The position numbers and the translations under genes were made by a program. The notes beneath the pieces are model-generated. The model did not search any database. It was not told where the DNA came from and worked only from the letters and a program-made list of their open reading frames with translations. Positions 1 to 64,000 of a stretch of 64,000 nt of DNA are shown here, in pieces (the first letter of the stretch is position 1; every line of letters begins with the position of its first letter). Origin of the DNA: Sphingopyxis sp. OAS728 (GTDB lineage: Bacteria > Pseudomonadota > Alphaproteobacteria > Sphingomonadales > Sphingomonadaceae); the NCBI RefSeq assembly GCF_014873485.1, contig NZ_JADBDT010000001.1, positions 4,644,501 to 4,708,500 of the forward strand. Direction: 5' to 3'.

Positions 1-1680
1 TCGGCCCTCCACTTCGCCGGCCCATTGATCGAGGCTTTGTTCGAGCACCGGGATCGGCAGGCAGCCCTGATCGAGGATCGCCTCGTGGAAGTCGGCAAGG
101 TCGAACTTTGCCCCCAGTCGCGCCTCTGCCCTGGCTCGGAGTTCGCGGAACTTGAGGCAGCCCCAGCGATAGCAGAGCGCCTGGCCCGGCAGATCGGTCG
201 CATAGCGCAGGATGTCGCTCGTCACCTGTTCGGGCTTTTCGAGCGTGTTGGCGCTCATATAGGCGTGCGCTTCTTCGAGCGTCCAGCCGAGCGCGTTGAG
301 CCCGGTATCGACCACCAGCCGCTGCGACACGAAACGCTGGTGCGACAGGAAACCATAATAATCATAGGGGTCGTCGAACAGCCCGGCCTCTTCGCCGAGC
401 CCCGACGCATATTCGGCCCACCCCTCGTTGAAGGCGGTCGAGGCGTGCAGGTTTCGCCGGATTTCCGGGAGCGCGGTATTCTCCTGCTGCCGCGACAGAT
501 GGACATGATGGCCCGGCACCAGTTCGTGGAAGATCAGCGCGGCGGCATTCATCTGCATGCGGTCGGGAATGCCGTTGCCGCTGTAGAAATAGATACCTTC
601 GGCGCCCGGTTCGGCCGGCGTCTGATAATAGCCGAAGGTCATGCCGGCCTCGAGCTCGCGCGGAAGTCGTTTCACTGCAGCCGGTGACTGCGGGGCTTTG
701 CGGAACATCCGGTCGAAAACCGGCGCCATCCGGTCGAGATGGCGGGCATAGGTCGCCTCCAGCGCCTCGGCCGACGGCGCCTTTGCCTTGGGATCCTCCC
801 GCAGGCGGTTATGGAACGATGCCTCGTCGCCATTATGGCCGAACTGCTCGATCCGCACGCGTTCCATCTCGGCGGCAAGGCGCCCGACTTCGTCGAGGCC
901 GAGTTGGTGAAGCGCCGCCGGATCGAGGTTGGCGCCAAGGTGGTAGCGAAGCCAGAGCCGGTAGGCTTCGGCGCCGCCCGGCTGATGCATCATGCCGGCC
1001 GCCTCGGGCGCGGCCGCTTCATAGTCGGCGCCGATCGTGTCGAGCAGCCGGGCAAAGGCGGGCTTCAGCTTCGCCTCGACGATCTCCACGACCGCTGCGC
1101 GCGTGGCCGCGTCGGCCGGCCGGTCGTCGGCGAGAAGCACGGTCGAGACGGCGATCGACGCATTGCCTTCCAGTGTCTTGCGCGCATTGGGCAGGGCGGG
1201 CCGTGGCAGTCGCCACCCGCGTTCGGCCTGCGCCAGCACGCGCTCGCGCATGCCGTCGATGGCGCCCGCGAATTCCGATGCCAGTTTCACGTAGCGCGCG
1301 GTTTCGGCGGGATCGGTCAGGTCGATCGGTGCGAAGACCATCCGGGGAATGAGCGACAGCCAGAGGCCCGAATAGGGCGCGATGCCAAAACCGGTCCACC
1401 AGCGCTGCGGCTCGTCGATTTCGGTTTCCAGCCAGTGGCGTATGAAACCGGCGGTCAGGCGATCGGTCCGATCGAGTCCCGTCAGGTCGAGGCGGTCGAG
1501 CCGGTCGCGGCGTTGCCGGGCCGCGGCGGCTATCGCCTCGGCTTCGGTCAGGTCGCCGCGGCCGAAGCGCACGACCTTCCGACCCGATGCGCTTGCCATA
1601 TAGGGATCACGTTCGAGGATCGCGGACCAGATGTCATCGACCAGCGCGTCGAGGGCAGGTTTCGCAGAATCGGTCGTCAT
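1..1680 (-). CDS. DUF885 family protein (putative metallopeptidase), 3' end cut by window
   Basis: The frame opens with an ATG at 1680 and stays open to base 1, giving 560 codons. It is incomplete at the C-terminus, but related proteins are about 570 residues long, so little is missing. The DUF885 signature HELVPGHHVH lies at residues 385-394 and is followed by FNEGWAEYASGLGEE, which supplies a conserved Glu. This looks like a zinc-peptidase active site. There is no signal peptide, so it is probably cytoplasmic. It is divergent from the AraC-type regulator, and the intervening 115 bp carries an element also found before the alpha/beta hydrolase at 3855. It is one of three DUF885 genes in the window, with others at 16705 and 29559. 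DUF885 proteins are thought to be carboxypeptidase-like, but the substrate cannot be read from sequence. Confidence 0.85.
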   Translation of the reverse strand, partial: MTTDSAKPALDALVDDIWSAILERDPYMASASGRKVVRFGRGDLTEAEAIAAAARQRRDRLDRLDLTGLDRTDRLTAGFIRHWLETEIDEPQRWWTGFGIAPYSGLWLSLIPRMVFAPIDLTDPAETARYVKLASEFAGAIDGMRERVLAQAERGWRLPRPALPNARKTLEGNASIAVSTVLLADDRPADAATRAAVVEIVEAKLKPAFARLLDTIGADYEAAAPEAAGMMHQPGGAEAYRLWLRYHLGANLDPAALHQLGLDEVGRLAAEMERVRIEQFGHNGDEASFHNRLREDPKAKAPSAEALEATYARHLDRMAPVFDRMFRKAPQSPAAVKRLPRELEAGMTFGYYQTPAEPGAEGIYFYSGNGIPDRMQMNAAALIFHELVPGHHVHLSRQQENTALPEIRRNLHASTAFNEGWAEYASGLGEEAGLFDDPYDYYGFLSHQRFVSQRLVVDTGLNALGWTLEEAHAYMSANTLEKPEQVTSDILRYATDLPGQALCYRWGCLKFRELRARAEARLGAKFDLADFHEAILDQGCLPIPVLEQSLDQWAGEVEGR

Positions 1681-1732
1681 ACCGCCATCTCCCGGTGAAT
1701 TTGTTGCAGCTTAATTGCGGACTCGACCGATG

Positions 1733-1760
1733 GCTTAGCTTAACGTACAAAACTGTTTGG
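1733..1760. promoter_or_regulatory. 28-bp element shared with 3914-3941
   Basis: This stretch matches 3914-3941 at 20 of 28 positions, beginning with an identical GCTTAGCTT. In both places it lies in the same orientation, 53-59 bp upstream of a minus-strand start (DUF885 at 1680 and the hydrolase at 3855). It is either a common promoter or a binding site for the adjacent AraC-type regulator. Confidence 0.45.
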
Positions 1761-1795
1761 AAAGCGTCTGAATCGGCGCATGTGGAGGCGGGATG

Positions 1796-2959
1796 ATGGA
1801 ATCCTTACCGGTTCACAAAGACTTGGAGAGCGAGATGGCGCTCGCAGCCGCGAGCCGGCCGGGCAATGTGCGGCGTCAAATGGCGGCTATGACGCCATCT
1901 GGGACTGCGGGAGGCGGGTTTCGCCGCTTCGCGATACAGGGCGATGTGCCGTCGCTGGCACTCAACTATGCGAAGCCGGACTGGGGCCTGCCCGAATATG
2001 AGGAACAGCCGCCCGAAATCGACATCATCGAACCGATGGGCGATCCCTGCCATTACCGGTTCCACATGGCGAAGGACTATGCGCAGGGCCATGTCGAGTT
2101 CTGCGGTCTCGCCGACGGCTTCCTTGTCCATTTTAATGACATAACGCATGATTTTCTGAACGCCATGTCGGTGCAGGCGCCCGATATCCTGCGCGTCCGC
2201 ATCGCGAGCGACGGCGACGGCGAATATGTGACGGCCAAGGGCGATCGCATCGATCTGAAAGGTGCGATGTCGGCGATCATCGTCGAGCCTGCCGGTGTGT
2301 CGCCCGCGAAGGCCGTTTTCATCGGCCACAACCGTACCGTGACCGTCTATATCCACCGCGACACGCTGCGTCAGCTTTATGCCGACCGCGTCCACGAATT
2401 GCCGTCCGCATTGCAGGCCTTTGTCGGGGGGCGTCTGCGTGAGACGGTTGCGCAGCGGTTGCCGCTGAATGCGTCGCTGCTACGCTGTCTTGAGGATCTG
2501 CACGGCTGTGACCTCGATGGGCATAGCCGCCGGCTCTATATCCGGTCGAAGGCAATCGAGATTTTGTGCCAGGCGTTCAAGGCGATGGCGAAGGACGATA
2601 GCGCCGGAGCCATCGATGGCACGGCGCAGGTCACGCGCGGCGTGCTCAAGGCGCAGCAGCGCCTGTTGGAGAATTTTGTCGATCCCCCGTCACTCGAAGA
2701 TCTGGCGCGTGATGTGGGGCTAAGCCGCAGCAGCCTTTGCGCGGGCTTCCGGCAGATCGTCGGGCAGACGGTGTTCGACTATATCGGCGACCTCCGCATG
2801 CGGCAGGCGCTGTCGATGCTCAACGAACGCACGGTCTCGATCACCGAAATCGCCTATGCCGTCGGCTACAGCCATCCGTCGAGCTTTTCTCTCGCGGTTC
2901 AGCGCCGCTTCGGTACGACGCCGAGCGAGCTTCGCCGGCGCGGATTGCCCGGCGCCTAG
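1796..2959 (+). CDS. AraC family transcriptional regulator
   Basis: This is a 387-residue protein. GGAGG at 1784-1788 is 7 nt before the ATG at 1796 and 4 nt before an alternative ATG at 1793, so 1796 is preferred. The C-terminal hundred residues form an AraC-type double helix-turn-helix: the first helix pair is around LARDVGLSRSSLCAGF (about residue 300) and the second around ITEIAYAVGYSHPSSFSLAV (about 349-370). The long N-terminal half resembles the ligand domain of PchR-like AraC proteins, which often control TonB-receptor uptake genes. It is divergent from the DUF885 gene and convergent with the hydrolase at 2956, the two stop codons overlapping within CCTAGG. It is a likely activator of these neighbours and perhaps of the TonB receptor at 5058; the inducer is unknown. 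Confidence 0.88.
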   Translation: MESLPVHKDLESEMALAAASRPGNVRRQMAAMTPSGTAGGGFRRFAIQGDVPSLALNYAKPDWGLPEYEEQPPEIDIIEPMGDPCHYRFHMAKDYAQGHVEFCGLADGFLVHFNDITHDFLNAMSVQAPDILRVRIASDGDGEYVTAKGDRIDLKGAMSAIIVEPAGVSPAKAVFIGHNRTVTVYIHRDTLRQLYADRVHELPSALQAFVGGRLRETVAQRLPLNASLLRCLEDLHGCDLDGHSRRLYIRSKAIEILCQAFKAMAKDDSAGAIDGTAQVTRGVLKAQQRLLENFVDPPSLEDLARDVGLSRSSLCAGFRQIVGQTVFDYIGDLRMRQALSMLNERTVSITEIAYAVGYSHPSSFSLAVQRRFGTTPSELRRRGLPGA

Positions 2960-3855
2960 GCCGTTCCGCGGTTGAAATAGCCGGCGACGGTACCGACGAT
3001 CCGGGCGCGGGCATCAGGGTGGCAATAGCCATGATGCCCGAAGCGGAAATAGTGAAACTGCGCGTCGGGGTTCTCGTCCGCGAGAACCAGCGCGAACGGC
3101 GCCTGCGCGTCATGGACACCGCAATAAAAGTCGAGCCGCACCGGGATCGAATGATAGTCGACGCCCCAGTCGTGCGCCGCCCATTTCAGCTCGGCCAGCA
3201 GCGCCGGTTTGTTCTTGCATTCCGTGACATACCACAGGATGTCGCCGATATCCTGTTCGGTGCCCGGCGGCGGGCCCATCAGGTTCAATGCATCGAACCT
3301 GCTTTTGCCCGGGCGCGGCTCGGTCTTCATCTTGCGTACCCGGCCCGACGCCGTCTCCGCGAGACTCGCGAGCAGCCAGGGCGCGTATCGCATCAGCCGA
3401 TAGGCGATCGCCACCGACCCCGCCGTGACGCGCCGGGCCATCGGGTCGAACCAGGGCACCGTCGGATTGATCGGCACGGCACCGATCACGCGGTCGGACA
3501 TGGCGGCGGCGATCGCCAGCGTCATCATGCCGCCGTTTGACTCTCCGAAACAGGCGAATTTGTCGATCTTCAGATGCGCCAGCAACTCGGCCAGATCGTG
3601 CGAATAGGCGCCGGCCGGGCGGCCGGGGCAAAGCGAGGAACCGCCGGCGCCGGGCCGGTTCGTCGAGATGAGCCGGATGTTGTTCGCTACCGCCTCGCGA
3701 TGGAAGATCCCGGCTTCGGGGCTGAAACTGCCGCCGCCGTGGAAATAGAGCACGGGCCGTCCTTCGGGCACACCGAATTCCTGCCACGTCAGTTGCCTGC
3801 CATCGGCGAGGATGATCGATTGCACGGGGGGCTCGATCAGCGGGATTACGTCCAT
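2956..3855 (-). CDS. alpha/beta hydrolase
   Basis: This 299-residue protein has the alpha/beta-hydrolase fold. It has an HGGG oxyanion-type turn near residue 40, the nucleophile elbow GESNGG with Ser106, a plausible acid in GVHDAQ and a C-terminal His in FGHHGY. There is no signal peptide, so it should act in the cytoplasm on an ester, amide or carbonate bond. It lies tail to tail with the AraC-type gene, the stop codons overlapping by four bases. Its upstream region (3856-4036) carries the 28-bp element shared with the DUF885/AraC intergenic region and a perfect AAAATGC-A-GCATTTT palindrome. This suggests common control with the AraC-type regulator. The substrate is unknown. Confidence 0.85.
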   Translation of the reverse strand: MDVIPLIEPPVQSIILADGRQLTWQEFGVPEGRPVLYFHGGGSFSPEAGIFHREAVANNIRLISTNRPGAGGSSLCPGRPAGAYSHDLAELLAHLKIDKFACFGESNGGMMTLAIAAAMSDRVIGAVPINPTVPWFDPMARRVTAGSVAIAYRLMRYAPWLLASLAETASGRVRKMKTEPRPGKSRFDALNLMGPPPGTEQDIGDILWYVTECKNKPALLAELKWAAHDWGVDYHSIPVRLDFYCGVHDAQAPFALVLADENPDAQFHYFRFGHHGYCHPDARARIVGTVAGYFNRGTA

Positions 3856-3913
3856 CGATTTCTTCCTTCTGCCGATATTGGCCTAGCGAGCCTATCGCTT
3901 GTCTCCGTGCGCC

Positions 3914-3941
3914 GCTTAGCTTGCAGTGCAAATTTGTTCGG
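3914..3941. promoter_or_regulatory. 28-bp element shared with 1733-1760
   Basis: This is the second copy of the element described at 1733-1760 (20/28 identity). It lies 59 bp upstream of the hydrolase start and in the same orientation relative to it. It is a candidate promoter or AraC-type operator. Confidence 0.45.
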
Positions 3942-3948
3942 CGATCGT

Positions 3949-3963
3949 AAAATGCAGCATTTT
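3949..3963. promoter_or_regulatory. perfect 15-bp palindrome AAAATGC-A-GCATTTT
   Basis: This odd-centred perfect palindrome lies in the 181-bp gap between the hydrolase start (3855) and the end of the esterase gene (4037). It is a possible operator for the hydrolase promoter. It differs from the 14-bp palindrome found elsewhere in the island, so a different protein would bind it. Confidence 0.3.
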
Positions 3964-4036
3964 GTTATGCAGATATTGTCTTTGCCGGGGCAAGGCTGTC
4001 GCCGGGAAGGCAGGTCGATGGGGCCGACATTCCGGC

Positions 4037-5041
4037 CTAGGCGCGCACGCGATAGAATTGTCGCATGAATTCGAAGGCGGCCGGGTGCGCCAGCGTCATA
4101 TGGCTCTCGTCCGGCATCAGCTTGCTGGAGAAATCGAGCCCCTTGACCGGTGTCGCGCCCGCTGTCCGGATGAATTCGATCGATCCGCCGCCGACCATAT
4201 ATTGATAGAGCCCAGGCACCGTCAGTTCGCGCGTGCCGACGGTGAGGTGCAGGTTACGCTCGCTGAGACCGCCGGCGGCGGCCGCGTCGGCGTGGAGTTT
4301 GAACACGGTCGACGCGCCGGGAAGGATGCCCGGACTGCTCGCGCCGAAATAGCGGAAGATCGTCCTGGGCTGGAGCGCGGCATAGGTGGTGAAAAGACCG
4401 CCATAGGAGTGGCCGAACAGCCCCAGATTGTCCGGCTGGATACGGTAGTTTTTGGCGATGAAGGGATAGAGCTCGTCGCTGAGGAAGGCGAGGAAACGGT
4501 CGCCCGCGGGATTTTCCAGATTATGGATGTAAAGCTCGATCCCGGCTTCATCGAGCAGGTCCGACGCGCCGCCGTTCCGCATTGCGTCGACCATCCCGGG
4601 CGGCAGCGGTTCCTTCGGCGGTAGCAGGTCGCGCGCGCGCACCGCGAGCGAGACGTCGGCGTCCTTGCCGGTGTAGCCGATGCAGACCTGGACCGTGGAC
4701 TGATATTTGTCGATCAAATCCCATTGGCCAAGCTCGCAGAGCATCGTTGAAAAGGCAACGAAATGATTGCCGTCGGGCGCAAAGACCGCCGGAAAGCGGC
4801 GCGACGGATCCTTGTCATAAACCTCGGGGACCGAGACCCAGACGGCGTAACGCGCGCCGGCACGGGCCGAATCGATCTCATAATATTTCGTCCGCGGGAA
4901 CATAGACGCATAGGGCATGGGCATCGACTGGAAGGTGCCCGGCGCGGCCTTCGGGGCCTTCGCGGTGGCCGACGTTGTAGCGGTGGCCGCAAGGCCGCCA
5001 GCCAGCAACAGCGCGGCGCGGCGATCGATCTTCTGGAGCAT
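4037..5041 (-). CDS. exported esterase D-family alpha/beta hydrolase
   Basis: This is a 334-residue protein from the ATG at 5041; the open frame extends further upstream but the extension has no sensible sequence. The N-terminus MLQKIDRRAALLLAGGLA followed by an Ala/Thr-rich stretch is an export signal with a twin-arginine look. The mature part is an Esterase_D/IroE-like alpha/beta hydrolase with nucleophile motif GLFGHSYGG (Ser212), an acidic residue in VGTRELT and a C-terminal DESHMT His. It starts 16 bp after the TonB receptor gene and is almost certainly co-transcribed with it. Periplasmic enzymes of this family next to TonB receptors often open imported esters, IroE acting on enterobactin-type siderophores being the known case. 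Here it may perform the first cut on the receptor's ligand. Confidence 0.85.
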   Translation of the reverse strand: MLQKIDRRAALLLAGGLAATATTSATAKAPKAAPGTFQSMPMPYASMFPRTKYYEIDSARAGARYAVWVSVPEVYDKDPSRRFPAVFAPDGNHFVAFSTMLCELGQWDLIDKYQSTVQVCIGYTGKDADVSLAVRARDLLPPKEPLPPGMVDAMRNGGASDLLDEAGIELYIHNLENPAGDRFLAFLSDELYPFIAKNYRIQPDNLGLFGHSYGGLFTTYAALQPRTIFRYFGASSPGILPGASTVFKLHADAAAAGGLSERNLHLTVGTRELTVPGLYQYMVGGGSIEFIRTAGATPVKGLDFSSKLMPDESHMTLAHPAAFEFMRQFYRVRA

Positions 5042-5057
5042 CTCGCTTTCCCTTCGA

Positions 5058-7295
5058 TCAGAAATTGGCGGTGGCCGACAGGATGAAAGCGCGGGGGCGC
5101 GTGACCGTCGCATTGGTCGGAACCGGCTGCCCGGCATAAAGTGCGTTGGTCGCGAGCGACGTGTAGCCGAGTTTGTCGAACAGGTTTTCGACCCGAAGCT
5201 GGAGCGACACCGGCGACATTTCGAGCCCGGCGCGCAGATCGACGGTGGTCACCGATGGTATCTTGATATTAGGGTTCAGCGCATAGCCGGGATAGCTGCT
5301 CGGCATGTCGGACTGCATCCGGATTGTCGCGCCGATTGATCCCTTGATCTTGTCGGAGAAGGGAATTTTCTGGTCGGCGAACGCGGCGACGGTCCAGCTC
5401 GGCGTCAGCGGCAATTTGTCACCCGATTGCGCGCCCAGCGATGCCGCGGCAACCGGGTCGATCTTGCTGATGCGCGCGTTCGTGTGGCCGACATTGGCGC
5501 CGAAGACGAAATTCTGCGACGGCCGCGCCTGGAGTTCGAGCTCGAAACCGTCGACCTTGGCCGAACCGGCGTTGCCCTGCAGCGTGACGCCGCCGAACAG
5601 GGTGTTCAGCTGAATATCCTTCCAGTCTATATGATAGACGGCAAGGTTGGCGGAAAGCGCACCGTCGAGCGCGGTCGCCTTGACCCCGGCTTCGTAGTTC
5701 CAGACGGTATCCGCGCGGATTACCGTTTGCGCGGTGGGCGGCAGCAGCGTCGAATTTTGCGGGCCGCCGGGGCGATAGCCGCTCGCGGCGCGGGCATAGA
5801 GGCTGACATTGTCGGTCGGGCGATAGCGGACCGTCGCGAGATAGGTGGTCGCATCGTCGCTGAACGACGTCGAGGTCGGCTGTGTCGGCGCATAGAAGAG
5901 GATGCCGGCGGGGCCGCGCGACGACTGGTCGTTCTTCGCATAGCGGATGCCGCCGGTCACATCGAGCCGGTCGGTCAGATAGAAGGTCAGGTTCCCGAAG
6001 GCCGCATATTCCTCGTAATTCGCAAAGGAGGTGCTGCGGAACAGGATGTCGAACGGCGTGGGGAGCGGCGTGCCCGCCGCGTTGCGCGCGGTGATGACGA
6101 ACGGGTAACGGCTTTTCTCGTTGGTGTAGAAACCGCCGGCGACGAATTCGAACGCCCCGATGCGGTCCGACACGAAGCGCAGTTCGGCCGAGAATTTCTT
6201 CATATTGGGACCAAGGTCGCCGATCGTCTGGGTGCCCGGCGGGACAATGCCGATGAGCGAAAGATAGCTGCCGTAGATGTCGGTATAGTCCGAACTGATC
6301 GCCGATTGCGTTTTGACGTAGTTCGCCACCGCGACGATGGCGCCGGCGTCGGTCTCGTAACTCGCGGTGCCGCCCACCGACCGATATTTGATCTGGCTGC
6401 CGCCGGTGCCATCGACCGCGCTGAACTTGTATTTTCCGAAAAGCGGCCGCGTCGTCCCGGTGACATTATCCTGTCCCGAACTGTTGTCATTGTCGATGTC
6501 CTGGTAAAAACCGGTCAGGTCGAGCGTCAGCCGTTCGGTCGGTGTGACGCGCAGCGCGATGCGCCCGCCCTTGATCGTCGAGCTGTTGACGTTGTTCTCG
6601 CCCGTCGCGACATTGTCGGTGAAACCTGCGGTTTTCCGATAGAAGCCCGAGATGCGCACCGCGAGCTTGTCGGTGATGACGGGCAGGTTCACCGCGGCGC
6701 GCGCGGCCCAGCCTTCGTCGCCGTGCGCGAGCGTTTCGCCCTCGACCTGCGCCATGCCCGAAAAGCTCGACGGGTCTGCCTTCTTCGTGATGACGCGGAC
6801 GAGGCCGCCGAGGTTGCTGGCGCCGTAGAGCGTGCCTTGCGGGCCCTTCAGCACCTCGATCCGCTCGACATCGACCAGGTCGGGAGACGGCGTGACCAGC
6901 GAGCCGACCGACAGGAAGCCGTTCGACGAATAGGGTGCATCGTCGATATAGAAGGCCGACGTGTTCGTCGTCTGCTGTGGCCCGGTGTTGAGCCCGCGCA
7001 GGATGACGGTACCCGTGCCCGGCGCGCCGAAATCGCGCTGGCTGAGGCCGGGCGTGAGCGTTCCATAATCGCGGAAGTCGCGGATACCGAGCGTCTCGAT
7101 CGCGTCGCTTCCGATCGCGGTAATCGCGGTCGGCACATCGCGCAGACGCTCTTCGCGCTTGCTGGCGGTGACGACGATCTCGGCGCCATGATATTCGCTG
7201 CCCGAACTGCCGTCGACCGATTGCGCGTAGGCGCCAGGTGCGGTGATCAGCGCGCCCGTGCACGCGGTTGCCAGCCATAATTTCCTGTACTGCAT
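5058..7295 (-). CDS. TonB-dependent receptor 1
   Basis: This is a 745-residue outer-membrane receptor. The start ATG at 7295 follows AAGGGGAG and begins a signal peptide that ends around GAYAQS. A TonB-box-like EIVVTASKREERL precedes the plug domain (LRDVPTAITAI, VERIEVLKGPQGTLYG, GGLVRVITKK), and the barrel ends in aromatic ATANF. It is closely similar to the receptor at 27124, sharing long identical stretches such as LGIRDFRDY and QGTLYGASNLGGLVR. It belongs to the CirA/FecA-like set expanded in sphingomonads, which import many compounds besides iron chelates. A perfect copy of the 14-bp palindrome lies 72 bp upstream (7367-7380), placing it in the TetR regulon. The exported esterase gene follows 16 bp downstream. 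Confidence 0.93.
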   Translation of the reverse strand: MQYRKLWLATACTGALITAPGAYAQSVDGSSGSEYHGAEIVVTASKREERLRDVPTAITAIGSDAIETLGIRDFRDYGTLTPGLSQRDFGAPGTGTVILRGLNTGPQQTTNTSAFYIDDAPYSSNGFLSVGSLVTPSPDLVDVERIEVLKGPQGTLYGASNLGGLVRVITKKADPSSFSGMAQVEGETLAHGDEGWAARAAVNLPVITDKLAVRISGFYRKTAGFTDNVATGENNVNSSTIKGGRIALRVTPTERLTLDLTGFYQDIDNDNSSGQDNVTGTTRPLFGKYKFSAVDGTGGSQIKYRSVGGTASYETDAGAIVAVANYVKTQSAISSDYTDIYGSYLSLIGIVPPGTQTIGDLGPNMKKFSAELRFVSDRIGAFEFVAGGFYTNEKSRYPFVITARNAAGTPLPTPFDILFRSTSFANYEEYAAFGNLTFYLTDRLDVTGGIRYAKNDQSSRGPAGILFYAPTQPTSTSFSDDATTYLATVRYRPTDNVSLYARAASGYRPGGPQNSTLLPPTAQTVIRADTVWNYEAGVKATALDGALSANLAVYHIDWKDIQLNTLFGGVTLQGNAGSAKVDGFELELQARPSQNFVFGANVGHTNARISKIDPVAAASLGAQSGDKLPLTPSWTVAAFADQKIPFSDKIKGSIGATIRMQSDMPSSYPGYALNPNIKIPSVTTVDLRAGLEMSPVSLQLRVENLFDKLGYTSLATNALYAGQPVPTNATVTRPRAFILSATANF

Positions 7296-7620
7296 CGTCA
7301 CTCCCCTTGGTCGCCAAGCCACCTCTTGCGTTTTGGTTCGATCTCTCCGGATCGATAGGTCAATTGATACATTAATGCATTCAATTGACAAGTCTCGCGT
7401 GATTGCGAGAAATATTGTATATAAATAGATAGTTATATCGATTTTGAAGAAAAATCGCGTATGGCCTGTCGAATGGCTGGCCGCGCGGAATAGGGCGCCT
7501 AGACCTCGAATCATGACCTTTCAGGATCGGATTTCCGGCGTATGTCGCCAACGGTTCGCCGAGAGCAGTGGAGCGTCGATATAATATTCAGTAATGCATT
7601 GTTGGTCGGACGCTTGGGCT
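7296..7620. other. intergenic region between TonB receptor 1 and folD
   Basis: I see no gene in these 325 bp. The stretch is AT-rich compared with its surroundings and holds the promoter region of TonB receptor 1, one perfect 14-bp palindrome (7367-7380) and a weaker related half-site, ATTCAGTAATGCAT, at 7586-7599. No terminator hairpin is evident after folD. Confidence 0.6.
7367..7380. promoter_or_regulatory. putative TetR operator, ATACATTAATGCAT
   Basis: This is a perfect match to the palindrome ATRCAY-NN-RTGYAT, 72 bp upstream of TonB receptor 1. It is flanked by CAATTGA on both sides, so the dyad is larger than the core. Repression by the TetR protein at 19728 is inferred from the copy before its own gene. 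Confidence 0.65.
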
Positions 7621-8565
7621 TCAGATTCGGACCAGTTGCGATGCCGGTTCCTTTCCGACGGCGGCTTCGCCATCGCGATCCGACTTCATCGCGATGGCCG
7701 CGCGCAGGGTGTTTTCCAGCAAGCATGCAATCGTCATCGGTCCGACGCCGCCCGGAACCGGGGTGATCGCAGCTGCGCGCGCCTTCGCTTCGTCGAAGCA
7801 GACATCGCCGACGATCCGCGATCCGTTGCCGTTGTCGCCCGGCACGCGATTGATGCCGACGTCGACGACGACGGCGCCGGGCTTGATCCACGATCCCCGG
7901 ATCAGCCCCGGGGCGCCGGCGGCGCTCACCAATATGTCGGCGCGTGCGACAAGTTCGGGAAGGTCGCGGGTGTGGATATGGGCAATCGACACCGTGCAGC
8001 GGGCCTGGAGGAGCAGCTGCGCCATCGGGCGGCCGACAATGTTCGAGCAGCCGACGACCACGGCGTTCAGCCCCTCGAGCGAGCCGAGCTCGTCGGCGAG
8101 CAGCATCATGCAGCCCATTGGGGTGCAGGGAATGATCCGGCCATCGACCGCTTCGCCGTCGCTCGCGAGCAGTCCGACGTTGACCGGATGAAAGCCGTCG
8201 ACATCCTTGCGCGGATCGACACGGCGCAGCACGGCCGCCTTGTCGATATGCGGCGGCAGCGGCAGCTGCACCAATATGCCGTGCACGGTTCCGTCGTGGT
8301 TGAGCCGGTCGATCAGCGCCAGCAACTCGTCCTGCGAAATCGTGGCGGAAAGCCGGTGACTTTCGCTTTGCATTCCGACCGCGGCCGCCTGCTCGCCCTT
8401 GCGACGGACATATATGGCGCTGGCGGGATCGTCGCCGACCAATATTGCGGCGAGCTTGGGCACGACGCCGGATTCGTCGCGCAGCCGTTCCACGCCGATC
8501 GCGATGTCGCGGCGCAATTGGTCGGCGCGCCGCTTCCCGTCGATTATCCGCGCTGTCGCCGTCAT
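7621..8565 (-). CDS. folD: bifunctional methylene-THF dehydrogenase / methenyl-THF cyclohydrolase
   Basis: This 314-residue enzyme interconverts 5,10-methylene-THF, methenyl-THF and 10-formyl-THF. FolD signatures are all present in order: [14 protein letters not shown] with the active-site Lys, [29 protein letters not shown], the dinucleotide motif GCSNIVGRP and [18 protein letters not shown]. The ATG at 8565 is preceded by GGAGAGG; a GTG four codons upstream overlaps that ribosome site and is less likely. It is divergent from soxB, with a perfect operator copy 52 bp upstream. It should oxidise the methylene-THF made by the adjacent sarcosine oxidase, feeding PurU. It may be a pathway-dedicated copy in addition to a housekeeping one elsewhere. 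Confidence 0.95.
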
Positions 8566-8616
8566 CTTCCTCTCCACTGCGGTGTAGGCCGAGTCTCATC
8601 GGCTGGCGGCTTATAT

Positions 8617-8630
8617 ATACATATATGCAT
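8617..8630. promoter_or_regulatory. putative TetR operator, ATACATATATGCAT
   Basis: This is a perfect match to ATRCAY-NN-RTGYAT, 52 bp upstream of the folD start. It differs by one base from the copy at 31475-31488 read on the other strand. Confidence 0.65.
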
Positions 8631-8996
8631 AAAATGAAAGTGCGTGGTCATGTCATATTATATGGTCGAGCGATGACCGCTGGCCGATGTCGAAGCAGCG
8701 CGCGCTTCAAAACATTCGTCTATCGATCAATTGTCGGCCAGAATCGGGAGGATTCGCGCGAGGATCTCCAGCCGGCCGTTCCGTGGAATTTCTTCGGTGA
8801 CATCCCGTTTGTTTGCGTCGGCCCGGCCGGTTGCGCAAAGAAATGCATTTCTGTGCTCAATCGGTATCCGTCGGCTGGCGCAGCGGAGCATATTCATTAT
8901 CATTCTGAAATACATGGACTAATGACAATTCATCGCACACTTTGTCGGGCGAGACGGCCGGACGTTCATCACCAAAAAAGCCTATTGCGCATTTGC

Positions 8997-9010
8997 ATAC
9001 ATATGTGCAT
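8997..9010. promoter_or_regulatory. putative TetR operator, ATACATATGTGCAT
   Basis: This perfect consensus match ends 25 bp before the soxB start codon, close enough to overlap the promoter or early transcript and block expression. Its core ATACATATGTG is identical to that at 24198-24208 before a GGT-like gene. Confidence 0.65.
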
Positions 9011-9035
9011 CTAAAGGGCGAGAGGAAGGTGAGTC

Positions 9036-10283
9036 TTGACGAGACGCTATTCAGCGCTGTCGCTTTTGCGCGAAGGATTGAACGGTCAACGCGGCTGGGA
9101 ACCGGCGTGGCGTGACCCCACGCCCAAGGCGCATTATGACGCGATCGTCATCGGCGGCGGCGGGCATGGCCTCGCGACCGCCTACTATCTCGCGAAGAAC
9201 CATGGCCTCACCAATGTCGCGCTGATCGAGCGCGGCTGGATCGGGGGCGGCAACACCGGCCGCAACACGACGATCATCCGGTCGAACTATTTCTTTCCGG
9301 AATCGGCTGCCTTTTACGAATTTTCGGTCCAGCTCTACGAGAAGCTGACCGACGAGCTGAATTACAACATCATGTTCTCGCAGCGCGGCATGTGGACGCT
9401 CGCGCACGACCGGCACGGGCTGGAGATGGCGCGGCGCTCGGCAAATGCGATGCTGCTCAACGGGATCGATGCCGAGTTCCACGACGGGCCGAGCGTGTAT
9501 GCGAATATCCCGGGGCTCAATCCCAACCCGCGCTTTCCCATCCTTGGCGGCGTCAACCAGCCGCGCGGCGGATCGGCGCGGCACGACGCGGTTGCTTGGG
9601 GCTACGCCCGCGCCGCCTCGGCGCTTGGTGTCGATATCATCCAGAATTGCGAAGTGCAGGGCTTCATCATCGAGGGCGGGCAGGTGCGCGGGGTCGAGAC
9701 CAGCCATGGCACGATCCGGTCGGACCGGATCGGCATGGCGGTCGCGGGGCATAGTTCGGTGCTCGCCGCAAAGGCGGGGCTGCGGCTGCCGATCAGTTCC
9801 TACGCACTGCAGGCCTTTGTTTCGGAACCGGTGAAGCCGTGCCTCGACACGGTTATCCTGTCGCCGGCGACGGGAACCTATCTCAGCCAGTCGGACAAGG
9901 GCGAACTCGTCCTCGGCGCGGGGCTCGACCTCTACCTGTCCTATGCGCAGCGCGGCAATCTGCCGTGGATGGAGCGTGCCGCCGCAGGGGTGCTCGAACT
10001 CTTCCCGCAATTCTCGCGCATGCGCTTTCTTCGCCAATGGGCCGGGATCGTCGACGTCGTCCATGACTCGACGCCGATCATCGGGCCGACGTCGGTGGGC
10101 GGGCTCTACATCAACGGCGGCTGGGGCACCGGCGGTTTCAAGGCGGTGCCGGCGGGCGGCTGGTGCCTCGCGCATGTCATGGCGACGGGCCAGTCGCACC
10201 CCCTTGCGAGCGCCTTCGGCCTCGAGCGGTTCGAGAGCGGCGCGATGATCGACGAGGCCTCGGCCTCGGGTATCGCGCACTAG
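9036..10283 (+). CDS. soxB: sarcosine oxidase subunit beta
   Basis: This is the 415-residue flavoprotein subunit of heterotetrameric sarcosine oxidase, which oxidises the N-methyl group of sarcosine. The start is TTG at 9036, supported by AGGAAGG upstream and by the family's usual N-terminus (RYSALSLLREGLNG, then WEPAWRDPTPK). A Rossmann FAD motif, YDAIVIGGGGHGLATAYYLA, lies near residues 34-53. The conserved RGGSARHDAVAWGYARAA carries the His that I believe is the covalent FMN attachment site in characterised enzymes. The C-terminus has the DAO-type INGGWGTGGFKAVPAGG. It is the first gene of a run soxB-D-A-G-purU-GGT-DUF885-MFS. The homologous N-methylglutamate dehydrogenase is an alternative, but no methylamine-pathway synthase gene is present. 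Confidence 0.93.
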   Translation: MTRRYSALSLLREGLNGQRGWEPAWRDPTPKAHYDAIVIGGGGHGLATAYYLAKNHGLTNVALIERGWIGGGNTGRNTTIIRSNYFFPESAAFYEFSVQLYEKLTDELNYNIMFSQRGMWTLAHDRHGLEMARRSANAMLLNGIDAEFHDGPSVYANIPGLNPNPRFPILGGVNQPRGGSARHDAVAWGYARAASALGVDIIQNCEVQGFIIEGGQVRGVETSHGTIRSDRIGMAVAGHSSVLAAKAGLRLPISSYALQAFVSEPVKPCLDTVILSPATGTYLSQSDKGELVLGAGLDLYLSYAQRGNLPWMERAAAGVLELFPQFSRMRFLRQWAGIVDVVHDSTPIIGPTSVGGLYINGGWGTGGFKAVPAGGWCLAHVMATGQSHPLASAFGLERFESGAMIDEASASGIAH

Positions 10284-10296
10284 GGGATATTGATAG

Positions 10297-10626
10297 ATGT
10301 TGCTGATCGACTGTCCCTTTTGCGGCCCGCGCGCGGAGATCGAATTCCGCTGCGGCGGCGAGAGTCATATCCAGCGGCCGGGCCCGCATACCCATGTGTC
10401 CGACGCCGAATGGGCCGACTATCTCTACTATCGCGAAAATCCGAAGGGCGAGCATCGCGAGCGCTGGTTCCACTCCACGGGGTGTCGCCGCTGGTTCAAC
10501 GCCGCGCGCGACACCGTGACGCATCAGTTCCGCGTCACATACAAGATGGGCGAGGCTTGTCCCGAAGCGGGCGAGAGCGCGGTCAGCGAAACGGCGCCCA
10601 GCGCGGTTGCGGGAGGCATCGTATGA
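10297..10626 (+). CDS. soxD: sarcosine oxidase subunit delta
   Basis: This is the small zinc-binding subunit of heterotetrameric sarcosine oxidase, 109 residues. Cys6 and Cys9 in CPFCG, together with His59 and Cys63 in WFHSTGCRRWF, match the zinc ligands of known SoxD proteins. The sequence DYLYYRENPKG is also typical. It starts 13 bp after soxB, and its stop overlaps the soxA start (ATGA). It is structural rather than catalytic, and its presence separates this complex from monomeric sarcosine oxidases. Confidence 0.95.
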   Translation: MLLIDCPFCGPRAEIEFRCGGESHIQRPGPHTHVSDAEWADYLYYRENPKGEHRERWFHSTGCRRWFNAARDTVTHQFRVTYKMGEACPEAGESAVSETAPSAVAGGIV

Positions 10627-13550
10627 GCGGTTGGCGTCTGAACACCGCGGGCCGCGTCGATCGCGGCCAGCGGATCGCATTTCAATGGGCGGGGCGGACA
10701 CTGCACGGCCATCCTGGCGATACGCTGGCCTCCGCGCTGATGGCGAACGGCGTGTCGATCATCGGCCGCAGCTTCAAATATCACCGCCCGCGCGGCCTGC
10801 TCGCTGCGGGGCTCGAAGAACCGAACGCGATCATCCAGCTTGAAACGGGCGCCGTCGCGGTGCCGAACGTCAAGGCGACGCAGATCGAGCTTTATGAAGG
10901 GCTGGTCGCGAACCCGGTCAATGCGAAGCCGAGCGTCGAGTTCGACTGGCTCGCGGTGAACAGCCTGTTCAAGCGCTTCATCCCGGCCGCCTTCTATTAC
11001 AAGACCTTCATGTGGCCGAACTGGCACTGGTTCGAGCCTGCGATCCGCAAGGCGGCGGGGCTTGGCGACGCGCCGCAGGGCGTCGATCCCGACAGCTATC
11101 ACCATCGTTTCGCGCACACCGATATCCTGATCGTCGGATCGGGCGCGGCGGGTCTGTCCGCGGCCGTCGCGGCGGCGAAGGGCGGCGAAAAGGTGCTGCT
11201 CGTCGAGGCCGATGCCGAACTTGGCGGCGGTTTGCTGTCGGAGCCGTCCGAGGTCGAAGAGCTGACGGCGCTTGCCTGGCGCGACCGGATGCTGGCTGCG
11301 CTGGCGGGCATGCCGAATGTGACCGTGATGGACCGGACGATGGCGTTCGGCTTCTATGACCACCAACTCGTCGGCCTGTGCGAGCGCGTGACCGACCATC
11401 TGCCGCCGTCGCAGCGCAGCGGTCCGCGCCAGCGCCTGTGGAAGGTGCGAACGAAGCGCGTGATCCTCGCAACGGGCGCGTTCGAACGGCCGATCGCTTT
11501 CGCCGGCAACGACCTGCCCGGCGTAATGCTGGCATCGGCGGCGCAAACTTATGCGCTGCGTTACGGCGCGGCGCCCGGGCGACGCATCCTCGTCGCGACG
11601 AACAATGACAGCGCTTATCACGCGGCCTTCGCGCTGCACGATGCGGGGGTCGAGATTGTGGCGATCGTCGACAGCCGCGCGAAGGGCGGCGAGGCGACAG
11701 AGGGCGCTGCCACCCGCGGCATCCGCACGATCATGCAGAGTGCGCCGACGAAGGCGAAGGGGCGCCGCCGCGTGAGCGGTGCTGTCGTCGCGGGGATCGA
11801 CGACGGCAAGGTCCGCCAGTCGATCGCCTGCGACACGATCCTGATGTCGAACGGCTGGAACCCCGCGGTGCATCTCCATTCGCAATCGGGCGGTTCGCTG
11901 GCGTTCAATTCCTCGCTCGAAGCCTTCCTGCCCAGCAAGTCGGTGCAGGCGGCGGTCAATGTCGGCGCAGCAGCCGGCATCTTCGACCTCGATATCGCCG
12001 TCGCCAGCGGGCGCGCGGCGGGGCAGGGCGAAGAGGTGCAGGCGCCGTTCCCGGCGGCGGTCGGCCCGACGCTGCACTTCGCCGACGGCGATGCGCGCGC
12101 GGCCAAGGCGTGGGTCGATTTCCAGAACGATGTGACCGCCGGCGACGTCCAGATCGCGGCGCGCGAGAATTTCCGTTCGGTCGAACATCTCAAGCGCTAC
12201 ACGACGCTCGGCATGGCGTCGGATCAGGGCAAGACCTCGAACGTCACCGGCATCCACATGCTGTCGAACTTGCTCGGCAAGCCGCCGCAGGCGATCGGCA
12301 CGACCAAGTTCCGCCCGCCCTTCGACCCCGTGACCATCGGCGGGTTTGCCGGGCGCGCGGTCGGCGACAATCTGATGCCGATCGCACATGCGGCGGCGCA
12401 TATGTCGGCCGTCGCAGCGGGTGCGAAGATGGAGAATTACGGCGCCTGGCTCCGCCCGGCCTATTTCCCCCGCGCCGGCGAAGACGAACATGGCGCCGTC
12501 GCGCGCGAGGTGCTTGCGGTCCGCGGTCAAGTCGGGCTGTTCGACGCCTCGCCGCTCGGCAAGATCGAGGTCAAGGGTCCCGACGCCGCCGAATTCCTGC
12601 AACGCATTTATGTAAACGGCGTCCGCAATTTGAAGGTCGGGCGATGCCGCTACGGCCTGATGCTCAGCGAGCAGGGCATCATCTACGACGATGGCGTCTT
12701 CGCGAAGATCGCCGAGGATCATTTCCTCGTCGGCACGACGAGCGGCCATGCGGCGGCAATCGCCGACATGTTGCAGGAATGGCTGCAGTGCGAATGGACC
12801 GACCTCAAGGTCCTCGTCGAGAATGTGACGACCGGCTGGGCGGTGATGAACGTCGCCGGCCCGAAGGCGCGCGCGGTGATCGAGGGGATCGGCACCGACA
12901 TCGACCTGTCGCGCGACGCTTTTCCGCACATGGCCTATCGCGAGGGCATGGTCGGCGGCGTCCCGGCAAGAATCCAGCGCGTCAGCTTCTCGGGCGAACT
13001 GTCCTATGAGGTCTCGGTACCGTGGGGCTTTGGCTGCGCGCTTTGGGACGCGATGATGCAGGCCGGCGCGCCGCACGGCATCACGCCGTTCGGGGTTGAA
13101 GCGCTGATGGCGCTCCGCATCGAGAAGGGTTTCCTCCACGTCGGATCGGATACCGATGGCACGACGATGCCGCAGGACGTCGGCTTCGGCGGTGCCGTCG
13201 CGAAGAAGCCCGACGATTTCGTCGGCCGCCGCTCGACGATGACGCCCGAGGGGCTGCGTGACGATCGCAGGCAACTGGTCGGCCTCGAAACGCTCGACAG
13301 CGGCGGCGCGTTCGAATGCGGCGCGCATATCCTGTCGGCCGACACGAAGGGGATCGGCGCGACGCAGGGGTGGGTCACCTCCTCGGTCCAGTCGCCCACC
13401 CTCGGCCGCCCGCTCGCGATGGGGCTGATCGCACGCGGCACGGCACGCATCGGCGAGACGGTGCAGGTCTGGAACCTGGGCAAGGGGCGCCCGGCGCGCA
13501 TCGTTGACCCGCGCTTTTACGATCCGGCGGGAGAAAAGCTCGATGGCTGA
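10623..13550 (+). CDS. soxA: sarcosine oxidase subunit alpha
   Basis: This 975-residue subunit starts at the ATG overlapping the soxD stop. The N-terminal part (about 1-95) is the Fer2_4-like domain with GRSFKYHRPRGLL. A pyridine-nucleotide binding domain follows, with ILIVGSGAAGLSAAVAAA around residue 167. From about residue 605 to the end lies a GcvT-like domain (YFPRAGEDEH, VGLFDASPLGKIEVKG, ALRIEKGFLHVG) that binds tetrahydrofolate and converts the oxidised methyl group to 5,10-methylene-THF. The whole complex therefore makes glycine, H2O2 and methylene-THF, explaining the flanking folD and purU genes. No catalase gene is nearby. The last eight bases overlap soxG, consistent with coupled translation. 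Confidence 0.95.
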   Translation: MSGWRLNTAGRVDRGQRIAFQWAGRTLHGHPGDTLASALMANGVSIIGRSFKYHRPRGLLAAGLEEPNAIIQLETGAVAVPNVKATQIELYEGLVANPVNAKPSVEFDWLAVNSLFKRFIPAAFYYKTFMWPNWHWFEPAIRKAAGLGDAPQGVDPDSYHHRFAHTDILIVGSGAAGLSAAVAAAKGGEKVLLVEADAELGGGLLSEPSEVEELTALAWRDRMLAALAGMPNVTVMDRTMAFGFYDHQLVGLCERVTDHLPPSQRSGPRQRLWKVRTKRVILATGAFERPIAFAGNDLPGVMLASAAQTYALRYGAAPGRRILVATNNDSAYHAAFALHDAGVEIVAIVDSRAKGGEATEGAATRGIRTIMQSAPTKAKGRRRVSGAVVAGIDDGKVRQSIACDTILMSNGWNPAVHLHSQSGGSLAFNSSLEAFLPSKSVQAAVNVGAAAGIFDLDIAVASGRAAGQGEEVQAPFPAAVGPTLHFADGDARAAKAWVDFQNDVTAGDVQIAARENFRSVEHLKRYTTLGMASDQGKTSNVTGIHMLSNLLGKPPQAIGTTKFRPPFDPVTIGGFAGRAVGDNLMPIAHAAAHMSAVAAGAKMENYGAWLRPAYFPRAGEDEHGAVAREVLAVRGQVGLFDASPLGKIEVKGPDAAEFLQRIYVNGVRNLKVGRCRYGLMLSEQGIIYDDGVFAKIAEDHFLVGTTSGHAAAIADMLQEWLQCEWTDLKVLVENVTTGWAVMNVAGPKARAVIEGIGTDIDLSRDAFPHMAYREGMVGGVPARIQRVSFSGELSYEVSVPWGFGCALWDAMMQAGAPHGITPFGVEALMALRIEKGFLHVGSDTDGTTMPQDVGFGGAVAKKPDDFVGRRSTMTPEGLRDDRRQLVGLETLDSGGAFECGAHILSADTKGIGATQGWVTSSVQSPTLGRPLAMGLIARGTARIGETVQVWNLGKGRPARIVDPRFYDPAGEKLDG

Positions 13551-14121
13551 TACAGGCGCAATCACGCCGGCGCGGGCCGCCGCGAACGATCTGCTGGTCG
13601 AGGGGACGGACGTGCGGTTGGCCGCCGAAACCGGGCTGGGCATGGCCAAGTTGCAGATCCTCGCGGTGGACCCCGATGCCTGGTTCGAACAGGCGCTCGG
13701 CCTTGTGCCGCCGTCGGCGCTGACCGAGATCGAACCCGGCCCGGTCGCCATCGCATGGCTGGCGCCGGGCGAGTGGCTGGTGACGGGCGGCGAGGCCGAT
13801 GTCGAGCGCGTCCGCCTCCGCTGCGCGGAAGCCGCGGGCGGCCTCGGCCTGATGGTCGATATCACCCATGCCCGCGCGACGTTCGAACTGAGCGGCGCCG
13901 CCGCGCGCTCGATCCTCGCCGCGCACTGTCCGCTCGATTTCGGCAACGAAGCGATGCCTGTCGGTGCCGCGAAACGATCGATGTTTTCGGACACCGGATT
14001 TTTCATCAGCCGCCGCGCTGACCGCGATGGACAGCCCTGTTTTCGGCTGATCTTCGATCAGGCGATGGCGGGCTATGCCGGGCGGATGCTCGGCGCAACC
14101 ATCGCAGGAGCTGCTTTGTGA
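13543..14121 (+). CDS. soxG: sarcosine oxidase subunit gamma
   Basis: This 192-residue protein is the gamma subunit of heterotetrameric sarcosine oxidase. The start ATG at 13543 lies inside the last codons of soxA. It contains LGMAKLQILAVDP near the N-terminus, LAPGEWLV in the middle and DITHARATFELSG, in line with the GcvT-related SoxG fold. It is placed in the standard soxBDAG order, and its TGA overlaps the GTG start of purU (GTGA). Confidence 0.92.
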   Translation: MADTGAITPARAAANDLLVEGTDVRLAAETGLGMAKLQILAVDPDAWFEQALGLVPPSALTEIEPGPVAIAWLAPGEWLVTGGEADVERVRLRCAEAAGGLGLMVDITHARATFELSGAAARSILAAHCPLDFGNEAMPVGAAKRSMFSDTGFFISRRADRDGQPCFRLIFDQAMAGYAGRMLGATIAGAAL

Positions 14122-14960
14122 CGACCTCGGATCTCGTTCTGAAATTCCGCGCGCCCGACAAGCCGGGGATCATGGCAGCGGTTGCGCCGACATTGGCGGC
14201 GCGTGGCTGCGATATCCGCGAGGCGGAGGTTTATGGCGACGACGATACGGGGGGATTTTTCCTGCGCATGGCGCTGACCAGCCCGGTCGGCCGCGACGAG
14301 CTCGCGAAGACCGTCGAACCGGTCGCGACCGATCTGGCGCTCGAATGGGAGTTGCACGATCTTGCGCGGCGCACCCCAGTGCTGCTCGCGGTGTCGAAAT
14401 TCGGCCATTGCCTGATCGACATCATCCACAAGAAGGAGATCGGCCAGCTGCCGATCGACATCGTCGGGGTGGTCTCGAACCACGAAGCGATGCGCAAAAC
14501 CGCCGAATGGCATGGCCTTGCCTATCATCACCTGCCGATGAGCGAGGGGAAGGAGGCGCAGGAAGCGCGCTTCCTGTCGATCATCGAGGAAAGCGGCGCC
14601 GAACTCACCGTGCTCGCGCGCTATATGCAGATCCTCTCCGACGGCTTTTCGGAAGCGCTCGCCGGGCGCTGCATCAATATCCACCACAGCTTCCTGCCGA
14701 GCTTCAAGGGCGCGAAACCCTATCATCAGGCGCATGGGCGCGGCGTGAAGATCATCGGCGCGACCGCGCATTTCGTCACCGCCGACCTCGATGAAGGCCC
14801 GATCATCGAACAGGATGTGCGCCGCGTGAGCCACCGGACGACTGCCGACGAAATGGTCGCAATCGGGCGCGAGATCGAGGCGTCGGTGCTGTCGCGCGCC
14901 GTGCGCTGGTATGCCGAACACCGTATCTTCCAGAACGGGAACAAGACCGTCGTGCTCTGA
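14118..14960 (+). CDS. purU: formyltetrahydrofolate deformylase
   Basis: This 280-residue enzyme hydrolyses 10-formyl-THF to formate and THF. The GTG start at 14118 overlaps the soxG stop. Residues 1-85 form an ACT domain (FRAPDKPGIMAAVAP, then DIREAEVYGDDD). The C-terminal formyltransferase fold has INIHHSFLPSFKGAKPYHQA and GATAHFVTADLDEGPIIEQD, which contain the catalytic Asn/His/Asp set. PurU next to soxBDAG and folD is a recurring arrangement in bacteria that grow on glycine betaine or sarcosine, where it frees THF from one-carbon overload. The GGT-like gene follows 35 bp later in the same direction. Confidence 0.95.
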   Translation: MTTSDLVLKFRAPDKPGIMAAVAPTLAARGCDIREAEVYGDDDTGGFFLRMALTSPVGRDELAKTVEPVATDLALEWELHDLARRTPVLLAVSKFGHCLIDIIHKKEIGQLPIDIVGVVSNHEAMRKTAEWHGLAYHHLPMSEGKEAQEARFLSIIEESGAELTVLARYMQILSDGFSEALAGRCINIHHSFLPSFKGAKPYHQAHGRGVKIIGATAHFVTADLDEGPIIEQDVRRVSHRTTADEMVAIGREIEASVLSRAVRWYAEHRIFQNGNKTVVL

Positions 14961-14995
14961 CAGGGCGCCCAACCGACAATCAAAAGGAGAGACTT

Positions 14996-16699
14996 ATGGC
15001 CGACCTTTCAAGCTACATCGTGAACCCGGGGCCCAAGACGCCGGTCACGGGATTGAAGGCGGCCGTGACGACCGACAGCGCGATCGTCACCGAGACGATC
15101 ATGAAGATATTGAATAGCGGCGGCAACGCGGCCGACGCGGTGATCGCGGGGGCGATGGTGCAGGCGGCGGTCGAACCGTTCATGACCAACCACGCCGGGC
15201 TCGTCACCATGCTCTATTATGAGGCGAAGACGGGCAAGGTCCACCAGCTCGACAGCCTCGGCGGCCATCCATCGGGCCTGCCGCCGTTCAAGCCGGTGCC
15301 ACCGGGGCTCGGCAGCTATGCCGCTTCGCCGCCGTCGGCGATCATCCCTGGCTTCATGCCGGGGTTGAAACAAATCCACGCGAAATTCGCGACGAAGGAC
15401 TGGGCCGATCTTTGCGCCGATGCGGTGCGCTGGGCCGAGACGGGGCATGAGGTGTCGACCTTCGAATATGGCGTGAACATCTATGGCGAGAAGTTCATCA
15501 CCTATTTCCCCGAAGGCCGCGATTTCTATCAGCCGAATGGCTATTTTCCGAACGTCGGCGACATCTTCACCCCGCCGGGCATGGCGGAAACGCTGCGCGG
15601 CGTCCGCGACAACGGCCCCGACTATATGATCACCGGCCCCTGGGCCGAGAAGTTCGTCGCCAAGGGCAACGAGCTCGGCTGGAAGGTCCAGCTCGACCAT
15701 ATGACCGAGACGCCGCCGCGCTGGGTCGAGCCGCTGCGCTTTCCTTACAATGAATATGAAATCCTCTTCCTCGGGCCGCCGCAGGCGCAAGGCTTCTTCT
15801 CGAGCGTCGCGCTCGGCGTGCTCAAGCATCTTGGCATCCGCGACATGGCGCCGGGCTCGGCCGAGCATATCTGGGCGATGGGGCATGCGCTCCGTCAGGG
15901 CCAGCGCCACTGGGAATATGCGCGCGATGACCATGTCTATGACGTGCCGCGCGCCGAAGTGCTCGACGACGATTATCACAAGCATCTCGCGAAGCTGATC
16001 CGCGGGTCGCGGCCAAAGGTCGACATGACCGATCATATCCGCCTGTCGGGCGACGGCCCCGCCGGCGCGGGCGACATGATGGCGGCCATCGCGGGCCCGT
16101 CGGGCAAGCCGCGGCTGGTCCATCATGAAGAAAAGCAACCGAGTGGAAGCTGCGAGATCGCGGTCGTCGATGCCGAGGGCAATTGGTGCCAGTTCATGGA
16201 CACGCTGCAAGGTTCCGGCATTCCGGGGCAGGTCGTCGGAGGCATCCCGATGGTCGGCAGCCACTCGACCTTCGGCGCACTACAGAGCCCGATGGATACG
16301 GTGCTGATCAAGGGCGCCAAGGCGCGCTGCATCATCGGCAATACGCTGGTGCTGAAGGACGGCAAGCCGGTGTTTTCGGCCGGATCGCCCGGCAACATCC
16401 ACTGCACGCTGCCGCAGGTGCTCGCCTATCTGCTCGACTTCAAGCTCGATCCCTATGCCGCGGTCGATGCGCCGCGCATGCTGCCGATGACCGACGGCCA
16501 GCTCGTCGCGATCGAGGACCGGCTTGCGCCGGGCGTCGTCCAGGACCTGCACAAGCTCGGCGTCCGCGTCGGCGGGCTGTCGGGTTATGATTTCCACATG
16601 GGCAGCTTTTCGGTGATCGCGCGCGACGAAGCGTCCGATACGCTCACCGCCGTTGCCGATCCGCGCCGCTGCGCCGTTGCCGACGGTATCAAGGAGTGA
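14996..16699 (+). CDS. gamma-glutamyltransferase-like Ntn hydrolase 1 (Ser in place of catalytic Thr)
   Basis: This 567-residue protein of the GGT family has no signal peptide and so is probably cytoplasmic; classical GGTs are periplasmic. ILNSGGNAADAVIAG near residue 40 is the family's N-terminal hallmark. At the autoprocessing site the family normally has TTHxSVVD with Thr as nucleophile; here the aligned sequence is SCEIAVVD, giving Ser385. The Arg-containing REMAP-like glutamate-binding motif and the GGSR oxyanion motif are not recognisable (SPGNIH replaces the latter). A different acyl specificity is therefore likely. It is the most divergent of the four GGT-like proteins in the window. 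Its TGA stop overlaps an upstream GTG of the DUF885 gene. Ser can serve as nucleophile in other Ntn hydrolases. Confidence 0.85.
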   Translation: MADLSSYIVNPGPKTPVTGLKAAVTTDSAIVTETIMKILNSGGNAADAVIAGAMVQAAVEPFMTNHAGLVTMLYYEAKTGKVHQLDSLGGHPSGLPPFKPVPPGLGSYAASPPSAIIPGFMPGLKQIHAKFATKDWADLCADAVRWAETGHEVSTFEYGVNIYGEKFITYFPEGRDFYQPNGYFPNVGDIFTPPGMAETLRGVRDNGPDYMITGPWAEKFVAKGNELGWKVQLDHMTETPPRWVEPLRFPYNEYEILFLGPPQAQGFFSSVALGVLKHLGIRDMAPGSAEHIWAMGHALRQGQRHWEYARDDHVYDVPRAEVLDDDYHKHLAKLIRGSRPKVDMTDHIRLSGDGPAGAGDMMAAIAGPSGKPRLVHHEEKQPSGSCEIAVVDAEGNWCQFMDTLQGSGIPGQVVGGIPMVGSHSTFGALQSPMDTVLIKGAKARCIIGNTLVLKDGKPVFSAGSPGNIHCTLPQVLAYLLDFKLDPYAAVDAPRMLPMTDGQLVAIEDRLAPGVVQDLHKLGVRVGGLSGYDFHMGSFSVIARDEASDTLTAVADPRRCAVADGIKE

Positions 16700-16704
16700 A
16701 TAGC

Positions 16705-18414
16705 ATGACATTGCCCAGCCTTGCCCTCGACAATCTTGCCCAGCGCTATTGGGATTTCCGCTGCGAGGAGTTTCCGACCGAAGCGATCCTGTCCGGTGGC
16801 CAGCCGCGCGGCGACCTGTTGCTGCGCGACGCGCCCGACGATCATGAGCGCCGCGCCGCTTGGGCTTCGGCTGCGCTCGGCGAGCTGGCCGAGATCGACG
16901 CGGACGCACTGTCGCAAACCGAGCGGGCAACCTTGTCGCTCCTCCGCGGCGAGCTTGCGCAGCTCGTCGACATGGTCGCGCAGCAGGCGCATTTGCGCCC
17001 CAGCATCTATCCGCTCGGCCCCGAATTCGGGCTCGCGAGCTGGGCGTCGATGACCAGCATCGCGACCGTCGACGAGGCGCGCCGCTACATCGACCGTCTG
17101 GCGAAGGTTCCGGCGGCGCTCGAAGGCGTGCAGCAGTCGCTCACCGAAGGGCGCGAGCGTGGCATCCGTTATCCGAGGCTCGTGGTCGAGCGCGCGATCG
17201 GCGTGGTCCGGGGGCAGGCGTCGGTCGACGTCGAAGCCAATGGCTTCTTCGGCCCACTCAAGGTGCTGGCAACGCGCGGCGCGGCCTTTACCGATATCGT
17301 CGAAGAGGGGCGGACCGTGGTCGCGAAAACCGTGGCTCCCGCACTGATGAATTATGCGCTGTTCCTCGAAAAGATCCTGCTGCCGGTGGCACGCGATGCG
17401 CTCGACTGTGTCGGGGACGTCGGCGGCGAAGGCCATTATCGCTATTTGATCCGCCAATATACGACCATCGACTTGCCGGCGGAGGAAATTCACGCGATCG
17501 GGCTCGCCGAAGTCGAGCGGATTACGGGCGAGATGGAGGCGGTTGCGGCCGACGGCGGCTTCGAGGGCGACCTTCCCGGATTCAAGCGCCAGTTGCAGGG
17601 CGACAACAGCCAGCTCCTCGAAAGCGGCGAGGCGCTGCGCGAGGAAATCGAAATCTTGTCGAAGCGCATCGATGCGCGCATCCCCGAATTCTTCGGCCGC
17701 ATCCCGCGCGCAACCTATGGCGTGAAAAGCATTCCCGAGGCGATCGCCGCGGCGATGCCGCCCGCCTATGCGCAGCCCAATCCCGCCGACAACAGCGCCG
17801 CGGGCGTCCACTGGATCACCTCGATCCCGTCGAAGCTGCCGCGCTACATGCATCTGCCGATCGCGCTGCACGAGGCATGGCCGGGGCATCTGATGCACCT
17901 CGCGCTGATCCAGGAGCTGACCGACCTGCCGGCGTTCCGCCGCCACGGTGCGCTGCATTATTCGGCGTGCCTCGAAGGGTGGGCGCTCTATAGCGAGGGG
18001 CTTGGCGAGGACATGGGCCTCTATGATACGCCGCAGAAACGCTATGGCCGGCTCGAGATGGAAATGTGGCGCGCGGTGCGCCTCGTCGTCGACACGGGGC
18101 TGCACGCCAAGCGATGGACCCGGTCGCAGGCGATCGACTATTTCCGCGAAAATATGGCGATGCCGATCGAGACGATCGAGGCCGAGGTCGACCGTTACGT
18201 CGGATTGCCGGGGCAGGCGCTCGGCTACCAGCTCGGCAACCTCAAATTCCGCGAGCTACGCGCGCGCGCCGAGGCGGCGCTGGGGCCCCGTTTCGACATT
18301 CGCGCCTTCAACGACGCGCTCGCATCGGCGGGCGCGGTGAGCCTTCCCGTCCTCGAAGCGACGATCGACGACTGGCTGGAAGAGAGAAGGGCTGGCGCCA
18401 GGATTGCGGCATGA
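16705..18414 (+). CDS. DUF885 family protein (putative metallopeptidase) 2
   Basis: This is a 569-residue protein. AAGGAG at 16691-16696 is 8 nt before the ATG at 16705, which is preferred over an in-frame GTG at 16696. The signature is HEAWPGHLMH starting at residue 389, followed by ACLEGWALYSEGLGEDMG with the conserved Glu. No export signal is present. It lies between the first GGT-like gene and an MFS gene, with which it shares an ATGA overlap, so it is part of the sarcosine oxidase operon. A role in cutting a peptide-like precursor of sarcosine fits the setting but is inference. It is diverged from the other two DUF885 proteins, whose motif reads HELVPGHH. Confidence 0.87.
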   Translation: MTLPSLALDNLAQRYWDFRCEEFPTEAILSGGQPRGDLLLRDAPDDHERRAAWASAALGELAEIDADALSQTERATLSLLRGELAQLVDMVAQQAHLRPSIYPLGPEFGLASWASMTSIATVDEARRYIDRLAKVPAALEGVQQSLTEGRERGIRYPRLVVERAIGVVRGQASVDVEANGFFGPLKVLATRGAAFTDIVEEGRTVVAKTVAPALMNYALFLEKILLPVARDALDCVGDVGGEGHYRYLIRQYTTIDLPAEEIHAIGLAEVERITGEMEAVAADGGFEGDLPGFKRQLQGDNSQLLESGEALREEIEILSKRIDARIPEFFGRIPRATYGVKSIPEAIAAAMPPAYAQPNPADNSAAGVHWITSIPSKLPRYMHLPIALHEAWPGHLMHLALIQELTDLPAFRRHGALHYSACLEGWALYSEGLGEDMGLYDTPQKRYGRLEMEMWRAVRLVVDTGLHAKRWTRSQAIDYFRENMAMPIETIEAEVDRYVGLPGQALGYQLGNLKFRELRARAEAALGPRFDIRAFNDALASAGAVSLPVLEATIDDWLEERRAGARIAA

Positions 18415-19718
18415 GCGCGGTCGGCATGGGCGCGCCGGCCGATGCCGGCATGCAGGCGAAAACCGGCGGATCCAAGCTGCGCGCGGGCTATATCCTCTTC
18501 ATCCTGTGCCTGATTTCGGCGCTCAACTATTATGACCGTTTCCTGATCGGCATCCTCGTCGAAGATCTGAAACGCGACCTCACGCTCAGCGACAGCCAGA
18601 TCGGGCTGCTGTCGGGCTTCGCCTTCGCGCTTGTCTATTCGATCGCGTCGATCCCCGTTGCCTCATACGCCGACCGGGGTTTTCGCGTGCGCGTGCTCGG
18701 CAGCGCGGCGGCCTTCTGGTCGGTGATGACCGGGCTTTGCGGACTGGCGACCGGCTTCTGGACGATGCTCTTCGCGCGCTTCGGCGTCGGGATCGGGGAG
18801 TCGGGCGGCGCGCCGACCACGCATGCGATCGTCGCCGAAACATTCAGCGACAAATGGCGCGCGAGCGCACTCGCGGCGATCGGCGTCGCCGGCGCGGTCG
18901 GCACGTCCGCGGCCTTTGGGGGCGGCGGCTATATCGCGCAGCATTATGGATGGCGCTGGGCCTTTTTCGCCGCCGCCATCCCGGGGGTGGTCATCGCGCT
19001 CATCTTTGCGCTGACGGTACGCGAACCGAAGCGCGCTCAGGGCGTCGACAGGGCGCCTTCGCTGCCTGCGCGAACCGCGCTCGGGGTACTGCTTCGCCGG
19101 CCGGCCTATCTGTGGATCTGCGCCGGCGTGTCGATTTTCAGCATCGGCGGCTTTGGCGCGTCCGCGTGGACGCCCGCCTATCTGATGCGGTATTTCGGGC
19201 AGGACGCGGCGAAAGTCGGGCTCGACTATTCGGCCATCGTCGGTCCGGCGACAATCATCGCCGTACTCGGCGGCGGCTTCCTCGCCGACTGGCTTTCGCG
19301 CAAGGACGCCCGCGCCCCCTATTGGTTCCTGTCGGCCGCCTTCTTCGCCTCGATCCCGTTCAGCGTCGCCCAGCTCACGACCGAAAACTACGCCACGGCG
19401 ATGATGCTGGCCTGGCCCTCGACGCTGATCGGCGCACTCTGGATCAGTCCGACCTATGCGATCGTCCAGGCGCTGTCGGGGTCGAAGCTGCGCGCGATCG
19501 GCGCGGCCTTCTTCATGCTGTGCGTCAATCTGGTCGGACAGAGCCTCGGCCCACTTGTCGTGGGTGCGATGAGCGATCATTTCAGCGCGGCGCACGGCGC
19601 CCTGGGACTGCGCTATGCGTTGCTGATCGGTACGGCGGCCTATGTGGCCGGCGGGGCGGCATTCCTGATCGCGGCGCGCACCGCGCGCGCCGACACCGAA
19701 GCCGCAGCGACGTTCTGA
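18411..19718 (+). CDS. MFS transporter 1 (spinster-like)
   Basis: This 435-residue protein has about twelve hydrophobic segments. It belongs to the spinster-like branch of the major facilitator superfamily: LNYYDRFLIGILVEDLKRDL in the first helix region, an RFGVGIGESGGAP motif and a PAYLMRYFG segment. The ATG at 18411 overlaps the DUF885 stop. It is the last gene of the sox operon and ends 9 bp before the convergent TetR-type gene. Its likely job is inner-membrane uptake of the substrate or a partly degraded product. Related carriers lie at 24468 and 31578. Confidence 0.9.
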   Translation: MSAVGMGAPADAGMQAKTGGSKLRAGYILFILCLISALNYYDRFLIGILVEDLKRDLTLSDSQIGLLSGFAFALVYSIASIPVASYADRGFRVRVLGSAAAFWSVMTGLCGLATGFWTMLFARFGVGIGESGGAPTTHAIVAETFSDKWRASALAAIGVAGAVGTSAAFGGGGYIAQHYGWRWAFFAAAIPGVVIALIFALTVREPKRAQGVDRAPSLPARTALGVLLRRPAYLWICAGVSIFSIGGFGASAWTPAYLMRYFGQDAAKVGLDYSAIVGPATIIAVLGGGFLADWLSRKDARAPYWFLSAAFFASIPFSVAQLTTENYATAMMLAWPSTLIGALWISPTYAIVQALSGSKLRAIGAAFFMLCVNLVGQSLGPLVVGAMSDHFSAAHGALGLRYALLIGTAAYVAGGAAFLIAARTARADTEAAATF

Positions 19719-19727
19719 GGCGCCGCG

Positions 19728-20345
19728 TTACGCGGCTTTGGCCTTGCGGTTCTTCTGGGCGGCGGCGCGCGCCGCCGACAGCGCTTCCTCGCCGCAGAGA
19801 ATGTCGATGTAGAGCTGCGCATTCTTGCGGCGTTCGGGAATGCTCTGGCGGACGCCGATCGCATAATAGCCGATCTGGTGATAATAGAAGACGCGCGCGC
19901 GGATCGCGGCATGTTCCTCGTCATAGCCGATCGCCTCGAAGAAGCGTTGCAGCACTTCGAGCCGTTCGCGGTCGGCGCGCTCGACCGCCCATTCGGCCCG
20001 CTTGTCGGCGCGTGCCCATTCGCGCACGGCAAGGTCGAAATGATAGTCGTAGCCGTCGGATTCGATAAGCCGCGCGATCATGCGGTCGAGCCATTCGACG
20101 GCATCGCCCGCCTTCGCCGGCGGCGCCTCTTCGGGCAGGAAGCGGCACGTCGCTTCCCAATGCGCGATGATCTGGTCGAAGAACTCGTCGCGGTCCTTGA
20201 AATTATGGTAGAAACCGCCGCGGGTCACGCCCAGCCGGTTGGCGAGGCGATCGACCTTCAGCCCCGCGATACCTTCGTCGACCAAGGTGCGCTGCGCGGC
20301 CTCGATCCAGTCCTGCACCGTATTCTTTGGCGTGCGTCCAACCAT
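19728..20345 (-). CDS. TetR family transcriptional regulator
   Basis: This is a 205-residue protein. Residues 10-55 form the TetR helix-turn-helix (AAQRTLVDEGIAGLKVDRLA, then LGVTRGGFYHNFKDRDEFFD). The remainder is a helical ligand-binding and dimerisation domain, and the tail is rich in Lys and Ala. A perfect copy of the palindrome ATRCAY-NN-RTGYAT lies 87 bp upstream, as expected for autoregulation. The same palindrome precedes folD, soxB, TonB receptor 1, the GGT-like genes and MFS genes. It is therefore the most plausible regulator of the whole island, presumably a repressor released by the substrate or an intermediate. It is convergent with MFS transporter 1. Confidence 0.9.
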   Translation of the reverse strand: MVGRTPKNTVQDWIEAAQRTLVDEGIAGLKVDRLANRLGVTRGGFYHNFKDRDEFFDQIIAHWEATCRFLPEEAPPAKAGDAVEWLDRMIARLIESDGYDYHFDLAVREWARADKRAEWAVERADRERLEVLQRFFEAIGYDEEHAAIRARVFYYHQIGYYAIGVRQSIPERRKNAQLYIDILCGEEALSAARAAAQKNRKAKAA

Positions 20346-20432
20346 GGGCGTTTAATTCCTGCTGCCGGGCGATCTTATAATGCCGCCCTCAGCCCGCTCA
20401 TGTCACATTTTTCGCCGAACTACAAAGCACGC

Positions 20433-20446
20433 ATGCACGAATGCAT
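20433..20446. promoter_or_regulatory. putative TetR operator, ATGCACGAATGCAT
   Basis: This perfect consensus match lies in the 110-bp gap between the end of the second GGT-like gene and the TetR start. It probably provides autoregulation of the TetR gene. The outer bases extend the dyad to CATGCA-N4-TGCATG. Confidence 0.65.
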
Positions 20447-20455
20447 GTTTAGCGC

Positions 20456-22297
20456 TCAGTAGGCGGCGCCGAACAATAATACGCCCGCGGTGTCGGTCGC
20501 CTGCCACGTCTTCGTCTTGGGGTCGAAGGCGACGGCGGCCGCGGTGCCGCGCATGCCCGCGGCCATCGCCTGCGGCACGTCGTGAACCGCGAGCCCCTTG
20601 GCCTTCAGCGCGTCGACGAAGGCGGCGTCATAGGCACCCGCGGGCACCGCGACATCGCGAACCGAGGGTTCGGGAATGGTCGCGCGCAGCGGAAAACTGG
20701 TCAGCAGCGCCGGCGCGGCCTGTGTGTCGGCGAGCGACTGTTTCTGGCCGACGATGCTGAGGAGCATCTTGAAGCTTTCGGGGATCAGCGACGAACCGAT
20801 CGCCGCGGTGGCGAGGACGGGTTTGCCCTTCTTGACCACGACCGTCTGGACCATCGGGTTGGGCAGGCGCGCACCGGGCGTCAGCTTAGCGAGCGCCTCC
20901 TGCTGGAAACCCGCGGAATCGGGGATCGGGATGCCGCCGACGACGATCCCGGTCGAACCCCAGACGACCGAATTGATCGTGTGGGTGATCGCGGCGATAT
21001 TGCCGTCCTTGTCGACGACGACGAGCGAGTTCGAATGGCGCGATTTGCCATCACCCTGCGGCATCACGCCGATCGTCGGCAACAAGGGCGCGACGCGCTT
21101 TGCAAATTCCTTCGTGCTGCGCGCTTGCAGCGAATAGTCGATCCCCTGTGCGTCAAGCGCGGCGCGGACTTCCTTGCTGAGATCGGGCGTGCCCTCGAGC
21201 GTGCCGGTGATGCGCGAAATCTCGGTGAAGGATTGCGGATCACGCCAGAAGGGCGATTTCTTGTTGAGGCCCGAAGCCTCGGCAAGATTGAGCAGCGGGA
21301 TGAAGGTCGCCGATGCCAGCGCGTCGCCGCCGGGGGCATAGACCGTCGTTCCGGCATAGCTGGTCGATACCGGATCGCTCCAGATCGGGCGATAGTCGGC
21401 GAGGTCGGCCTTGACCACCTTGCCGCCCTCGCGGCCGACCACCTGGACGAACTCGTCGGCCCAGGCGCCGCTGTACATATATCGCGAACTCTGCGCCGCG
21501 ACCGCGCGCAACGTCTTGGCGGCGTCGGGCTGGGCGAATTTCGTGCCTTGCTTGAATTCGGGCGTCCCCCCGGCGGCAAGGAACGCCTTGCCCTCGGGCG
21601 TGCGCTCGAGGAAGCTTTTGCGCCAGGCGAAGAAGCCCGCGGTATTCTTGTTCAGCGTCACGCCATTCTCGGCATAATAGATCGCCGGCGCGAACAGGTC
21701 GGCCCAGTCGAGCTTGCCGAACTTCCGCTGCATCGTCTCCATGCCGGCCATATAGCCGCCGACGAGCGTTTCGCGGCCAAGATCCTTTTGCGCCTCGGGG
21801 ATCGCGGTCAAATTGCCGCCGCCGGCGGCACCGGTGCGCGCCGCTGCCTGGAGCATCCCCATGTCGGCGACCGGGATGGTCAGCGGATCGGTCTCGCCGC
21901 GATAGCTGTTATAGCCGCCGTCGAGCGAATAGACCTTTCCGGTCTTCGCTTCATAATAGACCATCGACATGATGCCCGCGTAGGAGACGACCGACCCGAA
22001 CTGCGTCGTGATGCCGGTCATCGCGACCGCGGTCGCGGCGTCGGCGGCGTTGCCGCCATTCTGGAGGGTGACGAGCCCGGCGGCGACCGAGATGGCCGAT
22101 GCGGTGCCCGAAATCGCACCATTCTTTCCGGTGTAGACCCGCGATCCCTGCGCCGCCATGCCCTCGCTCTCGGCCTTCTCGGCGGCTTCGCGGATTTCGG
22201 CGGGCCAACTGGTCGGTGACAGGTCGGCCGCGCTCGCTGGCCCCGCCATACCGATCGCCGCCGCACCCGTGATGAGCGTCCTCTTGATCGCGTTCAT
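20456..22297 (-). CDS. gamma-glutamyltransferase-like Ntn hydrolase 2, exported
   Basis: This is a 613-residue protein from the ATG at 22297, which follows GGGAGGACGGGC. It begins with a Sec-type signal peptide (MNAIKRTLITGAAAIGMAGP, then ASAAD). The GGT hallmark TLQNGGNAADAATAVAM is present. The expected processing site reads RHSNSLVVVD, so Ser422 occupies the position of the catalytic Thr. The usual GGSR motif is replaced by AAIGSSLIPE. It starts 22 bp after the third GGT-like gene on the same strand, which suggests tandem duplication and joint transcription. It is likely a periplasmic acyl-peptide hydrolase or transferase of altered specificity rather than a glutathione GGT. Confidence 0.87.
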   Translation of the reverse strand: MNAIKRTLITGAAAIGMAGPASAADLSPTSWPAEIREAAEKAESEGMAAQGSRVYTGKNGAISGTASAISVAAGLVTLQNGGNAADAATAVAMTGITTQFGSVVSYAGIMSMVYYEAKTGKVYSLDGGYNSYRGETDPLTIPVADMGMLQAAARTGAAGGGNLTAIPEAQKDLGRETLVGGYMAGMETMQRKFGKLDWADLFAPAIYYAENGVTLNKNTAGFFAWRKSFLERTPEGKAFLAAGGTPEFKQGTKFAQPDAAKTLRAVAAQSSRYMYSGAWADEFVQVVGREGGKVVKADLADYRPIWSDPVSTSYAGTTVYAPGGDALASATFIPLLNLAEASGLNKKSPFWRDPQSFTEISRITGTLEGTPDLSKEVRAALDAQGIDYSLQARSTKEFAKRVAPLLPTIGVMPQGDGKSRHSNSLVVVDKDGNIAAITHTINSVVWGSTGIVVGGIPIPDSAGFQQEALAKLTPGARLPNPMVQTVVVKKGKPVLATAAIGSSLIPESFKMLLSIVGQKQSLADTQAAPALLTSFPLRATIPEPSVRDVAVPAGAYDAAFVDALKAKGLAVHDVPQAMAAGMRGTAAAVAFDPKTKTWQATDTAGVLLFGAAY

Positions 22298-22319
22298 GCC
22301 CGTCCTCCCATTGCCTGCG

Positions 22320-24143
22320 TCAGAAAGCGACCGCGTCGCTGTTGTTGCGGTTGTGCGAGGCGGCATGGAGCTCGCCGGTCTTGGGGTCGCGGCTGATCGC
22401 CACCCATTTGCCTTCGCCGCCAAGGCGCGCCTCGGACAGCGGCATTTCGCGCCAGGTATAGCCGGTGCCGTCGAGGATCTTGTGGTCGAAGCGACCTTCG
22501 GGAACCACCAGCGTCGTCTCGCCCGTCTTGGGATCGGTCGAGGGCATGAAGAAATCGGGCGTGTTGATCGCCTCTTCGACGTCCATGTCGAAGCAAGTGA
22601 CGTTGAGCAGCCCTTGGAACGTCCGCTGGTGGAGGCCCGCGCCCATCGAGGCGAAGGCGAGCACGGGAACGCCGTCCTTGAACAATATGCCCGTCTCGGT
22701 CGGGGCGGGGAGGCGCGCGCCGGGCTTGACCTGCGCGATTGCCGCCTGCTGGAACGACGCCGCATCGCTGATCGAAATGCCGTCGATGAAGATGCCCGTC
22801 TTGCCCCAGTTCACGCAATTGATCGAATGGGTGATGGCGGCCATATTGCCTTCGGCATCGACCGCGACGACATCGTCCGAATGCATCGGCGTCGTGCGCT
22901 TCCACTTGGTGAAGGTCTTGCCGCCCTCGATCTGTTTCCACAGCGCTGCGGCATGGTCTTTCGACACGCGCGAGGCTTCGCCAAAATCGATGCCGGGATA
23001 GATCGCCGCCTGCGCTTCTTTCGGGAACATCGAAATGCCGAAGAGCTGGGTGATTTCGAGTGCCTTTTTCAATTGCTCGGACGACTTCGTCCAATGCTCG
23101 CCGCCGCACAGCCCCGCGGCGTCGGCGAGATTCTGTGCCTCGATGATCGAGAAGCCGCCGAAATTCGGCGCCGGGTTGGTCTGGATCGAATAGCCGCGGC
23201 GGAGATCGGCGACGAGCGGATCGGCCCAGATCACCTCGTAATTCCTGAGGTCGTCGATCGTCATCTTGCCGCCGTCGGCCTGCACGGCGGCGACCAGCTT
23301 CTCGCCCCATGCACCGCCATACATATAGCCGGCGCCCTGCGCAGCGACCGCGCGGAGCGTTGCGGCGAGCTTCGGCTGTTTGAAGATGTCGCCCGTCTTG
23401 TACGCGCTGCCGTCGGGCTTCACGAGCGTCGCTTTGGTTTCAGGCAGGCGGCGGATATCGCGGTCGCGGAACTTGAAGATGCCGTCGAGCATCTCGCTTA
23501 CCGGCATGCCCTCTTCGGCGATATGGATCGCTGGGTCGAACAGGCTGGCGAAGGGCAGTTTGCCGAAGCGTTTATGCGCGGCCTCGACGCCCTTCATGAA
23601 GCCACCGACGAGCGCGGTACGCCCGCTCGGCTCGCCCTTGCCCTGCAGCGCCTCGGTGCTCGAAAAATCGATCGCGCCGGGGATGGTCAGCGGCTCGGTT
23701 TCGCCCGCGACGGTGTTCCACTCGGCATTCATCGTGTGCGTCTTGCCGGTCTTGGCGTCATAATAAACGAGCGACATGATGCCGAAATAGCTGATCGGTG
23801 CGCCCATCGTCAGCGCGACCTGCGCGAGCGCGGTCGTCATCGCCGCGTCGATCGCATTGCCGCCCTGCTTGAGCGCTTCGAGCCCTGCACGCGCGGCGAG
23901 CGCGCCATAGGCGACGGTGACCGCGCCCTTCTTGCCCTTTGCCGATCCGGCAGTCGTGCGATCGACGCCCTGGGCGGTCATGAAGCGGGCATATTCGCCC
24001 GCGGGCCAGTTCTTCGGTGACAAGTCGATGCGTCCTTTCGTTGCGGCCATGGCCCGGGAAGCGATACCGCCGAGGGCAGAGGTGGTTGCCAGCGCGGTCG
24101 TGGCAGCCAGTGCGGTCATTGCGGTACGTCGATCGATGTTCAT
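22320..24143 (-). CDS. gamma-glutamyltransferase-like Ntn hydrolase 3, exported (Tat-like signal)
   Basis: This is a 607-residue protein. The N-terminus MNIDRRTAMTALAATTALA, ending near ASRAMAATK, has the twin-arginine type. It contains EALKQGGNAIDAAMTTALAQ. The processing-site region reads PMHSDDVVAVDAEGN, with Ser422 at the place of the GGT catalytic Thr. The region of the substrate-binding Arg reads NTVAGETEPLTIPG, lacking that Arg. ASMGAGLHQRT stands where GGSR is expected. It is closer to the second and fourth GGT-like proteins than to the first. It heads a minus-strand operon with the second copy 22 bp downstream. A near-perfect operator copy (24198-24211) lies 55 bp upstream. Confidence 0.87.
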   Translation of the reverse strand: MNIDRRTAMTALAATTALATTSALGGIASRAMAATKGRIDLSPKNWPAGEYARFMTAQGVDRTTAGSAKGKKGAVTVAYGALAARAGLEALKQGGNAIDAAMTTALAQVALTMGAPISYFGIMSLVYYDAKTGKTHTMNAEWNTVAGETEPLTIPGAIDFSSTEALQGKGEPSGRTALVGGFMKGVEAAHKRFGKLPFASLFDPAIHIAEEGMPVSEMLDGIFKFRDRDIRRLPETKATLVKPDGSAYKTGDIFKQPKLAATLRAVAAQGAGYMYGGAWGEKLVAAVQADGGKMTIDDLRNYEVIWADPLVADLRRGYSIQTNPAPNFGGFSIIEAQNLADAAGLCGGEHWTKSSEQLKKALEITQLFGISMFPKEAQAAIYPGIDFGEASRVSKDHAAALWKQIEGGKTFTKWKRTTPMHSDDVVAVDAEGNMAAITHSINCVNWGKTGIFIDGISISDAASFQQAAIAQVKPGARLPAPTETGILFKDGVPVLAFASMGAGLHQRTFQGLLNVTCFDMDVEEAINTPDFFMPSTDPKTGETTLVVPEGRFDHKILDGTGYTWREMPLSEARLGGEGKWVAISRDPKTGELHAASHNRNNSDAVAF

Positions 24144-24197
24144 GCGTATCCCTCACCCGTTATGCGGCGTCGCATATCGCGCCGTGACTCAATATTT

Positions 24198-24211
24198 ATA
24201 CATATGTGTCT
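24198..24211. promoter_or_regulatory. putative TetR operator, ATACATATGTGTCT
   Basis: It matches ATRCAY-NN-RTGYAT except at the thirteenth base. The first eleven bases are identical to those before soxB. It is 55 bp upstream of the third GGT-like gene. Confidence 0.55.
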
Positions 24212-24396
24212 TATAAAATCTCGGCCGTTGCAACCCAAGATTTTCGCCATCGATTTTTCAAGGGAATGGCATGGCCGCTTGGCGTATTTCCGTGCGAAAA
24301 CGGTTGGGAATTGGCCTTTTTCGGGCCGTTTGATCCGGGCGACGACTCCGGCTTCGCCGGCGAAATCGGCCGACTCAATACGCGAAACTTGCAAAC

Positions 24397-24410
24397 ATAC
24401 GATAGTGTAT
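24397..24410. promoter_or_regulatory. putative weak TetR operator, ATACGATAGTGTAT
   Basis: It matches 10 of the 12 defined consensus positions and is itself dyad symmetric at its ends (ATAC-N6-GTAT). It lies 58 bp upstream of the second MFS gene. Confidence 0.45.
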
Positions 24411-24467
24411 TAAAATGCATTTCAGCGAGGACGCGCAAGCGTCCGCACAGGGAGAGGCAATCCGCGC

Positions 24468-25766
24468 ATGACGCAGCATTATGAAGACGTACCGGACACT
24501 GGCCATCGGACCCGGCAGGCCTGGTGGGCCTTGGCCGTCATTACGCTCGTCTATGCGATGAATATCGCCGACCGCTTCGTCCTGTCGACGCTGATCGAGC
24601 CGATCAAGGCCGAGTTCCAGCTCAGCGACGCCTCGGTCGGCTTTCTTACCGGGGTCGCGCTCGCGATCTTCTATACAGCGGCGGGGCTGCCGCTCGGCGC
24701 GCTGGCGGACCGCGTCAACCGCCGCAACATGATCATGTGGGCGCTCGCGATCTGGTCGCTCTTCACCGCCTTTTGCGGGATGGCGCAGAATTTCTGGCAA
24801 TTGCTCCTCGCGCGCATCGGCGTCGGTGTCGGGGAGGCGGGGGGCACACCGCCATCGCACTCGATCCTCGCCGACTATTTCAAGCCATCGCAGCGGATCG
24901 TCGCGATGTCGATCTTCACGCTTGGTATCGCGATCGGGTCGGCGATCGGCGGCATCGGCGGGGGCATGCTCGCCGAGAAATTCGGCTGGCGCCACGGCTT
25001 GGTCGTGTTTGCCTTTGCCAGCCTCCCGATATTGCTACTGATGCTCAGCGTACGCGAGCCGCGTCGCGGTGCCAGCGATGTCGCGGCGCTCAAGGAGGAG
25101 ACGCCGAGCATTCGTGAAGCGCTCGGCTTCATCCGCTCGCAGCGCGCCCTGATCCACGTCCTCGCCGGCGCGACGATCGCGACCTTCTCGGGGATGGGAC
25201 TCATCTGGTGGACCCCCGCCTTCCTTGCGCGCTCGCACGGCTTCAGCGTTGGCGACGCCGGGTTCGAGGTCGGGATGATGAGCGGCCTCGGCGGCGGTGC
25301 GGCACTTGTGGCCGCGACGCTGATCACCTTCAAGCTCGCGCGCATGGCGCCCAAATGGCAATGCCATTTCCTCGCGACCGTTACGCTGCTGATCACCATC
25401 CCCGGCGTGCTTGCGCATCTCGTCGGCGACAGCAAGACCTCGCTGCTGCTGCTCTGGCTCTTCATTCCCTTCGCGAATGTCTATGTCGGTCCGACGCTCG
25501 CGCTGCTGCAGAACCTCGTGCGGCCGGACATGCGGGGGGTCACCGTCGCGGTGCTGCTTTTCACGGCGAACATCGCCAATCTCGCGATCGCGCCGCAGCT
25601 GATCGGGCTCGCGTCCGACCTGATCGCAACGCGGATCGCCGATCCCTCGCAATCGCTCAGCATCGCGCTCGCGATTTCGGGGCTGACGGGCATCTGGGCC
25701 GCGGCCCATTTCTGGGCGGCGATCCGCTCGCTGCCCGGCGATCTGAAGCGGGCAGGAACGGCTTGA
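24468..25766 (+). CDS. MFS transporter 2 (spinster-like)
   Basis: This 432-residue twelve-helix carrier is of the spinster-like MFS type. Recognisable segments are YAMNIADRFVLSTLIEPIK, GALADRVNRRNMI and ARIGVGVGEAGGTPPSHS. The ATG at 24468 follows GGGAGAGG at 13 nt, a slightly long spacing. It stands alone as a transcription unit between two operator-like palindromes upstream and a strong hairpin downstream, convergent with the amidohydrolase. It presumably imports a product released in the periplasm by the divergent exported GGT-like enzymes. Confidence 0.9.
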   Translation: MTQHYEDVPDTGHRTRQAWWALAVITLVYAMNIADRFVLSTLIEPIKAEFQLSDASVGFLTGVALAIFYTAAGLPLGALADRVNRRNMIMWALAIWSLFTAFCGMAQNFWQLLLARIGVGVGEAGGTPPSHSILADYFKPSQRIVAMSIFTLGIAIGSAIGGIGGGMLAEKFGWRHGLVVFAFASLPILLLMLSVREPRRGASDVAALKEETPSIREALGFIRSQRALIHVLAGATIATFSGMGLIWWTPAFLARSHGFSVGDAGFEVGMMSGLGGGAALVAATLITFKLARMAPKWQCHFLATVTLLITIPGVLAHLVGDSKTSLLLLWLFIPFANVYVGPTLALLQNLVRPDMRGVTVAVLLFTANIANLAIAPQLIGLASDLIATRIADPSQSLSIALAISGLTGIWAAAHFWAAIRSLPGDLKRAGTA

Positions 25767-25776
25767 GCCAGAAAGG

Positions 25777-25803
25777 CCGGGCGGGGCCGTGAAGCCCGCC
25801 CGG
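25777..25803. terminator. hairpin between convergent MFS 2 and amidohydrolase
   Basis: CCGGGCGGG at 25777-25785 pairs perfectly with CCCGCCCGG at 25795-25803, leaving a 9-nt loop. It sits exactly in the 45-bp gap between two convergent genes. No T-run follows on either strand, so it may act as a transcript-end or stabilising hairpin rather than a classical terminator. Confidence 0.55.
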
Positions 25804-25811
25804 TGGGGATG

Positions 25812-27056
25812 TCAGTTCAATGCGTTTTTGACGATCTCGCCGCCGCGCATGATCAGCGGCAGGGCTTTCCCATTGCGGGCGAGAAGGCCGATGTCGTGCA
25901 AGGGATCGCCATCGACAACGATCAGGTCGGCATGGGCGTCGGCGGCGACGCAGCCGAGTTTGCCTTCCATCTGCAGCACCTCGGCGGCGATCGACGTCGC
26001 CTGCCGCAGGATCTCGATCGGGGTGAACACCTCGCTGCGGATTTCGAACTCGGTGCACTGGCGCGTGTAGGTGGTGCCGAGCAGGTCGGTGCCGAAGCCG
26101 ATCTTGACCCCGGCACCGCGCATCCGGTCCATCCCCGAAAGCGCCTGGTCGAAAACGAAGTCGAGCTTTTCCTGGCTCTCGGGCGGAAAGCCCATCGACG
26201 GTCCGAGCTCGCGCAGCGCGAAGATGATCGCCATCGTCGGCACGATATAGGCGCCGCGCTCGGCGACGAACGCCGCGGTCTCATCGCTGATCAGCGTGCC
26301 ATGCTCGATGCAGCGCACGCCGAATTCGACGCAGCGCCGGATCGCGCTGTCGGGATGGCAATGCGCCGAGGCGTAGCTGCGGCGCTCGACGCATTCATTG
26401 ACGATCGCGCGCACTTCGTCTTCGCGATACTGGTTCATCCATATGGGGTCGGTGGGCGAGGCGACGCCGCCGGAACCCATGATCTTGATCGTATGCGCGC
26501 CGCGACGAAATTCCTCGCGCACGGCGGTCAGGCAAGCGTCGACCCCGTCGGCGATCACGGTCAGGCTGTTCGCCTGTCCGCATTGGCAAAAGCCATGGTC
26601 GTGATGTCCCTCGACGCTCATCGGCCGCATATCGCCATGGCCACCGGTCATCGACACGATGCGCCCGGCATAAAGGAAGCGCGGGCCGCGGATCAGTCCT
26701 TCCTCGATCGAGCGCCACAGCGACCAGTCACCGCCGCCGATATCGCGCACGGTGGTAAAGCCGCAGTCGAGCGCATGGCCCAGCATGCGGACGGCGTGCG
26801 CGGTGCGGTGCGCCGGTCCCATCGCATCGACGCGTTGGAAATTCACATCGGAGGCATAGGCGTGGATGTGGAGATCGATGAGGCCGGGCATCAGCGTGCG
26901 TCCGCCAAGGTCGATGTGCTGCGCGTCCGAGGCCGCGATCGCCTTGTCCGACACCTCTTTGATCACGCCCTTTTCCACCGCGACCGCCATGCCGGTCGGA
27001 CAATCTTCGTTGACCCCGTCGAAGAGGCGGGCGTTTTCGAGGATGGTGATCGTCAT
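25812..27056 (-). CDS. metal-dependent amidohydrolase (prolidase-like)
   Basis: This is a 414-residue amidohydrolase-superfamily protein without an export signal. Metal-site features appear in order: GLIDLHIHA (HxH, about residue 63), THTIKIMGSGG with the likely carboxylated Lys, SAHCH, CIEHGTL and the Asp of GFGTDLLG. The arrangement resembles the Xaa-Pro/Xaa-Arg dipeptidase branch of the superfamily. Prolidase-type enzymes cut imide bonds, including those preceding N-methyl amino acids, so an Xaa-sarcosine dipeptidase role would suit the operon's neighbours, though this is inferred. It is downstream of TonB receptor 2 (67-bp gap with a strong stem-loop) and convergent with MFS 2. Confidence 0.87.
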   Translation of the reverse strand: MTITILENARLFDGVNEDCPTGMAVAVEKGVIKEVSDKAIAASDAQHIDLGGRTLMPGLIDLHIHAYASDVNFQRVDAMGPAHRTAHAVRMLGHALDCGFTTVRDIGGGDWSLWRSIEEGLIRGPRFLYAGRIVSMTGGHGDMRPMSVEGHHDHGFCQCGQANSLTVIADGVDACLTAVREEFRRGAHTIKIMGSGGVASPTDPIWMNQYREDEVRAIVNECVERRSYASAHCHPDSAIRRCVEFGVRCIEHGTLISDETAAFVAERGAYIVPTMAIIFALRELGPSMGFPPESQEKLDFVFDQALSGMDRMRGAGVKIGFGTDLLGTTYTRQCTEFEIRSEVFTPIEILRQATSIAAEVLQMEGKLGCVAADAHADLIVVDGDPLHDIGLLARNGKALPLIMRGGEIVKNALN

Positions 27057-27084
27057 GGGTGCGTCCTGCTGCGATGGTGTGGAA

Positions 27085-27116
27085 GCGGCCGCCCCGTGGG
27101 ACTTCGGGACGGCCGC
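27085..27116 (-). other. stem-loop between TonB receptor 2 and amidohydrolase genes
   Basis: GCGGCCG (27085-27091) pairs with CGGCCGC (27110-27116), and inside it CCCG pairs with CGGG. It lies right after the receptor stop on the transcribed strand and has no T-run. It may lower read-through into the amidohydrolase or protect the abundant receptor message. Confidence 0.5.
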
Positions 27117-27123
27117 AGGGCAA

Positions 27124-29373
27124 TCAGAATTTGGCCGACAGACCCGCGGTAATCGTGCGCGGACGGATCACCGTCGCATCGACGCCGATGTTGGTGAAGC
27201 CAAGCTTGTCGAACAGATTGTCGACGCGCACCTGCGCGGTGAAGCGTTCGTTGAACGTCGCGCTCGCGCGCAGGTCGAGGGTGGTGATTTCGGGTATCTT
27301 GCGCTGCCCGACCGCCGTCACGGCGGGATAGTTCGACGGCATGTCCGACTGGAAGCGCAGTGTCGCACCGACATTGCCGCTCACCGAATTGCTGAACGGG
27401 ATCTGGTGATCGAGGATCACTGCGGTCGTCCAGCTCGGCGTCAGCGGCAATTTGTCGCCCGCCTGCGCGCCGGTGACCGACGATGCCGTGGGGTCGATCG
27501 CCTTCAGCCGCGCGTTGGTGTGCCCGGCGGAAAGGCTGACGGTCAGCAGGTCCGACGGACGCGCCGTGAGTTGCAACTCGAAGCCGTCGACGACTGCACT
27601 CGCCGCATTGCCCTGCAGGATGATGCCGTTGACGAGCGAGTTGAGCTGGATGTCCTTCCAGTCGATGCGGAACGCCGAGAGATCAAACGAGAGGCTGCCG
27701 TCGAGCACCGATCCCTTGATGCCCGCCTCATAGTTCCAGACCGTATCGGGACGCACGAAGGTTTGCGCGCCCGGCGGCGGGGTCGGATTGGTCTGCGGCC
27801 CGCCCGGGCGGTAGCCGCTTGCCGCGCGCAGATAGGCGCTGATGTTCGGCGCCGGGCGCCAGCGCAAAGTCGCGAGATAGCTCAGTGAATTGTCGCTGAA
27901 ATTGAAGGTCAGCGGCGTGCGCGGCAGATAGTAAGTGATGCCGCCGGGGCCGCCGGTTCCCGCTACCTGCTTGTTGTGCGCATAGCGAAGCCCGCCCGTG
28001 ATATCGAGATTGTCGGTGAGGTAGAAGGTGAGGTTGCCGAAGCCGGCGACTTCCTTGTAGCGCGAGGTCGTCGTCGCCTTGACGAGCGCATCGCGCGGGG
28101 CGGGGCGAAGATTTCCCTGCGCATCGTGGACGAAGACCGTGGTGTAATAGATGCTGTCCTCGTCGGTGTAGAAGCCGCCGAGCATGAACTCGAACGCGCC
28201 CATGCGGTCGGACGCGAAGCGGACTTCGCCGGTCCATTTTTCCATGTTGGGCGATGCGTGGAAGCGCGCGAACGAGTCGGCGGGGAGCAGGGTGTCGATC
28301 GGCACGCCGAAGACGGGAACCGCAACGGGGCCGAGTACGGTGCGGCCGAGCGCGATATAGGGATTGGTCTGGTCGGTTTCGATCTGCGTCTTGTAGCGCG
28401 CATAGCTGCCCGATGCGGTCAGCGTGCCGAAACCGAGCTTATATTCGGCATTGGCGTTGACGATGCGATATTTGATGTCCGCGCCAAGGTCGGCGTAGCT
28501 CGCATAACCATAGCGGCCGAAGGCGGCCTGGAAGGTTCCCGGGACCAGGCGCTGGAACGCGTAGCCCTCATTCTCGATATTCTGATAGATGCCGCTGAGG
28601 TCGAAGGTGAAGTCGGGCGTCGGCTGATAGCGCAGCGCGACGCGGCCGCCATAGAGGTTCGAGCGGTTCACATCGTCCGTGCCCGTCGTGACATTGTCGG
28701 CAAAGCCGCCCGCGCGGCGGTAATAGCCGGTCGCGGTCAGCGCGAGCTGGTCCTGCACGATCGGCACATTGACCGAGCCGCGGACCAGAAAGCCCGTTTC
28801 GCCATGGCTGACCGACGAGACTTCGGCCGAGGCGGTGCCGAAGAACCGGCTGGCGTCGGGCTTTTTGGTGATGATGCGGACGAGGCCGCCAAGATTGCTG
28901 GCGCCATAGAGCGTGCCCTGCGGCCCTTTCAGAACCTCGATCCGCTCGACTTCGGCGAGTTCGGGGGAGGGGGTAAGGAGCGCGCCGACCGACAGGAAGC
29001 CGCTCGGCGAAAAGGGCGTCTCGTCGATATAGACCGCCGATGTGTTCGACGTCTGCTGCGCGCCCGAGTTCAGGCCGCGCAGGATGATCGTGCCGGTGCC
29101 GGGTGCGCCCGAGTCTCGCTGGCTGAGGCCGGGGACGAGCGAAGCATAGTCGCGGAAGTCGCGAATACCGAGCGACTCGATCTTTTCGCCCGAGACCGCG
29201 GTAATCGCGGTCGGGACGTCCTGCAATTTTTCGGCACGCTTGCTGGCGGTGACGATGATCTCGTTGCCATCGGCAATTTCGTTGACCGACGCGACATCCT
29301 GCGCGGCCGCCAGTTGGGGAGCCGAGAGCGCGAGCACTCCGCACGAGGTTAGAATGGCCCATTTCCGCTGCAT
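27124..29373 (-). CDS. TonB-dependent receptor 2
   Basis: This is a 749-residue outer-membrane receptor. The ATG at 29373 follows AGGGAG and opens a signal peptide ending near PQLAAAQD. The TonB-box-like region is EIIVTASKRAEKL, with plug motifs LQDVPTAITAV, VERIEVLKGPQGTLYGASNL and GGLVRIITKKPDAS. The barrel ends with GLSAKF. It is a close paralogue of the receptor at 5058: the plug regions match almost throughout. The amidohydrolase gene follows. Only a degenerate relative of the 14-bp palindrome (around 29427-29440, 8 of 12 positions) lies upstream. Confidence 0.93.
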   Translation of the reverse strand: MQRKWAILTSCGVLALSAPQLAAAQDVASVNEIADGNEIIVTASKRAEKLQDVPTAITAVSGEKIESLGIRDFRDYASLVPGLSQRDSGAPGTGTIILRGLNSGAQQTSNTSAVYIDETPFSPSGFLSVGALLTPSPELAEVERIEVLKGPQGTLYGASNLGGLVRIITKKPDASRFFGTASAEVSSVSHGETGFLVRGSVNVPIVQDQLALTATGYYRRAGGFADNVTTGTDDVNRSNLYGGRVALRYQPTPDFTFDLSGIYQNIENEGYAFQRLVPGTFQAAFGRYGYASYADLGADIKYRIVNANAEYKLGFGTLTASGSYARYKTQIETDQTNPYIALGRTVLGPVAVPVFGVPIDTLLPADSFARFHASPNMEKWTGEVRFASDRMGAFEFMLGGFYTDEDSIYYTTVFVHDAQGNLRPAPRDALVKATTTSRYKEVAGFGNLTFYLTDNLDITGGLRYAHNKQVAGTGGPGGITYYLPRTPLTFNFSDNSLSYLATLRWRPAPNISAYLRAASGYRPGGPQTNPTPPPGAQTFVRPDTVWNYEAGIKGSVLDGSLSFDLSAFRIDWKDIQLNSLVNGIILQGNAASAVVDGFELQLTARPSDLLTVSLSAGHTNARLKAIDPTASSVTGAQAGDKLPLTPSWTTAVILDHQIPFSNSVSGNVGATLRFQSDMPSNYPAVTAVGQRKIPEITTLDLRASATFNERFTAQVRVDNLFDKLGFTNIGVDATVIRPRTITAGLSAKF

Positions 29374-29558
29374 CGTGAATCTCCCTGAAGCTAGACTCGT
29401 TCCCCTGCGACTTGAGTCGCTATTTAATGCAGTACTGTTCACTATTGGTTGGACGATTGCAACCACGTTTTTCGTGAGATTGTTGGGAAGGTGGCGCGAA
29501 ATGGGCGCGATTCAGGGATGCACGAAACGCGCTATGGGCCGACTTCGCTTGGTCCGGT

Positions 29559-31280
29559 TCAGTTCGCGGCGATGCGCCGCGTCTGTTCCTCCACCTGCTG
29601 CTCGACCAACGGCAGTGGCAGCGCGCCGGGCTTCAGAACCGCATCGTGGAAATCGCGAATGTCGAACCGGTTGCCCAGCGCCGCACGCATCTTTTCGCGC
29701 GCGTCGTGAATGACCGTATCGCCGAGCTTGTAGGCCAGGGCCTGTCCGGGGATACCGCACGAATAGCGGACGGTTTCCGACCGGATCTCGGTTTCGGGCA
29801 TGAACGCCTTTTCGCGCATATAATCGCGCGCCTTTTCGAGCGGCCAGCCGAACGCGTTCATTCCCGTGTCGACGACGAGCCGGCACGTCAGGAAGGCGTC
29901 CATCATCAGCCGCCCGAAGCGCTCCTCGGGCTCGGGATACATGCCCATTTCGCCCGCGAGCGTCGCGGCATATTCGGCCCAACCCTCGTTGAAGGCATTG
30001 ATAAAGGCCTTGCGGCGCAGCGGGTGGAGCGTCTCATTTTCGTCCTGCGTCGCGAGGTGGAAATGATGCCCCGGGACCAGCTCGTGATAGTTGAGCGCGC
30101 CGATATGATTGAGCGGCCCCTGCGACAGGTTCGGCGAATTGAAATTATAGCGGCCGAGTTCGTCGGTGGGGGTCGGCGGACTGTAATAGCCGAAGGTCAT
30201 CGATGCGGTCAGGCCCTCGGCCAGCGGTCCAACGCCGTGTCCGGCCTTCGGTTTGAAGTTGAACGTGGCGTCGATATGCGGCGCGATCCGGTCGATATAG
30301 CGCTCGAACACCGCACTGATCGCTTCGTCACCCGATGCGCGCCATTTGGGGTCACTCTTGAGCTGGTCGAGATATTCGACCGCGCTTCCCTCGAAGCCTG
30401 CCTCGTCGAGCAAGGCCTGCATCTGCGCTTCGATGTTCGCCATGCGCTCCAGCCCGATCGCGTGCACCTGTTCGGGCGACAGGTCGAGCGTCGTGTGCAG
30501 CGGGACAAGCGCCGCAAAAATCTCGGCGCCGCCCGGATATTGCGACAGGCCAACGCTTTCGGGCGCTTTTGCCGCATAGTCGTCGCGTTCCAGATAGGCG
30601 ATAAAGGCGTCGAAGGCGGGCGTCACATCCGCGGCAATTGCACGCTCGATCTGTGCGAGCAGGGGCTCGGCATCGACCGCGCCCAGCCGGGACGCGTCGG
30701 GGACGAGCATCGCGGCGGCGCCCGAGCGGAAGCTGTTCAGCAGCGGCGCCGCCTGTTCGAGCTGGACGCGCGGCATATAGATGCCGCGCTCGGCCTGACC
30801 CACGGTGCGGTCGAACATCTGGCGGACGATCCGGCCATAGTCGCGGACCAGCGCGACATAGCGATCGCCGTCGGCCGGCGTGTCGAATTTATAGGCTTGA
30901 AGCGGCGCGCGGAACGAGTTCAGGAAAAAGCCTGCGCAATAGGCAGTGGGGGCGAACATCGCGAAGAAACCCGCGCCGAGCGGGTCGAACACGAGCCAGT
31001 ACCAGTCGGCCTCGCGCGACCAGCGTTCGGCCGTCCGCCGCGCGATTTCGAGCGTGAGCGGCAGGTCATGCGGCAGCGCGTCGGCATCGATGAGCGCGAT
31101 GCGGTCGAGCAGATCGCGTCCCGTGGCCGCGCGCTTGGTGATCGCCTCGATCCCGACGTCGGGCAGCCGGGTCAGCGCATCCTCGGTGCCGCCGAGCACG
31201 CGGTTCGCGCTCGACAGCGTCCAGACATCGTCGATGATCCGCAGCGCGGCGCCGAAATTCTCGACCGGCGTAAGCGTCAT
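29559..31280 (-). CDS. DUF885 family protein (putative metallopeptidase) 3
   Basis: This 573-residue protein has the signature HELVPGHHFH starting at residue 399 and, further on, FNEGWAEYAATLAGEMG. It is close in sequence layout to the partial DUF885 protein at the window start, sharing AGMTFGYY/ASMTFGYY-type segments and LGWTLE/FGWPLEKARDYM. It has no signal peptide. It is divergent from the third MFS gene, with two operator-like palindromes between them. It is probably a cytoplasmic peptidase acting on a substrate of the island. Confidence 0.87.
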   Translation of the reverse strand: MTLTPVENFGAALRIIDDVWTLSSANRVLGGTEDALTRLPDVGIEAITKRAATGRDLLDRIALIDADALPHDLPLTLEIARRTAERWSREADWYWLVFDPLGAGFFAMFAPTAYCAGFFLNSFRAPLQAYKFDTPADGDRYVALVRDYGRIVRQMFDRTVGQAERGIYMPRVQLEQAAPLLNSFRSGAAAMLVPDASRLGAVDAEPLLAQIERAIAADVTPAFDAFIAYLERDDYAAKAPESVGLSQYPGGAEIFAALVPLHTTLDLSPEQVHAIGLERMANIEAQMQALLDEAGFEGSAVEYLDQLKSDPKWRASGDEAISAVFERYIDRIAPHIDATFNFKPKAGHGVGPLAEGLTASMTFGYYSPPTPTDELGRYNFNSPNLSQGPLNHIGALNYHELVPGHHFHLATQDENETLHPLRRKAFINAFNEGWAEYAATLAGEMGMYPEPEERFGRLMMDAFLTCRLVVDTGMNAFGWPLEKARDYMREKAFMPETEIRSETVRYSCGIPGQALAYKLGDTVIHDAREKMRAALGNRFDIRDFHDAVLKPGALPLPLVEQQVEEQTRRIAAN

Positions 31281-31335
31281 AATCTATCCTTCCCCAAGGC
31301 TTCGGTCGCGGCGCGGGTTCACGCCAGCATCTTTC

Positions 31336-31349
31336 GTACGTATCTGTAT
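31336..31349. promoter_or_regulatory. degenerate TetR operator-like site
   Basis: GTACGTATCTGTAT matches 9 of the 12 defined positions of ATRCAY-NN-RTGYAT. It lies 55 bp upstream of the third DUF885 gene, the same distance as the better sites elsewhere, which is the main reason to list it. Confidence 0.3.
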
Positions 31350-31474
31350 GTTTCATCATCTGCGCTATATGGCAAGACCCTCGGGCTCCTCCGGCCGCAC
31401 GTCGGCCAAGGCTCGACCGATATTCAGCCCCTTAACATCGCGAAATTCCGCCCGGATACCGGCGAAAATAAAAA

Positions 31475-31488
31475 ATGCATTTATGTAT
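31475..31488. promoter_or_regulatory. putative TetR operator, ATGCATTTATGTAT
   Basis: This is a perfect consensus match about 90 bp upstream of the third MFS gene. Read on the minus strand it is one base different from the folD site. Confidence 0.62.
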
Positions 31489-31577
31489 TGAATATGGCAA
31501 TCCCAGCCGATACCGTCGGTCCCGATTGGCGCGCATCGAATGCGCGGCCGGTCGGGATTCGTCGCGGAGAGGTGATG

Positions 31578-32894
31578 ATGAGCAATATGAGCCTTGCCCC
31601 TGCGGTGGCATCCGAAGCGCAGGACGCGGCGGCGCCGTGGCAGCTTTACCGGCCCGGCCAGCGGCGGACCTTCCTGTTCGTCCTGTTCCTGACCGGCACC
31701 TCCAACTATGCCGATCGCAACGTCATCGGCGTGCTGCTCGAGCCGATCAAGGCCGAGTTCGGCGTCTCCGATACGATGCTCGGCCTGCTCACCGGGCTCG
31801 CCTTCGCGATCTTCTATGTCACCGTCGGGCTGCCGATTGCCTGGCTTGCCGACCGCGGTAACCGGCAAAAGATCATCGTCTGGTCGATCACCGTCTGGAG
31901 CATCATGACGGTGCTCTGCGGCATCGCGCAGAATTTCTGGCAACTGGCGCTGGCGCGCGTCGGCGTCGGGGCGGGGGAGGCAGGCGCGATCCCGCCGGCG
32001 CAAAGCCTGATCGCCGACTATTATCCGCCCGAGCAGCGCGCCGGGGCGCTCGGCATCTATATGATGTCGTCGATGGCCGGCTATATCCTCGGCATGGTCG
32101 CGGGCGGCTGGGTGGCGCAGCATTATGGCTGGCGCGAGGCTTTCATCGTCATCGGCCTGCCGGGGCTGCTGCTGGCGCTTGCATCGCGTTTCTTCCTGCG
32201 CGAACCGCGCCTGATCCCGCGCTTCGCCGTCGCGCCCGAGGCCACCGAAGATGCACAGGTCAGCATCCGGCGCCTGCTCGCGAAACCCGCTTATCGCAAC
32301 ATCGTCTATGCGCTCGTCCTTTACTTCCTGATGGCCTATGGCGCGCTCGTCTTCACCGCCTCCTTCATGATCCGCGTCCACGGCCTGACGGTCGCCGAAG
32401 CGGGCGCGCTGTTCGGGGCGATGTCGGCGGTGGGCGCGGTGATCGGAAATCTTGGCGGCGGCAAGATCGGCGACCTCCTCGCCAAGCGCGATCTCGCGTG
32501 GCTCGCGCGTTTTCCCGGGATCGCGCTGATCCTCGCGCTGCCGCTCTATGTCGGCGCCTTCGCCGTCGGCAATCTCGTACCGATGGCCGCGATTTCGATG
32601 GTCGGCGGTGTCTTGCTGACCGGCGCCGTGCCGGCGGTCTTCGCTGCAATGCACACCGTCTGCGGCAGCAAGCGGCGCGCGATGGCCGTGGCGCTGGCTT
32701 TCTTCTTCGCGAACTTGATCGGGCTGGGCGCGGGTCCGGTCCTCGCGGGCGCCATCAGCGACCATTTTGCCGGAATTTACGGGCCGGCCGAAGGGCTGCG
32801 CTACGCGCTGATGATCATGTCGCTGACCTTCCTGCCGGCGGGGATCTTCATGCTGCGCGCGGCGAAGCATCTGAACGCCGATGCCGAAGACTGA
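31578..32894 (+). CDS. MFS transporter 3 (spinster-like)
   Basis: This 438-residue carrier has about twelve hydrophobic segments. Typical features are NYADRNVIGVLLEPIKAEF, AWLADRGNRQKII and ARVGVGAGEAGAIPPAQS. GGAGAGG at 31566-31572 points to the ATG at 31578; ATG at 31575 and a further in-frame ATG at about 31494 are alternatives. The S9 peptidase gene follows 15 bp later and a GGT-like gene after that, so this is a three-gene operon for uptake and hydrolysis. A perfect operator palindrome lies upstream. Confidence 0.9.
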   Translation: MSNMSLAPAVASEAQDAAAPWQLYRPGQRRTFLFVLFLTGTSNYADRNVIGVLLEPIKAEFGVSDTMLGLLTGLAFAIFYVTVGLPIAWLADRGNRQKIIVWSITVWSIMTVLCGIAQNFWQLALARVGVGAGEAGAIPPAQSLIADYYPPEQRAGALGIYMMSSMAGYILGMVAGGWVAQHYGWREAFIVIGLPGLLLALASRFFLREPRLIPRFAVAPEATEDAQVSIRRLLAKPAYRNIVYALVLYFLMAYGALVFTASFMIRVHGLTVAEAGALFGAMSAVGAVIGNLGGGKIGDLLAKRDLAWLARFPGIALILALPLYVGAFAVGNLVPMAAISMVGGVLLTGAVPAVFAAMHTVCGSKRRAMAVALAFFFANLIGLGAGPVLAGAISDHFAGIYGPAEGLRYALMIMSLTFLPAGIFMLRAAKHLNADAED

Positions 32895-32909
32895 TCCGGA
32901 GAGGCTGAC

Positions 32910-34862
32910 ATGATCGAAAAAGATATGCGCGGATCGGCCGCGGCGGGCGAGGTTACGGCGCTGTATCGCACGCTGTTCCGCCCCGGCGAGGAACATCTGT
33001 GGACGGCGAGCGATCTCGATGCGGCGCCGGGCGGGCAAAGCGTCTATTTCTCGGCGCAGTCGTTCGAGGGAACGCTCGAGGACGGCCCCTCGGGTTGGAT
33101 CTGCCGGTTGGACATTGCGAGCGGTGGGGTCGAGCGCATCGCCCGCGGACGCCAGTATCGGACTGCGCCCGACGGCCGCGCGGCCTATGTCGGGAATCTC
33201 GCCGGCGGGCAGGAGCAACTCGTCCTCCGGTCCAGCGCGGGGGAGACCATCGCGTCGATCGCACTCGATATGCGGGTCGAGGCGCTCGTTTGGGCGCCCC
33301 GCGGCGACAAGCTGCTGGTGCTCGGCGCCGATGCGGGCGCCGATGTGTCGGGCGCGGAAGGCGGCTTCGCCTTGCGCGGCGATACCAAGGGGCCGGGGTG
33401 GCTTCCCGAAGTGGCGTCGTCGAGCGCGCAGAATCTGTGGCGACGGCTCTATATGTGGACGGCGGGCGCGACGGCGCTGCGGGCCGTGGCGCAGCCGCCG
33501 TTCAATATCTGGGAAGCGGCGTGGCTCGGCGATGACGCCTTTGCCGTGATCGCGAGCGATCATCATAGCGAGGGAAGCTGGTACGAGGCGAGCCTGCGCA
33601 TCCTCGATGCGGAGAGCGGCGCCGAGCGCGCGCGCTATACGCCCGCCGAACAGGTCGGCGTTCCCGCCGGGTCGCCCGACGGCGCCCGCTGGGCCATAAT
33701 CGAAGCCTTTTGCAGCGATCGCGGGATCGTCTGCGGCCCCGTCACTCTGGGCGGCATCGACGGCGAGCGCGTGCTCGACCTTGGCGGTGTCGAGGCGACC
33801 GATCTTCGCTGGCGCGACGCGGACAATCTGCTCTTCGCGGGTGTCCGCGATGCACAGACCATCGTGGGCGAGATCAACGTCGTGACCGGAGAGCGTCGCG
33901 AGCATTGGGCGTCGGAAGACCTCACGATCAGCGGCTGGTACCCCTCGGCGGTTCCTTCGGCCGACGGATCGGTGTTCGCGGTGGTCGAAGGCTATGCCCA
34001 GCCACCGGCAATTGCGCGCCTTTCAAACGGCGAGGCCGAGGCGCTTGCCGATTTTGCGCCCGCACCGGTACCGGCGATCCCCGGCACGATGCGCTATCAC
34101 CGCTGGCAGGGGCGCGACGGGCTCGAAATCGGTGGCTGGCTGGTCCTGCCCGATGAAGGGGCGCGGAACCTTCCGCTGTTTGTCGATATCCATGGCGGCC
34201 CCGTCTGGGCGCATCGCAACCGTTATGCCGCGGCGCTGCGCGCCGGCCCGGTGCTCGTCGGCAAGGGCTACGCCTTGCTCTTGCCTAACCCGCGCGGGTC
34301 GGGCGGGCGTGGTCAGGATTTCGCCCGCCGCGTCCACAAGGATATGGGCGGCGAGGATATGCACGACTATCTGGCGGGCATCGACAGCCTCGTCGCGGCG
34401 GGGATCGTCGATCCGGCGCGCGTCGGTGTGTCGGGGACCAGCTATGGCGGCTTCATGAGCTCGTGGCTCGTGACGCAGACCGATCGCTTTGCCGCGGCGG
34501 TGCCGATCTCGCCCGTTGCGAACTGGTACAGCCAGCATTATGCGTCGCAAATCCCGTGGTTCGACGCCGCGCTGCTCGAAGGCTCGCCGCGGCGACCGGG
34601 CGGACAATATTTCGACCGCAGCCCCGTCTTCTTCGCCGAGGGCGCGACGACGCCGACGCTGATCCTCGCGGGCGGGCGCGACAAGAATACCCCGACGGGG
34701 CAGGCGATCGAATTTTTCGGCGCGCTGTCGGAGGCCGGAACGGAGGCCGCGCTCGCCGTCTACCCGGACGATGGCCACAGCCTGCGCGGCTACCCCGCCT
34801 ATCTCGATTCCGCGGCGCGCATCGTCGACTGGTTCGGCCGCCATATCCCGGCGGCTTCCTGA
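32910..34862 (+). CDS. S9 family (prolyl oligopeptidase-type) serine peptidase
   Basis: This 650-residue protein has an N-terminal beta-propeller-like region of about 390 residues and a C-terminal alpha/beta-hydrolase peptidase domain. The nucleophile motif GTSYGG places Ser at about 511; Asp is in GGRDKNTP near 591 and His in DDGHSL near 623. The oxyanion region is FVDIHGGPVWAHRN and LLPNPRGSGGRG. There is no signal peptide, so it is cytoplasmic. S9 enzymes of this kind are oligopeptidases or acylaminoacyl peptidases and often accept proline-like N-substituted residues. It lies between an MFS carrier and a GGT-like gene with gaps of 15 and 22 bp. Confidence 0.9.
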   Translation: MIEKDMRGSAAAGEVTALYRTLFRPGEEHLWTASDLDAAPGGQSVYFSAQSFEGTLEDGPSGWICRLDIASGGVERIARGRQYRTAPDGRAAYVGNLAGGQEQLVLRSSAGETIASIALDMRVEALVWAPRGDKLLVLGADAGADVSGAEGGFALRGDTKGPGWLPEVASSSAQNLWRRLYMWTAGATALRAVAQPPFNIWEAAWLGDDAFAVIASDHHSEGSWYEASLRILDAESGAERARYTPAEQVGVPAGSPDGARWAIIEAFCSDRGIVCGPVTLGGIDGERVLDLGGVEATDLRWRDADNLLFAGVRDAQTIVGEINVVTGERREHWASEDLTISGWYPSAVPSADGSVFAVVEGYAQPPAIARLSNGEAEALADFAPAPVPAIPGTMRYHRWQGRDGLEIGGWLVLPDEGARNLPLFVDIHGGPVWAHRNRYAAALRAGPVLVGKGYALLLPNPRGSGGRGQDFARRVHKDMGGEDMHDYLAGIDSLVAAGIVDPARVGVSGTSYGGFMSSWLVTQTDRFAAAVPISPVANWYSQHYASQIPWFDAALLEGSPRRPGGQYFDRSPVFFAEGATTPTLILAGGRDKNTPTGQAIEFFGALSEAGTEAALAVYPDDGHSLRGYPAYLDSAARIVDWFGRHIPAAS

Positions 34863-34884
34863 CATAGCAGCAAAGGACCTCCCC

Positions 34885-36597
34885 ATGACCCTCGGCCCCT
34901 CCGCATGGCCCGAAGCCGATCGCGAGCATTATTGGAACATCCAGCAGACCGCGCTTCCCGGCAATCCGCCCGCGCGGGGCAGGGGCGGCGCCGTCTCGAC
35001 CGCGCTCAACGGGCTTGCGGCGCGCGTTGGCGAAGAGGCGCTGCGGCAGGGCGGCTCGGCGGTCGATGCGGTGATGAGCACGGCACTCGCGCAGATCGTC
35101 CTCGGCGGCGGCGCGGTCATCAGCTTCTTCGGCATCCTGTCGCTCATGCATTATGACGCGGCGAGCAACGACGTGACCTCGCTCAATGCGGGGTGGAACA
35201 CCGTGCTCGCCGAGGACGATCCGATGTCGATCCCGGGCAAGCTCAACCCGGCGGCCGACGGCGTGACCAACATGATGCTCGAAGGCGAACCGTCGGGACG
35301 CACTGCGATGGTCGGCGGCTTCATGCGCGGGCTCGAGGCAGCGCACCGGCGTTTCGGCAGGCTGCCGTTCGCGCGCCTGTTCGACGCCGCGATCGAACTC
35401 GCCGAGGACGGGTTCGCGGTTTCGGCGGGGCTCGCGCGCTACATCGACGTGCGCAAGGCGGACCTCGCGCGCCTGCCCGAAACGCGCTCGATCTTCTACA
35501 AGGACGACGGCACGCCCTATGTCGAGGGCGACCATTTCCGCCAACCCGCGCTCGCCGAAACCCTCCGCCGCGTCGCGAGCGAGGGCGCCGACTATATGTA
35601 CAAGGGCGCTTGGGCGGCGCGCTGCGTCGAGGCGATACAGCGCGACGGCGGCAAGATGACGCTACAGGACCTCGTCGACTATCGCCCAATCTGGTCAACC
35701 CCCGCCACGGTGGAGCGGGAGGGATATACGATCGCGGTCCTCGGCGAGCCCTGCGAAGGCTCGGTCAACCTCATCGAATCGCTCAATCTGGCCGAGGCCG
35801 CAGGGATCAAGGAACTCGGCCACTGGTCGACCTCGTCCGACAGCCTTGTACGGCTCGCCAAATGCTGCGCGGCGATCGGCGGGATGCGCTACGAAAGCCC
35901 CGAAGAGCAGCAAAAGGCCTTTCCGGGTATCGACATGAGCCGCGCGTCGCGCCTGACCCGCGAACATGCCGGCGAGCTCTGGCAGCGGCTGGTCGATCAG
36001 GAACCGGTGCGCTTCCTTCCGAAGGGGACGCATTCGGACGTCGTTGTCGCGGTCGATGCCGACGGCAACATGGCCGCGCTCTGTCACTCGATCAATTGCC
36101 TGATCTGGGGCCAGACCGCGATCGTCGTCGATGGTGTGTCGGTCGGCGACCCCGCCGCTTATATGCAGTCAATGGTCGCGGCGACGCCGCGCGGCGCGCA
36201 ACTGCCCAATCCGATCGAGGTCGGGCTCGTGATCAAGGACGGTCAGCCCGAAATCGCCTGGTCGTCGATGGGGGTCGGATTGCATTATCAGACGACCCAA
36301 TCACTCTTGAACGTGATCGACTTCGGAATGACGATCGAGCAGGCCGCCGATGCGCCGCGCCTGCTGCTGCCGATCTCGCCCGACGGCAGCCAGCGCGAAC
36401 TGATCCTGCGCGTCGTCGATGGCGAGTTTTCGGAAGAGCTGCTCGATGCAACAGGGCTTGAAATCAGATCGATCCCGCCCGCCGAGGCACGCTTCGCACA
36501 GGGGCTATGGGTGGCGGTCCGGCGCGATCCGTCGACCGGCGACCTCACGGCCATTTCGCCGCGCTATACCAATGGGCAGGCGGCGGCGATTCTCTGA
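34885..36597 (+). CDS. gamma-glutamyltransferase-like Ntn hydrolase 4
   Basis: This is a 570-residue protein from the ATG at 34885 (AAAGGA upstream), with no signal peptide. The GGT hallmark is ALRQGGSAVDAVMSTALAQ. The processing region reads GTHSDVVVAVDADGN, with Ser384 where classical GGTs have Thr. NTVLAEDDPMSIPG stands where the glutamate-binding Arg motif is expected, and SSMGVGLHYQTTQ replaces GGSR. It is clearly paralogous to the third GGT-like protein but lacks its Tat-type signal, so the two would work on opposite sides of the inner membrane. It is the last gene of the MFS-S9-GGT operon. Confidence 0.87.
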   Translation: MTLGPSAWPEADREHYWNIQQTALPGNPPARGRGGAVSTALNGLAARVGEEALRQGGSAVDAVMSTALAQIVLGGGAVISFFGILSLMHYDAASNDVTSLNAGWNTVLAEDDPMSIPGKLNPAADGVTNMMLEGEPSGRTAMVGGFMRGLEAAHRRFGRLPFARLFDAAIELAEDGFAVSAGLARYIDVRKADLARLPETRSIFYKDDGTPYVEGDHFRQPALAETLRRVASEGADYMYKGAWAARCVEAIQRDGGKMTLQDLVDYRPIWSTPATVEREGYTIAVLGEPCEGSVNLIESLNLAEAAGIKELGHWSTSSDSLVRLAKCCAAIGGMRYESPEEQQKAFPGIDMSRASRLTREHAGELWQRLVDQEPVRFLPKGTHSDVVVAVDADGNMAALCHSINCLIWGQTAIVVDGVSVGDPAAYMQSMVAATPRGAQLPNPIEVGLVIKDGQPEIAWSSMGVGLHYQTTQSLLNVIDFGMTIEQAADAPRLLLPISPDGSQRELILRVVDGEFSEELLDATGLEIRSIPPAEARFAQGLWVAVRRDPSTGDLTAISPRYTNGQAAAIL

Positions 36598-36899
36598 CGG
36601 TTCCCGCAGCGCACGGTGATATCGAAACGGTGATGCACAACGACCGAAAAGTTCGACAGATCACCGGAGGTCCGGGCGATCGTCGCTTGCCGCCCAGTTC
36701 AGCATCGCCAGCGCCCGTTGCATTATTTTACCCCGAGCTGGCGTTTCGAATGGGAAGCAAGAGTGTCGATCACTCAGGCGGCTACTTTGGGCCGCGACGT
36801 CGGCTCGCCGCGTCCGTTGCACGGCCGGGCAACATCGCATTTGGCGTGGCGTCGGGCGATGCGGCACGGGCGGGCATATTTGTTCGACAGGAGCGTTTC
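36598..36899. other. intergenic region, no gene seen
   Basis: These 302 bp separate the end of the catabolic island from the next gene. I find no ORF with family resemblance, no clear terminator and no copy of the island's operator palindrome. Confidence 0.45.
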
Positions 36900-37448
36900 A
36901 TGCCCAGACTCTTCGGCCCGATCGCCGCGCTTTGCCTGGCAAGCGCGATATCGCTCGCTGCCCCCTTGGCGCAAGCCCAGGAAGCGGCGCCGGCCGCTTC
37001 GCTCGCCACCGGGGTCAAGGTCTATGACCAGAATGGCGAAGAAGTTGGCCAGATAGCGAAAGTGTCGGGTGACAGGGTTGCGGTGTCGATCGACGGCAAT
37101 GGGCTGGTGGTTCCCAAAAACGCCTTTGTGAAGGGCGCCAAGGGACCGGCGTTGAAAGCGCCTAAGGCGAAGATCCTCGCGGTCCTGAGGCAGGCCGAGG
37201 CCGATGCCGCGGCGGTAGACGGCGCATTGAAACCCGGCGCCGAGGTCCGCAGCGCCGATGGTGCCGCGGTGCTTGGCAAGGTCACGGCGATGGCGCCCCA
37301 AGGCGCGGTGCTGGCGACGAGCGAAGGCAATATCACCATGCCTCGTGCTGCATTTTTCCTGTCGGACAAGGGATTGGCGATGAAGGTCGATGAAGCGCAG
37401 TTTCTCGCCGGTGTCCGGGCGGCGCGAGCGCAAAAGAAGGGCGGTTGA
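36900..37448 (+). CDS. small exported protein with two internal repeats, function unknown
   Basis: This is a 182-residue protein. The ATG at 36900 follows AGGAG and begins a clear signal peptide (MPRLFGPIAALCLASAISLA, cleaved near AQAQEA). The mature part holds two copies of a roughly 65-residue unit. The first starts GVKVYDQNGEEVGQIAKV and the second GAEVRSADGAAVLGKVTAM; each continues with a short strand-like stretch, a conserved P-x-x-AF and a helix with A-x-x-L. The start of each unit resembles a PRC-barrel strand pair. I do not recognise a named family. It is monocistronic and followed by a convergent porin gene. Confidence 0.7.
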   Translation: MPRLFGPIAALCLASAISLAAPLAQAQEAAPAASLATGVKVYDQNGEEVGQIAKVSGDRVAVSIDGNGLVVPKNAFVKGAKGPALKAPKAKILAVLRQAEADAAAVDGALKPGAEVRSADGAAVLGKVTAMAPQGAVLATSEGNITMPRAAFFLSDKGLAMKVDEAQFLAGVRAARAQKKGG

Positions 37449-37475
37449 TGGCGCGCGGCGATTTTCGAGGCGGCT

Positions 37476-38669
37476 TCAGAATCCCAAAAGGCTGAAACTC
37501 GCCTCGGCGCGCAGGCCGATAACCAGCGCGTCCGTGATGGCGCGGTCGGCCGACGGGCGGTGGATGTAATGGATGTTCGGCTGGACCGCGAGCCACGGTG
37601 CGACCTGCGCGCGATAGGTCGCCTCTACCGCGACCTCGGCCGACGCCGCGCTCGTCGCCGCGCGCCATGAGTCCGACGTGAAGGCGGCCGCGAATGCGAT
37701 GCCGAACTCGTCCGCTTCGCGTCCAGGGACCCAGCCGCTGAATTTGAGGCCGCCGCTCGCAAAACGGTCGAACATATTATACCGCCCGCTGGCGGTGCCG
37801 AGCCGGGCGAATGCGTCGACCCTGCGGCCCGATCGTTCGATGAGCGGGACCTCGGCGCGGACATAGGTCCCGGCATTGCCGTCGCCTGCGGCATTCCCGT
37901 CGTTGCGCTCAAAGTCGGCAGTATAGCGCCAGTGGCCGAGCAGCAGCTTGCCTTCGCCCAGCGGCGCCTCAAGCTCGCCGACGAGCAACGCGCCGTCGGC
38001 ATGACCGAGCTTGACCGCCGTCCGTCCCGGATGCGCCGGATCGCCGGGAACGCCGTCGAGAACCGCGGCGCGAACCGTCCAGCCTTCGGCCGGCGTGACC
38101 GCCAGCCGCGCCGCGAGCGAGGTCGAAGGAAAGATCGAGGGGCCGTTCTGCCCGCTCTGCGCGAAATCGGTGCCGATGCCATGCGGGCTGCTGACGAACA
38201 GCCCCGCTGCGTCGAGCGCGTCGAATTCCGAATTGAGATCATAGAGCCCTGCGCGCACCGACACATGTTCGCCGAGCTTCTGGTCGACCCATGCTTCGTA
38301 TAGTCGCAATGCCGAGGTGCCGGTTTCGATATTGCTGACCGCTTGTGCGTCGCCGACGAGGTCGCTGATCGACTTGCCGTTGTTGTAGAGGCCGTAGACA
38401 TGGAGCTGTGCGCCGTTCCAGCCGACGAGCGCTTCCATATCGGCCTCCAGCACGAGGTCGAAATTGTCGAGGTAGCGCGTCCCGCGCTTCAAGCCGCCCG
38501 ACGCGTTGCCGATCACTTCGGCCGTGTAGGTGGCCTGCAAAAGTACTGGGCCGTGCGTTTCGTCGATCTCCGCAGGCGCGTGCGTGTGGGCGTGCGGCAA
38601 ATGACCGTGCGGCGGTGGCAGGGTCACCTCCTCGCCGGCGGCTGCAAGCATCAGGGCGGAAAGAAGCAT
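37476..38669 (-). CDS. OprB-type carbohydrate porin
   Basis: This is a 397-residue outer-membrane protein. A short signal peptide is followed by a His/Pro-rich segment (PPPHGHLPHAHTHAPA) that may bind metal. The barrel has OprB features: an early TYTAEVIGNASGGLKRGTRY segment, LYEAWVDQKLGEHVSVRAGL and DLNSEFDALDAAGLFVSSPH. It ends in SLLGF, with a terminal Phe as usual for assembly by BAM. Its ATG overlaps the stop of an upstream porin remnant (TGATG), so an operon once existed here. It likely admits sugars or other small polar solutes. Confidence 0.8.
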   Translation of the reverse strand: MLLSALMLAAAGEEVTLPPPHGHLPHAHTHAPAEIDETHGPVLLQATYTAEVIGNASGGLKRGTRYLDNFDLVLEADMEALVGWNGAQLHVYGLYNNGKSISDLVGDAQAVSNIETGTSALRLYEAWVDQKLGEHVSVRAGLYDLNSEFDALDAAGLFVSSPHGIGTDFAQSGQNGPSIFPSTSLAARLAVTPAEGWTVRAAVLDGVPGDPAHPGRTAVKLGHADGALLVGELEAPLGEGKLLLGHWRYTADFERNDGNAAGDGNAGTYVRAEVPLIERSGRRVDAFARLGTASGRYNMFDRFASGGLKFSGWVPGREADEFGIAFAAAFTSDSWRAATSAASAEVAVEATYRAQVAPWLAVQPNIHYIHRPSADRAITDALVIGLRAEASFSLLGF

Positions 38670-38969
38670 CAGAAACTCACCATGAAGGCTAGGCGGATAC
38701 GGTCGAGCCAGTCCGACGGCTGCAGCGATCCGGCATAGCGCGGATCGAGCGGGCGATAGTGATACCAGAGCAGGTCAAGCTGCAGGCGCGACGCCGGGAT
38801 GTAGGAAATGCCAAGGCCGTGCAGGCGATAATTGGTCGCGAGGTCGATATTGTCGTGGCTGAACGCTGAGAGCACCGAGTCCACCTCGACCTCCGAGAAA
38901 ATTATAGGCGATACGGAAATCGCCGCGAGAGGCCAGCCGCCCTGCCACAGCGAGGCTAAGCGTCTTCAT
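38669..38969 (-). pseudogene. remnant of an outer-membrane porin C-terminus
   Basis: Two short frames fit together only with a frameshift. The upstream one reads GDFRIAYNF, then loses the frame. The other reads VDSVLSAFSHDNIDLATNYR and continues to RLAFMVSF, a typical barrel end with terminal Phe. Just upstream, after the PepSY remnant's stop, a good GGAGAGG site leads to an ATG whose frame stops after 13 codons. I read this as a porin gene that lost its 5' part and suffered a frameshift. Confidence 0.5.
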
Positions 38970-39000
38970 GGCGAGAAGAGTGCGGCCCGTCTTGCATATT

Positions 39001-39830
39001 CTATTCCTCTCCGGAGGCCGTCTTTATCGACCGTTGCTGACGCGAGGCTGACACGGGTCTTGACCGTGGTTTGCGGCGTTTGGCCCACAGCAGCACGCCC
39101 GCGACGATCATCGTGATCAGCCACAGGCCGATCACGATCGACAACAGGTGTCCGACGATCCTGCCGGCTTCGCCGGTGTGGATCGGGAACAAGGCGCTCA
39201 TGAACGCGCGCGCAGGCTCCGCCTCGGCAATCGGATAGGGCCGCGGACGCTGCCGTCATTCGCGTCGACCAGGACGATGCTGCCGCCATAGGCGCGGCGG
39301 ATCTCGCCGGGCGCGCGGACGCGGATGCGATAGGTCGCATCGCCGTCCTTGGGCCAGGCAACCTGCGTCAGGCGACTGCCCGGGATGGCGGCGAGCGCGG
39401 CCGACGCCGCCGTTACAAAGCCCACCGGTGGACCCGTCATCGCATTGTCGGGCAGAGAAACCGGAGCGGCGCCGATCAACTCGCCAAAGCCGTCCTCGAA
39501 CTTCAGGATCGTGCCGTCGCCGGCGATGCGGACCTTGCGGCTCTCGCCGTCCTTGTCCTTGAGATAGATGGTGTAGCGGTCGGTGAGCCCCGCGGTCGTC
39601 CAGATCTTTGTGACCTTGCCGCCGCTTCCGGGCGGAACGAGCGCCTCGATCCGCCGTTCGATCGCGCCGAGTTCGGTCGGGCGATGGATCGCCGAAATCG
39701 TCCGGTCGGCGATTTCCCAATGGAAGACGATCAGGATACCCGTAATCGCCTGGAGCAACCAGAAGATTGCAGCGCCGAGGCTCAGCCATCGGTGAAGGGG
39801 CGGGATACGGCGGCGCGGCGACGGCTGCAC
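39001..39830 (-). pseudogene. PepSY-associated TM protein, frameshifted
   Basis: From a GTG at 39830 the frame encodes LHRWLSLGAAIFWLLQAITG (first membrane helix) and a PepSY-like periplasmic part, then runs off after DANDGSVRGP into an Arg-rich tail ending at 39198. The expected continuation, YPIAEAEPARAF then LFPIHTGEAGRIVGHLL and a last membrane helix, is in another frame from about 39234 to 39001. One base inserted or lost near 39230 would restore a protein of about 276 residues. It could be true decay or a sequencing error. An intact PepSY protein is encoded at 48313. Confidence 0.65.
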
Positions 39831-39834
39831 GGAT

Positions 39835-40239
39835 GTGGCCGGCCGCGACCGACCTCATTTCATCGGGGGCAACGCGGTCGAAAATAATCTGGTTTTCTTC
39901 CCCAGTTCGGCGATCCTCGGCGGCATCGACAAATGGCCCGCCGCCTTTTTTGCGCGCGGGCTGTGGGACTATGCCGCCTCGCTGCAGGGAACCGTCGAAA
40001 GCTATCGCCGCGTTCGGGGGCCGAAGGAGCTGGTCGTGGTGCGCGCGCCGCATCCCTATGAAGTATGGCCCGGAGAGGAACAGGGAAGAGTGCGAGAGCG
40101 GATGGTGGCGTTCGCGACGGGCGTCATCCAGGGCCGAAATAGCATTGCCGGCGGACGCCCCTGGCGCGACATGAAGGAACTGGTTGCGACTAGCTCGGAC
40201 GTCTGGGAAGCCTCGACCAAGCCGACGGTCGTGCCCTGA
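39835..40239 (+). pseudogene. N-terminally truncated fragment, possibly a hydrolase C-terminus
   Basis: This open frame of 134 codons has coding character (GGNAVENNLVFFPSSAILGG, VVVRAPHPYEVWPGEEQ, GGRPWRDMKELVATSSDVWE) but no convincing start or ribosome site; an in-frame stop lies at 39793. It abuts the start of the PepSY remnant head to head. I do not recognise the family with certainty, but the pattern resembles the C-terminal part of an alpha/beta hydrolase. It is probably what remains after a deletion. Confidence 0.4.
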
Positions 40240-40281
40240 CCGTCGGCGTCGGCCCGCCGCTTTTATTTCGCGTTGCGCCTG

Positions 40282-40298
40282 CGACAGCGTGGTGACAG
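40282..40298 (+). promoter_or_regulatory. TctD-type direct repeat (CGACAG-N5-TGACAG)
   Basis: Two hexamers spaced 11 bp start to start, as expected for tandem binding of OmpR-family response regulators. The first has one mismatch (C for T). It is 50 bp upstream of the serine hydrolase gene at 40348. Related pairs are at 42054, 44640 and 46767. Confidence 0.55.
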
Positions 40299-40347
40299 CC
40301 GGGGGCCGCACGATGCGGCCCTGATCGAAAAAATGGGGAGTGACGCC

Positions 40348-41925
40348 GTGAATGACATGAACCTGACGCGGCGGCGGGCCGGGCAGCTTGTTATGGGAGC
40401 CAGCGCCTTTGTAATGCTTGGTGGCTGTGTCGACCGTATCGGCCGCGTATCGGCCGCCACCCCCGGTCTCGGTCCGGTCCAGCCCGACACCTACAGGGAC
40501 GGCTTGCTGCGCAGCACGCCCGAGGCGCAGGGCGTCTCGTCCGACGCGGTCCTCGCCTTTCTTGCCGACGTCGAAAGCGCGGGGCTCGAACTTCATTCCT
40601 TCATGCTCATGCGCAATCGCCACGTCGTTGCCGAAGGCTGGTGGTGGCCCTATTCGCCGGGGCGTATCCATATCACCCACTCGTTGACCAAGAGCGTAAC
40701 CGCGGTCGCGGCTGGCCTGGCGATCGACGAGGGGCGCTTCGGCTTCGACGACAAGGTCGTCTCTTTCTTCCCCGAATATGTGCCGGCCGACGCCAGCGAG
40801 AATATGCGCGCGATGACGGTGCGCAATCTGCTGACGATGCAATGCGGTCACGACGAGGAGACGTCGGGGTCGAAATGGCGCCCGATCGACACGCCCTGGG
40901 CGGCCGAATTCTTCAAGATTCCGGTGGTGCATCAGCCGGGTAGGCATTTCCAATACACCAGCGCGGCCAGCTTCATGCTCTCGGCGATCGTCAGCAAGAC
41001 GACCGGACAGCCGATGGCCGACTATCTGAAGCCGCGCTTTTTCGAGCCGATGGGCATCGACCGTTGGCATTGGGACACGAGCCCCGGCGGTGTCAGTCCC
41101 GGCGGCAACGGGTTGACGTGGAATACCGCGGCGTCGGTCAAGCTGGGCGCGGTGCATGCCAGCGGCGGGACATGGAACGGCCACCGCATCCTGTCCGAAA
41201 AATGGGTGCGCGAGGCGACGACCGAGCAGACGCCGGGCGACAAAGACGGCGCCTATGGTTATCAATGGTGGATGGGGCCGGGCAAAGCCTATCTCGCGCT
41301 CGGTCTGTTCAGCCAGATGTCGATCGTCTTTCCCGAACATAATGCCGTTCTCGCGCTGTTTTCGGCGATCAAGGGCAGCAAGAAGATCAAGCCGCTGATC
41401 TGGAAGCATTTCCCGGCCGCCTTCGTCGCGGACAAACTGCCGGCAGATCCCGATGCGGTGGTCCTGCAGCGCAAGACCGCGGGGCTTCGTTTGCTGCCAG
41501 CGCTTGCAGCGAGCAATTTGCCGGTTCCGCCCGGCGTCAGCGGTAAGCGCCTGACGATCGAGGCGAACGATCAGGGCGCCGAATGGATGTCGTTCGATTT
41601 TGCCGGGGACCGCTGCACCTACCGGATGCGCGATGCACACGGCGAACATACGGTCACCGCGGGCTTCGCCGACTATCTCGAACAGGATACGAGCATGACG
41701 GGCAACCGTTTGCACCATGAATATCGGCCGCCGAGCCAGCGGGTTGTCGCGGGCGCGCGCTGGACCGCGGCCAATAAGCTCGAGATGATCTGGCAGTTCG
41801 TCGAAACGGCATTCCGCGACACGCTTGTCTGCACCTTCACCGCCGACGGCGTTACCGTCGACCGCAGCGTCAATGTGAACTCGGCCGAGGAGCGGCTGCC
41901 GACCCTGACGGGCCGGATCGCCTGA
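40348..41925 (+). CDS. beta-lactamase-fold serine hydrolase, lipoprotein-like
   Basis: This is a 525-residue protein. GGGGAG at 40335-40340 suits the GTG at 40348; ATG codons at 40333 and 40357 are alternatives. The N-terminus has paired arginines (NLTRRRAGQLVMGASAF) and a lipobox-like LGGC, so it is probably an exported lipoprotein. The class C beta-lactamase/EstB-type domain has SLTK (SxxK) near residue 115 and YTSAAS as the Tyr motif. The C-terminal 130 residues form an extra domain. Such enzymes are esterases, amidases or D-aminopeptidases. A TctD-type repeat lies upstream and a strong terminator downstream, so it is monocistronic and part of the two-component regulon. Confidence 0.85.
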   Translation: MNDMNLTRRRAGQLVMGASAFVMLGGCVDRIGRVSAATPGLGPVQPDTYRDGLLRSTPEAQGVSSDAVLAFLADVESAGLELHSFMLMRNRHVVAEGWWWPYSPGRIHITHSLTKSVTAVAAGLAIDEGRFGFDDKVVSFFPEYVPADASENMRAMTVRNLLTMQCGHDEETSGSKWRPIDTPWAAEFFKIPVVHQPGRHFQYTSAASFMLSAIVSKTTGQPMADYLKPRFFEPMGIDRWHWDTSPGGVSPGGNGLTWNTAASVKLGAVHASGGTWNGHRILSEKWVREATTEQTPGDKDGAYGYQWWMGPGKAYLALGLFSQMSIVFPEHNAVLALFSAIKGSKKIKPLIWKHFPAAFVADKLPADPDAVVLQRKTAGLRLLPALAASNLPVPPGVSGKRLTIEANDQGAEWMSFDFAGDRCTYRMRDAHGEHTVTAGFADYLEQDTSMTGNRLHHEYRPPSQRVVAGARWTAANKLEMIWQFVETAFRDTLVCTFTADGVTVDRSVNVNSAEERLPTLTGRIA

Positions 41926-41974
41926 TCGAACCAGCTGTGAGGGTGCTGACCTGACACCAACACCCGATTTCCTT

Positions 41975-42006
41975 CCCCCGGCGCGGCGAGCGCTGGGGGA
42001 TTTTTC
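41975..42006 (+). terminator. rho-independent terminator
   Basis: A ten-pair stem (CCCCCGGCGC against GCGCTGGGGG, one G-T pair) with a five-base loop is followed by ATTTTTC. It lies 49 bp after the serine hydrolase stop. Confidence 0.85.
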
Positions 42007-42053
42007 TTGCGCTAGAATTTTGAAATGATTTGCGAAAAAGTCTCTGCGCGCCG

Positions 42054-42070
42054 TGACAGCAGCATGACAG
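42054..42070 (+). promoter_or_regulatory. TctD-type direct repeat (TGACAG-N5-TGACAG)
   Basis: This is an exact pair of TGACAG hexamers 11 bp apart, 69 bp upstream of the citrate-type carrier gene. The flanks read GTGACAGC and TGACAGG as in the copies at 44640 and 46767. Confidence 0.65.
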
Positions 42071-42138
42071 GCATCGCCTTTTAGCCAGAGCATGAAACAA
42101 GGTGCACGACGAAGCAGGCGCCTGTAATCGAGACGGGG

Positions 42139-43458
42139 ATGATGCTGACACTTCTGGCATTTTTGATGGTCGCCACCTTCATGACCTTGATCATGACCAA
42201 GCGGCTGTCGGCGCTGATCGCGCTTATCGTCGTGCCGACGATCTTCGCGCTGATCGCCGGCTTCGGCGCCGGGCTGGGCGACATGATGCTGGAGGGTGTG
42301 CGCGACCTGGCACCGACCGGCGTAATGCTGCTGTTTGCGATCCTATATTTCGGGCTGATGATCGACGTCGGCCTGTTCGACCCGCTGGTGAAGACGATCG
42401 TCCGCATTGTCCATGGCGACCCGATGCGCATCTGCATCGGCACCGCCGTGATGACGCTGATCGTCGCCTTGGACGGCGACGGCACCACTACTTACATGAT
42501 CACCGTCTCGGCGCTGCTGCCGCTCTATCGCCATATGAAGATGGACGTGCGCATCATGGCGTGCCTGATCATGATGTCGGTCGCGGTGATGAATGTCGTC
42601 CCATGGGGCGGGCCCACGACGCGCGCCGCGCTGGCGCTCGGCGTCGATCCGCGCGAACTGTTTGTCTCGCTGATCCCGGCGATGATCACCACATCGATCT
42701 GGGTGCTGTTTGTCGCGTGGATTTTCGGCCGCCGCGAACGCAAGCGGCTCGCGTTGCTGCCCGCCGATGCGGTCGACGAGGACGCGACCGGCGAGGAAGT
42801 GATTCGCGAACAGATGGACGGCGAAGATCATCGCCGTCCGGGCCTCTTCTGGTTCAACCTTGCGCTCACCCTCGGCCTGCTCGGCCTCCTGATCGGCGGG
42901 TCGATCCCGCTCGTCATTCTGTTCATGGGCGCTTTCGCGATTGCTGCCGCGGTCAACTATCCCAATTTGCAGCAGCAGAAAGACCGCATCGCGGCGCACG
43001 CGGGCAATGCGATGGCGACCGTCAGCCTGGTGTTTGCGGCGGGTATCTTCACCGGTATCTTGTCGGGAACGAAGATGGTCGATGCGATGGCCAGCTCGGT
43101 GATCGCGGTCATTCCCGACGCGCTCGGCCCCTATATGGCGCCGATCACCGCCTTGCTCAGCATGCCCTTCACCTTCCTGATCTCGAACGACGCCTTTTAT
43201 TTCGGCATGCTGCCGATCCTCGCCGGGACGGGCGCCGAATATGGGGTGACGCCGATGGAAATGGCGCGCGCGTCACTGGTGGGGCAGCAGATCCACCTGC
43301 TCAGCCCGCTCGTCGCCTCGACCTATTTGCTCGTCGGCATGTCGGGTCTCGAACTTGCCGATCATCAGAAATATATCTTCCGCTGGGCGCTGGGCGCATG
43401 TTTCGTCTTCATGGCGACCTGCCTGCTACTCGGCGTCTTTCCGCTCTACGCTGGATGA
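42139..43458 (+). CDS. CitMHS family metal-citrate/H+ symporter
   Basis: This 439-residue membrane protein of the CitMHS family imports citrate, or a close tricarboxylate, complexed to a divalent metal. There are about twelve hydrophobic segments. Family features include MIDVGLFDPLVKTIVRIVHG, VALDGDGTTTYMITVSAL, VPWGGPTTRAA and, late in the protein, GQQIHLLSPLVASTYLLVG. ATG at 42139 is directly followed by another ATG at 42142, which is equally possible. A TctD-type repeat upstream agrees with control by the tricarboxylate-sensing-type two-component system at 44669-46753. It is convergent with the substrate-binding protein gene, 11 bp apart. Confidence 0.9.
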   Translation: MMLTLLAFLMVATFMTLIMTKRLSALIALIVVPTIFALIAGFGAGLGDMMLEGVRDLAPTGVMLLFAILYFGLMIDVGLFDPLVKTIVRIVHGDPMRICIGTAVMTLIVALDGDGTTTYMITVSALLPLYRHMKMDVRIMACLIMMSVAVMNVVPWGGPTTRAALALGVDPRELFVSLIPAMITTSIWVLFVAWIFGRRERKRLALLPADAVDEDATGEEVIREQMDGEDHRRPGLFWFNLALTLGLLGLLIGGSIPLVILFMGAFAIAAAVNYPNLQQQKDRIAAHAGNAMATVSLVFAAGIFTGILSGTKMVDAMASSVIAVIPDALGPYMAPITALLSMPFTFLISNDAFYFGMLPILAGTGAEYGVTPMEMARASLVGQQIHLLSPLVASTYLLVGMSGLELADHQKYIFRWALGACFVFMATCLLLGVFPLYAG

Positions 43459-43469
43459 GGGGCGGCGCG

Positions 43470-44585
43470 CTATTTCTTGGGGGTACCGATGGCCGCCTGC
43501 CATTGGGTCATGATGCGGCGCCGTTTCATCTGATCAAGGTTGGCGATCAGCGCCGGGCCGATGCGCAGCGTGCGGGCGGCGCTGGCGGGCGCGCGGGCGC
43601 CCGCACGGGCACGGACGTCGGCGCGGACCGGCGTCATATAGCGATAGGAAAGCTGGGCCTGGCCCGCACGCGACAGCATGAAATCGAGGAACAGCTTTGC
43701 CGCATTGGGGTGGCGCGCCTGGTCGGGGATGATCGCGATCCGCGACATGATCAGCGTATAGTCGCTGGGCATCACGACGCCGATGTTGGCATCGTGCGAT
43801 TGGCGTTCGAGCGCGTAGGATCCGATCATATTATAGACGAACGCCAACCGCCCGTCGCCAAGCCGCGCGAGCATTTCCGAGCTCGTCGGGTAGGTCGTGA
43901 CCTTCGTTTGCCCCAGCGCCGCCATCAACGGCACGGTGTCGCGGCTGACTTGCAGGTCCTGGCTCAGGAACAGATAGCCGGCGCTCGACCGGGCGGGATC
44001 GAAGGTCGCGATGCGGCCGCGATAATAGCGCGCCTTGGCCCGCAGCAGGCGGGTGAGGTCGGCGTGGGTGCGCGGCACATCGGCGGCCGGCACCAGCTTG
44101 CGGTTATAGGCGAAGACGACGGGTTCGGCGGTCGTGCCCCAGGCCTCGTTCTTCCACACCGCCCAAGCCGGCAGATACGGCTTTTCGGGCGAGGCGTAGG
44201 CCTGCGCATAGCCGTCGTTGACCAGCTTGGTCTGCAGATCCATCGCAGCGCTCCACAGGAGATCGGCGCCCGGGCGTTTTGCGCGCGCTTCGGCAATGAC
44301 GCGATTGTGCAGCGCGGCCGTCGTGATTTCGCGATAGTCGACGCGCACGAACGGATAGCGCTTCTCGAACGCCGCGATCAGGCCCGCGGCTTCGCGCCGG
44401 TCGGTGGTCGAATAGATGACGATCGTGCGCTCGGTGCGCGCGGCGTCCATGATCGTGCGATAGGAGCGCGGATAACCCTTGGGCGGATCGCTGAGCGGCT
44501 TGGCGGCGGAGGTGAGCAGCGCCGGGGCCAGTATCGCCAGCAGGGCCGTTGCTGCAAACTTCCTTCGCCCCGCAAAATGCGTCAC
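43470..44585 (-). CDS. periplasmic substrate-binding protein (AfuA/Fe3+-type), without its own ABC transporter
   Basis: This is a 371-residue exported protein. The GTG start at 44585 follows GGGGAG; the signal peptide is FAATALLAILAPALLTSAA. The mature part has the extracellular solute-binding fold of the AfuA/FbpA type: TIVIYSTTDRREAAGLIAAF, AYNRKLVPAADVP, and LFLDFMLSRAGQAQL near the end. No permease or ATPase gene is next to it. It is divergent from the response regulator gene, with a TctD-type repeat facing it. It probably presents a carboxylate or iron-carboxylate ligand to the TctE-like sensor, as accessory binding proteins do in some other two-component systems. Confidence 0.82.
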   Translation of the reverse strand: MTHFAGRRKFAATALLAILAPALLTSAAKPLSDPPKGYPRSYRTIMDAARTERTIVIYSTTDRREAAGLIAAFEKRYPFVRVDYREITTAALHNRVIAEARAKRPGADLLWSAAMDLQTKLVNDGYAQAYASPEKPYLPAWAVWKNEAWGTTAEPVVFAYNRKLVPAADVPRTHADLTRLLRAKARYYRGRIATFDPARSSAGYLFLSQDLQVSRDTVPLMAALGQTKVTTYPTSSEMLARLGDGRLAFVYNMIGSYALERQSHDANIGVVMPSDYTLIMSRIAIIPDQARHPNAAKLFLDFMLSRAGQAQLSYRYMTPVRADVRARAGARAPASAARTLRIGPALIANLDQMKRRRIMTQWQAAIGTPKK

Positions 44586-44639
44586 GTGTTCTTCTCCCCA
44601 ATTTCACTTATGTTTATGGCCAAGGGAAACATGGTCAAC

Positions 44640-44656
44640 CTGTCAACCGGCTGTCA
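44640..44656 (-). promoter_or_regulatory. TctD-type direct repeat (TGACAG-N5-TGACAG), minus strand
   Basis: This exact hexamer pair reads on the minus strand, toward the substrate-binding protein gene at 44585. It lies in the 83-bp divergent promoter and ends just before the response regulator start, so it could also autoregulate that gene. Confidence 0.65.
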
Positions 44657-44668
44657 CGGATCGAGGCA

Positions 44669-45337
44669 ATGGCGCGCATATTACTGATCGAAGACGATGC
44701 CGCGTTGTCGCGCGGACTGGTCGCGGCGCTGACCGCAGAGGGCTATTCGGTCGACCCGGCGCCCGACGGCGCGTCCGCGCTGATGATGGCGTCGGACGAA
44801 CCTTATGCGATCATCACGCTCGACGTCGGCTTGCCCGACATGTCGGGGTTCGACGTGCTGAAATCGCTCCGCGCCAAGGGATGCCATGCGCCGGTGCTGA
44901 TCCTGACCGCGCGCGACGAGATCGATGACCGGGTGAGGGGGCTTGACCTTGGGGCGGACGATTATCTGCTCAAACCCTTTGAGCCGCGCGAGCTCGCCGC
45001 GCGCATCCGCGCGCTGCTGCGCCGCCCGCAGGTCGATCCCGCGCCGGTGATCCGCGTCGGCAAGCTCGAATTCGACCGTTCGCACCATATCGCGCGGATC
45101 GACGGCCGCGACCTGGATCTGCGCCGCCGTGAATGGGTCGTGCTCGAACGGCTGCTCTCGCGCGTCGGGCAGGTGGTGTCGAAGGACCGGCTCGCGTCGG
45201 AGGTGTTCGGTTATGACGAGCCCGTCGCGCCCAATGCGATCGAGGTCTATATCGCGCGGCTGCGCAAGAAGCTTGAGCCCGACGGCCCGACGATCCGTAC
45301 GCTGCGCGGGCTTGGCTATCTGATGGAAGAAGACTGA
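44669..45337 (+). CDS. OmpR/TctD-family response regulator
   Basis: This is a 222-residue regulator starting at ATG 44669. The receiver domain has the acidic pair in LLIEDD, phospho-acceptor Asp52 in ITLDVGLPDMSGF, and the Thr and Lys of ILTARDE and LLKPFEP. The C-terminal winged helix has LRRREWVVLERLL and ends with TIRTLRGLGYLM. It resembles TctD and QseB-like regulators. The sensor gene follows directly (TGA then GTG). Direct TGACAG repeats at four promoters in 40-47 kb are its likely binding sites. Confidence 0.92.
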   Translation: MARILLIEDDAALSRGLVAALTAEGYSVDPAPDGASALMMASDEPYAIITLDVGLPDMSGFDVLKSLRAKGCHAPVLILTARDEIDDRVRGLDLGADDYLLKPFEPRELAARIRALLRRPQVDPAPVIRVGKLEFDRSHHIARIDGRDLDLRRREWVVLERLLSRVGQVVSKDRLASEVFGYDEPVAPNAIEVYIARLRKKLEPDGPTIRTLRGLGYLMEED

Positions 45338-46753
45338 GTGACGGCGCGGCGCGTCAGTTCGATCACACGCCGGATGATGGTGGGGATGGGGTTCCCCTTG
45401 GCCGCGCTCGCGTTGTTGCTCGGCGTCGGCGGTGCGGTGACGATCAATGAGGTCGTCGAGGGCGTGAACGACCGGCTGCTCGGCGCGTCGGCGCGCGCGA
45501 TCGCCGAAACGCTCGCGCTCGAAAATGACGAGGTGACGCTCGACCTGCCGGCGTCGGCGCTGGGCATGCTGGAAAATGACGCGCGCGATAATGTCTATTA
45601 CAGCGTGTGGGCGAACGGCGAGCTGCTGACCGGTTATCCCGATCTTCCGCGCGTGAGCAAGCTGCCCGACGACGATGGGGAGATGGTTTTTCAATACGCC
45701 CATTATCGCGATTATCGCATCCGTATTGCCGCGGTCGCACGCAAGGTGCCGCGGATCAACCAGCCGGTCATCGTCGAGGTCGCCGAAACGCTCGAGGCGC
45801 GACATGCGCTGCGCAACAGGATGCTCGTCGCGCTCGCGATCCTGGAGGTGCTATTGATTGCGGTATCGCTCGGACTGCTGCCGCTCGCGGTGCGCTGGGG
45901 CTTGGCGCCGCTCAAGCGCGTGCTCAGCGCGATGGGGACGCGGCGCGAAGCCGATTTTACCCCGCTGCCGCTCGACTATGTCCCGGTCGAACTGCGCGGG
46001 CTCGTCGGCGCATTCAACGGCCTGCTGGGCCGTCTCGATGCCGCGATGCAGGGCATAAGGCGGTTCACCGCCGACGCGTCGCACCAGATGCGCACGCCGC
46101 TCTCGATCCTGCGCGCGCATGTCGCGGCCCTGCGCTCGGCAAAGCTGCCTGCGGGGCCGGCGCAGCAATCGGTCACGGATATCGAAGTCGCGACAGGACG
46201 ACTCCAACGGCTGCTCACCCAGCTTTTGGCGCTCGCTCGCGCCGAGGGTGCGCGCGAGGGGGGACCCGATATGCGTGCGCCGGTCGACTTGGTGGAAATC
46301 GCCCGCGCGGCGAGCGTCGAGCAAGCGCCGCAGGCGGTGAAAACCGGGATCGACCTGCATTTCGAGGCGTCTGGAAACGCGGTTACCGTCCTCTCCCAGC
46401 CCGACCTCGCGGGGGAGCTTGTGGGCAATCTGATCGACAATGCGATCCGCTACAATCGCAACCGGGGCGTGGTGACGGTCACGGTGTTGGATGAGGGCGT
46501 CGTGATCATCGAAGATGAAGGCCCCGGCATCCCGCCCGATGCCCGCGCGACCGCGTTCGAACGCTTCGGACGGCTGGCGCCCGATCGCGGGCGGGAGGGC
46601 AGCGGCCTGGGATTGGCGATCGTTCGCGCGCTAGCCGACAGCCTTGGCGCAGAGATAGAACTTGCCGATCGCGGCGCTTCGCCGGGACTGCGCGTGACGG
46701 TTCGTTTTCCGGTCCCGCCAGCGGAAAAGCGCAGCTACGACCCCGTTTCGTAA
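45338..46753 (+). CDS. TctE-like sensor histidine kinase
   Basis: This 471-residue kinase starts at a GTG immediately after the response regulator stop. Two membrane segments (about residues 15-37 and 160-185) enclose a periplasmic domain of roughly 120 residues. A HAMP-like linker follows. The H-box DASHQMRTPLSILRAH has His249, then come the N box (GNLIDNAIRYN), G1 (EDEGPGIPPD) and G2 (GSGLGLAIV). The H-box wording and size match TctE, which senses tricarboxylates. Together with the binding protein gene next door it may respond to citrate or a citrate-like ligand. Confidence 0.92.
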   Translation: MTARRVSSITRRMMVGMGFPLAALALLLGVGGAVTINEVVEGVNDRLLGASARAIAETLALENDEVTLDLPASALGMLENDARDNVYYSVWANGELLTGYPDLPRVSKLPDDDGEMVFQYAHYRDYRIRIAAVARKVPRINQPVIVEVAETLEARHALRNRMLVALAILEVLLIAVSLGLLPLAVRWGLAPLKRVLSAMGTRREADFTPLPLDYVPVELRGLVGAFNGLLGRLDAAMQGIRRFTADASHQMRTPLSILRAHVAALRSAKLPAGPAQQSVTDIEVATGRLQRLLTQLLALARAEGAREGGPDMRAPVDLVEIARAASVEQAPQAVKTGIDLHFEASGNAVTVLSQPDLAGELVGNLIDNAIRYNRNRGVVTVTVLDEGVVIIEDEGPGIPPDARATAFERFGRLAPDRGREGSGLGLAIVRALADSLGAEIELADRGASPGLRVTVRFPVPPAEKRSYDPVS

Positions 46754-46766
46754 CCCGGCTGCAACG

Positions 46767-46783
46767 TGACAGCGCAGTGACAG
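46767..46783 (+). promoter_or_regulatory. TctD-type direct repeat (TGACAG-N5-TGACAG)
   Basis: This is an exact hexamer pair in the 132-bp gap before the M20 peptidase gene, 103 bp upstream of its start. The flanks GTGACAGC and TGACAGG agree with the other copies. Confidence 0.65.
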
Positions 46784-46885
46784 GAAGCCGGCATAGGCTC
46801 CTCCCATAAACATCGCCCAAAAAGGGCGAGCGCGGGGCGCAGCCCGCACATCAGTCTTGTCGGACCTTCTGGGAGGGAGCTTATC

Positions 46886-48316
46886 GTGCGTCCATTCGGC
46901 GTCATTCGGTATTCATTGTCACATGCGGCGCTCGCCGCTTGTCTGCTGCTGCCCGTGGCGGCACACGCGCAGGCCGATGCCGGCCGCGACCGGTTCCGCG
47001 AGACCTATAAGGAGCTGATCGAGACCGACACCTCGCTGTCGAATGGCGATTGCACGCTGGCTTCGAACCGGATGAAGGCGCGCCTCGTCGCGGCCGGCTA
47101 TCCCGAGAATCAGTTCCGCGTCGTGGTCCCCGAAAAGTTCCCGAAATTCGGCAATCTCGTTGGCGAAATTCCCGGCAGCGATCCCGGGGCGCCGGCGATC
47201 CTGCTCGTCGCGCATATCGATGTCGTCGAGGCCAAGCGCGAAGATTGGGAACGCGACCCCTTCAAGTTGGTCGAGGAAAATGGCTATTTCTTCGCGCGCG
47301 GCGCGATCGACGACAAGGCGATGGCATCGATCTTCGTCGACTCGCTGGTCCGCTACCGCGAAGATAAGTTCAAGCCGCGCCGTACGATCAAGATCGCGCT
47401 GACCTGCGGCGAAGAGACCGATGTCGTGTTCGACGGGGTCGAATATCTGCTGGCGACCGAGCCCGACACGCTGAAGGCCGGCTTTGCGATCAACGAGGGC
47501 GGCAAGGGCTGGCTCGACGACAAGGGCGCACCGCGCACCTTCGGCATCCAGGTGGGCGAGAAGGTCTATCAGGACTTCACGCTCGCGACGACGGGGCCGG
47601 GCGGACACAGCGCGCGACCGCACCCCGACAATCCGATCACCCGGATGTCCGAGGCGCTCGCGCGCGTCGGAAATTATCACTTCCCGGCGATGCCGGGCGA
47701 GGCCGTGCGCAATTTCTTTGCCCGCTCGGCGCCGCTCTATCCGGGCGAGAAGGGCGATGCGATGCGCATAGTCGGTACCGGCAAGGACGATGCCGCCGCG
47801 CTCGACCTTTTGAGCAAGGCCGACCCGGTCTGGAATGCGATGATCCGCACCACCTGCACCAACACGCAGGTCACGGGCGGCCATGCGCATAATGCGGTGC
47901 CGCAGCGCGCGGAGGCGAACGTCAACTGCCGTATCCTGCCGGGCACCAGCGTCGACACGATCCACAAGGCAATCGTCGAGGTGGTCGCCGATCCGCGGAT
48001 TTCGGTCACCGCCGCCGACGAACCAAGCCCGGTGCCCGCACCGCCGCCGCTGACTCCCGAGATCATGAAGCCCGTTGAGAAACTGGTTGCCGAAATGTGG
48101 CCCGGCGTGCCGGTGATCCCCAACATCAGCACCGGCGCGACCGACGGGCGTTTCCTGAATAGCGCGGGCATCCCGACCTATGGAATTTCGGCAATCTTCG
48201 TCGATCCCGATGGCAATGGCGTCCACGGGCTCAACGAACGCGTGCGCGTGAAGTCGCTCTATGACGCGCGCCAGTTCCTCTATCGCCTCGTCAAGACCTA
48301 CGCGAGCGCGCGATGA
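46886..48316 (+). CDS. M20 family metallopeptidase, exported
   Basis: This is a 476-residue protein. The GTG start at 46886 follows GGGAGGGAG; the signal peptide ends near VAAHAQAD. M20/M28-type zinc ligands are visible in LLVAHIDVVEA (His and Asp), GAIDDKAMA (bridging Asp) and CGEETD (catalytic Glu pair), with a dimerisation domain around TTGPGGHSARPHPDNP. These enzymes release amino acids from amides or dipeptides. It leads an operon with the PepSY membrane protein (ATGA overlap) and the AstA gene. A periplasmic amidase upstream of an arginine/ornithine acyltransferase suggests release of a basic amino acid from an amide. Confidence 0.9.
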   Translation: MRPFGVIRYSLSHAALAACLLLPVAAHAQADAGRDRFRETYKELIETDTSLSNGDCTLASNRMKARLVAAGYPENQFRVVVPEKFPKFGNLVGEIPGSDPGAPAILLVAHIDVVEAKREDWERDPFKLVEENGYFFARGAIDDKAMASIFVDSLVRYREDKFKPRRTIKIALTCGEETDVVFDGVEYLLATEPDTLKAGFAINEGGKGWLDDKGAPRTFGIQVGEKVYQDFTLATTGPGGHSARPHPDNPITRMSEALARVGNYHFPAMPGEAVRNFFARSAPLYPGEKGDAMRIVGTGKDDAAALDLLSKADPVWNAMIRTTCTNTQVTGGHAHNAVPQRAEANVNCRILPGTSVDTIHKAIVEVVADPRISVTAADEPSPVPAPPPLTPEIMKPVEKLVAEMWPGVPVIPNISTGATDGRFLNSAGIPTYGISAIFVDPDGNGVHGLNERVRVKSLYDARQFLYRLVKTYASAR

Positions 48317-49437
48317 AGGCACTGAAGCCCCAATTGCTGAAGCTTCACCGCTGGGTCGGGCTGACCCTCGCGGTGCTGCTGACGATTCAGGGGCTGAGCG
48401 GAATGTCGCTCGTCTTTCGCGACGAGATCGACCGGGTGATCCATCCGGCGCTGGTGGTCGAGCCGGCGGCGACGCGCGTGCCGGTGCAGGCGTTGATGGA
48501 CGCCGTCGAGGCCCGGCACCCGGGCGTACCGGTCAGCCGCGCCGAATTTCCGCTGTGGGACGATGGGGCGGTGCTGTTCAAGTTGACTGCAAAGGACGGG
48601 ACGCGCTGGCTGACCGCGGTCGATCCTTATCGCGGCGTCATCGTCCGCGACGGCTCGCTGGCGGCATGGCCCGGTGAATGGATTTTCCTGATCCACGACA
48701 GCCTGCTCGCGGGCCCGTTCGGTGAAACGATCGTGGGGATCGAGGGCTTTGGCCTCCTCTTCCTCGCGCTGACCGGTCCGATCGTCTGGTGGCCCGGACG
48801 CAAGCGGTTGAAACAGGGGTTCAAGGTGATCACCGGCCGCGGCGCCGATCTCAAATGGCGGACGCTGCACCGTGCGGTTGGCGCGTCGATCGCCATCGTG
48901 CTTGTCATGTCGGCGACGACCGGCGTGCTGATGGTCTGGAAACCCGAGTTTCGCAATGTGCTGCGCATCGTCACGCCGGTGACCGACAAGCCGGCACCGA
49001 AAGTGCCCGAGCAGCCCAGCGCGACGATGGTGCCTGTCGATCGGCTGGTGGCGAAGGCGCGCGCCGAATATGGTCCGACCGAACTGCGCCAGATCCGCTT
49101 TTCCGACAGTGGTCGCGTCGCGGCGATCTTCCTCGAAAGCGACCTCACCATTCGCGCCGAGGGGGCCAAGCAAATCTATTATAACCGCTACGACGGCAGC
49201 GACGTCGGCCATTATGTCTCGGGCGCGCTGCCCGTGGGCACCGAGATCGTCGACTGGCTGATCACGCTCCACACGGGCATGTTCGGCGGCACGGCTACCC
49301 GCCTGCTCATGGTTGTCGCTGGGCTTTCGCTCGCCGGGCTTTCGGCGAGCGGGCTGTGGCTCTGGTATTCGCGCACGACGCGCGGGCGGAAACGGGCGCC
49401 GGTAACGCGCGCGCGCGCGATGGCGGAGAGCGCCTGA
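48313..49437 (+). CDS. PepSY-associated transmembrane protein
   Basis: This 374-residue inner-membrane protein has about four membrane segments. The first starts LHRWVGLTLAVLLTIQGLSG, and the last is near LLMVVAGLSLAGLSASGLWL. Paired membrane His residues occur in LHRW, LIHDSLLAG, LHRAVGASIA and LHTGMFGG, a pattern of PepSY_TM (DUF337) proteins. These accompany TonB systems and are thought to be ferric-siderophore reductases. The ATG overlaps the M20 stop, and the stop shares one base with the AstA start. Its presence is one reason to connect this operon with iron-chelate use. Confidence 0.85.
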   Translation: MKALKPQLLKLHRWVGLTLAVLLTIQGLSGMSLVFRDEIDRVIHPALVVEPAATRVPVQALMDAVEARHPGVPVSRAEFPLWDDGAVLFKLTAKDGTRWLTAVDPYRGVIVRDGSLAAWPGEWIFLIHDSLLAGPFGETIVGIEGFGLLFLALTGPIVWWPGRKRLKQGFKVITGRGADLKWRTLHRAVGASIAIVLVMSATTGVLMVWKPEFRNVLRIVTPVTDKPAPKVPEQPSATMVPVDRLVAKARAEYGPTELRQIRFSDSGRVAAIFLESDLTIRAEGAKQIYYNRYDGSDVGHYVSGALPVGTEIVDWLITLHTGMFGGTATRLLMVVAGLSLAGLSASGLWLWYSRTTRGRKRAPVTRARAMAESA

Positions 49438-50468
49438 TGCGTGTCGTTCGCCCGATCGAAACGCGCGACCTTACCGGACTCGTCGACCTTGCCGAAAGCC
49501 TCGGTCCGGGGATGACGACGCTGCCCGCCGACAGGACCGCGCTCGCCGAAAAGGTCGAGCGGTCGGTCGCGAGCTTTGCCGGAAACATCGACCGCGCCGA
49601 CGCGCATTATATGCTGGTGCTCGAAGACGCCGAGGGACGGCTGCTCGGGACGTCGGCGCTCTATCCCTCGGTCGGCGCGCCCTTCGGCTTCTTTTCCTAC
49701 AAGCGCATCCGGCTGATCCAGCGGAGCCAGGCGGTCGGCGCGAGCTGCGACGTGGAGATGCTGACGCTTGCCAACGACTATACCGGCACGACCGAAGTCG
49801 GGACGCTCGCGGTGCGGCCGAGCGAGAAGGGGAGCGGCGCCGGACGCCTGCTCGCCCGCGCGCGCTATATGCTCGTGGCGACGCGGCCCGACCTGTTTGC
49901 CCCACTTTTGATGGCGGAAATGCGCGGGTGGCAGGATGCCGACGGGCGCAATCCCTTCTGGGATGCGGTTGGTGCACGCTTCTTCAACATGGATTTCGCG
50001 ACCGCCGACCGGTTGAGCGCGGTGCGCGGCGCCGACTTTATCGCCGAACTTCTGCCCAAGCATCCCATCTATATCGACTTGCTCCCCGATGCTGCGCGTG
50101 CCGTCATCGGGCGCCCGCACGACGCGAGCGCGCCGGCGCGGGCGATGCTGATGCAGGAAGGCTTCCGTTACGAAGGCTATGTCGACGTGTTCGACGTCGG
50201 GCCGCAGGTGCATTGCGACCGTGACCAGATCGCGACCGTGCGGCAGTCGCGCTGCGGTCTGCCGGTTCCGCTGTCGCCGAACTTTGCGCCCGGCGCGCCC
50301 GACTATCTGATCTGCACCGGCGACCTCGCCCGCTTTCGGGTCACGCTCGCGTCGGCGCGGCCGGGGCCGGGCGAGATCGCGCTCGGCGACGATGTCGTGC
50401 GGGCGCTTGGTGTCGATCGAGGCGAACAGCTTCGCTCGTCGCCCGCGCAATTGGGACTGGCGGCATGA
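49437..50468 (+). CDS. astA: arginine/ornithine N-succinyltransferase
   Basis: This 343-residue acyltransferase is of the usual AstA length. It has the family start RVVRPIETRDL, FFSYKRIRLIQRS, the acyl-CoA region EVGTLAVRPSEKGSGAGRLLARARY, LFAPLLMAEMRG and, further on, FWDAVGARFFNMDF. It moves succinyl from succinyl-CoA to arginine or ornithine, the first step of the AST pathway. It is co-transcribed with the M20 peptidase and PepSY protein rather than with astB or astE, neither of which is in the window. Absence of AstB next door would favour ornithine over arginine, since succinylornithine goes straight to AstC. It is convergent with the LysR-type gene. Confidence 0.92.
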   Translation: MRVVRPIETRDLTGLVDLAESLGPGMTTLPADRTALAEKVERSVASFAGNIDRADAHYMLVLEDAEGRLLGTSALYPSVGAPFGFFSYKRIRLIQRSQAVGASCDVEMLTLANDYTGTTEVGTLAVRPSEKGSGAGRLLARARYMLVATRPDLFAPLLMAEMRGWQDADGRNPFWDAVGARFFNMDFATADRLSAVRGADFIAELLPKHPIYIDLLPDAARAVIGRPHDASAPARAMLMQEGFRYEGYVDVFDVGPQVHCDRDQIATVRQSRCGLPVPLSPNFAPGAPDYLICTGDLARFRVTLASARPGPGEIALGDDVVRALGVDRGEQLRSSPAQLGLAA

Positions 50469-50479
50469 CCGCGCGGGCG

Positions 50480-51382
50480 TCAGCGTTGCTGGGCCGCCTC
50501 GGCAAGGATCCATGTCCGCAGCCGCGCGAAACGCGGATTGTTCAGCCGCTCGGCCGGATAGGCGAGATAATAGGCGGCCTCACCGACCACCGCCTGATCG
50601 AACGGACAGACGAGCGCCCCCGATTCCAGCTCGGGCTCGATCATGAAGCTGGGCAGCAGCGCGACGCCGGCCCCGCTGGCTGCGGCCTGTGCCAACATCA
50701 GGAAATGGTCGAAGGTCGGGCCAGCGATCATGCGGTCGACGGGCACGCCCATATGGTGCAGCCACAAACGCCAGGCATCGCGGCGCTCGGCCTGTACGAG
50801 CAGCGGGAATTGCAGCAGGTCGCGCGGCGCGGCCACAGGATGTTCGTCCAGCAGGCGCGGCGCGATCACCGGGATGGCGCGCTCGCGAAACAGCAGGTCA
50901 TGCTCGGCGCCGGGCCAGGTCGGCAGGCCATAATGGATCGCGGCGTCGAACCCGTCTTCGGCGAAATCGAACTCGTGCGTGCGCGCGGCGAACTCGATCT
51001 CGAGGTCGGGCATGTCGCGCGTCAACTGGCCCAGCTTCGGTCCCAGCCAGCGCATGCCAAAGGTTGGCAGCGTCGCGATGCGCAGCACCGTTTCGGCGGG
51101 TTCGGCGAGCGCCCGCGCGGTCGCGACGCGGATCGCCGCGAGCGCCGGTCCGATCGCATCGGCATAGGCGCGGCCATCGGCGCTCAGCTGAACGCGGCGG
51201 CCATTGCGGTCGAACAGCGAGGTTTGCAGCCACTCTTCGAGCGTCGCGACCTGCCGGCTCACCGCACTCTGCGTCAGGCCGATTTCGTTGGCGGCTTTGG
51301 AGAAGCTGCCGTGGCGCGCGGCGGCCATGAAGCTGTGCAGCGCGGCCATCGGCGGCAGCAGTCGGCGGGCATGTTCGTTCAT
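50480..51382 (-). CDS. LysR family transcriptional regulator (GcvA-like)
   Basis: This is a 300-residue protein from the ATG at 51382, with a TTG at 51388 as alternative. The N-terminal winged helix reads HSFMAAARHGSFSKAANEIG then LTQSAVSRQVATLEEWL. The effector domain has the GcvA/AmpR-like layout (RIATLPTFGMRWLGPKLGQL, then SGAGVALLPSFMI). It is divergent from TonB receptor 3 with 137 bp between the start codons, so control of that receptor is likely. It is convergent with astA at 11 bp. The effector is unknown. Confidence 0.9.
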   Translation of the reverse strand: MNEHARRLLPPMAALHSFMAAARHGSFSKAANEIGLTQSAVSRQVATLEEWLQTSLFDRNGRRVQLSADGRAYADAIGPALAAIRVATARALAEPAETVLRIATLPTFGMRWLGPKLGQLTRDMPDLEIEFAARTHEFDFAEDGFDAAIHYGLPTWPGAEHDLLFRERAIPVIAPRLLDEHPVAAPRDLLQFPLLVQAERRDAWRLWLHHMGVPVDRMIAGPTFDHFLMLAQAAASGAGVALLPSFMIEPELESGALVCPFDQAVVGEAAYYLAYPAERLNNPRFARLRTWILAEAAQQR

Positions 51383-51519
51383 GAGCAAACGTCATACTCA
51401 AACATGAAAAGATCGCAAGACGCGAACCGGAATTTGTGAAATTCAAAAAGATTTTGTGGGGAAGGAGCAAGAGATGCCCCCCTCAATTATTGGGCCAGGG
51501 AATTTGGAGGGAAGTTATT

Positions 51520-53778
51520 ATGATTAAAATGCATAAGTCGCTGCTTTTTGCCGGGGCTGCGCTCGGCGCGGTTTTGGCGCCGTCGGCAGCCTTCGCGCAG
51601 GAGGCCGATGCGGCCCCCGAACCCGAGGCTTCGGGCCTCGAGGAAATCGTCGTTACCGCCGACCGCACGGGCACCGAAGCGGTGCAGGTCGGCAGTTTCC
51701 GCGGCGCGCGCCAGCTCGATGTGCCGCTGACGATTTCGGTTATCCCGAAGACGCTGCTTGAAAGCCAGCAGGCGGTCACGCTCAGCGACGCACTTCGCAA
51801 CTCGGCGGGCGTCACCAGCTCGCAGATCACGTCGACTTTCTATAGCAGCCTCGCGATCCGCGGCATCGACGTCGACAACCGCGGAAATTATCGCCTCAAC
51901 GGCTCGCTGCCGATCGTCAACCTCGTCGGCTTGCCGCTCGAGAACAAGGAGCGCGTCGAGGCGCTGAAGGGCGCGTCGGCGCTTTATTACGGCTTCACCA
52001 CCCCGTCGGGCATCATCAATATGGTGATGGAGCGGCCGACCGAGACGCCGACCTTCTCGGTCTCGATCTTCGGTAACGCGCACGGCCAGATCGGCGGCAG
52101 CGCCGATTATGGCAACACCTTCGGCGATGGCCTGTTCGGCGCGCGTATCAACGCCGTCTATGCGCATCTCGATTCAGGGATCGATAATACCGCAGGCCGG
52201 CGCTCGCTGGTCAGCGGAGCGTTCGACCTCAAGCCGACCGACAACCTCACCATCTCGTTCGACGCCGAATATATCTCGAACCGCGCTGGCGAGCCCGCGA
52301 CCTATCGCTATACGACCAAAACGCCGCAGACGGTCGGGACGCCCGATCCGCAGGGCGTGTTGCCGGTGTTCCGTAGCAACAAGCTGAACTTCGGTGCCGG
52401 CGACTGGATGCGGACGCGCGCGACCGAAACCAATTTGTTGCTCGCGGCGCGCTGGAAGTTCGCAGACAATTGGGAGCTCAGCGGCAGCGTCGGCCAGTCC
52501 GACTCCTTCCGCTATCGCAAGTCGGGCTTCATCGATTTCGGCGCCCCGCTCGGCGGCGATCGCTATACGCTGACCGTCGGCAATGCGCCGCGCGAACGCA
52601 ACCTCAACAAGAATATCCGCGCCGAACTGGCGGGCGTGATCGACCTCGGGTTTGTGAAGAACAACATCCTGATCGGCGCGTCGCAGAATGTCCGCAACCG
52701 CGACAATCCGAACACGGTCAACGCGACCTTCGTCCAGAATATCGCCGATCCGCTCGACTTCACCGAGGTGCCGTTCGCGAATCCCAATTATGGCGCGAAC
52801 GACAGCCGCAAGGTGCAGGTCAACGACATCGGCTTCTACGTCTTCAACCGCGTGAGCATCGGCTCGTTCCTCGATCTGCTCGGCGGCGTGCGCTTCTCCG
52901 ACTACACCGAAAAGCAGCGCGTGACGGGTGTCGAAACCTTCTCGGGCAAGCCGACTTCCTTCTCCTATGGCGCAGTGGTCAAACCGTTCCGCTCGCTCAG
53001 CATCTACGGCACCTATATCGAAGGTCTCGAAGCGACGCCGCTCGCGCCGACGACGGCGAACAATTCGGGCGCAATCCTGCCACCGTCGGAAAGTCGCCAG
53101 TATGAAGCGGGGATCAAATATGAGCCCAAGCGCGGCGTGCTGCTTACCGCGAGCTATTTCGACATCAACCGCGGTGCGGCGTTCGTGAACGGCAACAACG
53201 ATTATGTGAAGGACGGGCGCCAAGTCTATCGCGGCTTCGAATTCAGCGCGACCGGGCAGATCACGCCCGAACTGACGGTCTATGCGACCGGCCTGTTGCT
53301 GAACGCGAAATATAAGGAAGGGCAGGACACGGTTCTGTTGTCGTCGGGCGGTCTGCCGACCTATCTCAACACGACCACCAACCGCTGCACGACCACCGTT
53401 CCGACCGCGAACGCCGCCGCCCTCCGGTGTCAGGCGACGAGCAACGTCGGCAACCGCGTCGACGGCGCACCAAGGACGACTTTCTCGCTTGCGGCGGATT
53501 ACAAGTTCACGTCGTTCGTGCCGGGGCTGATCGTCAATGCCGCAGCCTATCATGTCGGCAAGCGCCCGTTGAACCCGCAAAACTACATCATGGTGCCGAG
53601 CTACACGACCTATAACCTGGGTCTCGGCTATAACACCGAGGTTGCGGGGACCGACACGACCTTCCGCCTGACGTGGGAAAATGTCGGCGACAAACGTTAT
53701 TGGGGGACCACCGGCCTCGACTTCCTGGCGCAGGGCGCGCCGTCGACGGTGAAGTTCTCGATCACGACGAACTTCTAG
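51520..53778 (+). CDS. TonB-dependent siderophore-type receptor 3
   Basis: This is a 752-residue outer-membrane receptor from the ATG at 51520 (TTGGAGGGAAG upstream). The signal peptide ends near PSAAFAQEA, followed by a TonB-box-like EEIVVTADRTGTE. Plug motifs are PLTISVIPKTLLESQQAVTL, DALRNSAGVTSSQ and VEALKGASALYYGFTTPSG, the FhuA/FpvA-like siderophore-receptor style. The barrel ends PSTVKFSITTNF. It is followed by a close paralogue at 53971, clearly a tandem duplication. The divergent LysR-type gene is the obvious candidate regulator. I see no convincing Fur box upstream. Confidence 0.92.
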   Translation: MIKMHKSLLFAGAALGAVLAPSAAFAQEADAAPEPEASGLEEIVVTADRTGTEAVQVGSFRGARQLDVPLTISVIPKTLLESQQAVTLSDALRNSAGVTSSQITSTFYSSLAIRGIDVDNRGNYRLNGSLPIVNLVGLPLENKERVEALKGASALYYGFTTPSGIINMVMERPTETPTFSVSIFGNAHGQIGGSADYGNTFGDGLFGARINAVYAHLDSGIDNTAGRRSLVSGAFDLKPTDNLTISFDAEYISNRAGEPATYRYTTKTPQTVGTPDPQGVLPVFRSNKLNFGAGDWMRTRATETNLLLAARWKFADNWELSGSVGQSDSFRYRKSGFIDFGAPLGGDRYTLTVGNAPRERNLNKNIRAELAGVIDLGFVKNNILIGASQNVRNRDNPNTVNATFVQNIADPLDFTEVPFANPNYGANDSRKVQVNDIGFYVFNRVSIGSFLDLLGGVRFSDYTEKQRVTGVETFSGKPTSFSYGAVVKPFRSLSIYGTYIEGLEATPLAPTTANNSGAILPPSESRQYEAGIKYEPKRGVLLTASYFDINRGAAFVNGNNDYVKDGRQVYRGFEFSATGQITPELTVYATGLLLNAKYKEGQDTVLLSSGGLPTYLNTTTNRCTTTVPTANAAALRCQATSNVGNRVDGAPRTTFSLAADYKFTSFVPGLIVNAAAYHVGKRPLNPQNYIMVPSYTTYNLGLGYNTEVAGTDTTFRLTWENVGDKRYWGTTGLDFLAQGAPSTVKFSITTNF

Positions 53779-53814
53779 CGTTCAAGGGCGGTATCGAGGC
53801 TCGGCCGCAGTGTC

Positions 53815-53846
53815 GTGCCGCGGACGGGATGGGGCGTCCGCGGCAC
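53815..53846. other. long hairpin between the tandem receptor genes
   Basis: GTGCCGCGGAC (53815-53825) and GTCCGCGGCAC (53836-53846) form a perfect 11-bp stem with a 10-base loop, 36 bp after the receptor 3 stop. It has no T-run. It probably stabilises the upstream message or attenuates transcription into receptor 4. Confidence 0.6.
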
Positions 53847-53904
53847 CGCAAGATCAAAGAGCCTTTCCGAAGTCAGTTTCGCGCACCGGCCTGCCGGTCG
53901 CGGT

Positions 53905-53925
53905 CCTTTCGCTATGCGCGAAAGG
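53905..53925. other. second hairpin before receptor 4
   Basis: CCTTTCGC (53905-53912) pairs perfectly with GCGAAAGG (53918-53925) across a five-base loop, 45 bp before the receptor 4 start. It may belong to a leader structure. Confidence 0.45.
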
Positions 53926-53970
53926 CTGCCGAAACGCGTGAGGATCAAAACAAGTGGAAGGGGTTGGACT

Positions 53971-56226
53971 ATGACGCATATGCCTAAATCGCTGTTTCTC
54001 GCTGGCGCTGCTTTTGGTGCGCTTGTTGCGCCGTGTGTTGCCTCTGCGCAGGATAGCGGCGCGACGAACGAACGCGACGGACCGGCGCTCGATGAGATTG
54101 TCGTCACCGCGGACAAGACCGGTACCGAACTGGTCCAGGTCGGCAGCTTCCGCGGTGCGAAGCAGCTCGACACCCCGCTGACCATCGCCGTGATCCCGCG
54201 CGACGTGCTTGACACGCAGCAGTCGACCAGCCTGATCGATGCGCTGCGGAACACGGCTGGTGTCACCACCGCCGAAACCGCGCCGACGGTTTATAACAAT
54301 CTCGCGATCCGCGGCATCCTTGTCGAAAACCGCGGCAACTATCGCCTCAACGGCACGCTGCCGATCATCAACCTCACCGACCTGCCGCTCGAGGACAAGG
54401 AGCGCGTCGAGGCATTGAAGGGCGCGTCGGCGCTCTATTATGGCTTCACGACGCCGTCGGGCATCATCAACCTGACGATGAAGCGGCCGACGCAGGATCC
54501 GCTGCTCGCGCTGAAGGTTTTTGGCAACAGCCACGGCCGGATCGGCGGGCATGTCGATTTCGGCGGCACGACCGGCATCCTCGGCTACCGCATCAACGCG
54601 GTGTACGACCGGCCGGATTCGGGCATCGATCATACGCGCGGAACGCGGACGTTGATCGCGGGGGCGTTCGACATCAAGCCCACCGACAATCTGACGATAC
54701 AGCTCGACGGCGAACATATTTTCAAGAAAATCAACGAGCCCGGCATCTATCGCTTCATTTCGGTGCCGGCTGCGACGCCGACGAACCTCAATCCTGCGAT
54801 CGCTATCCCGGACCTGATCGATCCCAGCACCAACTTCGGCCCCGACTGGGCATATAACCGCACCGAGTCGACCAACCTGCTCGGCAAGGCGATCTGGAAA
54901 TTCAGCCCGGCGTGGGAAATCGTCGCGAGCGCCGGCATTTCGAAACTCGAGCGCGCGCGTCACTTCAACACGCTCGATCCGAATGTGATTAACACCAATC
55001 CGGCGACGGGCCCGGTCGGCGAATCCCCGCTGTCGATCAGCTATCAGCCGGTCGCGAAGTTCAAGAACCAGAACTACCGCATCGAGATCGCGGGTGCGCT
55101 CGATACGTTCGGTGTCGAGCATGAGCTGCTGATCGGCGGCTCGATCAACATTCGCGCGAACCGCTCGTCGGCCAGCACGGCGCAGACCTGTTTCTACAGC
55201 GCGACCGGCGCGCTGCTCGGTGCAGGCTTCCCGACGACGCCGATCCCGGCCGGCGCGACGCGCCAGACCTGCCGTCAGAGCATCACCGATCCGCACGATA
55301 TCCCGCAACTCGGCGAACCGCTCGCGGCCGAGAACAATCCGACGCAGATCACCGACAAAGGGATATTCATATTCGACCGCATGAAGGTTACCGAATGGCT
55401 CCAGATCCTCGGCGGGGTCCGCATTTCGGACTATCAGGAGAAGCGCCTCGACACGGGTCTAAAGACCTTCTCGGCATCGCCGGTGTCGCTGTCGTTCGGT
55501 GGCGTGCTCAAGCCCGTGGAATCGGTGAGCATCTATGGCACCTATATCGAGGGGCTGGAATCGACCCCGGGCGCGCCCACCACTGCGGTCAACGCCAACG
55601 AGCAGCTCCCGCCGAGCGCCTCGACGCAATATGAAGGCGGCGTGAAGTGGGAACCGTGGCGTGGCTTCCTGTTCCAGGCGGCCTATTTCAACATCAAGCG
55701 CGATTCAGCCGTCCTCAACGGCGCGAACCGCTGGGTGAAGGACGGCCGTTCGACGTACAAGGGTGTCGAACTGAGCGCGACGGGTAACGTCACGCCCGAC
55801 TGGTCGGTCTATGCCAGCGCGCTCTTCCTCGATGCCACCTATTCCTCGGGCGCGCCGACGATCCTGACGCCAACGATCTCGCCGACGATCGTCGGCAACC
55901 GGGTCGAGAATGCGCCGAAGCGCACCTTCTCGCTCGCGACCGAATATCGCTTCACCGACATGCTGCCGGGTTTCAGCATCAACGGCGCAGTCTATCACAC
56001 CGGCAACCGGGCGATTAACTCGCGCAATCAGGCGTTCATCCCGGGGCACACCCTGTTCGACCTCGGCGCGGGCTATTCGACCGACATCGCCGGCGTCGAC
56101 ACGATTTTCCGAATCAGTGCGGAGAATATCACCGGCAAGCGTCACTGGGCGTCGACCGGCGGGCTGCTGCTGTCGCAGGCTGCGCCCTCGACGGTAAAAT
56201 TCTCGATCGAGACCAAAATCTTCTAA
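53971..56226 (+). CDS. TonB-dependent siderophore-type receptor 4
   Basis: This is a 751-residue paralogue of receptor 3. The ATG at 53971 follows GGAAGGGG. The signal peptide (MPKSLFLAGAAFGALVAP) and TonB-box-like DEIVVTADKTGTELVQVGS match receptor 3 closely, as do GNYRLNGTLPIINL and VEALKGASALYYGFTTPSG. The barrel loops diverge: this copy has extra Cys residues (TAQTCFYSA and RQTCRQS) absent from the corresponding part of receptor 3, suggesting a different ligand. It ends PSTVKFSIETKIF. Its downstream neighbour is the aminotransferase operon, which appears to have its own promoter. Confidence 0.92.
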   Translation: MTHMPKSLFLAGAAFGALVAPCVASAQDSGATNERDGPALDEIVVTADKTGTELVQVGSFRGAKQLDTPLTIAVIPRDVLDTQQSTSLIDALRNTAGVTTAETAPTVYNNLAIRGILVENRGNYRLNGTLPIINLTDLPLEDKERVEALKGASALYYGFTTPSGIINLTMKRPTQDPLLALKVFGNSHGRIGGHVDFGGTTGILGYRINAVYDRPDSGIDHTRGTRTLIAGAFDIKPTDNLTIQLDGEHIFKKINEPGIYRFISVPAATPTNLNPAIAIPDLIDPSTNFGPDWAYNRTESTNLLGKAIWKFSPAWEIVASAGISKLERARHFNTLDPNVINTNPATGPVGESPLSISYQPVAKFKNQNYRIEIAGALDTFGVEHELLIGGSINIRANRSSASTAQTCFYSATGALLGAGFPTTPIPAGATRQTCRQSITDPHDIPQLGEPLAAENNPTQITDKGIFIFDRMKVTEWLQILGGVRISDYQEKRLDTGLKTFSASPVSLSFGGVLKPVESVSIYGTYIEGLESTPGAPTTAVNANEQLPPSASTQYEGGVKWEPWRGFLFQAAYFNIKRDSAVLNGANRWVKDGRSTYKGVELSATGNVTPDWSVYASALFLDATYSSGAPTILTPTISPTIVGNRVENAPKRTFSLATEYRFTDMLPGFSINGAVYHTGNRAINSRNQAFIPGHTLFDLGAGYSTDIAGVDTIFRISAENITGKRHWASTGGLLLSQAAPSTVKFSIETKIF

Positions 56227-56300
56227 GGCTCCTCCACTGCCGGGGTGGGGAGCATACCCATCCCGGCTTCATTCCAATATGGAATGATAATCTTCAAAAA

Positions 56301-56319
56301 ACTCCAAATATATTGGAGT
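56301..56319. promoter_or_regulatory. inverted repeat ACTCCAA-N5-TTGGAGT
   Basis: Seven-base perfect arms are separated by ATATA, 65 bp upstream of the aminotransferase start. It is a candidate operator for the aminotransferase-astD operon. I found no second copy in the intergenic regions I compared. Confidence 0.45.
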
Positions 56320-56384
56320 GTATATCCTTCAAACTTGACGTTTTGGAATTTAACATAGTCGTCGCACAGCCTTTGGAGAATGCG

Positions 56385-57584
56385 ATGACCAGCCCGCTCA
56401 TGAATGTTTACGCCCGCGCCCCGCTCGCTTTCGTCAAGGGGGAGGGGGCTTGGCTTTATGGCTCCGAAGGCGGCGAACCTTATCTCGATTGCGTCGCGGG
56501 CGTTGCGTCGAACGCGCTGGGACATTGCCACCCGGCACTCGTCGCGGCGCTGACGGAGCAGGGAAACAAGCTTTGGCATGTGTCGAATATGTTCGAAGTA
56601 CCGGGGCAGGATGCGCTGGCTGCGCGGCTGACCACGGCAAGCTTTGCCGACACGGTCTTTTTCGCCAATACCGGGACCGAGGCCGTCGAGTGCGCGATCA
56701 AGGTGGCGCGCCGTTATCATGCGGTGCGGGGCGATGCGCAGCGGCAGACGATTATCGGCTTTCACGGCGCCTTCCATGGTCGCACATACGGGGCGCTTAA
56801 CGCCGCGGGCAATGCGGCGCACCTCGACGGCTTCGGCGCGCCCATGCCGGGCTTCGTTCATCGGTCACCCGACGACTGGGCTGCGCTGGCTGCAGCGATC
56901 GGCGATCCGACGACCGCTGCCGTACTGATCGAGCCGGTGCAGGGCGAGGGCGGCGCTCGCGCGATGACGCAGAACTTCCTCGAAAGCCTGCGCGCCGCCT
57001 GCACCGCGGCGGGCGTCCTTTTGATCTATGACGAGGTGCAGAGCGGCATGGGGCGCACCGGCCAGCTCTTCGCGCATCAATGGTTCCCAGGAGCCGAACC
57101 CGACATCATGGCGGTTGCCAAGGCGCTGGGGTCGGGGCTCCCGGTCGCCGCCTGCCTTGCCACCGCCGAAGCCGCGTCGGGAATGGCGCCGGGCGGCCAC
57201 GGATCGACCTTTGGCGGCAATCCGCTCGCGATGGCGGTGGCGATCGCGGCGTTCGACGAGATCGCCAAACCCGAAACGCTGGAACATGCGCGGGCGCTGT
57301 CGCAGCATCTGCGCGGCAGTCTTGCCGTGCTCGCAGCGCGCTGGCCGGACGTCATCACGGATGTGCGCGGCAAGGGCCTGTTGATCGCGCTGAAGCTCGT
57401 GCCGAACAACCGCGCCTTTATCGCCGCAGCGCGCGATCAGCGCCTGCTCGTTGCGGGCGGCGGCGACAATATCGTCCGCCTGTTGCCGCCGCTGACGATG
57501 AGCCTTGTCGAAGCCGACGAGGTGGTCGCGCGTCTCGACGCAACATGCGCGGCGATGATGGCAGCGGTCGAGGTCGCGGCATGA
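56385..57584 (+). CDS. astC: acetylornithine/succinylornithine-type aminotransferase
   Basis: This is a 399-residue class III PLP aminotransferase starting at ATG 56385 after TTGGAGA. ArgD/AstC features include LDCVAGVASNALGHCHPALV, FFANTGTEAVECAIKVAR, FHGAFHGRTYGAL, LIEPVQGEGG, LIYDEVQSGMGRTG and the Schiff-base Lys246 in AVAKALGSG. Its stop overlaps the astD start, which favours the catabolic role: succinylornithine plus 2-oxoglutarate to succinylglutamate semialdehyde plus glutamate. The biosynthetic ArgD role cannot be excluded because the enzymes overlap in activity. Confidence 0.85.
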   Translation: MTSPLMNVYARAPLAFVKGEGAWLYGSEGGEPYLDCVAGVASNALGHCHPALVAALTEQGNKLWHVSNMFEVPGQDALAARLTTASFADTVFFANTGTEAVECAIKVARRYHAVRGDAQRQTIIGFHGAFHGRTYGALNAAGNAAHLDGFGAPMPGFVHRSPDDWAALAAAIGDPTTAAVLIEPVQGEGGARAMTQNFLESLRAACTAAGVLLIYDEVQSGMGRTGQLFAHQWFPGAEPDIMAVAKALGSGLPVAACLATAEAASGMAPGGHGSTFGGNPLAMAVAIAAFDEIAKPETLEHARALSQHLRGSLAVLAARWPDVITDVRGKGLLIALKLVPNNRAFIAAARDQRLLVAGGGDNIVRLLPPLTMSLVEADEVVARLDATCAAMMAAVEVAA

Positions 57585-58996
57585 GCCAACCCTTCACCTC
57601 AATCGATCCGGCGAGCGGCGAAACCCTCTGGGAAGGCGTCGCGGCGTCGGCCGACGATTGCGCGCGCGCCGTCGCCGCGGCGCGAACAGCCTTTCCCGCT
57701 TGGGCTGGGCGGTCGGCGGAGGCACGTATCGCCGTCCTTCAGCGGTACGCGGCGGTGCTGGGCGAACGGCAGGCCGCGCTTGCCGAAGCTATCGCGCGCG
57801 AGACGGGCAAGCCCTTGTGGGAAGCGCAGACCGAGGTTGCGTCGATGATCGGCAAGGTGGCGATCTCGATCAAGGCGATGGCTGAACGTGCAGGTACGCG
57901 CGAAAGCGAAACCGCGTTCGGGCGCGCGCGGCTCGATCACCGTCCGCACGGCGTTATGGCAGTGCTCGGCCCGTATAATTTCCCCGGCCATCTGCCCAAC
58001 GGCCATATCGTGCCGGCGCTGCTCGCGGGCAATGCGATCGTCTTCAAACCGTCCGAAGAAACGCCGCTGGTCGGGCAATTGCTTGTCGAGGCGTTGCACG
58101 CGGCGGGTGTTCCTCAGGATGCCGCGATCCTCGTCCAGGGCGGGCGTGACACTGGCGTGGCGCTGGTCGCGCGGGATATCGACGGGCTATTGTTCACCGG
58201 CTCGGCGGGCGCGGGCGCGCATTTCCGTCGCCTGTTCGCCGACCGGCCTGCGGTTATCCTCGCGCTGGAGCTTGGGGGCAACAACCCGCTGATCGCATGG
58301 GATGGGGATCCCGATGCGGCCGCTTCGATCATTGCCGGCTCGGCTTTCATCACGGCAGGGCAGCGCTGCTCGTGCGCCCGGCGCCTGATCGTTCCCGAGG
58401 GCGCGGCAGGCGGTGCTATCGTCGATGCCGTCGCTGCGCTCGCTGGTCGCCTTCGGATCGGCGCGTGGAACGAAACGCCCGAGCCTTTCATGGGACCCCT
58501 GATCTCGGGGGTCGCCGCCGAACGCGCGGCGGCACAGGTCGAAACCCTGGTTGGGCTGGGCGCGCGGGTCATCCGCGCATTCGACGGTGTTAACGGGCGT
58601 TCGGCGGCGTTTGTGCGCCCGGCGATCCTGGACGTCACGGGGTTCGATGTCCCCGACGAGGAGATTTTCGCGCCGGTGCTGCAGGTCCGCCGCGTCGCCG
58701 ATTTCGATGCCGCGCTGGCTGCGGCCAATGCGACACGCTTCGGCCTGTCGGCCGGCCTCATCAGCGACGATGATGCTCTCTGGGCGCGCTTCCGCGTCGA
58801 AGCGCGCGCCGGTGTCGTGAACCGCAACCGCGCGACGACGGGCGCATCGTCGGACATGCCCTTCGGTGGCGTCGGCGACTCCGGCAATCACCGGCCGAGC
58901 GCTTATTATGCCGCCGATTATTGCGCCTGGCCGGTCGCGACCCTCGAAGCCGACCGTGCGGTCGACCAGCTGGCGACGCTCAAGGGCGTCGCCTGA
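57581..58996 (+). CDS. astD: succinylglutamate-semialdehyde dehydrogenase
   Basis: This 471-residue NAD-dependent aldehyde dehydrogenase is of the AstD group. Features are YNFPGHLPNGHIVPALLAGN with FKPSEETP, LLFTGSAGAGAHFRRL, LELGGNNPLIAW and the catalytic Cys263 in TAGQRCSCARR. NRNRATTGASSDMPFGGVG is a typical AstD ending. The ATG overlaps the aminotransferase stop. With AstC it oxidises succinylornithine-derived semialdehyde to succinylglutamate; AstE, which would release glutamate, is not in the window. It is convergent with the cupin gene, only three bases apart. Confidence 0.93.
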   Translation: MSQPFTSIDPASGETLWEGVAASADDCARAVAAARTAFPAWAGRSAEARIAVLQRYAAVLGERQAALAEAIARETGKPLWEAQTEVASMIGKVAISIKAMAERAGTRESETAFGRARLDHRPHGVMAVLGPYNFPGHLPNGHIVPALLAGNAIVFKPSEETPLVGQLLVEALHAAGVPQDAAILVQGGRDTGVALVARDIDGLLFTGSAGAGAHFRRLFADRPAVILALELGGNNPLIAWDGDPDAAASIIAGSAFITAGQRCSCARRLIVPEGAAGGAIVDAVAALAGRLRIGAWNETPEPFMGPLISGVAAERAAAQVETLVGLGARVIRAFDGVNGRSAAFVRPAILDVTGFDVPDEEIFAPVLQVRRVADFDAALAAANATRFGLSAGLISDDDALWARFRVEARAGVVNRNRATTGASSDMPFGGVGDSGNHRPSAYYAADYCAWPVATLEADRAVDQLATLKGVA

Positions 58997-58999
58997 CGA

Positions 59000-59392
59000 C
59001 TATTCTTCGTCGATGCGGGTGGTGACGCCGGTGGCGATCACCGTCCGCGTCGCGTCGATCGACGCATAGGTCCAGAAGATCACCAGCGGCTCGCTGCCCT
59101 CGAGGTTGAGGAAGCAATGCGGCACCTCGGGCGGGATCCAGCTCGTGACGCCGGGCGCGACGGGCGTTTCGACGCCGTCGATATGCACCTTGCCGACGCC
59201 CGACATCACGACGACGCTTTCCTCGCAATTGTGGATGTGCAGCGGCACCGCGGCGCCGGGCGCGATGTGCGTGATGCCGTTGAGCATCGATTTCGACCCG
59301 CGGCCAGCGGTGACCAGCGGCGTCGTGACGACGCCATTGCCGCGGTCCTTAACCGGCAACCCTTCGGGCACGAGGACTTGGGGCGCGCTCAT
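59000..59392 (-). CDS. small cupin-domain protein
   Basis: This 130-residue single-domain cupin has the first metal motif HIHNCEESVVVMSGVGKVHIDG (split here as HIHNCEE and GVGKVHIDG) with two His and a Glu, and the second, PPEVPHCFLNLEG, with the third His. No signal peptide is present. The start ATG overlaps the aldehyde dehydrogenase stop. It is the last gene of the dehydrogenase operon. Cupins of this size can be isomerases, dioxygenases or ligand sensors. The exact function is unknown. Confidence 0.8.
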   Translation of the reverse strand: MSAPQVLVPEGLPVKDRGNGVVTTPLVTAGRGSKSMLNGITHIAPGAAVPLHIHNCEESVVVMSGVGKVHIDGVETPVAPGVTSWIPPEVPHCFLNLEGSEPLVIFWTYASIDATRTVIATGVTTRIDEE

Positions 59393-60756
59393 GCGGCGTC
59401 CGCCACGCGGATCGTCTTCATATTGGTAAACTCCTTCATCCCGGCTTCGCCAAGTTCGCGACCATAGCCCGAGCGTTTGATCCCGCCGAAGGGCACGCGC
59501 GGGTCGGATGCGACCATCGCATTGACGAACACCGCCCCCGCATCGATCCGGCGTGCGAGTGTGCGGCCGCGGTCGGTGTCGGCGGTCCAGATCGAGGCGC
59601 CGAGGCCGAAGCTGGTGCGATTGGCGAGCGCGAGCGCTTCGTTGGCATCTGCCGCGCGAACGATCGCGGCGGCAGGGCCAAAGGTTTCCTCGTCGAACGC
59701 TGCCATGCCGGGCGCGACATGATCGAGCAGGGTTGCGGGATAATAGAAACCCGCACCGTCGGGCATTGTGCCGCCAGTGCGGAGCTTTGCGCCCCCGGCA
59801 ATGCTGCGCTGGACCTGATCGTCGATCGCCGCGCGCAGATTGCCACGCGCGAGCGGCCCCAGTGTCGTTGTGGCATGGCGCGGATCGCCCAGCTTCAGCG
59901 CGGTGATGCCCGCAAGGAAGCGTTCGGCAAAAGCGTCGGCCACGCTCGCTTCGACGATAAAGCGCTTGGCGTTGACGCAGCTTTGCCCGGCATTGGTGAA
60001 GCGCGCCGTCACCGCAACCTGTGCAGCGCGGTCGAGGTCGGCGTCGGCGAGCACGACGAACGGGTCGGAGCCGCCGAGCTCGAGCACTTGCTTCTTGAGC
60101 GCCGCGCCAGCCTGTCCGGCGACAATCGCGCCGACTTCTGTCGACCCAGTCAGGGTAACCCCCGCGATGCGCGGGTCGGCAATGACATCTGCTACCGCAG
60201 CAGGCTCGACAAACAGGTTCGCGAACAGGCCTTCGGGAAAGCCCGCCTCTGCCACCAGTCGTTCGAGCGCGAGCGCCGATTGCGGGACATTGGCGGCATG
60301 CTTCAGGATCGCGCCATTGCCTGCGGCGAGCGCGGGGGCGAGGAAGCGGACGACCTGCCACAGCGGATAGTTCCACGGCATGATCGCGAGGATCACGCCG
60401 AGCGGCTCAAAGGCAAGGGTAGTGCCGGGGACTGCCGCGATTGGCGCGTCGGCGAGCATCGCGGGGGCATGTTCGGCGTAGAAATCGCAGTTCAGTGCGC
60501 ATTTCTCGACCTCGGCCGTCGCCTCGGCGATCGGCTTGCCCATCTCGCTTGTGATCAGCGCGGCGAGCGCCTCCTTTTCGGCACGCAGCTTGGCCGCGAG
60601 GCGTGGAAGCAACGCCGCACGCTCTTCGGCGGGTTGCCACCGCCACGCCGCCTGCGCGCGCACGGCGCGTTCCAGCCGTGCGTCGATTTCGGCCGGACTG
60701 TGGACGTCGAAGCGCGCGAGCGTCTCGCCGGTCGCGGGATCGATAGTCGCGATCAT
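59389..60756 (-). CDS. aldehyde dehydrogenase (succinate-semialdehyde dehydrogenase-like)
   Basis: This 455-residue aldehyde dehydrogenase resembles the YneI/Sad group: it starts ATIDPATGETLARF and lacks the longer N-terminus of GabD. Key stretches are IMPWNYPLWQVVRFLAPALA, LTGSTEVGAIVAG, LELGGSDPFVVLADADLD and the catalytic Cys260 in NAGQSCVNAKRF. The ATG overlaps the stop of the upstream dehydrogenase gene and its stop overlaps the cupin start. The likely product is a dicarboxylate, but the aldehyde is not known. A link with carboxylate catabolism is suggested by the neighbouring isocitrate-type dehydrogenase and aconitase-type genes. Confidence 0.88.
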   Translation of the reverse strand: MIATIDPATGETLARFDVHSPAEIDARLERAVRAQAAWRWQPAEERAALLPRLAAKLRAEKEALAALITSEMGKPIAEATAEVEKCALNCDFYAEHAPAMLADAPIAAVPGTTLAFEPLGVILAIMPWNYPLWQVVRFLAPALAAGNGAILKHAANVPQSALALERLVAEAGFPEGLFANLFVEPAAVADVIADPRIAGVTLTGSTEVGAIVAGQAGAALKKQVLELGGSDPFVVLADADLDRAAQVAVTARFTNAGQSCVNAKRFIVEASVADAFAERFLAGITALKLGDPRHATTTLGPLARGNLRAAIDDQVQRSIAGGAKLRTGGTMPDGAGFYYPATLLDHVAPGMAAFDEETFGPAAAIVRAADANEALALANRTSFGLGASIWTADTDRGRTLARRIDAGAVFVNAMVASDPRVPFGGIKRSGYGRELGEAGMKEFTNMKTIRVADAA

Positions 60757-61793
60757 AGCGCGGCGATCACGGCGTCGGTGAACCCGCGCGTATCGAGCGG
60801 CCCGCCGATGTCGCGCGTGCGTGTCGCGGGATTGGCGAGCGCGACCTCGGCCGCCGCCTCGATCCGCCGCGCGACGTGGCCCAGCGCCGCATCGCCGCGC
60901 TTGCGGCCGAGCCAGTCGAACAGCATCGCGGCCGACAGGATCAGGGAGGTCGGATTGGCGATGCCTTGCCCCGCAATATCAGGCGCCGAGCCATGCTGTG
61001 CCTGCGCGACGCAAATATCGTCGCTCGCGTTGATCGACCCGCCGAGACCGAGGCTGCCGCTGAGTTCTGAGGCTTCGTCGGACAATATGTCGCCGAACAT
61101 GTTGGTGGTGACGATGACGTCGAAGCGGTCGGGGCTGCGGATCAGCAGCGCCGCCGCGGCGTCGACGATCACTTCGTCGAGCGTCACGTCGGGGAAGTCG
61201 GCCGCGACCGCGCGCACTTCGCGCAGAAACAACCCGTCGGTCAGCTTGAGCACATTCGCCTTGTGCACCGCGGTCACCTTGCGGCGGCGTTCGGCGGCCA
61301 GCTCGAAGGCCGCGCGGGCGACGCGGCGCACAGCCGGCGCGGTGATCTTGCGGATCGCAAAGGCGCTCTCGGGGTCTGGCATGAACTCGCCCGGCCCCAT
61401 GTGCATCGACCGGTCGGCATAGAAACCCTCGGTATTCTCGCGCACGATCACCAAATCCATCGGCTTGCGCAGGATCGACAGCCCTTCGCGCGCGCGGCAC
61501 GGGCGGATATTGGCGAAAAGATTGAAGTGGGTGCGCAGCTTCGCCGACGGATTGGGCTGCCCCGCAGGGTAATCATAGTGCGAAACCGGGCCGAGGATCA
61601 CGCCATCTGCAGCAGGGATTGCGTCCAGCACCGCATCCGGAAGCGTGCTCCCCTGTGCCGCAAGGCTGGCAAGGCCGATGTCCACCGTTTCGAAGCGGAT
61701 CGTGTCGCCGCCTGCGGCACGGGCGATGGCGAGCGTGGCTTCGGTGATTTCGGGACCGATGCCGTCGCCTGGAAGTGTGAGGATATGGGTCAT
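60753..61793 (-). CDS. isocitrate/isopropylmalate-type beta-decarboxylating dehydrogenase
   Basis: This is a 346-residue NAD(P)-dependent dehydrogenase. The start MTHILTLPGDGIGPEITE at 61793 fits the family; an ATG ten codons upstream (61823) is possible. Other motifs are KLRTHFNLFANIRP, VRENTEGFYADR, VHKANVLKLTDGLFL (catalytic Lys) and NMFGDILSDEASEL (metal-binding Asp residues). Substrate-deciding residues do not clearly separate isocitrate, homoisocitrate, tartrate or D-malate. The aconitase-family gene across the divergent GntR-type gene argues for a 2-hydroxy-tricarboxylate such as isocitrate. Its stop overlaps the aldehyde dehydrogenase start. Confidence 0.87.
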   Translation of the reverse strand: MTHILTLPGDGIGPEITEATLAIARAAGGDTIRFETVDIGLASLAAQGSTLPDAVLDAIPAADGVILGPVSHYDYPAGQPNPSAKLRTHFNLFANIRPCRAREGLSILRKPMDLVIVRENTEGFYADRSMHMGPGEFMPDPESAFAIRKITAPAVRRVARAAFELAAERRRKVTAVHKANVLKLTDGLFLREVRAVAADFPDVTLDEVIVDAAAALLIRSPDRFDVIVTTNMFGDILSDEASELSGSLGLGGSINASDDICVAQAQHGSAPDIAGQGIANPTSLILSAAMLFDWLGRKRGDAALGHVARRIEAAAEVALANPATRTRDIGGPLDTRGFTDAVIAAL

Positions 61794-61855
61794 AAACGCC
61801 TGTTGCACTCCCTTGGCTGTCATATCGCTGACACGGCGCGCCGTTTTTGCTTGAA

Positions 61856-61867
61856 AATTGCATTTTG
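61856..61867. promoter_or_regulatory. putative GntR operator, copy 1 (AATTGCATTTTG)
   Basis: This 12-mer lies 18 bp before the GntR-type gene start and recurs exactly at 62748-62759 before the aconitase-type gene. Here it is enclosed by inverted arms CTTGAA and TTCAAG (61850-61877). It lies in the divergent promoter for the dehydrogenase operon, so one site could control both directions. Confidence 0.55.
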
Positions 61868-61885
61868 TCGATTCAAGTCTTTGGT

Positions 61886-62749
61886 ATGACCGAACGTTTG
61901 GCAGACCGGATCGCGCGCCAGATCGCCGACCATATCCGTGCCGAGGGGCTGGGCGAGGGCGATCATCTGGCCGCGCAGGCGCTTGCCGACCGCTTCCGCG
62001 TATCGCGCGCGCCGGTAACTGCGGCTTTGAAGACGCTCGCCGCGGCGGGCATCGTCGAGGCACAAGCCAATCGCGGCTTCTTCGTCAGGCGCGCGCCTGA
62101 CAGTGCGGCGGCAGCGGGGCAAGGTGACGACCCGCTCTATGGTGCCATTATAGAGGCGCGCCTGTCGGGCACGCTGCCCGACCGGGCGAGCGAGAATGAA
62201 ATGATGCGCCGCTTCGGCGCGACGCGCGCCCGGCTTCAGCGCGTGCTTGCACAGATCGCCGAGGAGGGTTGGGTCGAACGCCTCCCGGGGCACGGATGGC
62301 TGTTTCTTGCGACGCTCCATTCGGCCGAGGCTTATGAACAGGCCTATCGGTTCCGCGCGACGATCGAGACCGAGGCGCTCCTGCAGCCCGGATATCGTTT
62401 CGTTCCCGCCGAACTGGAGGCGTTGCGCGCCGCTCAGAACCGATTGCTGGAGGGTGGTATCGTCAGCCTGTCGCGCGCCGGCCTGTATGAAATTAATTCG
62501 GGGCTTCACGAGACGCTCGTCGCCTGGTCGGGCAACCGCTTCTTCCTCGACGCGATCCGGCGCGTTAATCGCCTCCGCCGGCTGATCGAATTTCGCGCGA
62601 TCGCCGACCGCAGCCGTCTCGAGCAGCAGTGTCGTGAACATCTGGCGCTGCTCGACCTCATTGAGCGCGGTGACATGCTGCTCGCTACCGACTTCCTCCG
62701 TCGTCATATCGGTCAAGCGCTCGACCAGAAGGTCGGGCTGGTCGAATAA
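61886..62749 (+). CDS. GntR family regulator with two winged-helix segments and an FCD-like domain
   Basis: This is a 287-residue protein from the ATG at 61886. The first winged helix is at residues 1-70 (RIARQIADHIRAEGLGEGD, then LADRFRVSRAPVTAALKTLA and GIVEAQANRGFFV). A second GntR-like winged helix appears at about residues 80-145 (IIEARLSGTLPDRASENEMM, RRFGATRARLQRVLAQIAEE, GWVERLPGHGW). The remaining residues form a helical FCD-like ligand domain with His-containing helices (SGLHETLVAWSGN, REHLALLDLIERGD). Most GntR regulators have one DNA-binding segment. It is divergent from the dehydrogenase operon and precedes the aconitase-type gene, with the same 12-mer before both transcription units. 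Confidence 0.87.
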   Translation: MTERLADRIARQIADHIRAEGLGEGDHLAAQALADRFRVSRAPVTAALKTLAAAGIVEAQANRGFFVRRAPDSAAAAGQGDDPLYGAIIEARLSGTLPDRASENEMMRRFGATRARLQRVLAQIAEEGWVERLPGHGWLFLATLHSAEAYEQAYRFRATIETEALLQPGYRFVPAELEALRAAQNRLLEGGIVSLSRAGLYEINSGLHETLVAWSGNRFFLDAIRRVNRLRRLIEFRAIADRSRLEQQCREHLALLDLIERGDMLLATDFLRRHIGQALDQKVGLVE

Positions 62750-62759
62750 TTGCATTTTG
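62748..62759. promoter_or_regulatory. putative GntR operator, copy 2 (AATTGCATTTTG)
   Basis: This exact repeat of 61856-61867 overlaps the GntR-type gene's stop region, 59 bp before the aconitase-type start. It is followed by CATTGACAAAAG, a possible -35 region. Confidence 0.55.
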
Positions 62760-62818
62760 CATTGACAAAAGTCATGTATCGACCCAGCTGAGATCGGGTA
62801 AACCGACGAGGCGCAATC

Positions 62819-64000
62819 ATGATTCTCGACACCGCAGGCCAGCCGCTTCGCATCATCGATCTTCCTGCCCGACTGGGTGCCCGTCTGGCGACGATGCCGG
62901 TGATCCACCGGCTGGTGGCTGAAAACCTGCTGCGTGCCGGGGGCGACGATGGCGCGGCGGCGTTCGCGGCGTGGATCGACGGTGGGCAGGCGGATGTCGA
63001 ACTACCGTTCTACCCCGGCCGCATCATGATGCACGACACGACCTGCGTCCCTGCGCTCGTCGACCTCGCTGCGGCGCGCGATGTGCTTGCGGCCGAGGGC
63101 GGCGATCCGGCGCGGATCGATCCAGTGGTGCCGGTCGATGTCTCCACCGACCATTCGCTCGCGGTCGACCATTTCGCCGATCCCGATGCGGCGCGGCTCA
63201 ACATGGCACGCGAGCGCGAGCGTAACGCCGAGCGGCTGCGGTTGATGAAATGGGCGAGCGGGGCGTTCGAAAAGCTGACCGTCCATCCCCCCGGCACCGG
63301 CATTATGCACACGCTGAACCTCGAACGGCTGGCGAGCATCGTGCGTGTCGAATCGCGCGACGGTGCCGATTGGGCGGTCCCCGACACGCTGATCGGAACC
63401 GACAGCCACACCCCGATGGTGAATGGCATCGGCGTGCTCGGTTGGGGCGTGGGCGGGCTGGAGGCCGAGGCGGCGATGCTCGGGCTGCCTGTGATTCTGC
63501 GCGTCCCTGAAGTCGTCGGCGTGCGGCTGGTCGGCGAACTGCCGGCCGATGTGTTCGGCACTGATCTTGCGCTGCTTGTCACGCAAAGGCTGCGCGCGCA
63601 TGGGGTTGCCGGCCGCTTCGTAGAATTTTTCGGCCCCGGTATCGCGACGCTGTCGGCCGACACGCGCGCGGCGGTCGCCAATATGGCGCCTGAATATGGC
63701 GCGACGACCGGCTTTTTTCCGGTCGATGCGCGAACGATCGCCTATCTGCGCGAAACCGGTCGCCCGGCGGACGCGGTGCAATTGGTCGAGGACTATTGCC
63801 GCCGACAAGGCCTGTGGTTCGAGCCCGAAGCCGCGCCGGATTACTCCGAGGTGCTGACAATCGATCTTGCCGACGTCGTGCGCGGTGCCGCCGGGCCCTC
63901 GCGTCCGCAGGACTTGCGCGCCGCCGGTGACACTCTTGCCCATATTGCCGCGGGTATCGCTGCGGGCGACGTCCCCGCGGGCGCAGTCGCGATCGCCGCG
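62819..64000 (+). CDS. aconitase family hydratase, 3' part outside the window
   Basis: There are 394 codons, open to the window end; AcnA-type proteins have about 870-900 residues, so roughly the N-terminal 45 percent is present. Family stretches are PGRIMMHDTTCVPALVDLAA, PVDVSTDHSLAVDHF, HPPGTGIMHTLNLERLA and GTDSHTPMVNGIGVLGWGVG, then EAEAAMLGLPVILRVPEVVG. The cysteines binding the iron-sulphur cluster lie in the missing part. It starts 69 bp after the GntR-type gene. Possible substrates are citrate/isocitrate, 2-methylisocitrate or a related tricarboxylate. A regulated extra aconitase next to an isocitrate-type dehydrogenase suggests a substrate-specific pathway. Confidence 0.9.
   Translation, partial: MILDTAGQPLRIIDLPARLGARLATMPVIHRLVAENLLRAGGDDGAAAFAAWIDGGQADVELPFYPGRIMMHDTTCVPALVDLAAARDVLAAEGGDPARIDPVVPVDVSTDHSLAVDHFADPDAARLNMARERERNAERLRLMKWASGAFEKLTVHPPGTGIMHTLNLERLASIVRVESRDGADWAVPDTLIGTDSHTPMVNGIGVLGWGVGGLEAEAAMLGLPVILRVPEVVGVRLVGELPADVFGTDLALLVTQRLRAHGVAGRFVEFFGPGIATLSADTRAAVANMAPEYGATTGFFPVDARTIAYLRETGRPADAVQLVEDYCRRQGLWFEPEAAPDYSEVLTIDLADVVRGAAGPSRPQDLRAAGDTLAHIAAGIAAGDVPAGAVAIAA

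Follow-up and report, generated by a model that had tools for sequence, protein, structure and literature searches.

A candidate TetR-controlled island in Sphingopyxis sp. OAS728 that joins amide and peptide hydrolases to a SoxBDAG module

A block of approximately 33,000 bases, lying within the 64,000-nucleotide stretch of Sphingopyxis sp. OAS728 DNA analysed here (the window), is a candidate co-controlled gene set. It comprises SoxBDAG, PurU, FolD, 4 GGT-fold proteins, 2 DUF885 proteins, an S9 peptidase, a COG1228-type amidohydrolase (AmH), an esterase, 3 MFS carriers and 2 TonB receptors (Table 1). A 14-bp inverted repeat, ATRCA-N4-TGYAT, is present upstream of tetR and most of the transcription units, and parts of the gene set recur, reordered, in other bacteria. 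Judged from sequence, the island probably encodes a TetR-controlled route in which an N-methyl-amino-acid amide or peptide is imported and hydrolysed, after which SoxBDAG would demethylate the freed sarcosine or another N-methyl amino acid.

Gene content of the island

Profile searches bear out the gene list of the first-pass annotation, with adjusted starts. The gene set it delimited stands, but its boundary at 5058 does not, since the esterase gene (approximately 4037 to 5041) also belongs. This gene lies downstream of TBDR1, as it does in locus L128, where the order TBDR-esterase-DUF885 is also found.

Table 1. Predicted genes and putative operators, in window coordinates (signals were judged by eye).
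Feature	Position	Strand	Remarks
Esterase-family hydrolase	4037..5041	-	Pfam Esterase 47 bits; start inferred ~5041; apparent twin-arginine signal
TonB-dependent receptor 1 (TBDR1)	5058..7295	-	Pfam TonB_dep_Rec 129 bits; ORF runs to 7514; inferred start is Met at 7295, followed by a signal-like stretch
Putative operator, perfect, ATACATTAATGCAT	7367..7380	.	upstream of inferred TBDR1 start, within longest ORF
Operator-like site, 1 mismatch	7586..7599	.	just 3' of folD, upstream of TBDR1
FolD	7621..8577	-	Pfam THF_DHG_CYH and THF_DHG_CYH_C
Putative operator, perfect	8617..8630	.	upstream of folD
Putative operator, perfect	8997..9010	.	upstream of soxB
SoxB	9036..10283	+	TIGR01373 632 bits, cut-off 529
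SoxD	10297..10626	+	TIGR01374 121 bits, cut-off 116.5; PF04267
SoxA	10623..13550	+	TIGR01372 1255 bits, cut-off 1164
SoxG	13543..14121	+	PF04268 50.5 bits, cut-off 21; ORF from 13504
PurU, formyl-THF deformylase	14118..14960	+	TIGR00655 296.5 bits, cut-off 286
GGT1, GGT-fold Ntn hydrolase	14996..16699	+	PF01019 188 bits; signal peptide not evident
DUF885a	16696..18414	+	PF05960 461 bits
MFS carrier 1	18411..19718	+	PF07690 147 bits
TetR-family regulator	19728..20345	-	PF00440 37 bits
Putative operator, perfect	20433..20446	.	tetR promoter region
GGT2, GGT-fold	20456..22297	-	PF01019 167 bits; start inferred; apparent signal peptide
GGT3, GGT-fold	22320..24143	-	PF01019 198 bits; apparent twin-arginine signal
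Putative operator, 1 mismatch	24198..24211	.	upstream of GGT3
Putative operator, 1 mismatch	24397..24410	.	upstream of MFS2; identical letters in L002
MFS carrier 2	24468..25766	+	PF07690 159 bits
AmH, COG1228-type amidohydrolase	25812..27056	-	PF01979; near 3MKV, 3FEQ, 3N2C
TonB-dependent receptor 2 (TBDR2)	27124..29373	-	PF00593 124 bits; ORF to 29466; start inferred
DUF885b	29559..31280	-	PF05960 404 bits
Weak operator-like site, 2 mismatches	31336..31349	.	upstream of DUF885b; class no better than chance
Putative operator, perfect	31475..31488	.	upstream of MFS3-S9-GGT4 unit
MFS carrier 3	31575..32894	+	PF07690 170 bits (ORF 29646-32894); start inferred
S9 peptidase	32910..34862	+	PF00326 155 bits
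GGT4, GGT-fold	34885..36597	+	PF01019 170 bits; ORF from 34771

The alpha, beta and delta subunits score above the family cut-offs of the heterotetrameric sarcosine oxidase models, and SoxG reaches 68 bits on TIGR01375 (cut-off 144). SoxB, which was also aligned to E. coli SolA, keeps the RHD motif, whose His we take to be the flavin-linking residue, together with RSNY and GGFK, which carry the carboxylate-anchoring Arg, Tyr and Lys. The roles of these anchoring residues are taken from a paper on monomeric sarcosine oxidase (PMC12582975). One strand reads SPATG in the window and SNHIH in 2GAG. This His to Gly change might hint at a bulkier N-methyl substrate, but the SolA alignment places it beside, not clearly at, the pocket Tyr, and we draw no conclusion from it. 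In a SoxB tree of 69 rows, the window protein belongs to a clade of 31 rows with an SH-aLRT support of 99, which we call group III.

Could these genes serve ordinary catabolism of glycine betaine, dimethylglycine or creatinine, with the peptidase genes as bystanders? SoxA, SoxB and SoxD do pass sarcosine oxidase models, and Rieske genes lie near the group III sox loci L113, L123 and L173. The first-pass annotation had reported no betaine demethylase, creatinase or glyphosate genes in the window; for PhnJ, creatininase and a Rieske protein at GbcA level, this absence extends to the whole genome, where the single Ring_hydroxyl_A protein scores 149 bits against a GbcA cut-off of 670, while creatinase itself lay outside the search. 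With neither PhnJ nor creatininase in the genome, glyphosate and creatinine routes were rejected. Neither glyA nor sda is found in the window, so that, with no GbcA-type oxygenase in the genome, the marks of a betaine cluster are lacking, and we regard this explanation as very improbable. We also asked whether the lack of glyA and sda hints at a product other than glycine, and dropped the idea: the count is 1/29 for group III loci versus 4/35 for others (not significant, p 0.37), and the single group III row comes from a locus that also holds a group II operon.

One study describes the SoxBDAG operon of glycine betaine catabolism in Pseudomonas and Vibrio natriegens, with gbcAB, dgcAB, glyA and sda as partners and, in P. 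aeruginosa, GbdR and SouR as activators (PMC12093977). The island has the same 4 subunits and PurU for the one-carbon unit, but differs from the operon as described there by its tetR gene and shared repeat, FolD, peptidases, carriers and receptors, and its SoxB falls in a different clade. The creatine system of Corynebacterium differs in its upstream genes and in its nitrogen control. A TetR-family protein occurs in both, AmtR being the one that governs creatine use in Corynebacterium (PMC8864220).

None of the 4 GGT-fold proteins reaches the TIGR00066 equivalog cut-off (122 to 174 of 358 bits), and 2 ordinary GGTs are encoded elsewhere in the genome. The island proteins share the PF01019 fold with E. 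coli Ggt, as well as Gly483 (all 4) and Asn411 (GGT2-4), but have Ser in place of Thr391, and Arg114, Gln430, Asp433, Ser462, Ser463 and Gly484 are changed in all 4. We assume that the listed E. coli positions are gamma-glutamyl-binding or catalytic residues. The Ser at the GGT1 nucleophile position is invariant across 21 aligned sequences. Since most of the gamma-glutamyl-binding residues appear to be gone, gamma-glutamyl substrates, which the first-pass annotation had entertained, are unlikely for the island, and we rejected such compounds on this residue comparison.

AmH aligns end to end with PDB 3mkv_A (E 8e-109, 367 bits), and its nearest solved chains include prolidases, in agreement with its earlier description as prolidase-like. 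These COG1228 prolidases are Sgx9260b/c (3MKV, 3FEQ, 3N2C), which are reported to act on tertiary amide bonds, those of Xaa-Pro and N-acyl-Pro (PMC11511702). At 233 of 500 bits, AmH falls short of the equivalog threshold that NCBIfam sets for Xaa-Pro dipeptidases (NF051886). Titles and abstract openings among the literature matches listed do not address the function of DUF885.

A shared inverted repeat and its distribution

The repeat was found by reading the promoters of relatives side by side; EM palindromic motif discovery returned mostly AT-rich low-complexity motifs. With at most 1 mismatch, it occurs 9 times in the window versus a shuffle mean of 2.64, a number that 0/100 shuffles reach, and 8 of the 9 matches are in island promoter regions. 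Perfect copies number 7 genome-wide, 5 of them in the island and 2 within ORFs elsewhere. Over 1.9 Mb, 28 sites match the pattern perfectly, 5 of them in the window and the other 23 in loci L001-L129 (a set with some overlapping members), compared to 1 for a reversed control pattern. Matches with up to 2 mismatches show no clear excess (42 versus a shuffle mean of 33.9; 6/100 shuffles reach 42), and we therefore claim no sites for DUF885b and TBDR2; a 2-mismatch search upstream of the DUF885b-TBDR2-AmH unit gave no clear operator.

The same pattern is seen in relatives. The folD promoters of L002, L011, L006 and L022 carry the repeat with 0 or 1 mismatch, as do the tetR promoters of L002, L011 and L013 (perfect) and L006 (1 mismatch), and tetR relatives are neighbours of group III sox loci. 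In the 300 bp preceding soxB, a copy with at most 1 mismatch is present in 17/31 group III rows versus 1/36 elsewhere, while the reversed control is found in 1/31 group III rows. The repeat also precedes soxB in 9 of the 19 group III loci whose promoters were unseen before the pattern was fixed. A repeat shared between tetR's own promoter and the target units is the arrangement expected of an autoregulating TetR, and we infer that TetR represses the island by binding it. The "one regulon" of the first-pass annotation, given there with no stated basis, thus gains support from a common inverted repeat.

Company of sox and hydrolase genes in other bacteria

The tie between hydrolases and sox recurs in other genera, several with changed gene order. 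Such hydrolases are located within 10 kb of sox at 15/29 group III loci versus 2/35 others, and a tetR gene at 14/29 versus 1/35, although many of the compared sox and GGT1 loci come from genomes picked for carrying GGT1. In an unbiased subset of 35 rows drawn by soxA alone, which is flank-limited for the 10-kb counts, the difference for hydrolases is weak (2/9 group III versus 1/24 others); the differences for TetR (7/9 versus 0/24) and for the repeat upstream of soxB (6/10 versus 1/25) hold up. Gene orders differ among L013, L022, L128, L155 and L162, indicating that this company is not merely one inherited block, though L002 retains much of the window order.

GGT1 relatives (E up to 1e-80) are rare, occurring in 2/296 genomes of the order, both of which carry SoxA. 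SoxA (E up to 1e-100) is present in 16/17 Pseudomonadota GGT1 carriers, among 29 genomes searched, and in 41/296 genomes of the order, an uneven comparison because the order count scored 2 candidates per genome and the carrier count 19. At the level of loci, sox genes are found in 10/59 GGT1 loci, many on short contigs, and in 1 of the 2 carriers of the order (G057) GGT1 relatives lie away from sox. Firmicutes and Actinobacteria also have the peptidase core with no sox genes close by: GGT1 adjoins an amidohydrolase, an S9 prolyl oligopeptidase and an MFS carrier in Pseudonocardia, while in Brevibacillus it lies with M32 and DUF885 peptidases and an oligopeptide-binding protein. In Lichenicola, its neighbours are DUF885 and a peptide ABC importer. 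SoxA is absent from 2 Brevibacillus genomes and 1 Streptomyces genome searched, and is encoded elsewhere in the genome in 3 other actinobacterial genomes. The peptidase module is therefore not tied to sox everywhere. Islands lacking sox, which the first-pass annotation had named as evidence against its proposal, do exist in Brevibacillus and Pseudonocardia, and they count partly against it.

These sox-free cores, together with the group III sox loci L104, L114 and L126 that have no peptidases nearby, would fit 2 systems under 1 regulator, i.e., peptide or amide scavenging and a separate sarcosine oxidase burning external sarcosine or dimethylglycine, linked only by shared control or neighbourhood. 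However, GGT1 begins 35 bases after PurU and DUF885a overlaps the end of GGT1, all in line with sox; the changed gene orders argue against a single inherited block, and folD, a receptor and peptidase units have the repeat in common. We consider such a division of labour unlikely.

Group III sox loci without these hydrolases also adjoin HyuA/HyuB (L104, L114) or Rieske genes, which raises the question of a cyclic or lactam/hydantoin amide resembling N-methylhydantoin, with HyuAB opening the ring in relatives and GGT-like proteins and AmH doing so here. HyuA is found beside sox, TetR and AmH in L159, and HyuAB beside TBDR, MFS3, GGT1 and AmH in L009; the nearest NCBIfam models are those of caprolactamase CapA/CapB, on which HyuA scores about half, and HyuB about a quarter, of what the cut-off requires. 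On the other hand, HyuB is not in the island, the genome's single HyuB-family protein (a frame of 1242 codons) being encoded elsewhere, and the peptidase families S9, DUF885, M32 and M19 recur around GGT1. A cyclic substrate thus appears improbable, more so than the 2-system arrangement.

Proposed route and its implications

In the favoured route of hydrolysis followed by demethylation, the 2 TonB receptors would import an amide or a peptide-like compound through the outer membrane. GGT2, GGT3 and the esterase may trim it outside the cytoplasm, and the MFS carriers would move the pieces in, to be cut by GGT1, GGT4, DUF885a/b, S9 and AmH, the predicted cytoplasmic enzymes, with AmH acting on bonds to Pro-like or N-methyl residues. 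Once released, the N-methyl amino acid would be demethylated by SoxBDAG, giving the plain amino acid and 5,10-methylene-THF, which FolD and PurU would convert into formate and free THF. TetR would presumably leave its operators in response to the substrate or one of the products.

Many peptides, natural ones and drugs alike, are protected from proteases by N-methylation of the backbone. In the titles and abstract openings searched in an open-access library, we found no described bacterial route that both cuts N-methylated peptides and demethylates the freed residue. More tentatively, and with the odds somewhat against it, the island may represent a dedicated, widely distributed system for feeding on N-methylated peptides, which would combine TonB uptake, cleavage by Ser-type GGT-fold, DUF885 and prolidase-type enzymes and folate-linked demethylation by a distinct SoxBDAG clade under 1 TetR repressor, with a 14-bp operator ranging from Sphingomonadales to Steroidobacter; its foods could then be peptides such as those of bacteria, cyanobacteria or fungi that contain sarcosine or other N-methyl amino acids. 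If the proposed route is correct, the island would be a source of enzymes for N-methyl amide bonds, and a role would be assigned to DUF885 and to a GGT-fold subfamily that databases name gamma-glutamyltransferase. With a candidate operator defined, a reporter screen could also be used to find the substrate.

Gene content and recurrence of the island

The window covers C1:4644501-4708500 of a genome that is a single contig of 4.92 Mb, and the sox, folD, purU, hydrolase, carrier and receptor genes that the first-pass annotation had read in the island are all found there. The starts given for the receptors, the esterase, GGT2, MFS3 and GGT4 are not those of the longest ORFs, and signal peptides were called by visual inspection alone. 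The AraC-family regulator at window 1793-2959 may be part of the system too; a relative adjoins the gene for the GGT-fold protein GGT1 in L003 (58% identity), and another lies less than 2 kb from it in L004 (49%).

Island genes, candidate operator sites and gene order at compared loci
Feature	Position or locus	Strand
Esterase, TonB receptor, FolD	island start, from ~4037	minus
SoxB, SoxD, SoxA, SoxG, PurU, GGT1, DUF885a, MFS1	after FolD, in this order	plus
TetR	after MFS1, convergent to it	minus
GGT2, GGT3	after TetR	minus
MFS2	after GGT3	plus
Amidohydrolase AmH, TonB receptor 2, DUF885b	after MFS2	minus
MFS3, S9 peptidase, GGT4	island end, to 36597	plus
Operator sites before TBDR1	7367 and 7586	
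Operator site before folD	8617	
Operator site before soxB	8997	
Operator site before tetR	20433	
Operator site before GGT3	24198	
Operator site before MFS2	24397	
Operator site before MFS3-S9-GGT4	31475	
DUF885, FolD, PurU, Sox, GGT1, receptor, MFS3, DUF885, AmH, TetR	L013 (Pelomonas)	
FolD, receptor, S9, operator, SNF-type symporter, PurU, SoxA, SoxB, GGT1, receptor, two GGT3 relatives	L155 (Peristeroidobacter)	
DUF885, esterase, receptor (67% to TBDR1), TetR, Sox, PurU, FolD, S9	L128	
AmH (72%), Sox, FolD, DUF885	L162	
DUF885, MFS2, FolD, AmH, TetR, receptors, GGT1, GGT3; Rieske and SoxB farther along	L022	

With GGT1 as anchor, we mapped the window proteins on 59 loci in named genomes and on sox loci, and the same kinds of genes were found together. 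The nearest named loci are from Sphingopyxis (GGT1 identity 97% in L002 and 94% in L003); the window gene order is largely kept in L002, and other loci have different orders. Just 10 of these 59 loci include sox genes within the fetched stretch, many contigs being short. SoxA of any kind (E up to 1e-100) is present in 22 of the 29 GGT1 genomes searched, and in 16 of the 17 titled as Pseudomonadota (the exception is Sphingomonas jatrophae, L021), compared with 41 of 296 genomes in the order as a whole; this higher share is a description and no clean test, given the differing taxonomic make-up and the 19 versus 2 candidates scored per genome. GGT1 itself is rare: at E up to 1e-80 it occurs in 2 of these 296 genomes. 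Both have SoxA, though in one of them, G057, GGT1 is not close to it. The 15 remaining genomes from the genus in this draw all lack GGT1, indicating that the island is accessory.

Outside the island, a beta-lactamase-fold serine hydrolase (window 40273-41925) weakly matches the model for 3-succinylated cholic acid synthase (214 of 800 bits). At 43470-46753, a solute-binding protein adjoins a response regulator and a sensor kinase with a 2CSK_N domain, an arrangement resembling organic-acid sensing systems. An M20 peptidase, a PepSY membrane protein, the arginine N-succinyltransferase AstA, a LysR regulator and two further TonB receptors (46886-56226) may form another uptake set, for peptides or arginine.

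Likely bonds and substrate

Four hand-picked examples, which give no rate, place GGT1 in similar company. On plasmid pBCI2-1 of an ant-associated actinomycete, Pseudonocardia (L193:10001-19023), it stands together with an amidohydrolase, a prolyl oligopeptidase, an MFS carrier and a DAO-family oxidase. Brevibacillus has two M32-family peptidases, DUF885 and an oligopeptide-binding protein near it, Sphingomonas L018 an amidase together with an M19 dipeptidase, and Lichenicola DUF885 genes along with a peptide ABC importer. Since peptidases and carriers lie beside GGT1 in distant phyla, the reading of the substrate as a probable peptide or amide rests on several lineages; the "N-methylated" part of that reading has its basis in the sox, FolD and PurU side.

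All four GGT-fold proteins have Ser at the position of Thr391, the nucleophile of E. coli Ggt. Of the other Ggt residues compared, Gly483 is kept in all four and Asn411 in three, and Arg114, Gln430, Asp433, Ser462, Ser463 and Gly484 are lost. The four proteins also score far under the GGT equivalog cut-off, and two ordinary GGTs are encoded elsewhere in the genome. The lost residues and low scores make gamma-glutamyl compounds unlikely substrates. The nearest relatives of AmH are the prolidases 3MKV and 3FEQ/3N2C, which according to PMC11511702 act on Xaa-Pro and N-acyl-proline. Since proline and N-methyl residues both form tertiary amides, it is a fair guess, and no more, that AmH may cut next to an N-methyl residue.

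SoxB keeps the Arg, Tyr and Lys that anchor the amino acid carboxylate, roles described in PMC12582975. One strand reads SPATG in the window and near kin versus SNHIH in 2GAG (the His is kept in some rows of group III, the SoxB clade holding the window protein) and could not be placed in the SoxB pocket; the window has no glyA or sda. Neither the strand nor this absence discriminates between sarcosine and other N-methyl amino acids. PhnJ and creatininase are absent from the genome, and its one Rieske oxygenase scores far under the GbcA cut-off, which fits the earlier view that sarcosine, if it is the compound, would come from elsewhere. The proposal of an N-methylated peptide or amide is plausible, once widened from sarcosine to N-methyl amino acids.

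A candidate operator shared by most island units

Comparison of the 220 bases 5' of island genes with the same regions in relatives yielded the inverted repeat ATRCA-N4-TGYAT, for which the island TetR is the proposed binder. The window has nine matches with at most one mismatch (shuffles: mean 2.64, maximum 8, n = 100), a count that is partly circular because the pattern was written after viewing the window and related promoters; eight of the nine lie in promoter regions of the island. Genome-wide there are seven perfect matches, five in the island and two within long ORFs. At up to one mismatch, 102 sites occur genome-wide versus 45 for the pattern read backwards, so that one such imperfect site, taken alone, is weak evidence. 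When two mismatches are allowed, the 42 sites of the window do not clearly exceed the 33.9 expected, so we make no claim of operator control for the DUF885b-TBDR2-AmH unit.

In the 1.9 Mb made up of the window and loci L001-L129, some of which overlap, there are 28 perfect matches to the pattern and one to its reversed control; two of the 28 sites, in Brevibacillus L025, may be chance. Steroidobacter (L007) has a perfect site where folD and tetR start divergently, adjoining MFS3 and GGT1. The fair test comes from group III loci unviewed when the pattern was written: in 9 of 19 of these, the 300 bases before soxB contain a site with at most one mismatch, versus 1 of 36 in other groups. The suggestion of a single regulon, made in the first-pass annotation, now has evidence in this shared putative operator before island units.

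The SoxB clade and its neighbours

A SoxB tree of 69 sequences, built by a quick method, has three groups (SH-aLRT 95, 99 and 99) and one row outside. Group III comprises 31 rows including the window, group II includes the solved enzyme 2GAG together with several loci that encode a second, weakly SoxA-like protein, and group I is a further kind of SoxB apart from both. Among rows with flanks of 9 kb or more, relatives of GGT, DUF885, AmH or S9 lie within 10 kb in 15/29 of group III versus 2/35 of the others, with TetR at 14/29 versus 1/35, an SNF symporter at 5/29 versus 0/35 and HyuA/B at 3/29 versus 0/35, counts biased by the many group III rows from genomes chosen for GGT1. The unbiased subset is 35 rows drawn from the order by soxA alone, 10 of them in group III. 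Here, given the same flank, hydrolases are near in 2/9 group III rows versus 1/24 others and TetR in 7/9 versus 0/24; the operator precedes soxB in 6/10 versus 1/25. By these counts, much of group III shows a firm tie of TetR, operator and SoxBDAG, and the tie to hydrolases holds for a portion of the group.

HyuA/HyuB relatives beside group III sox or GGT1 (L104:14078-17904, L114, L159 and L009:4761-8609) are nearest to the NCBIfam caprolactamase CapA/CapB, below cut-off, which suggests that a cyclic amide feeds the demethylating core in these species. Flavin amine-oxidase/phytoene-desaturase-like proteins, paired with Rieske oxygenases, also lie beside group III sox (L022:17316-20182; L113:3198-6094 and 11947-14818, with the genes at 3198 and 11947 in L113 named on sequence alone).

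The single gene families are known; their combination, with the candidate TetR operator and the SoxB clade, is a variant of which we found no description among titles and abstract openings in one open-access library or in the accessible portions of PMC10781821, PMC12582975, PMC11511702 and PMC12093977. With further members paired with HyuA/HyuB or Rieske genes, group III Sox appears to be a demethylating core joined to various upstream routes.
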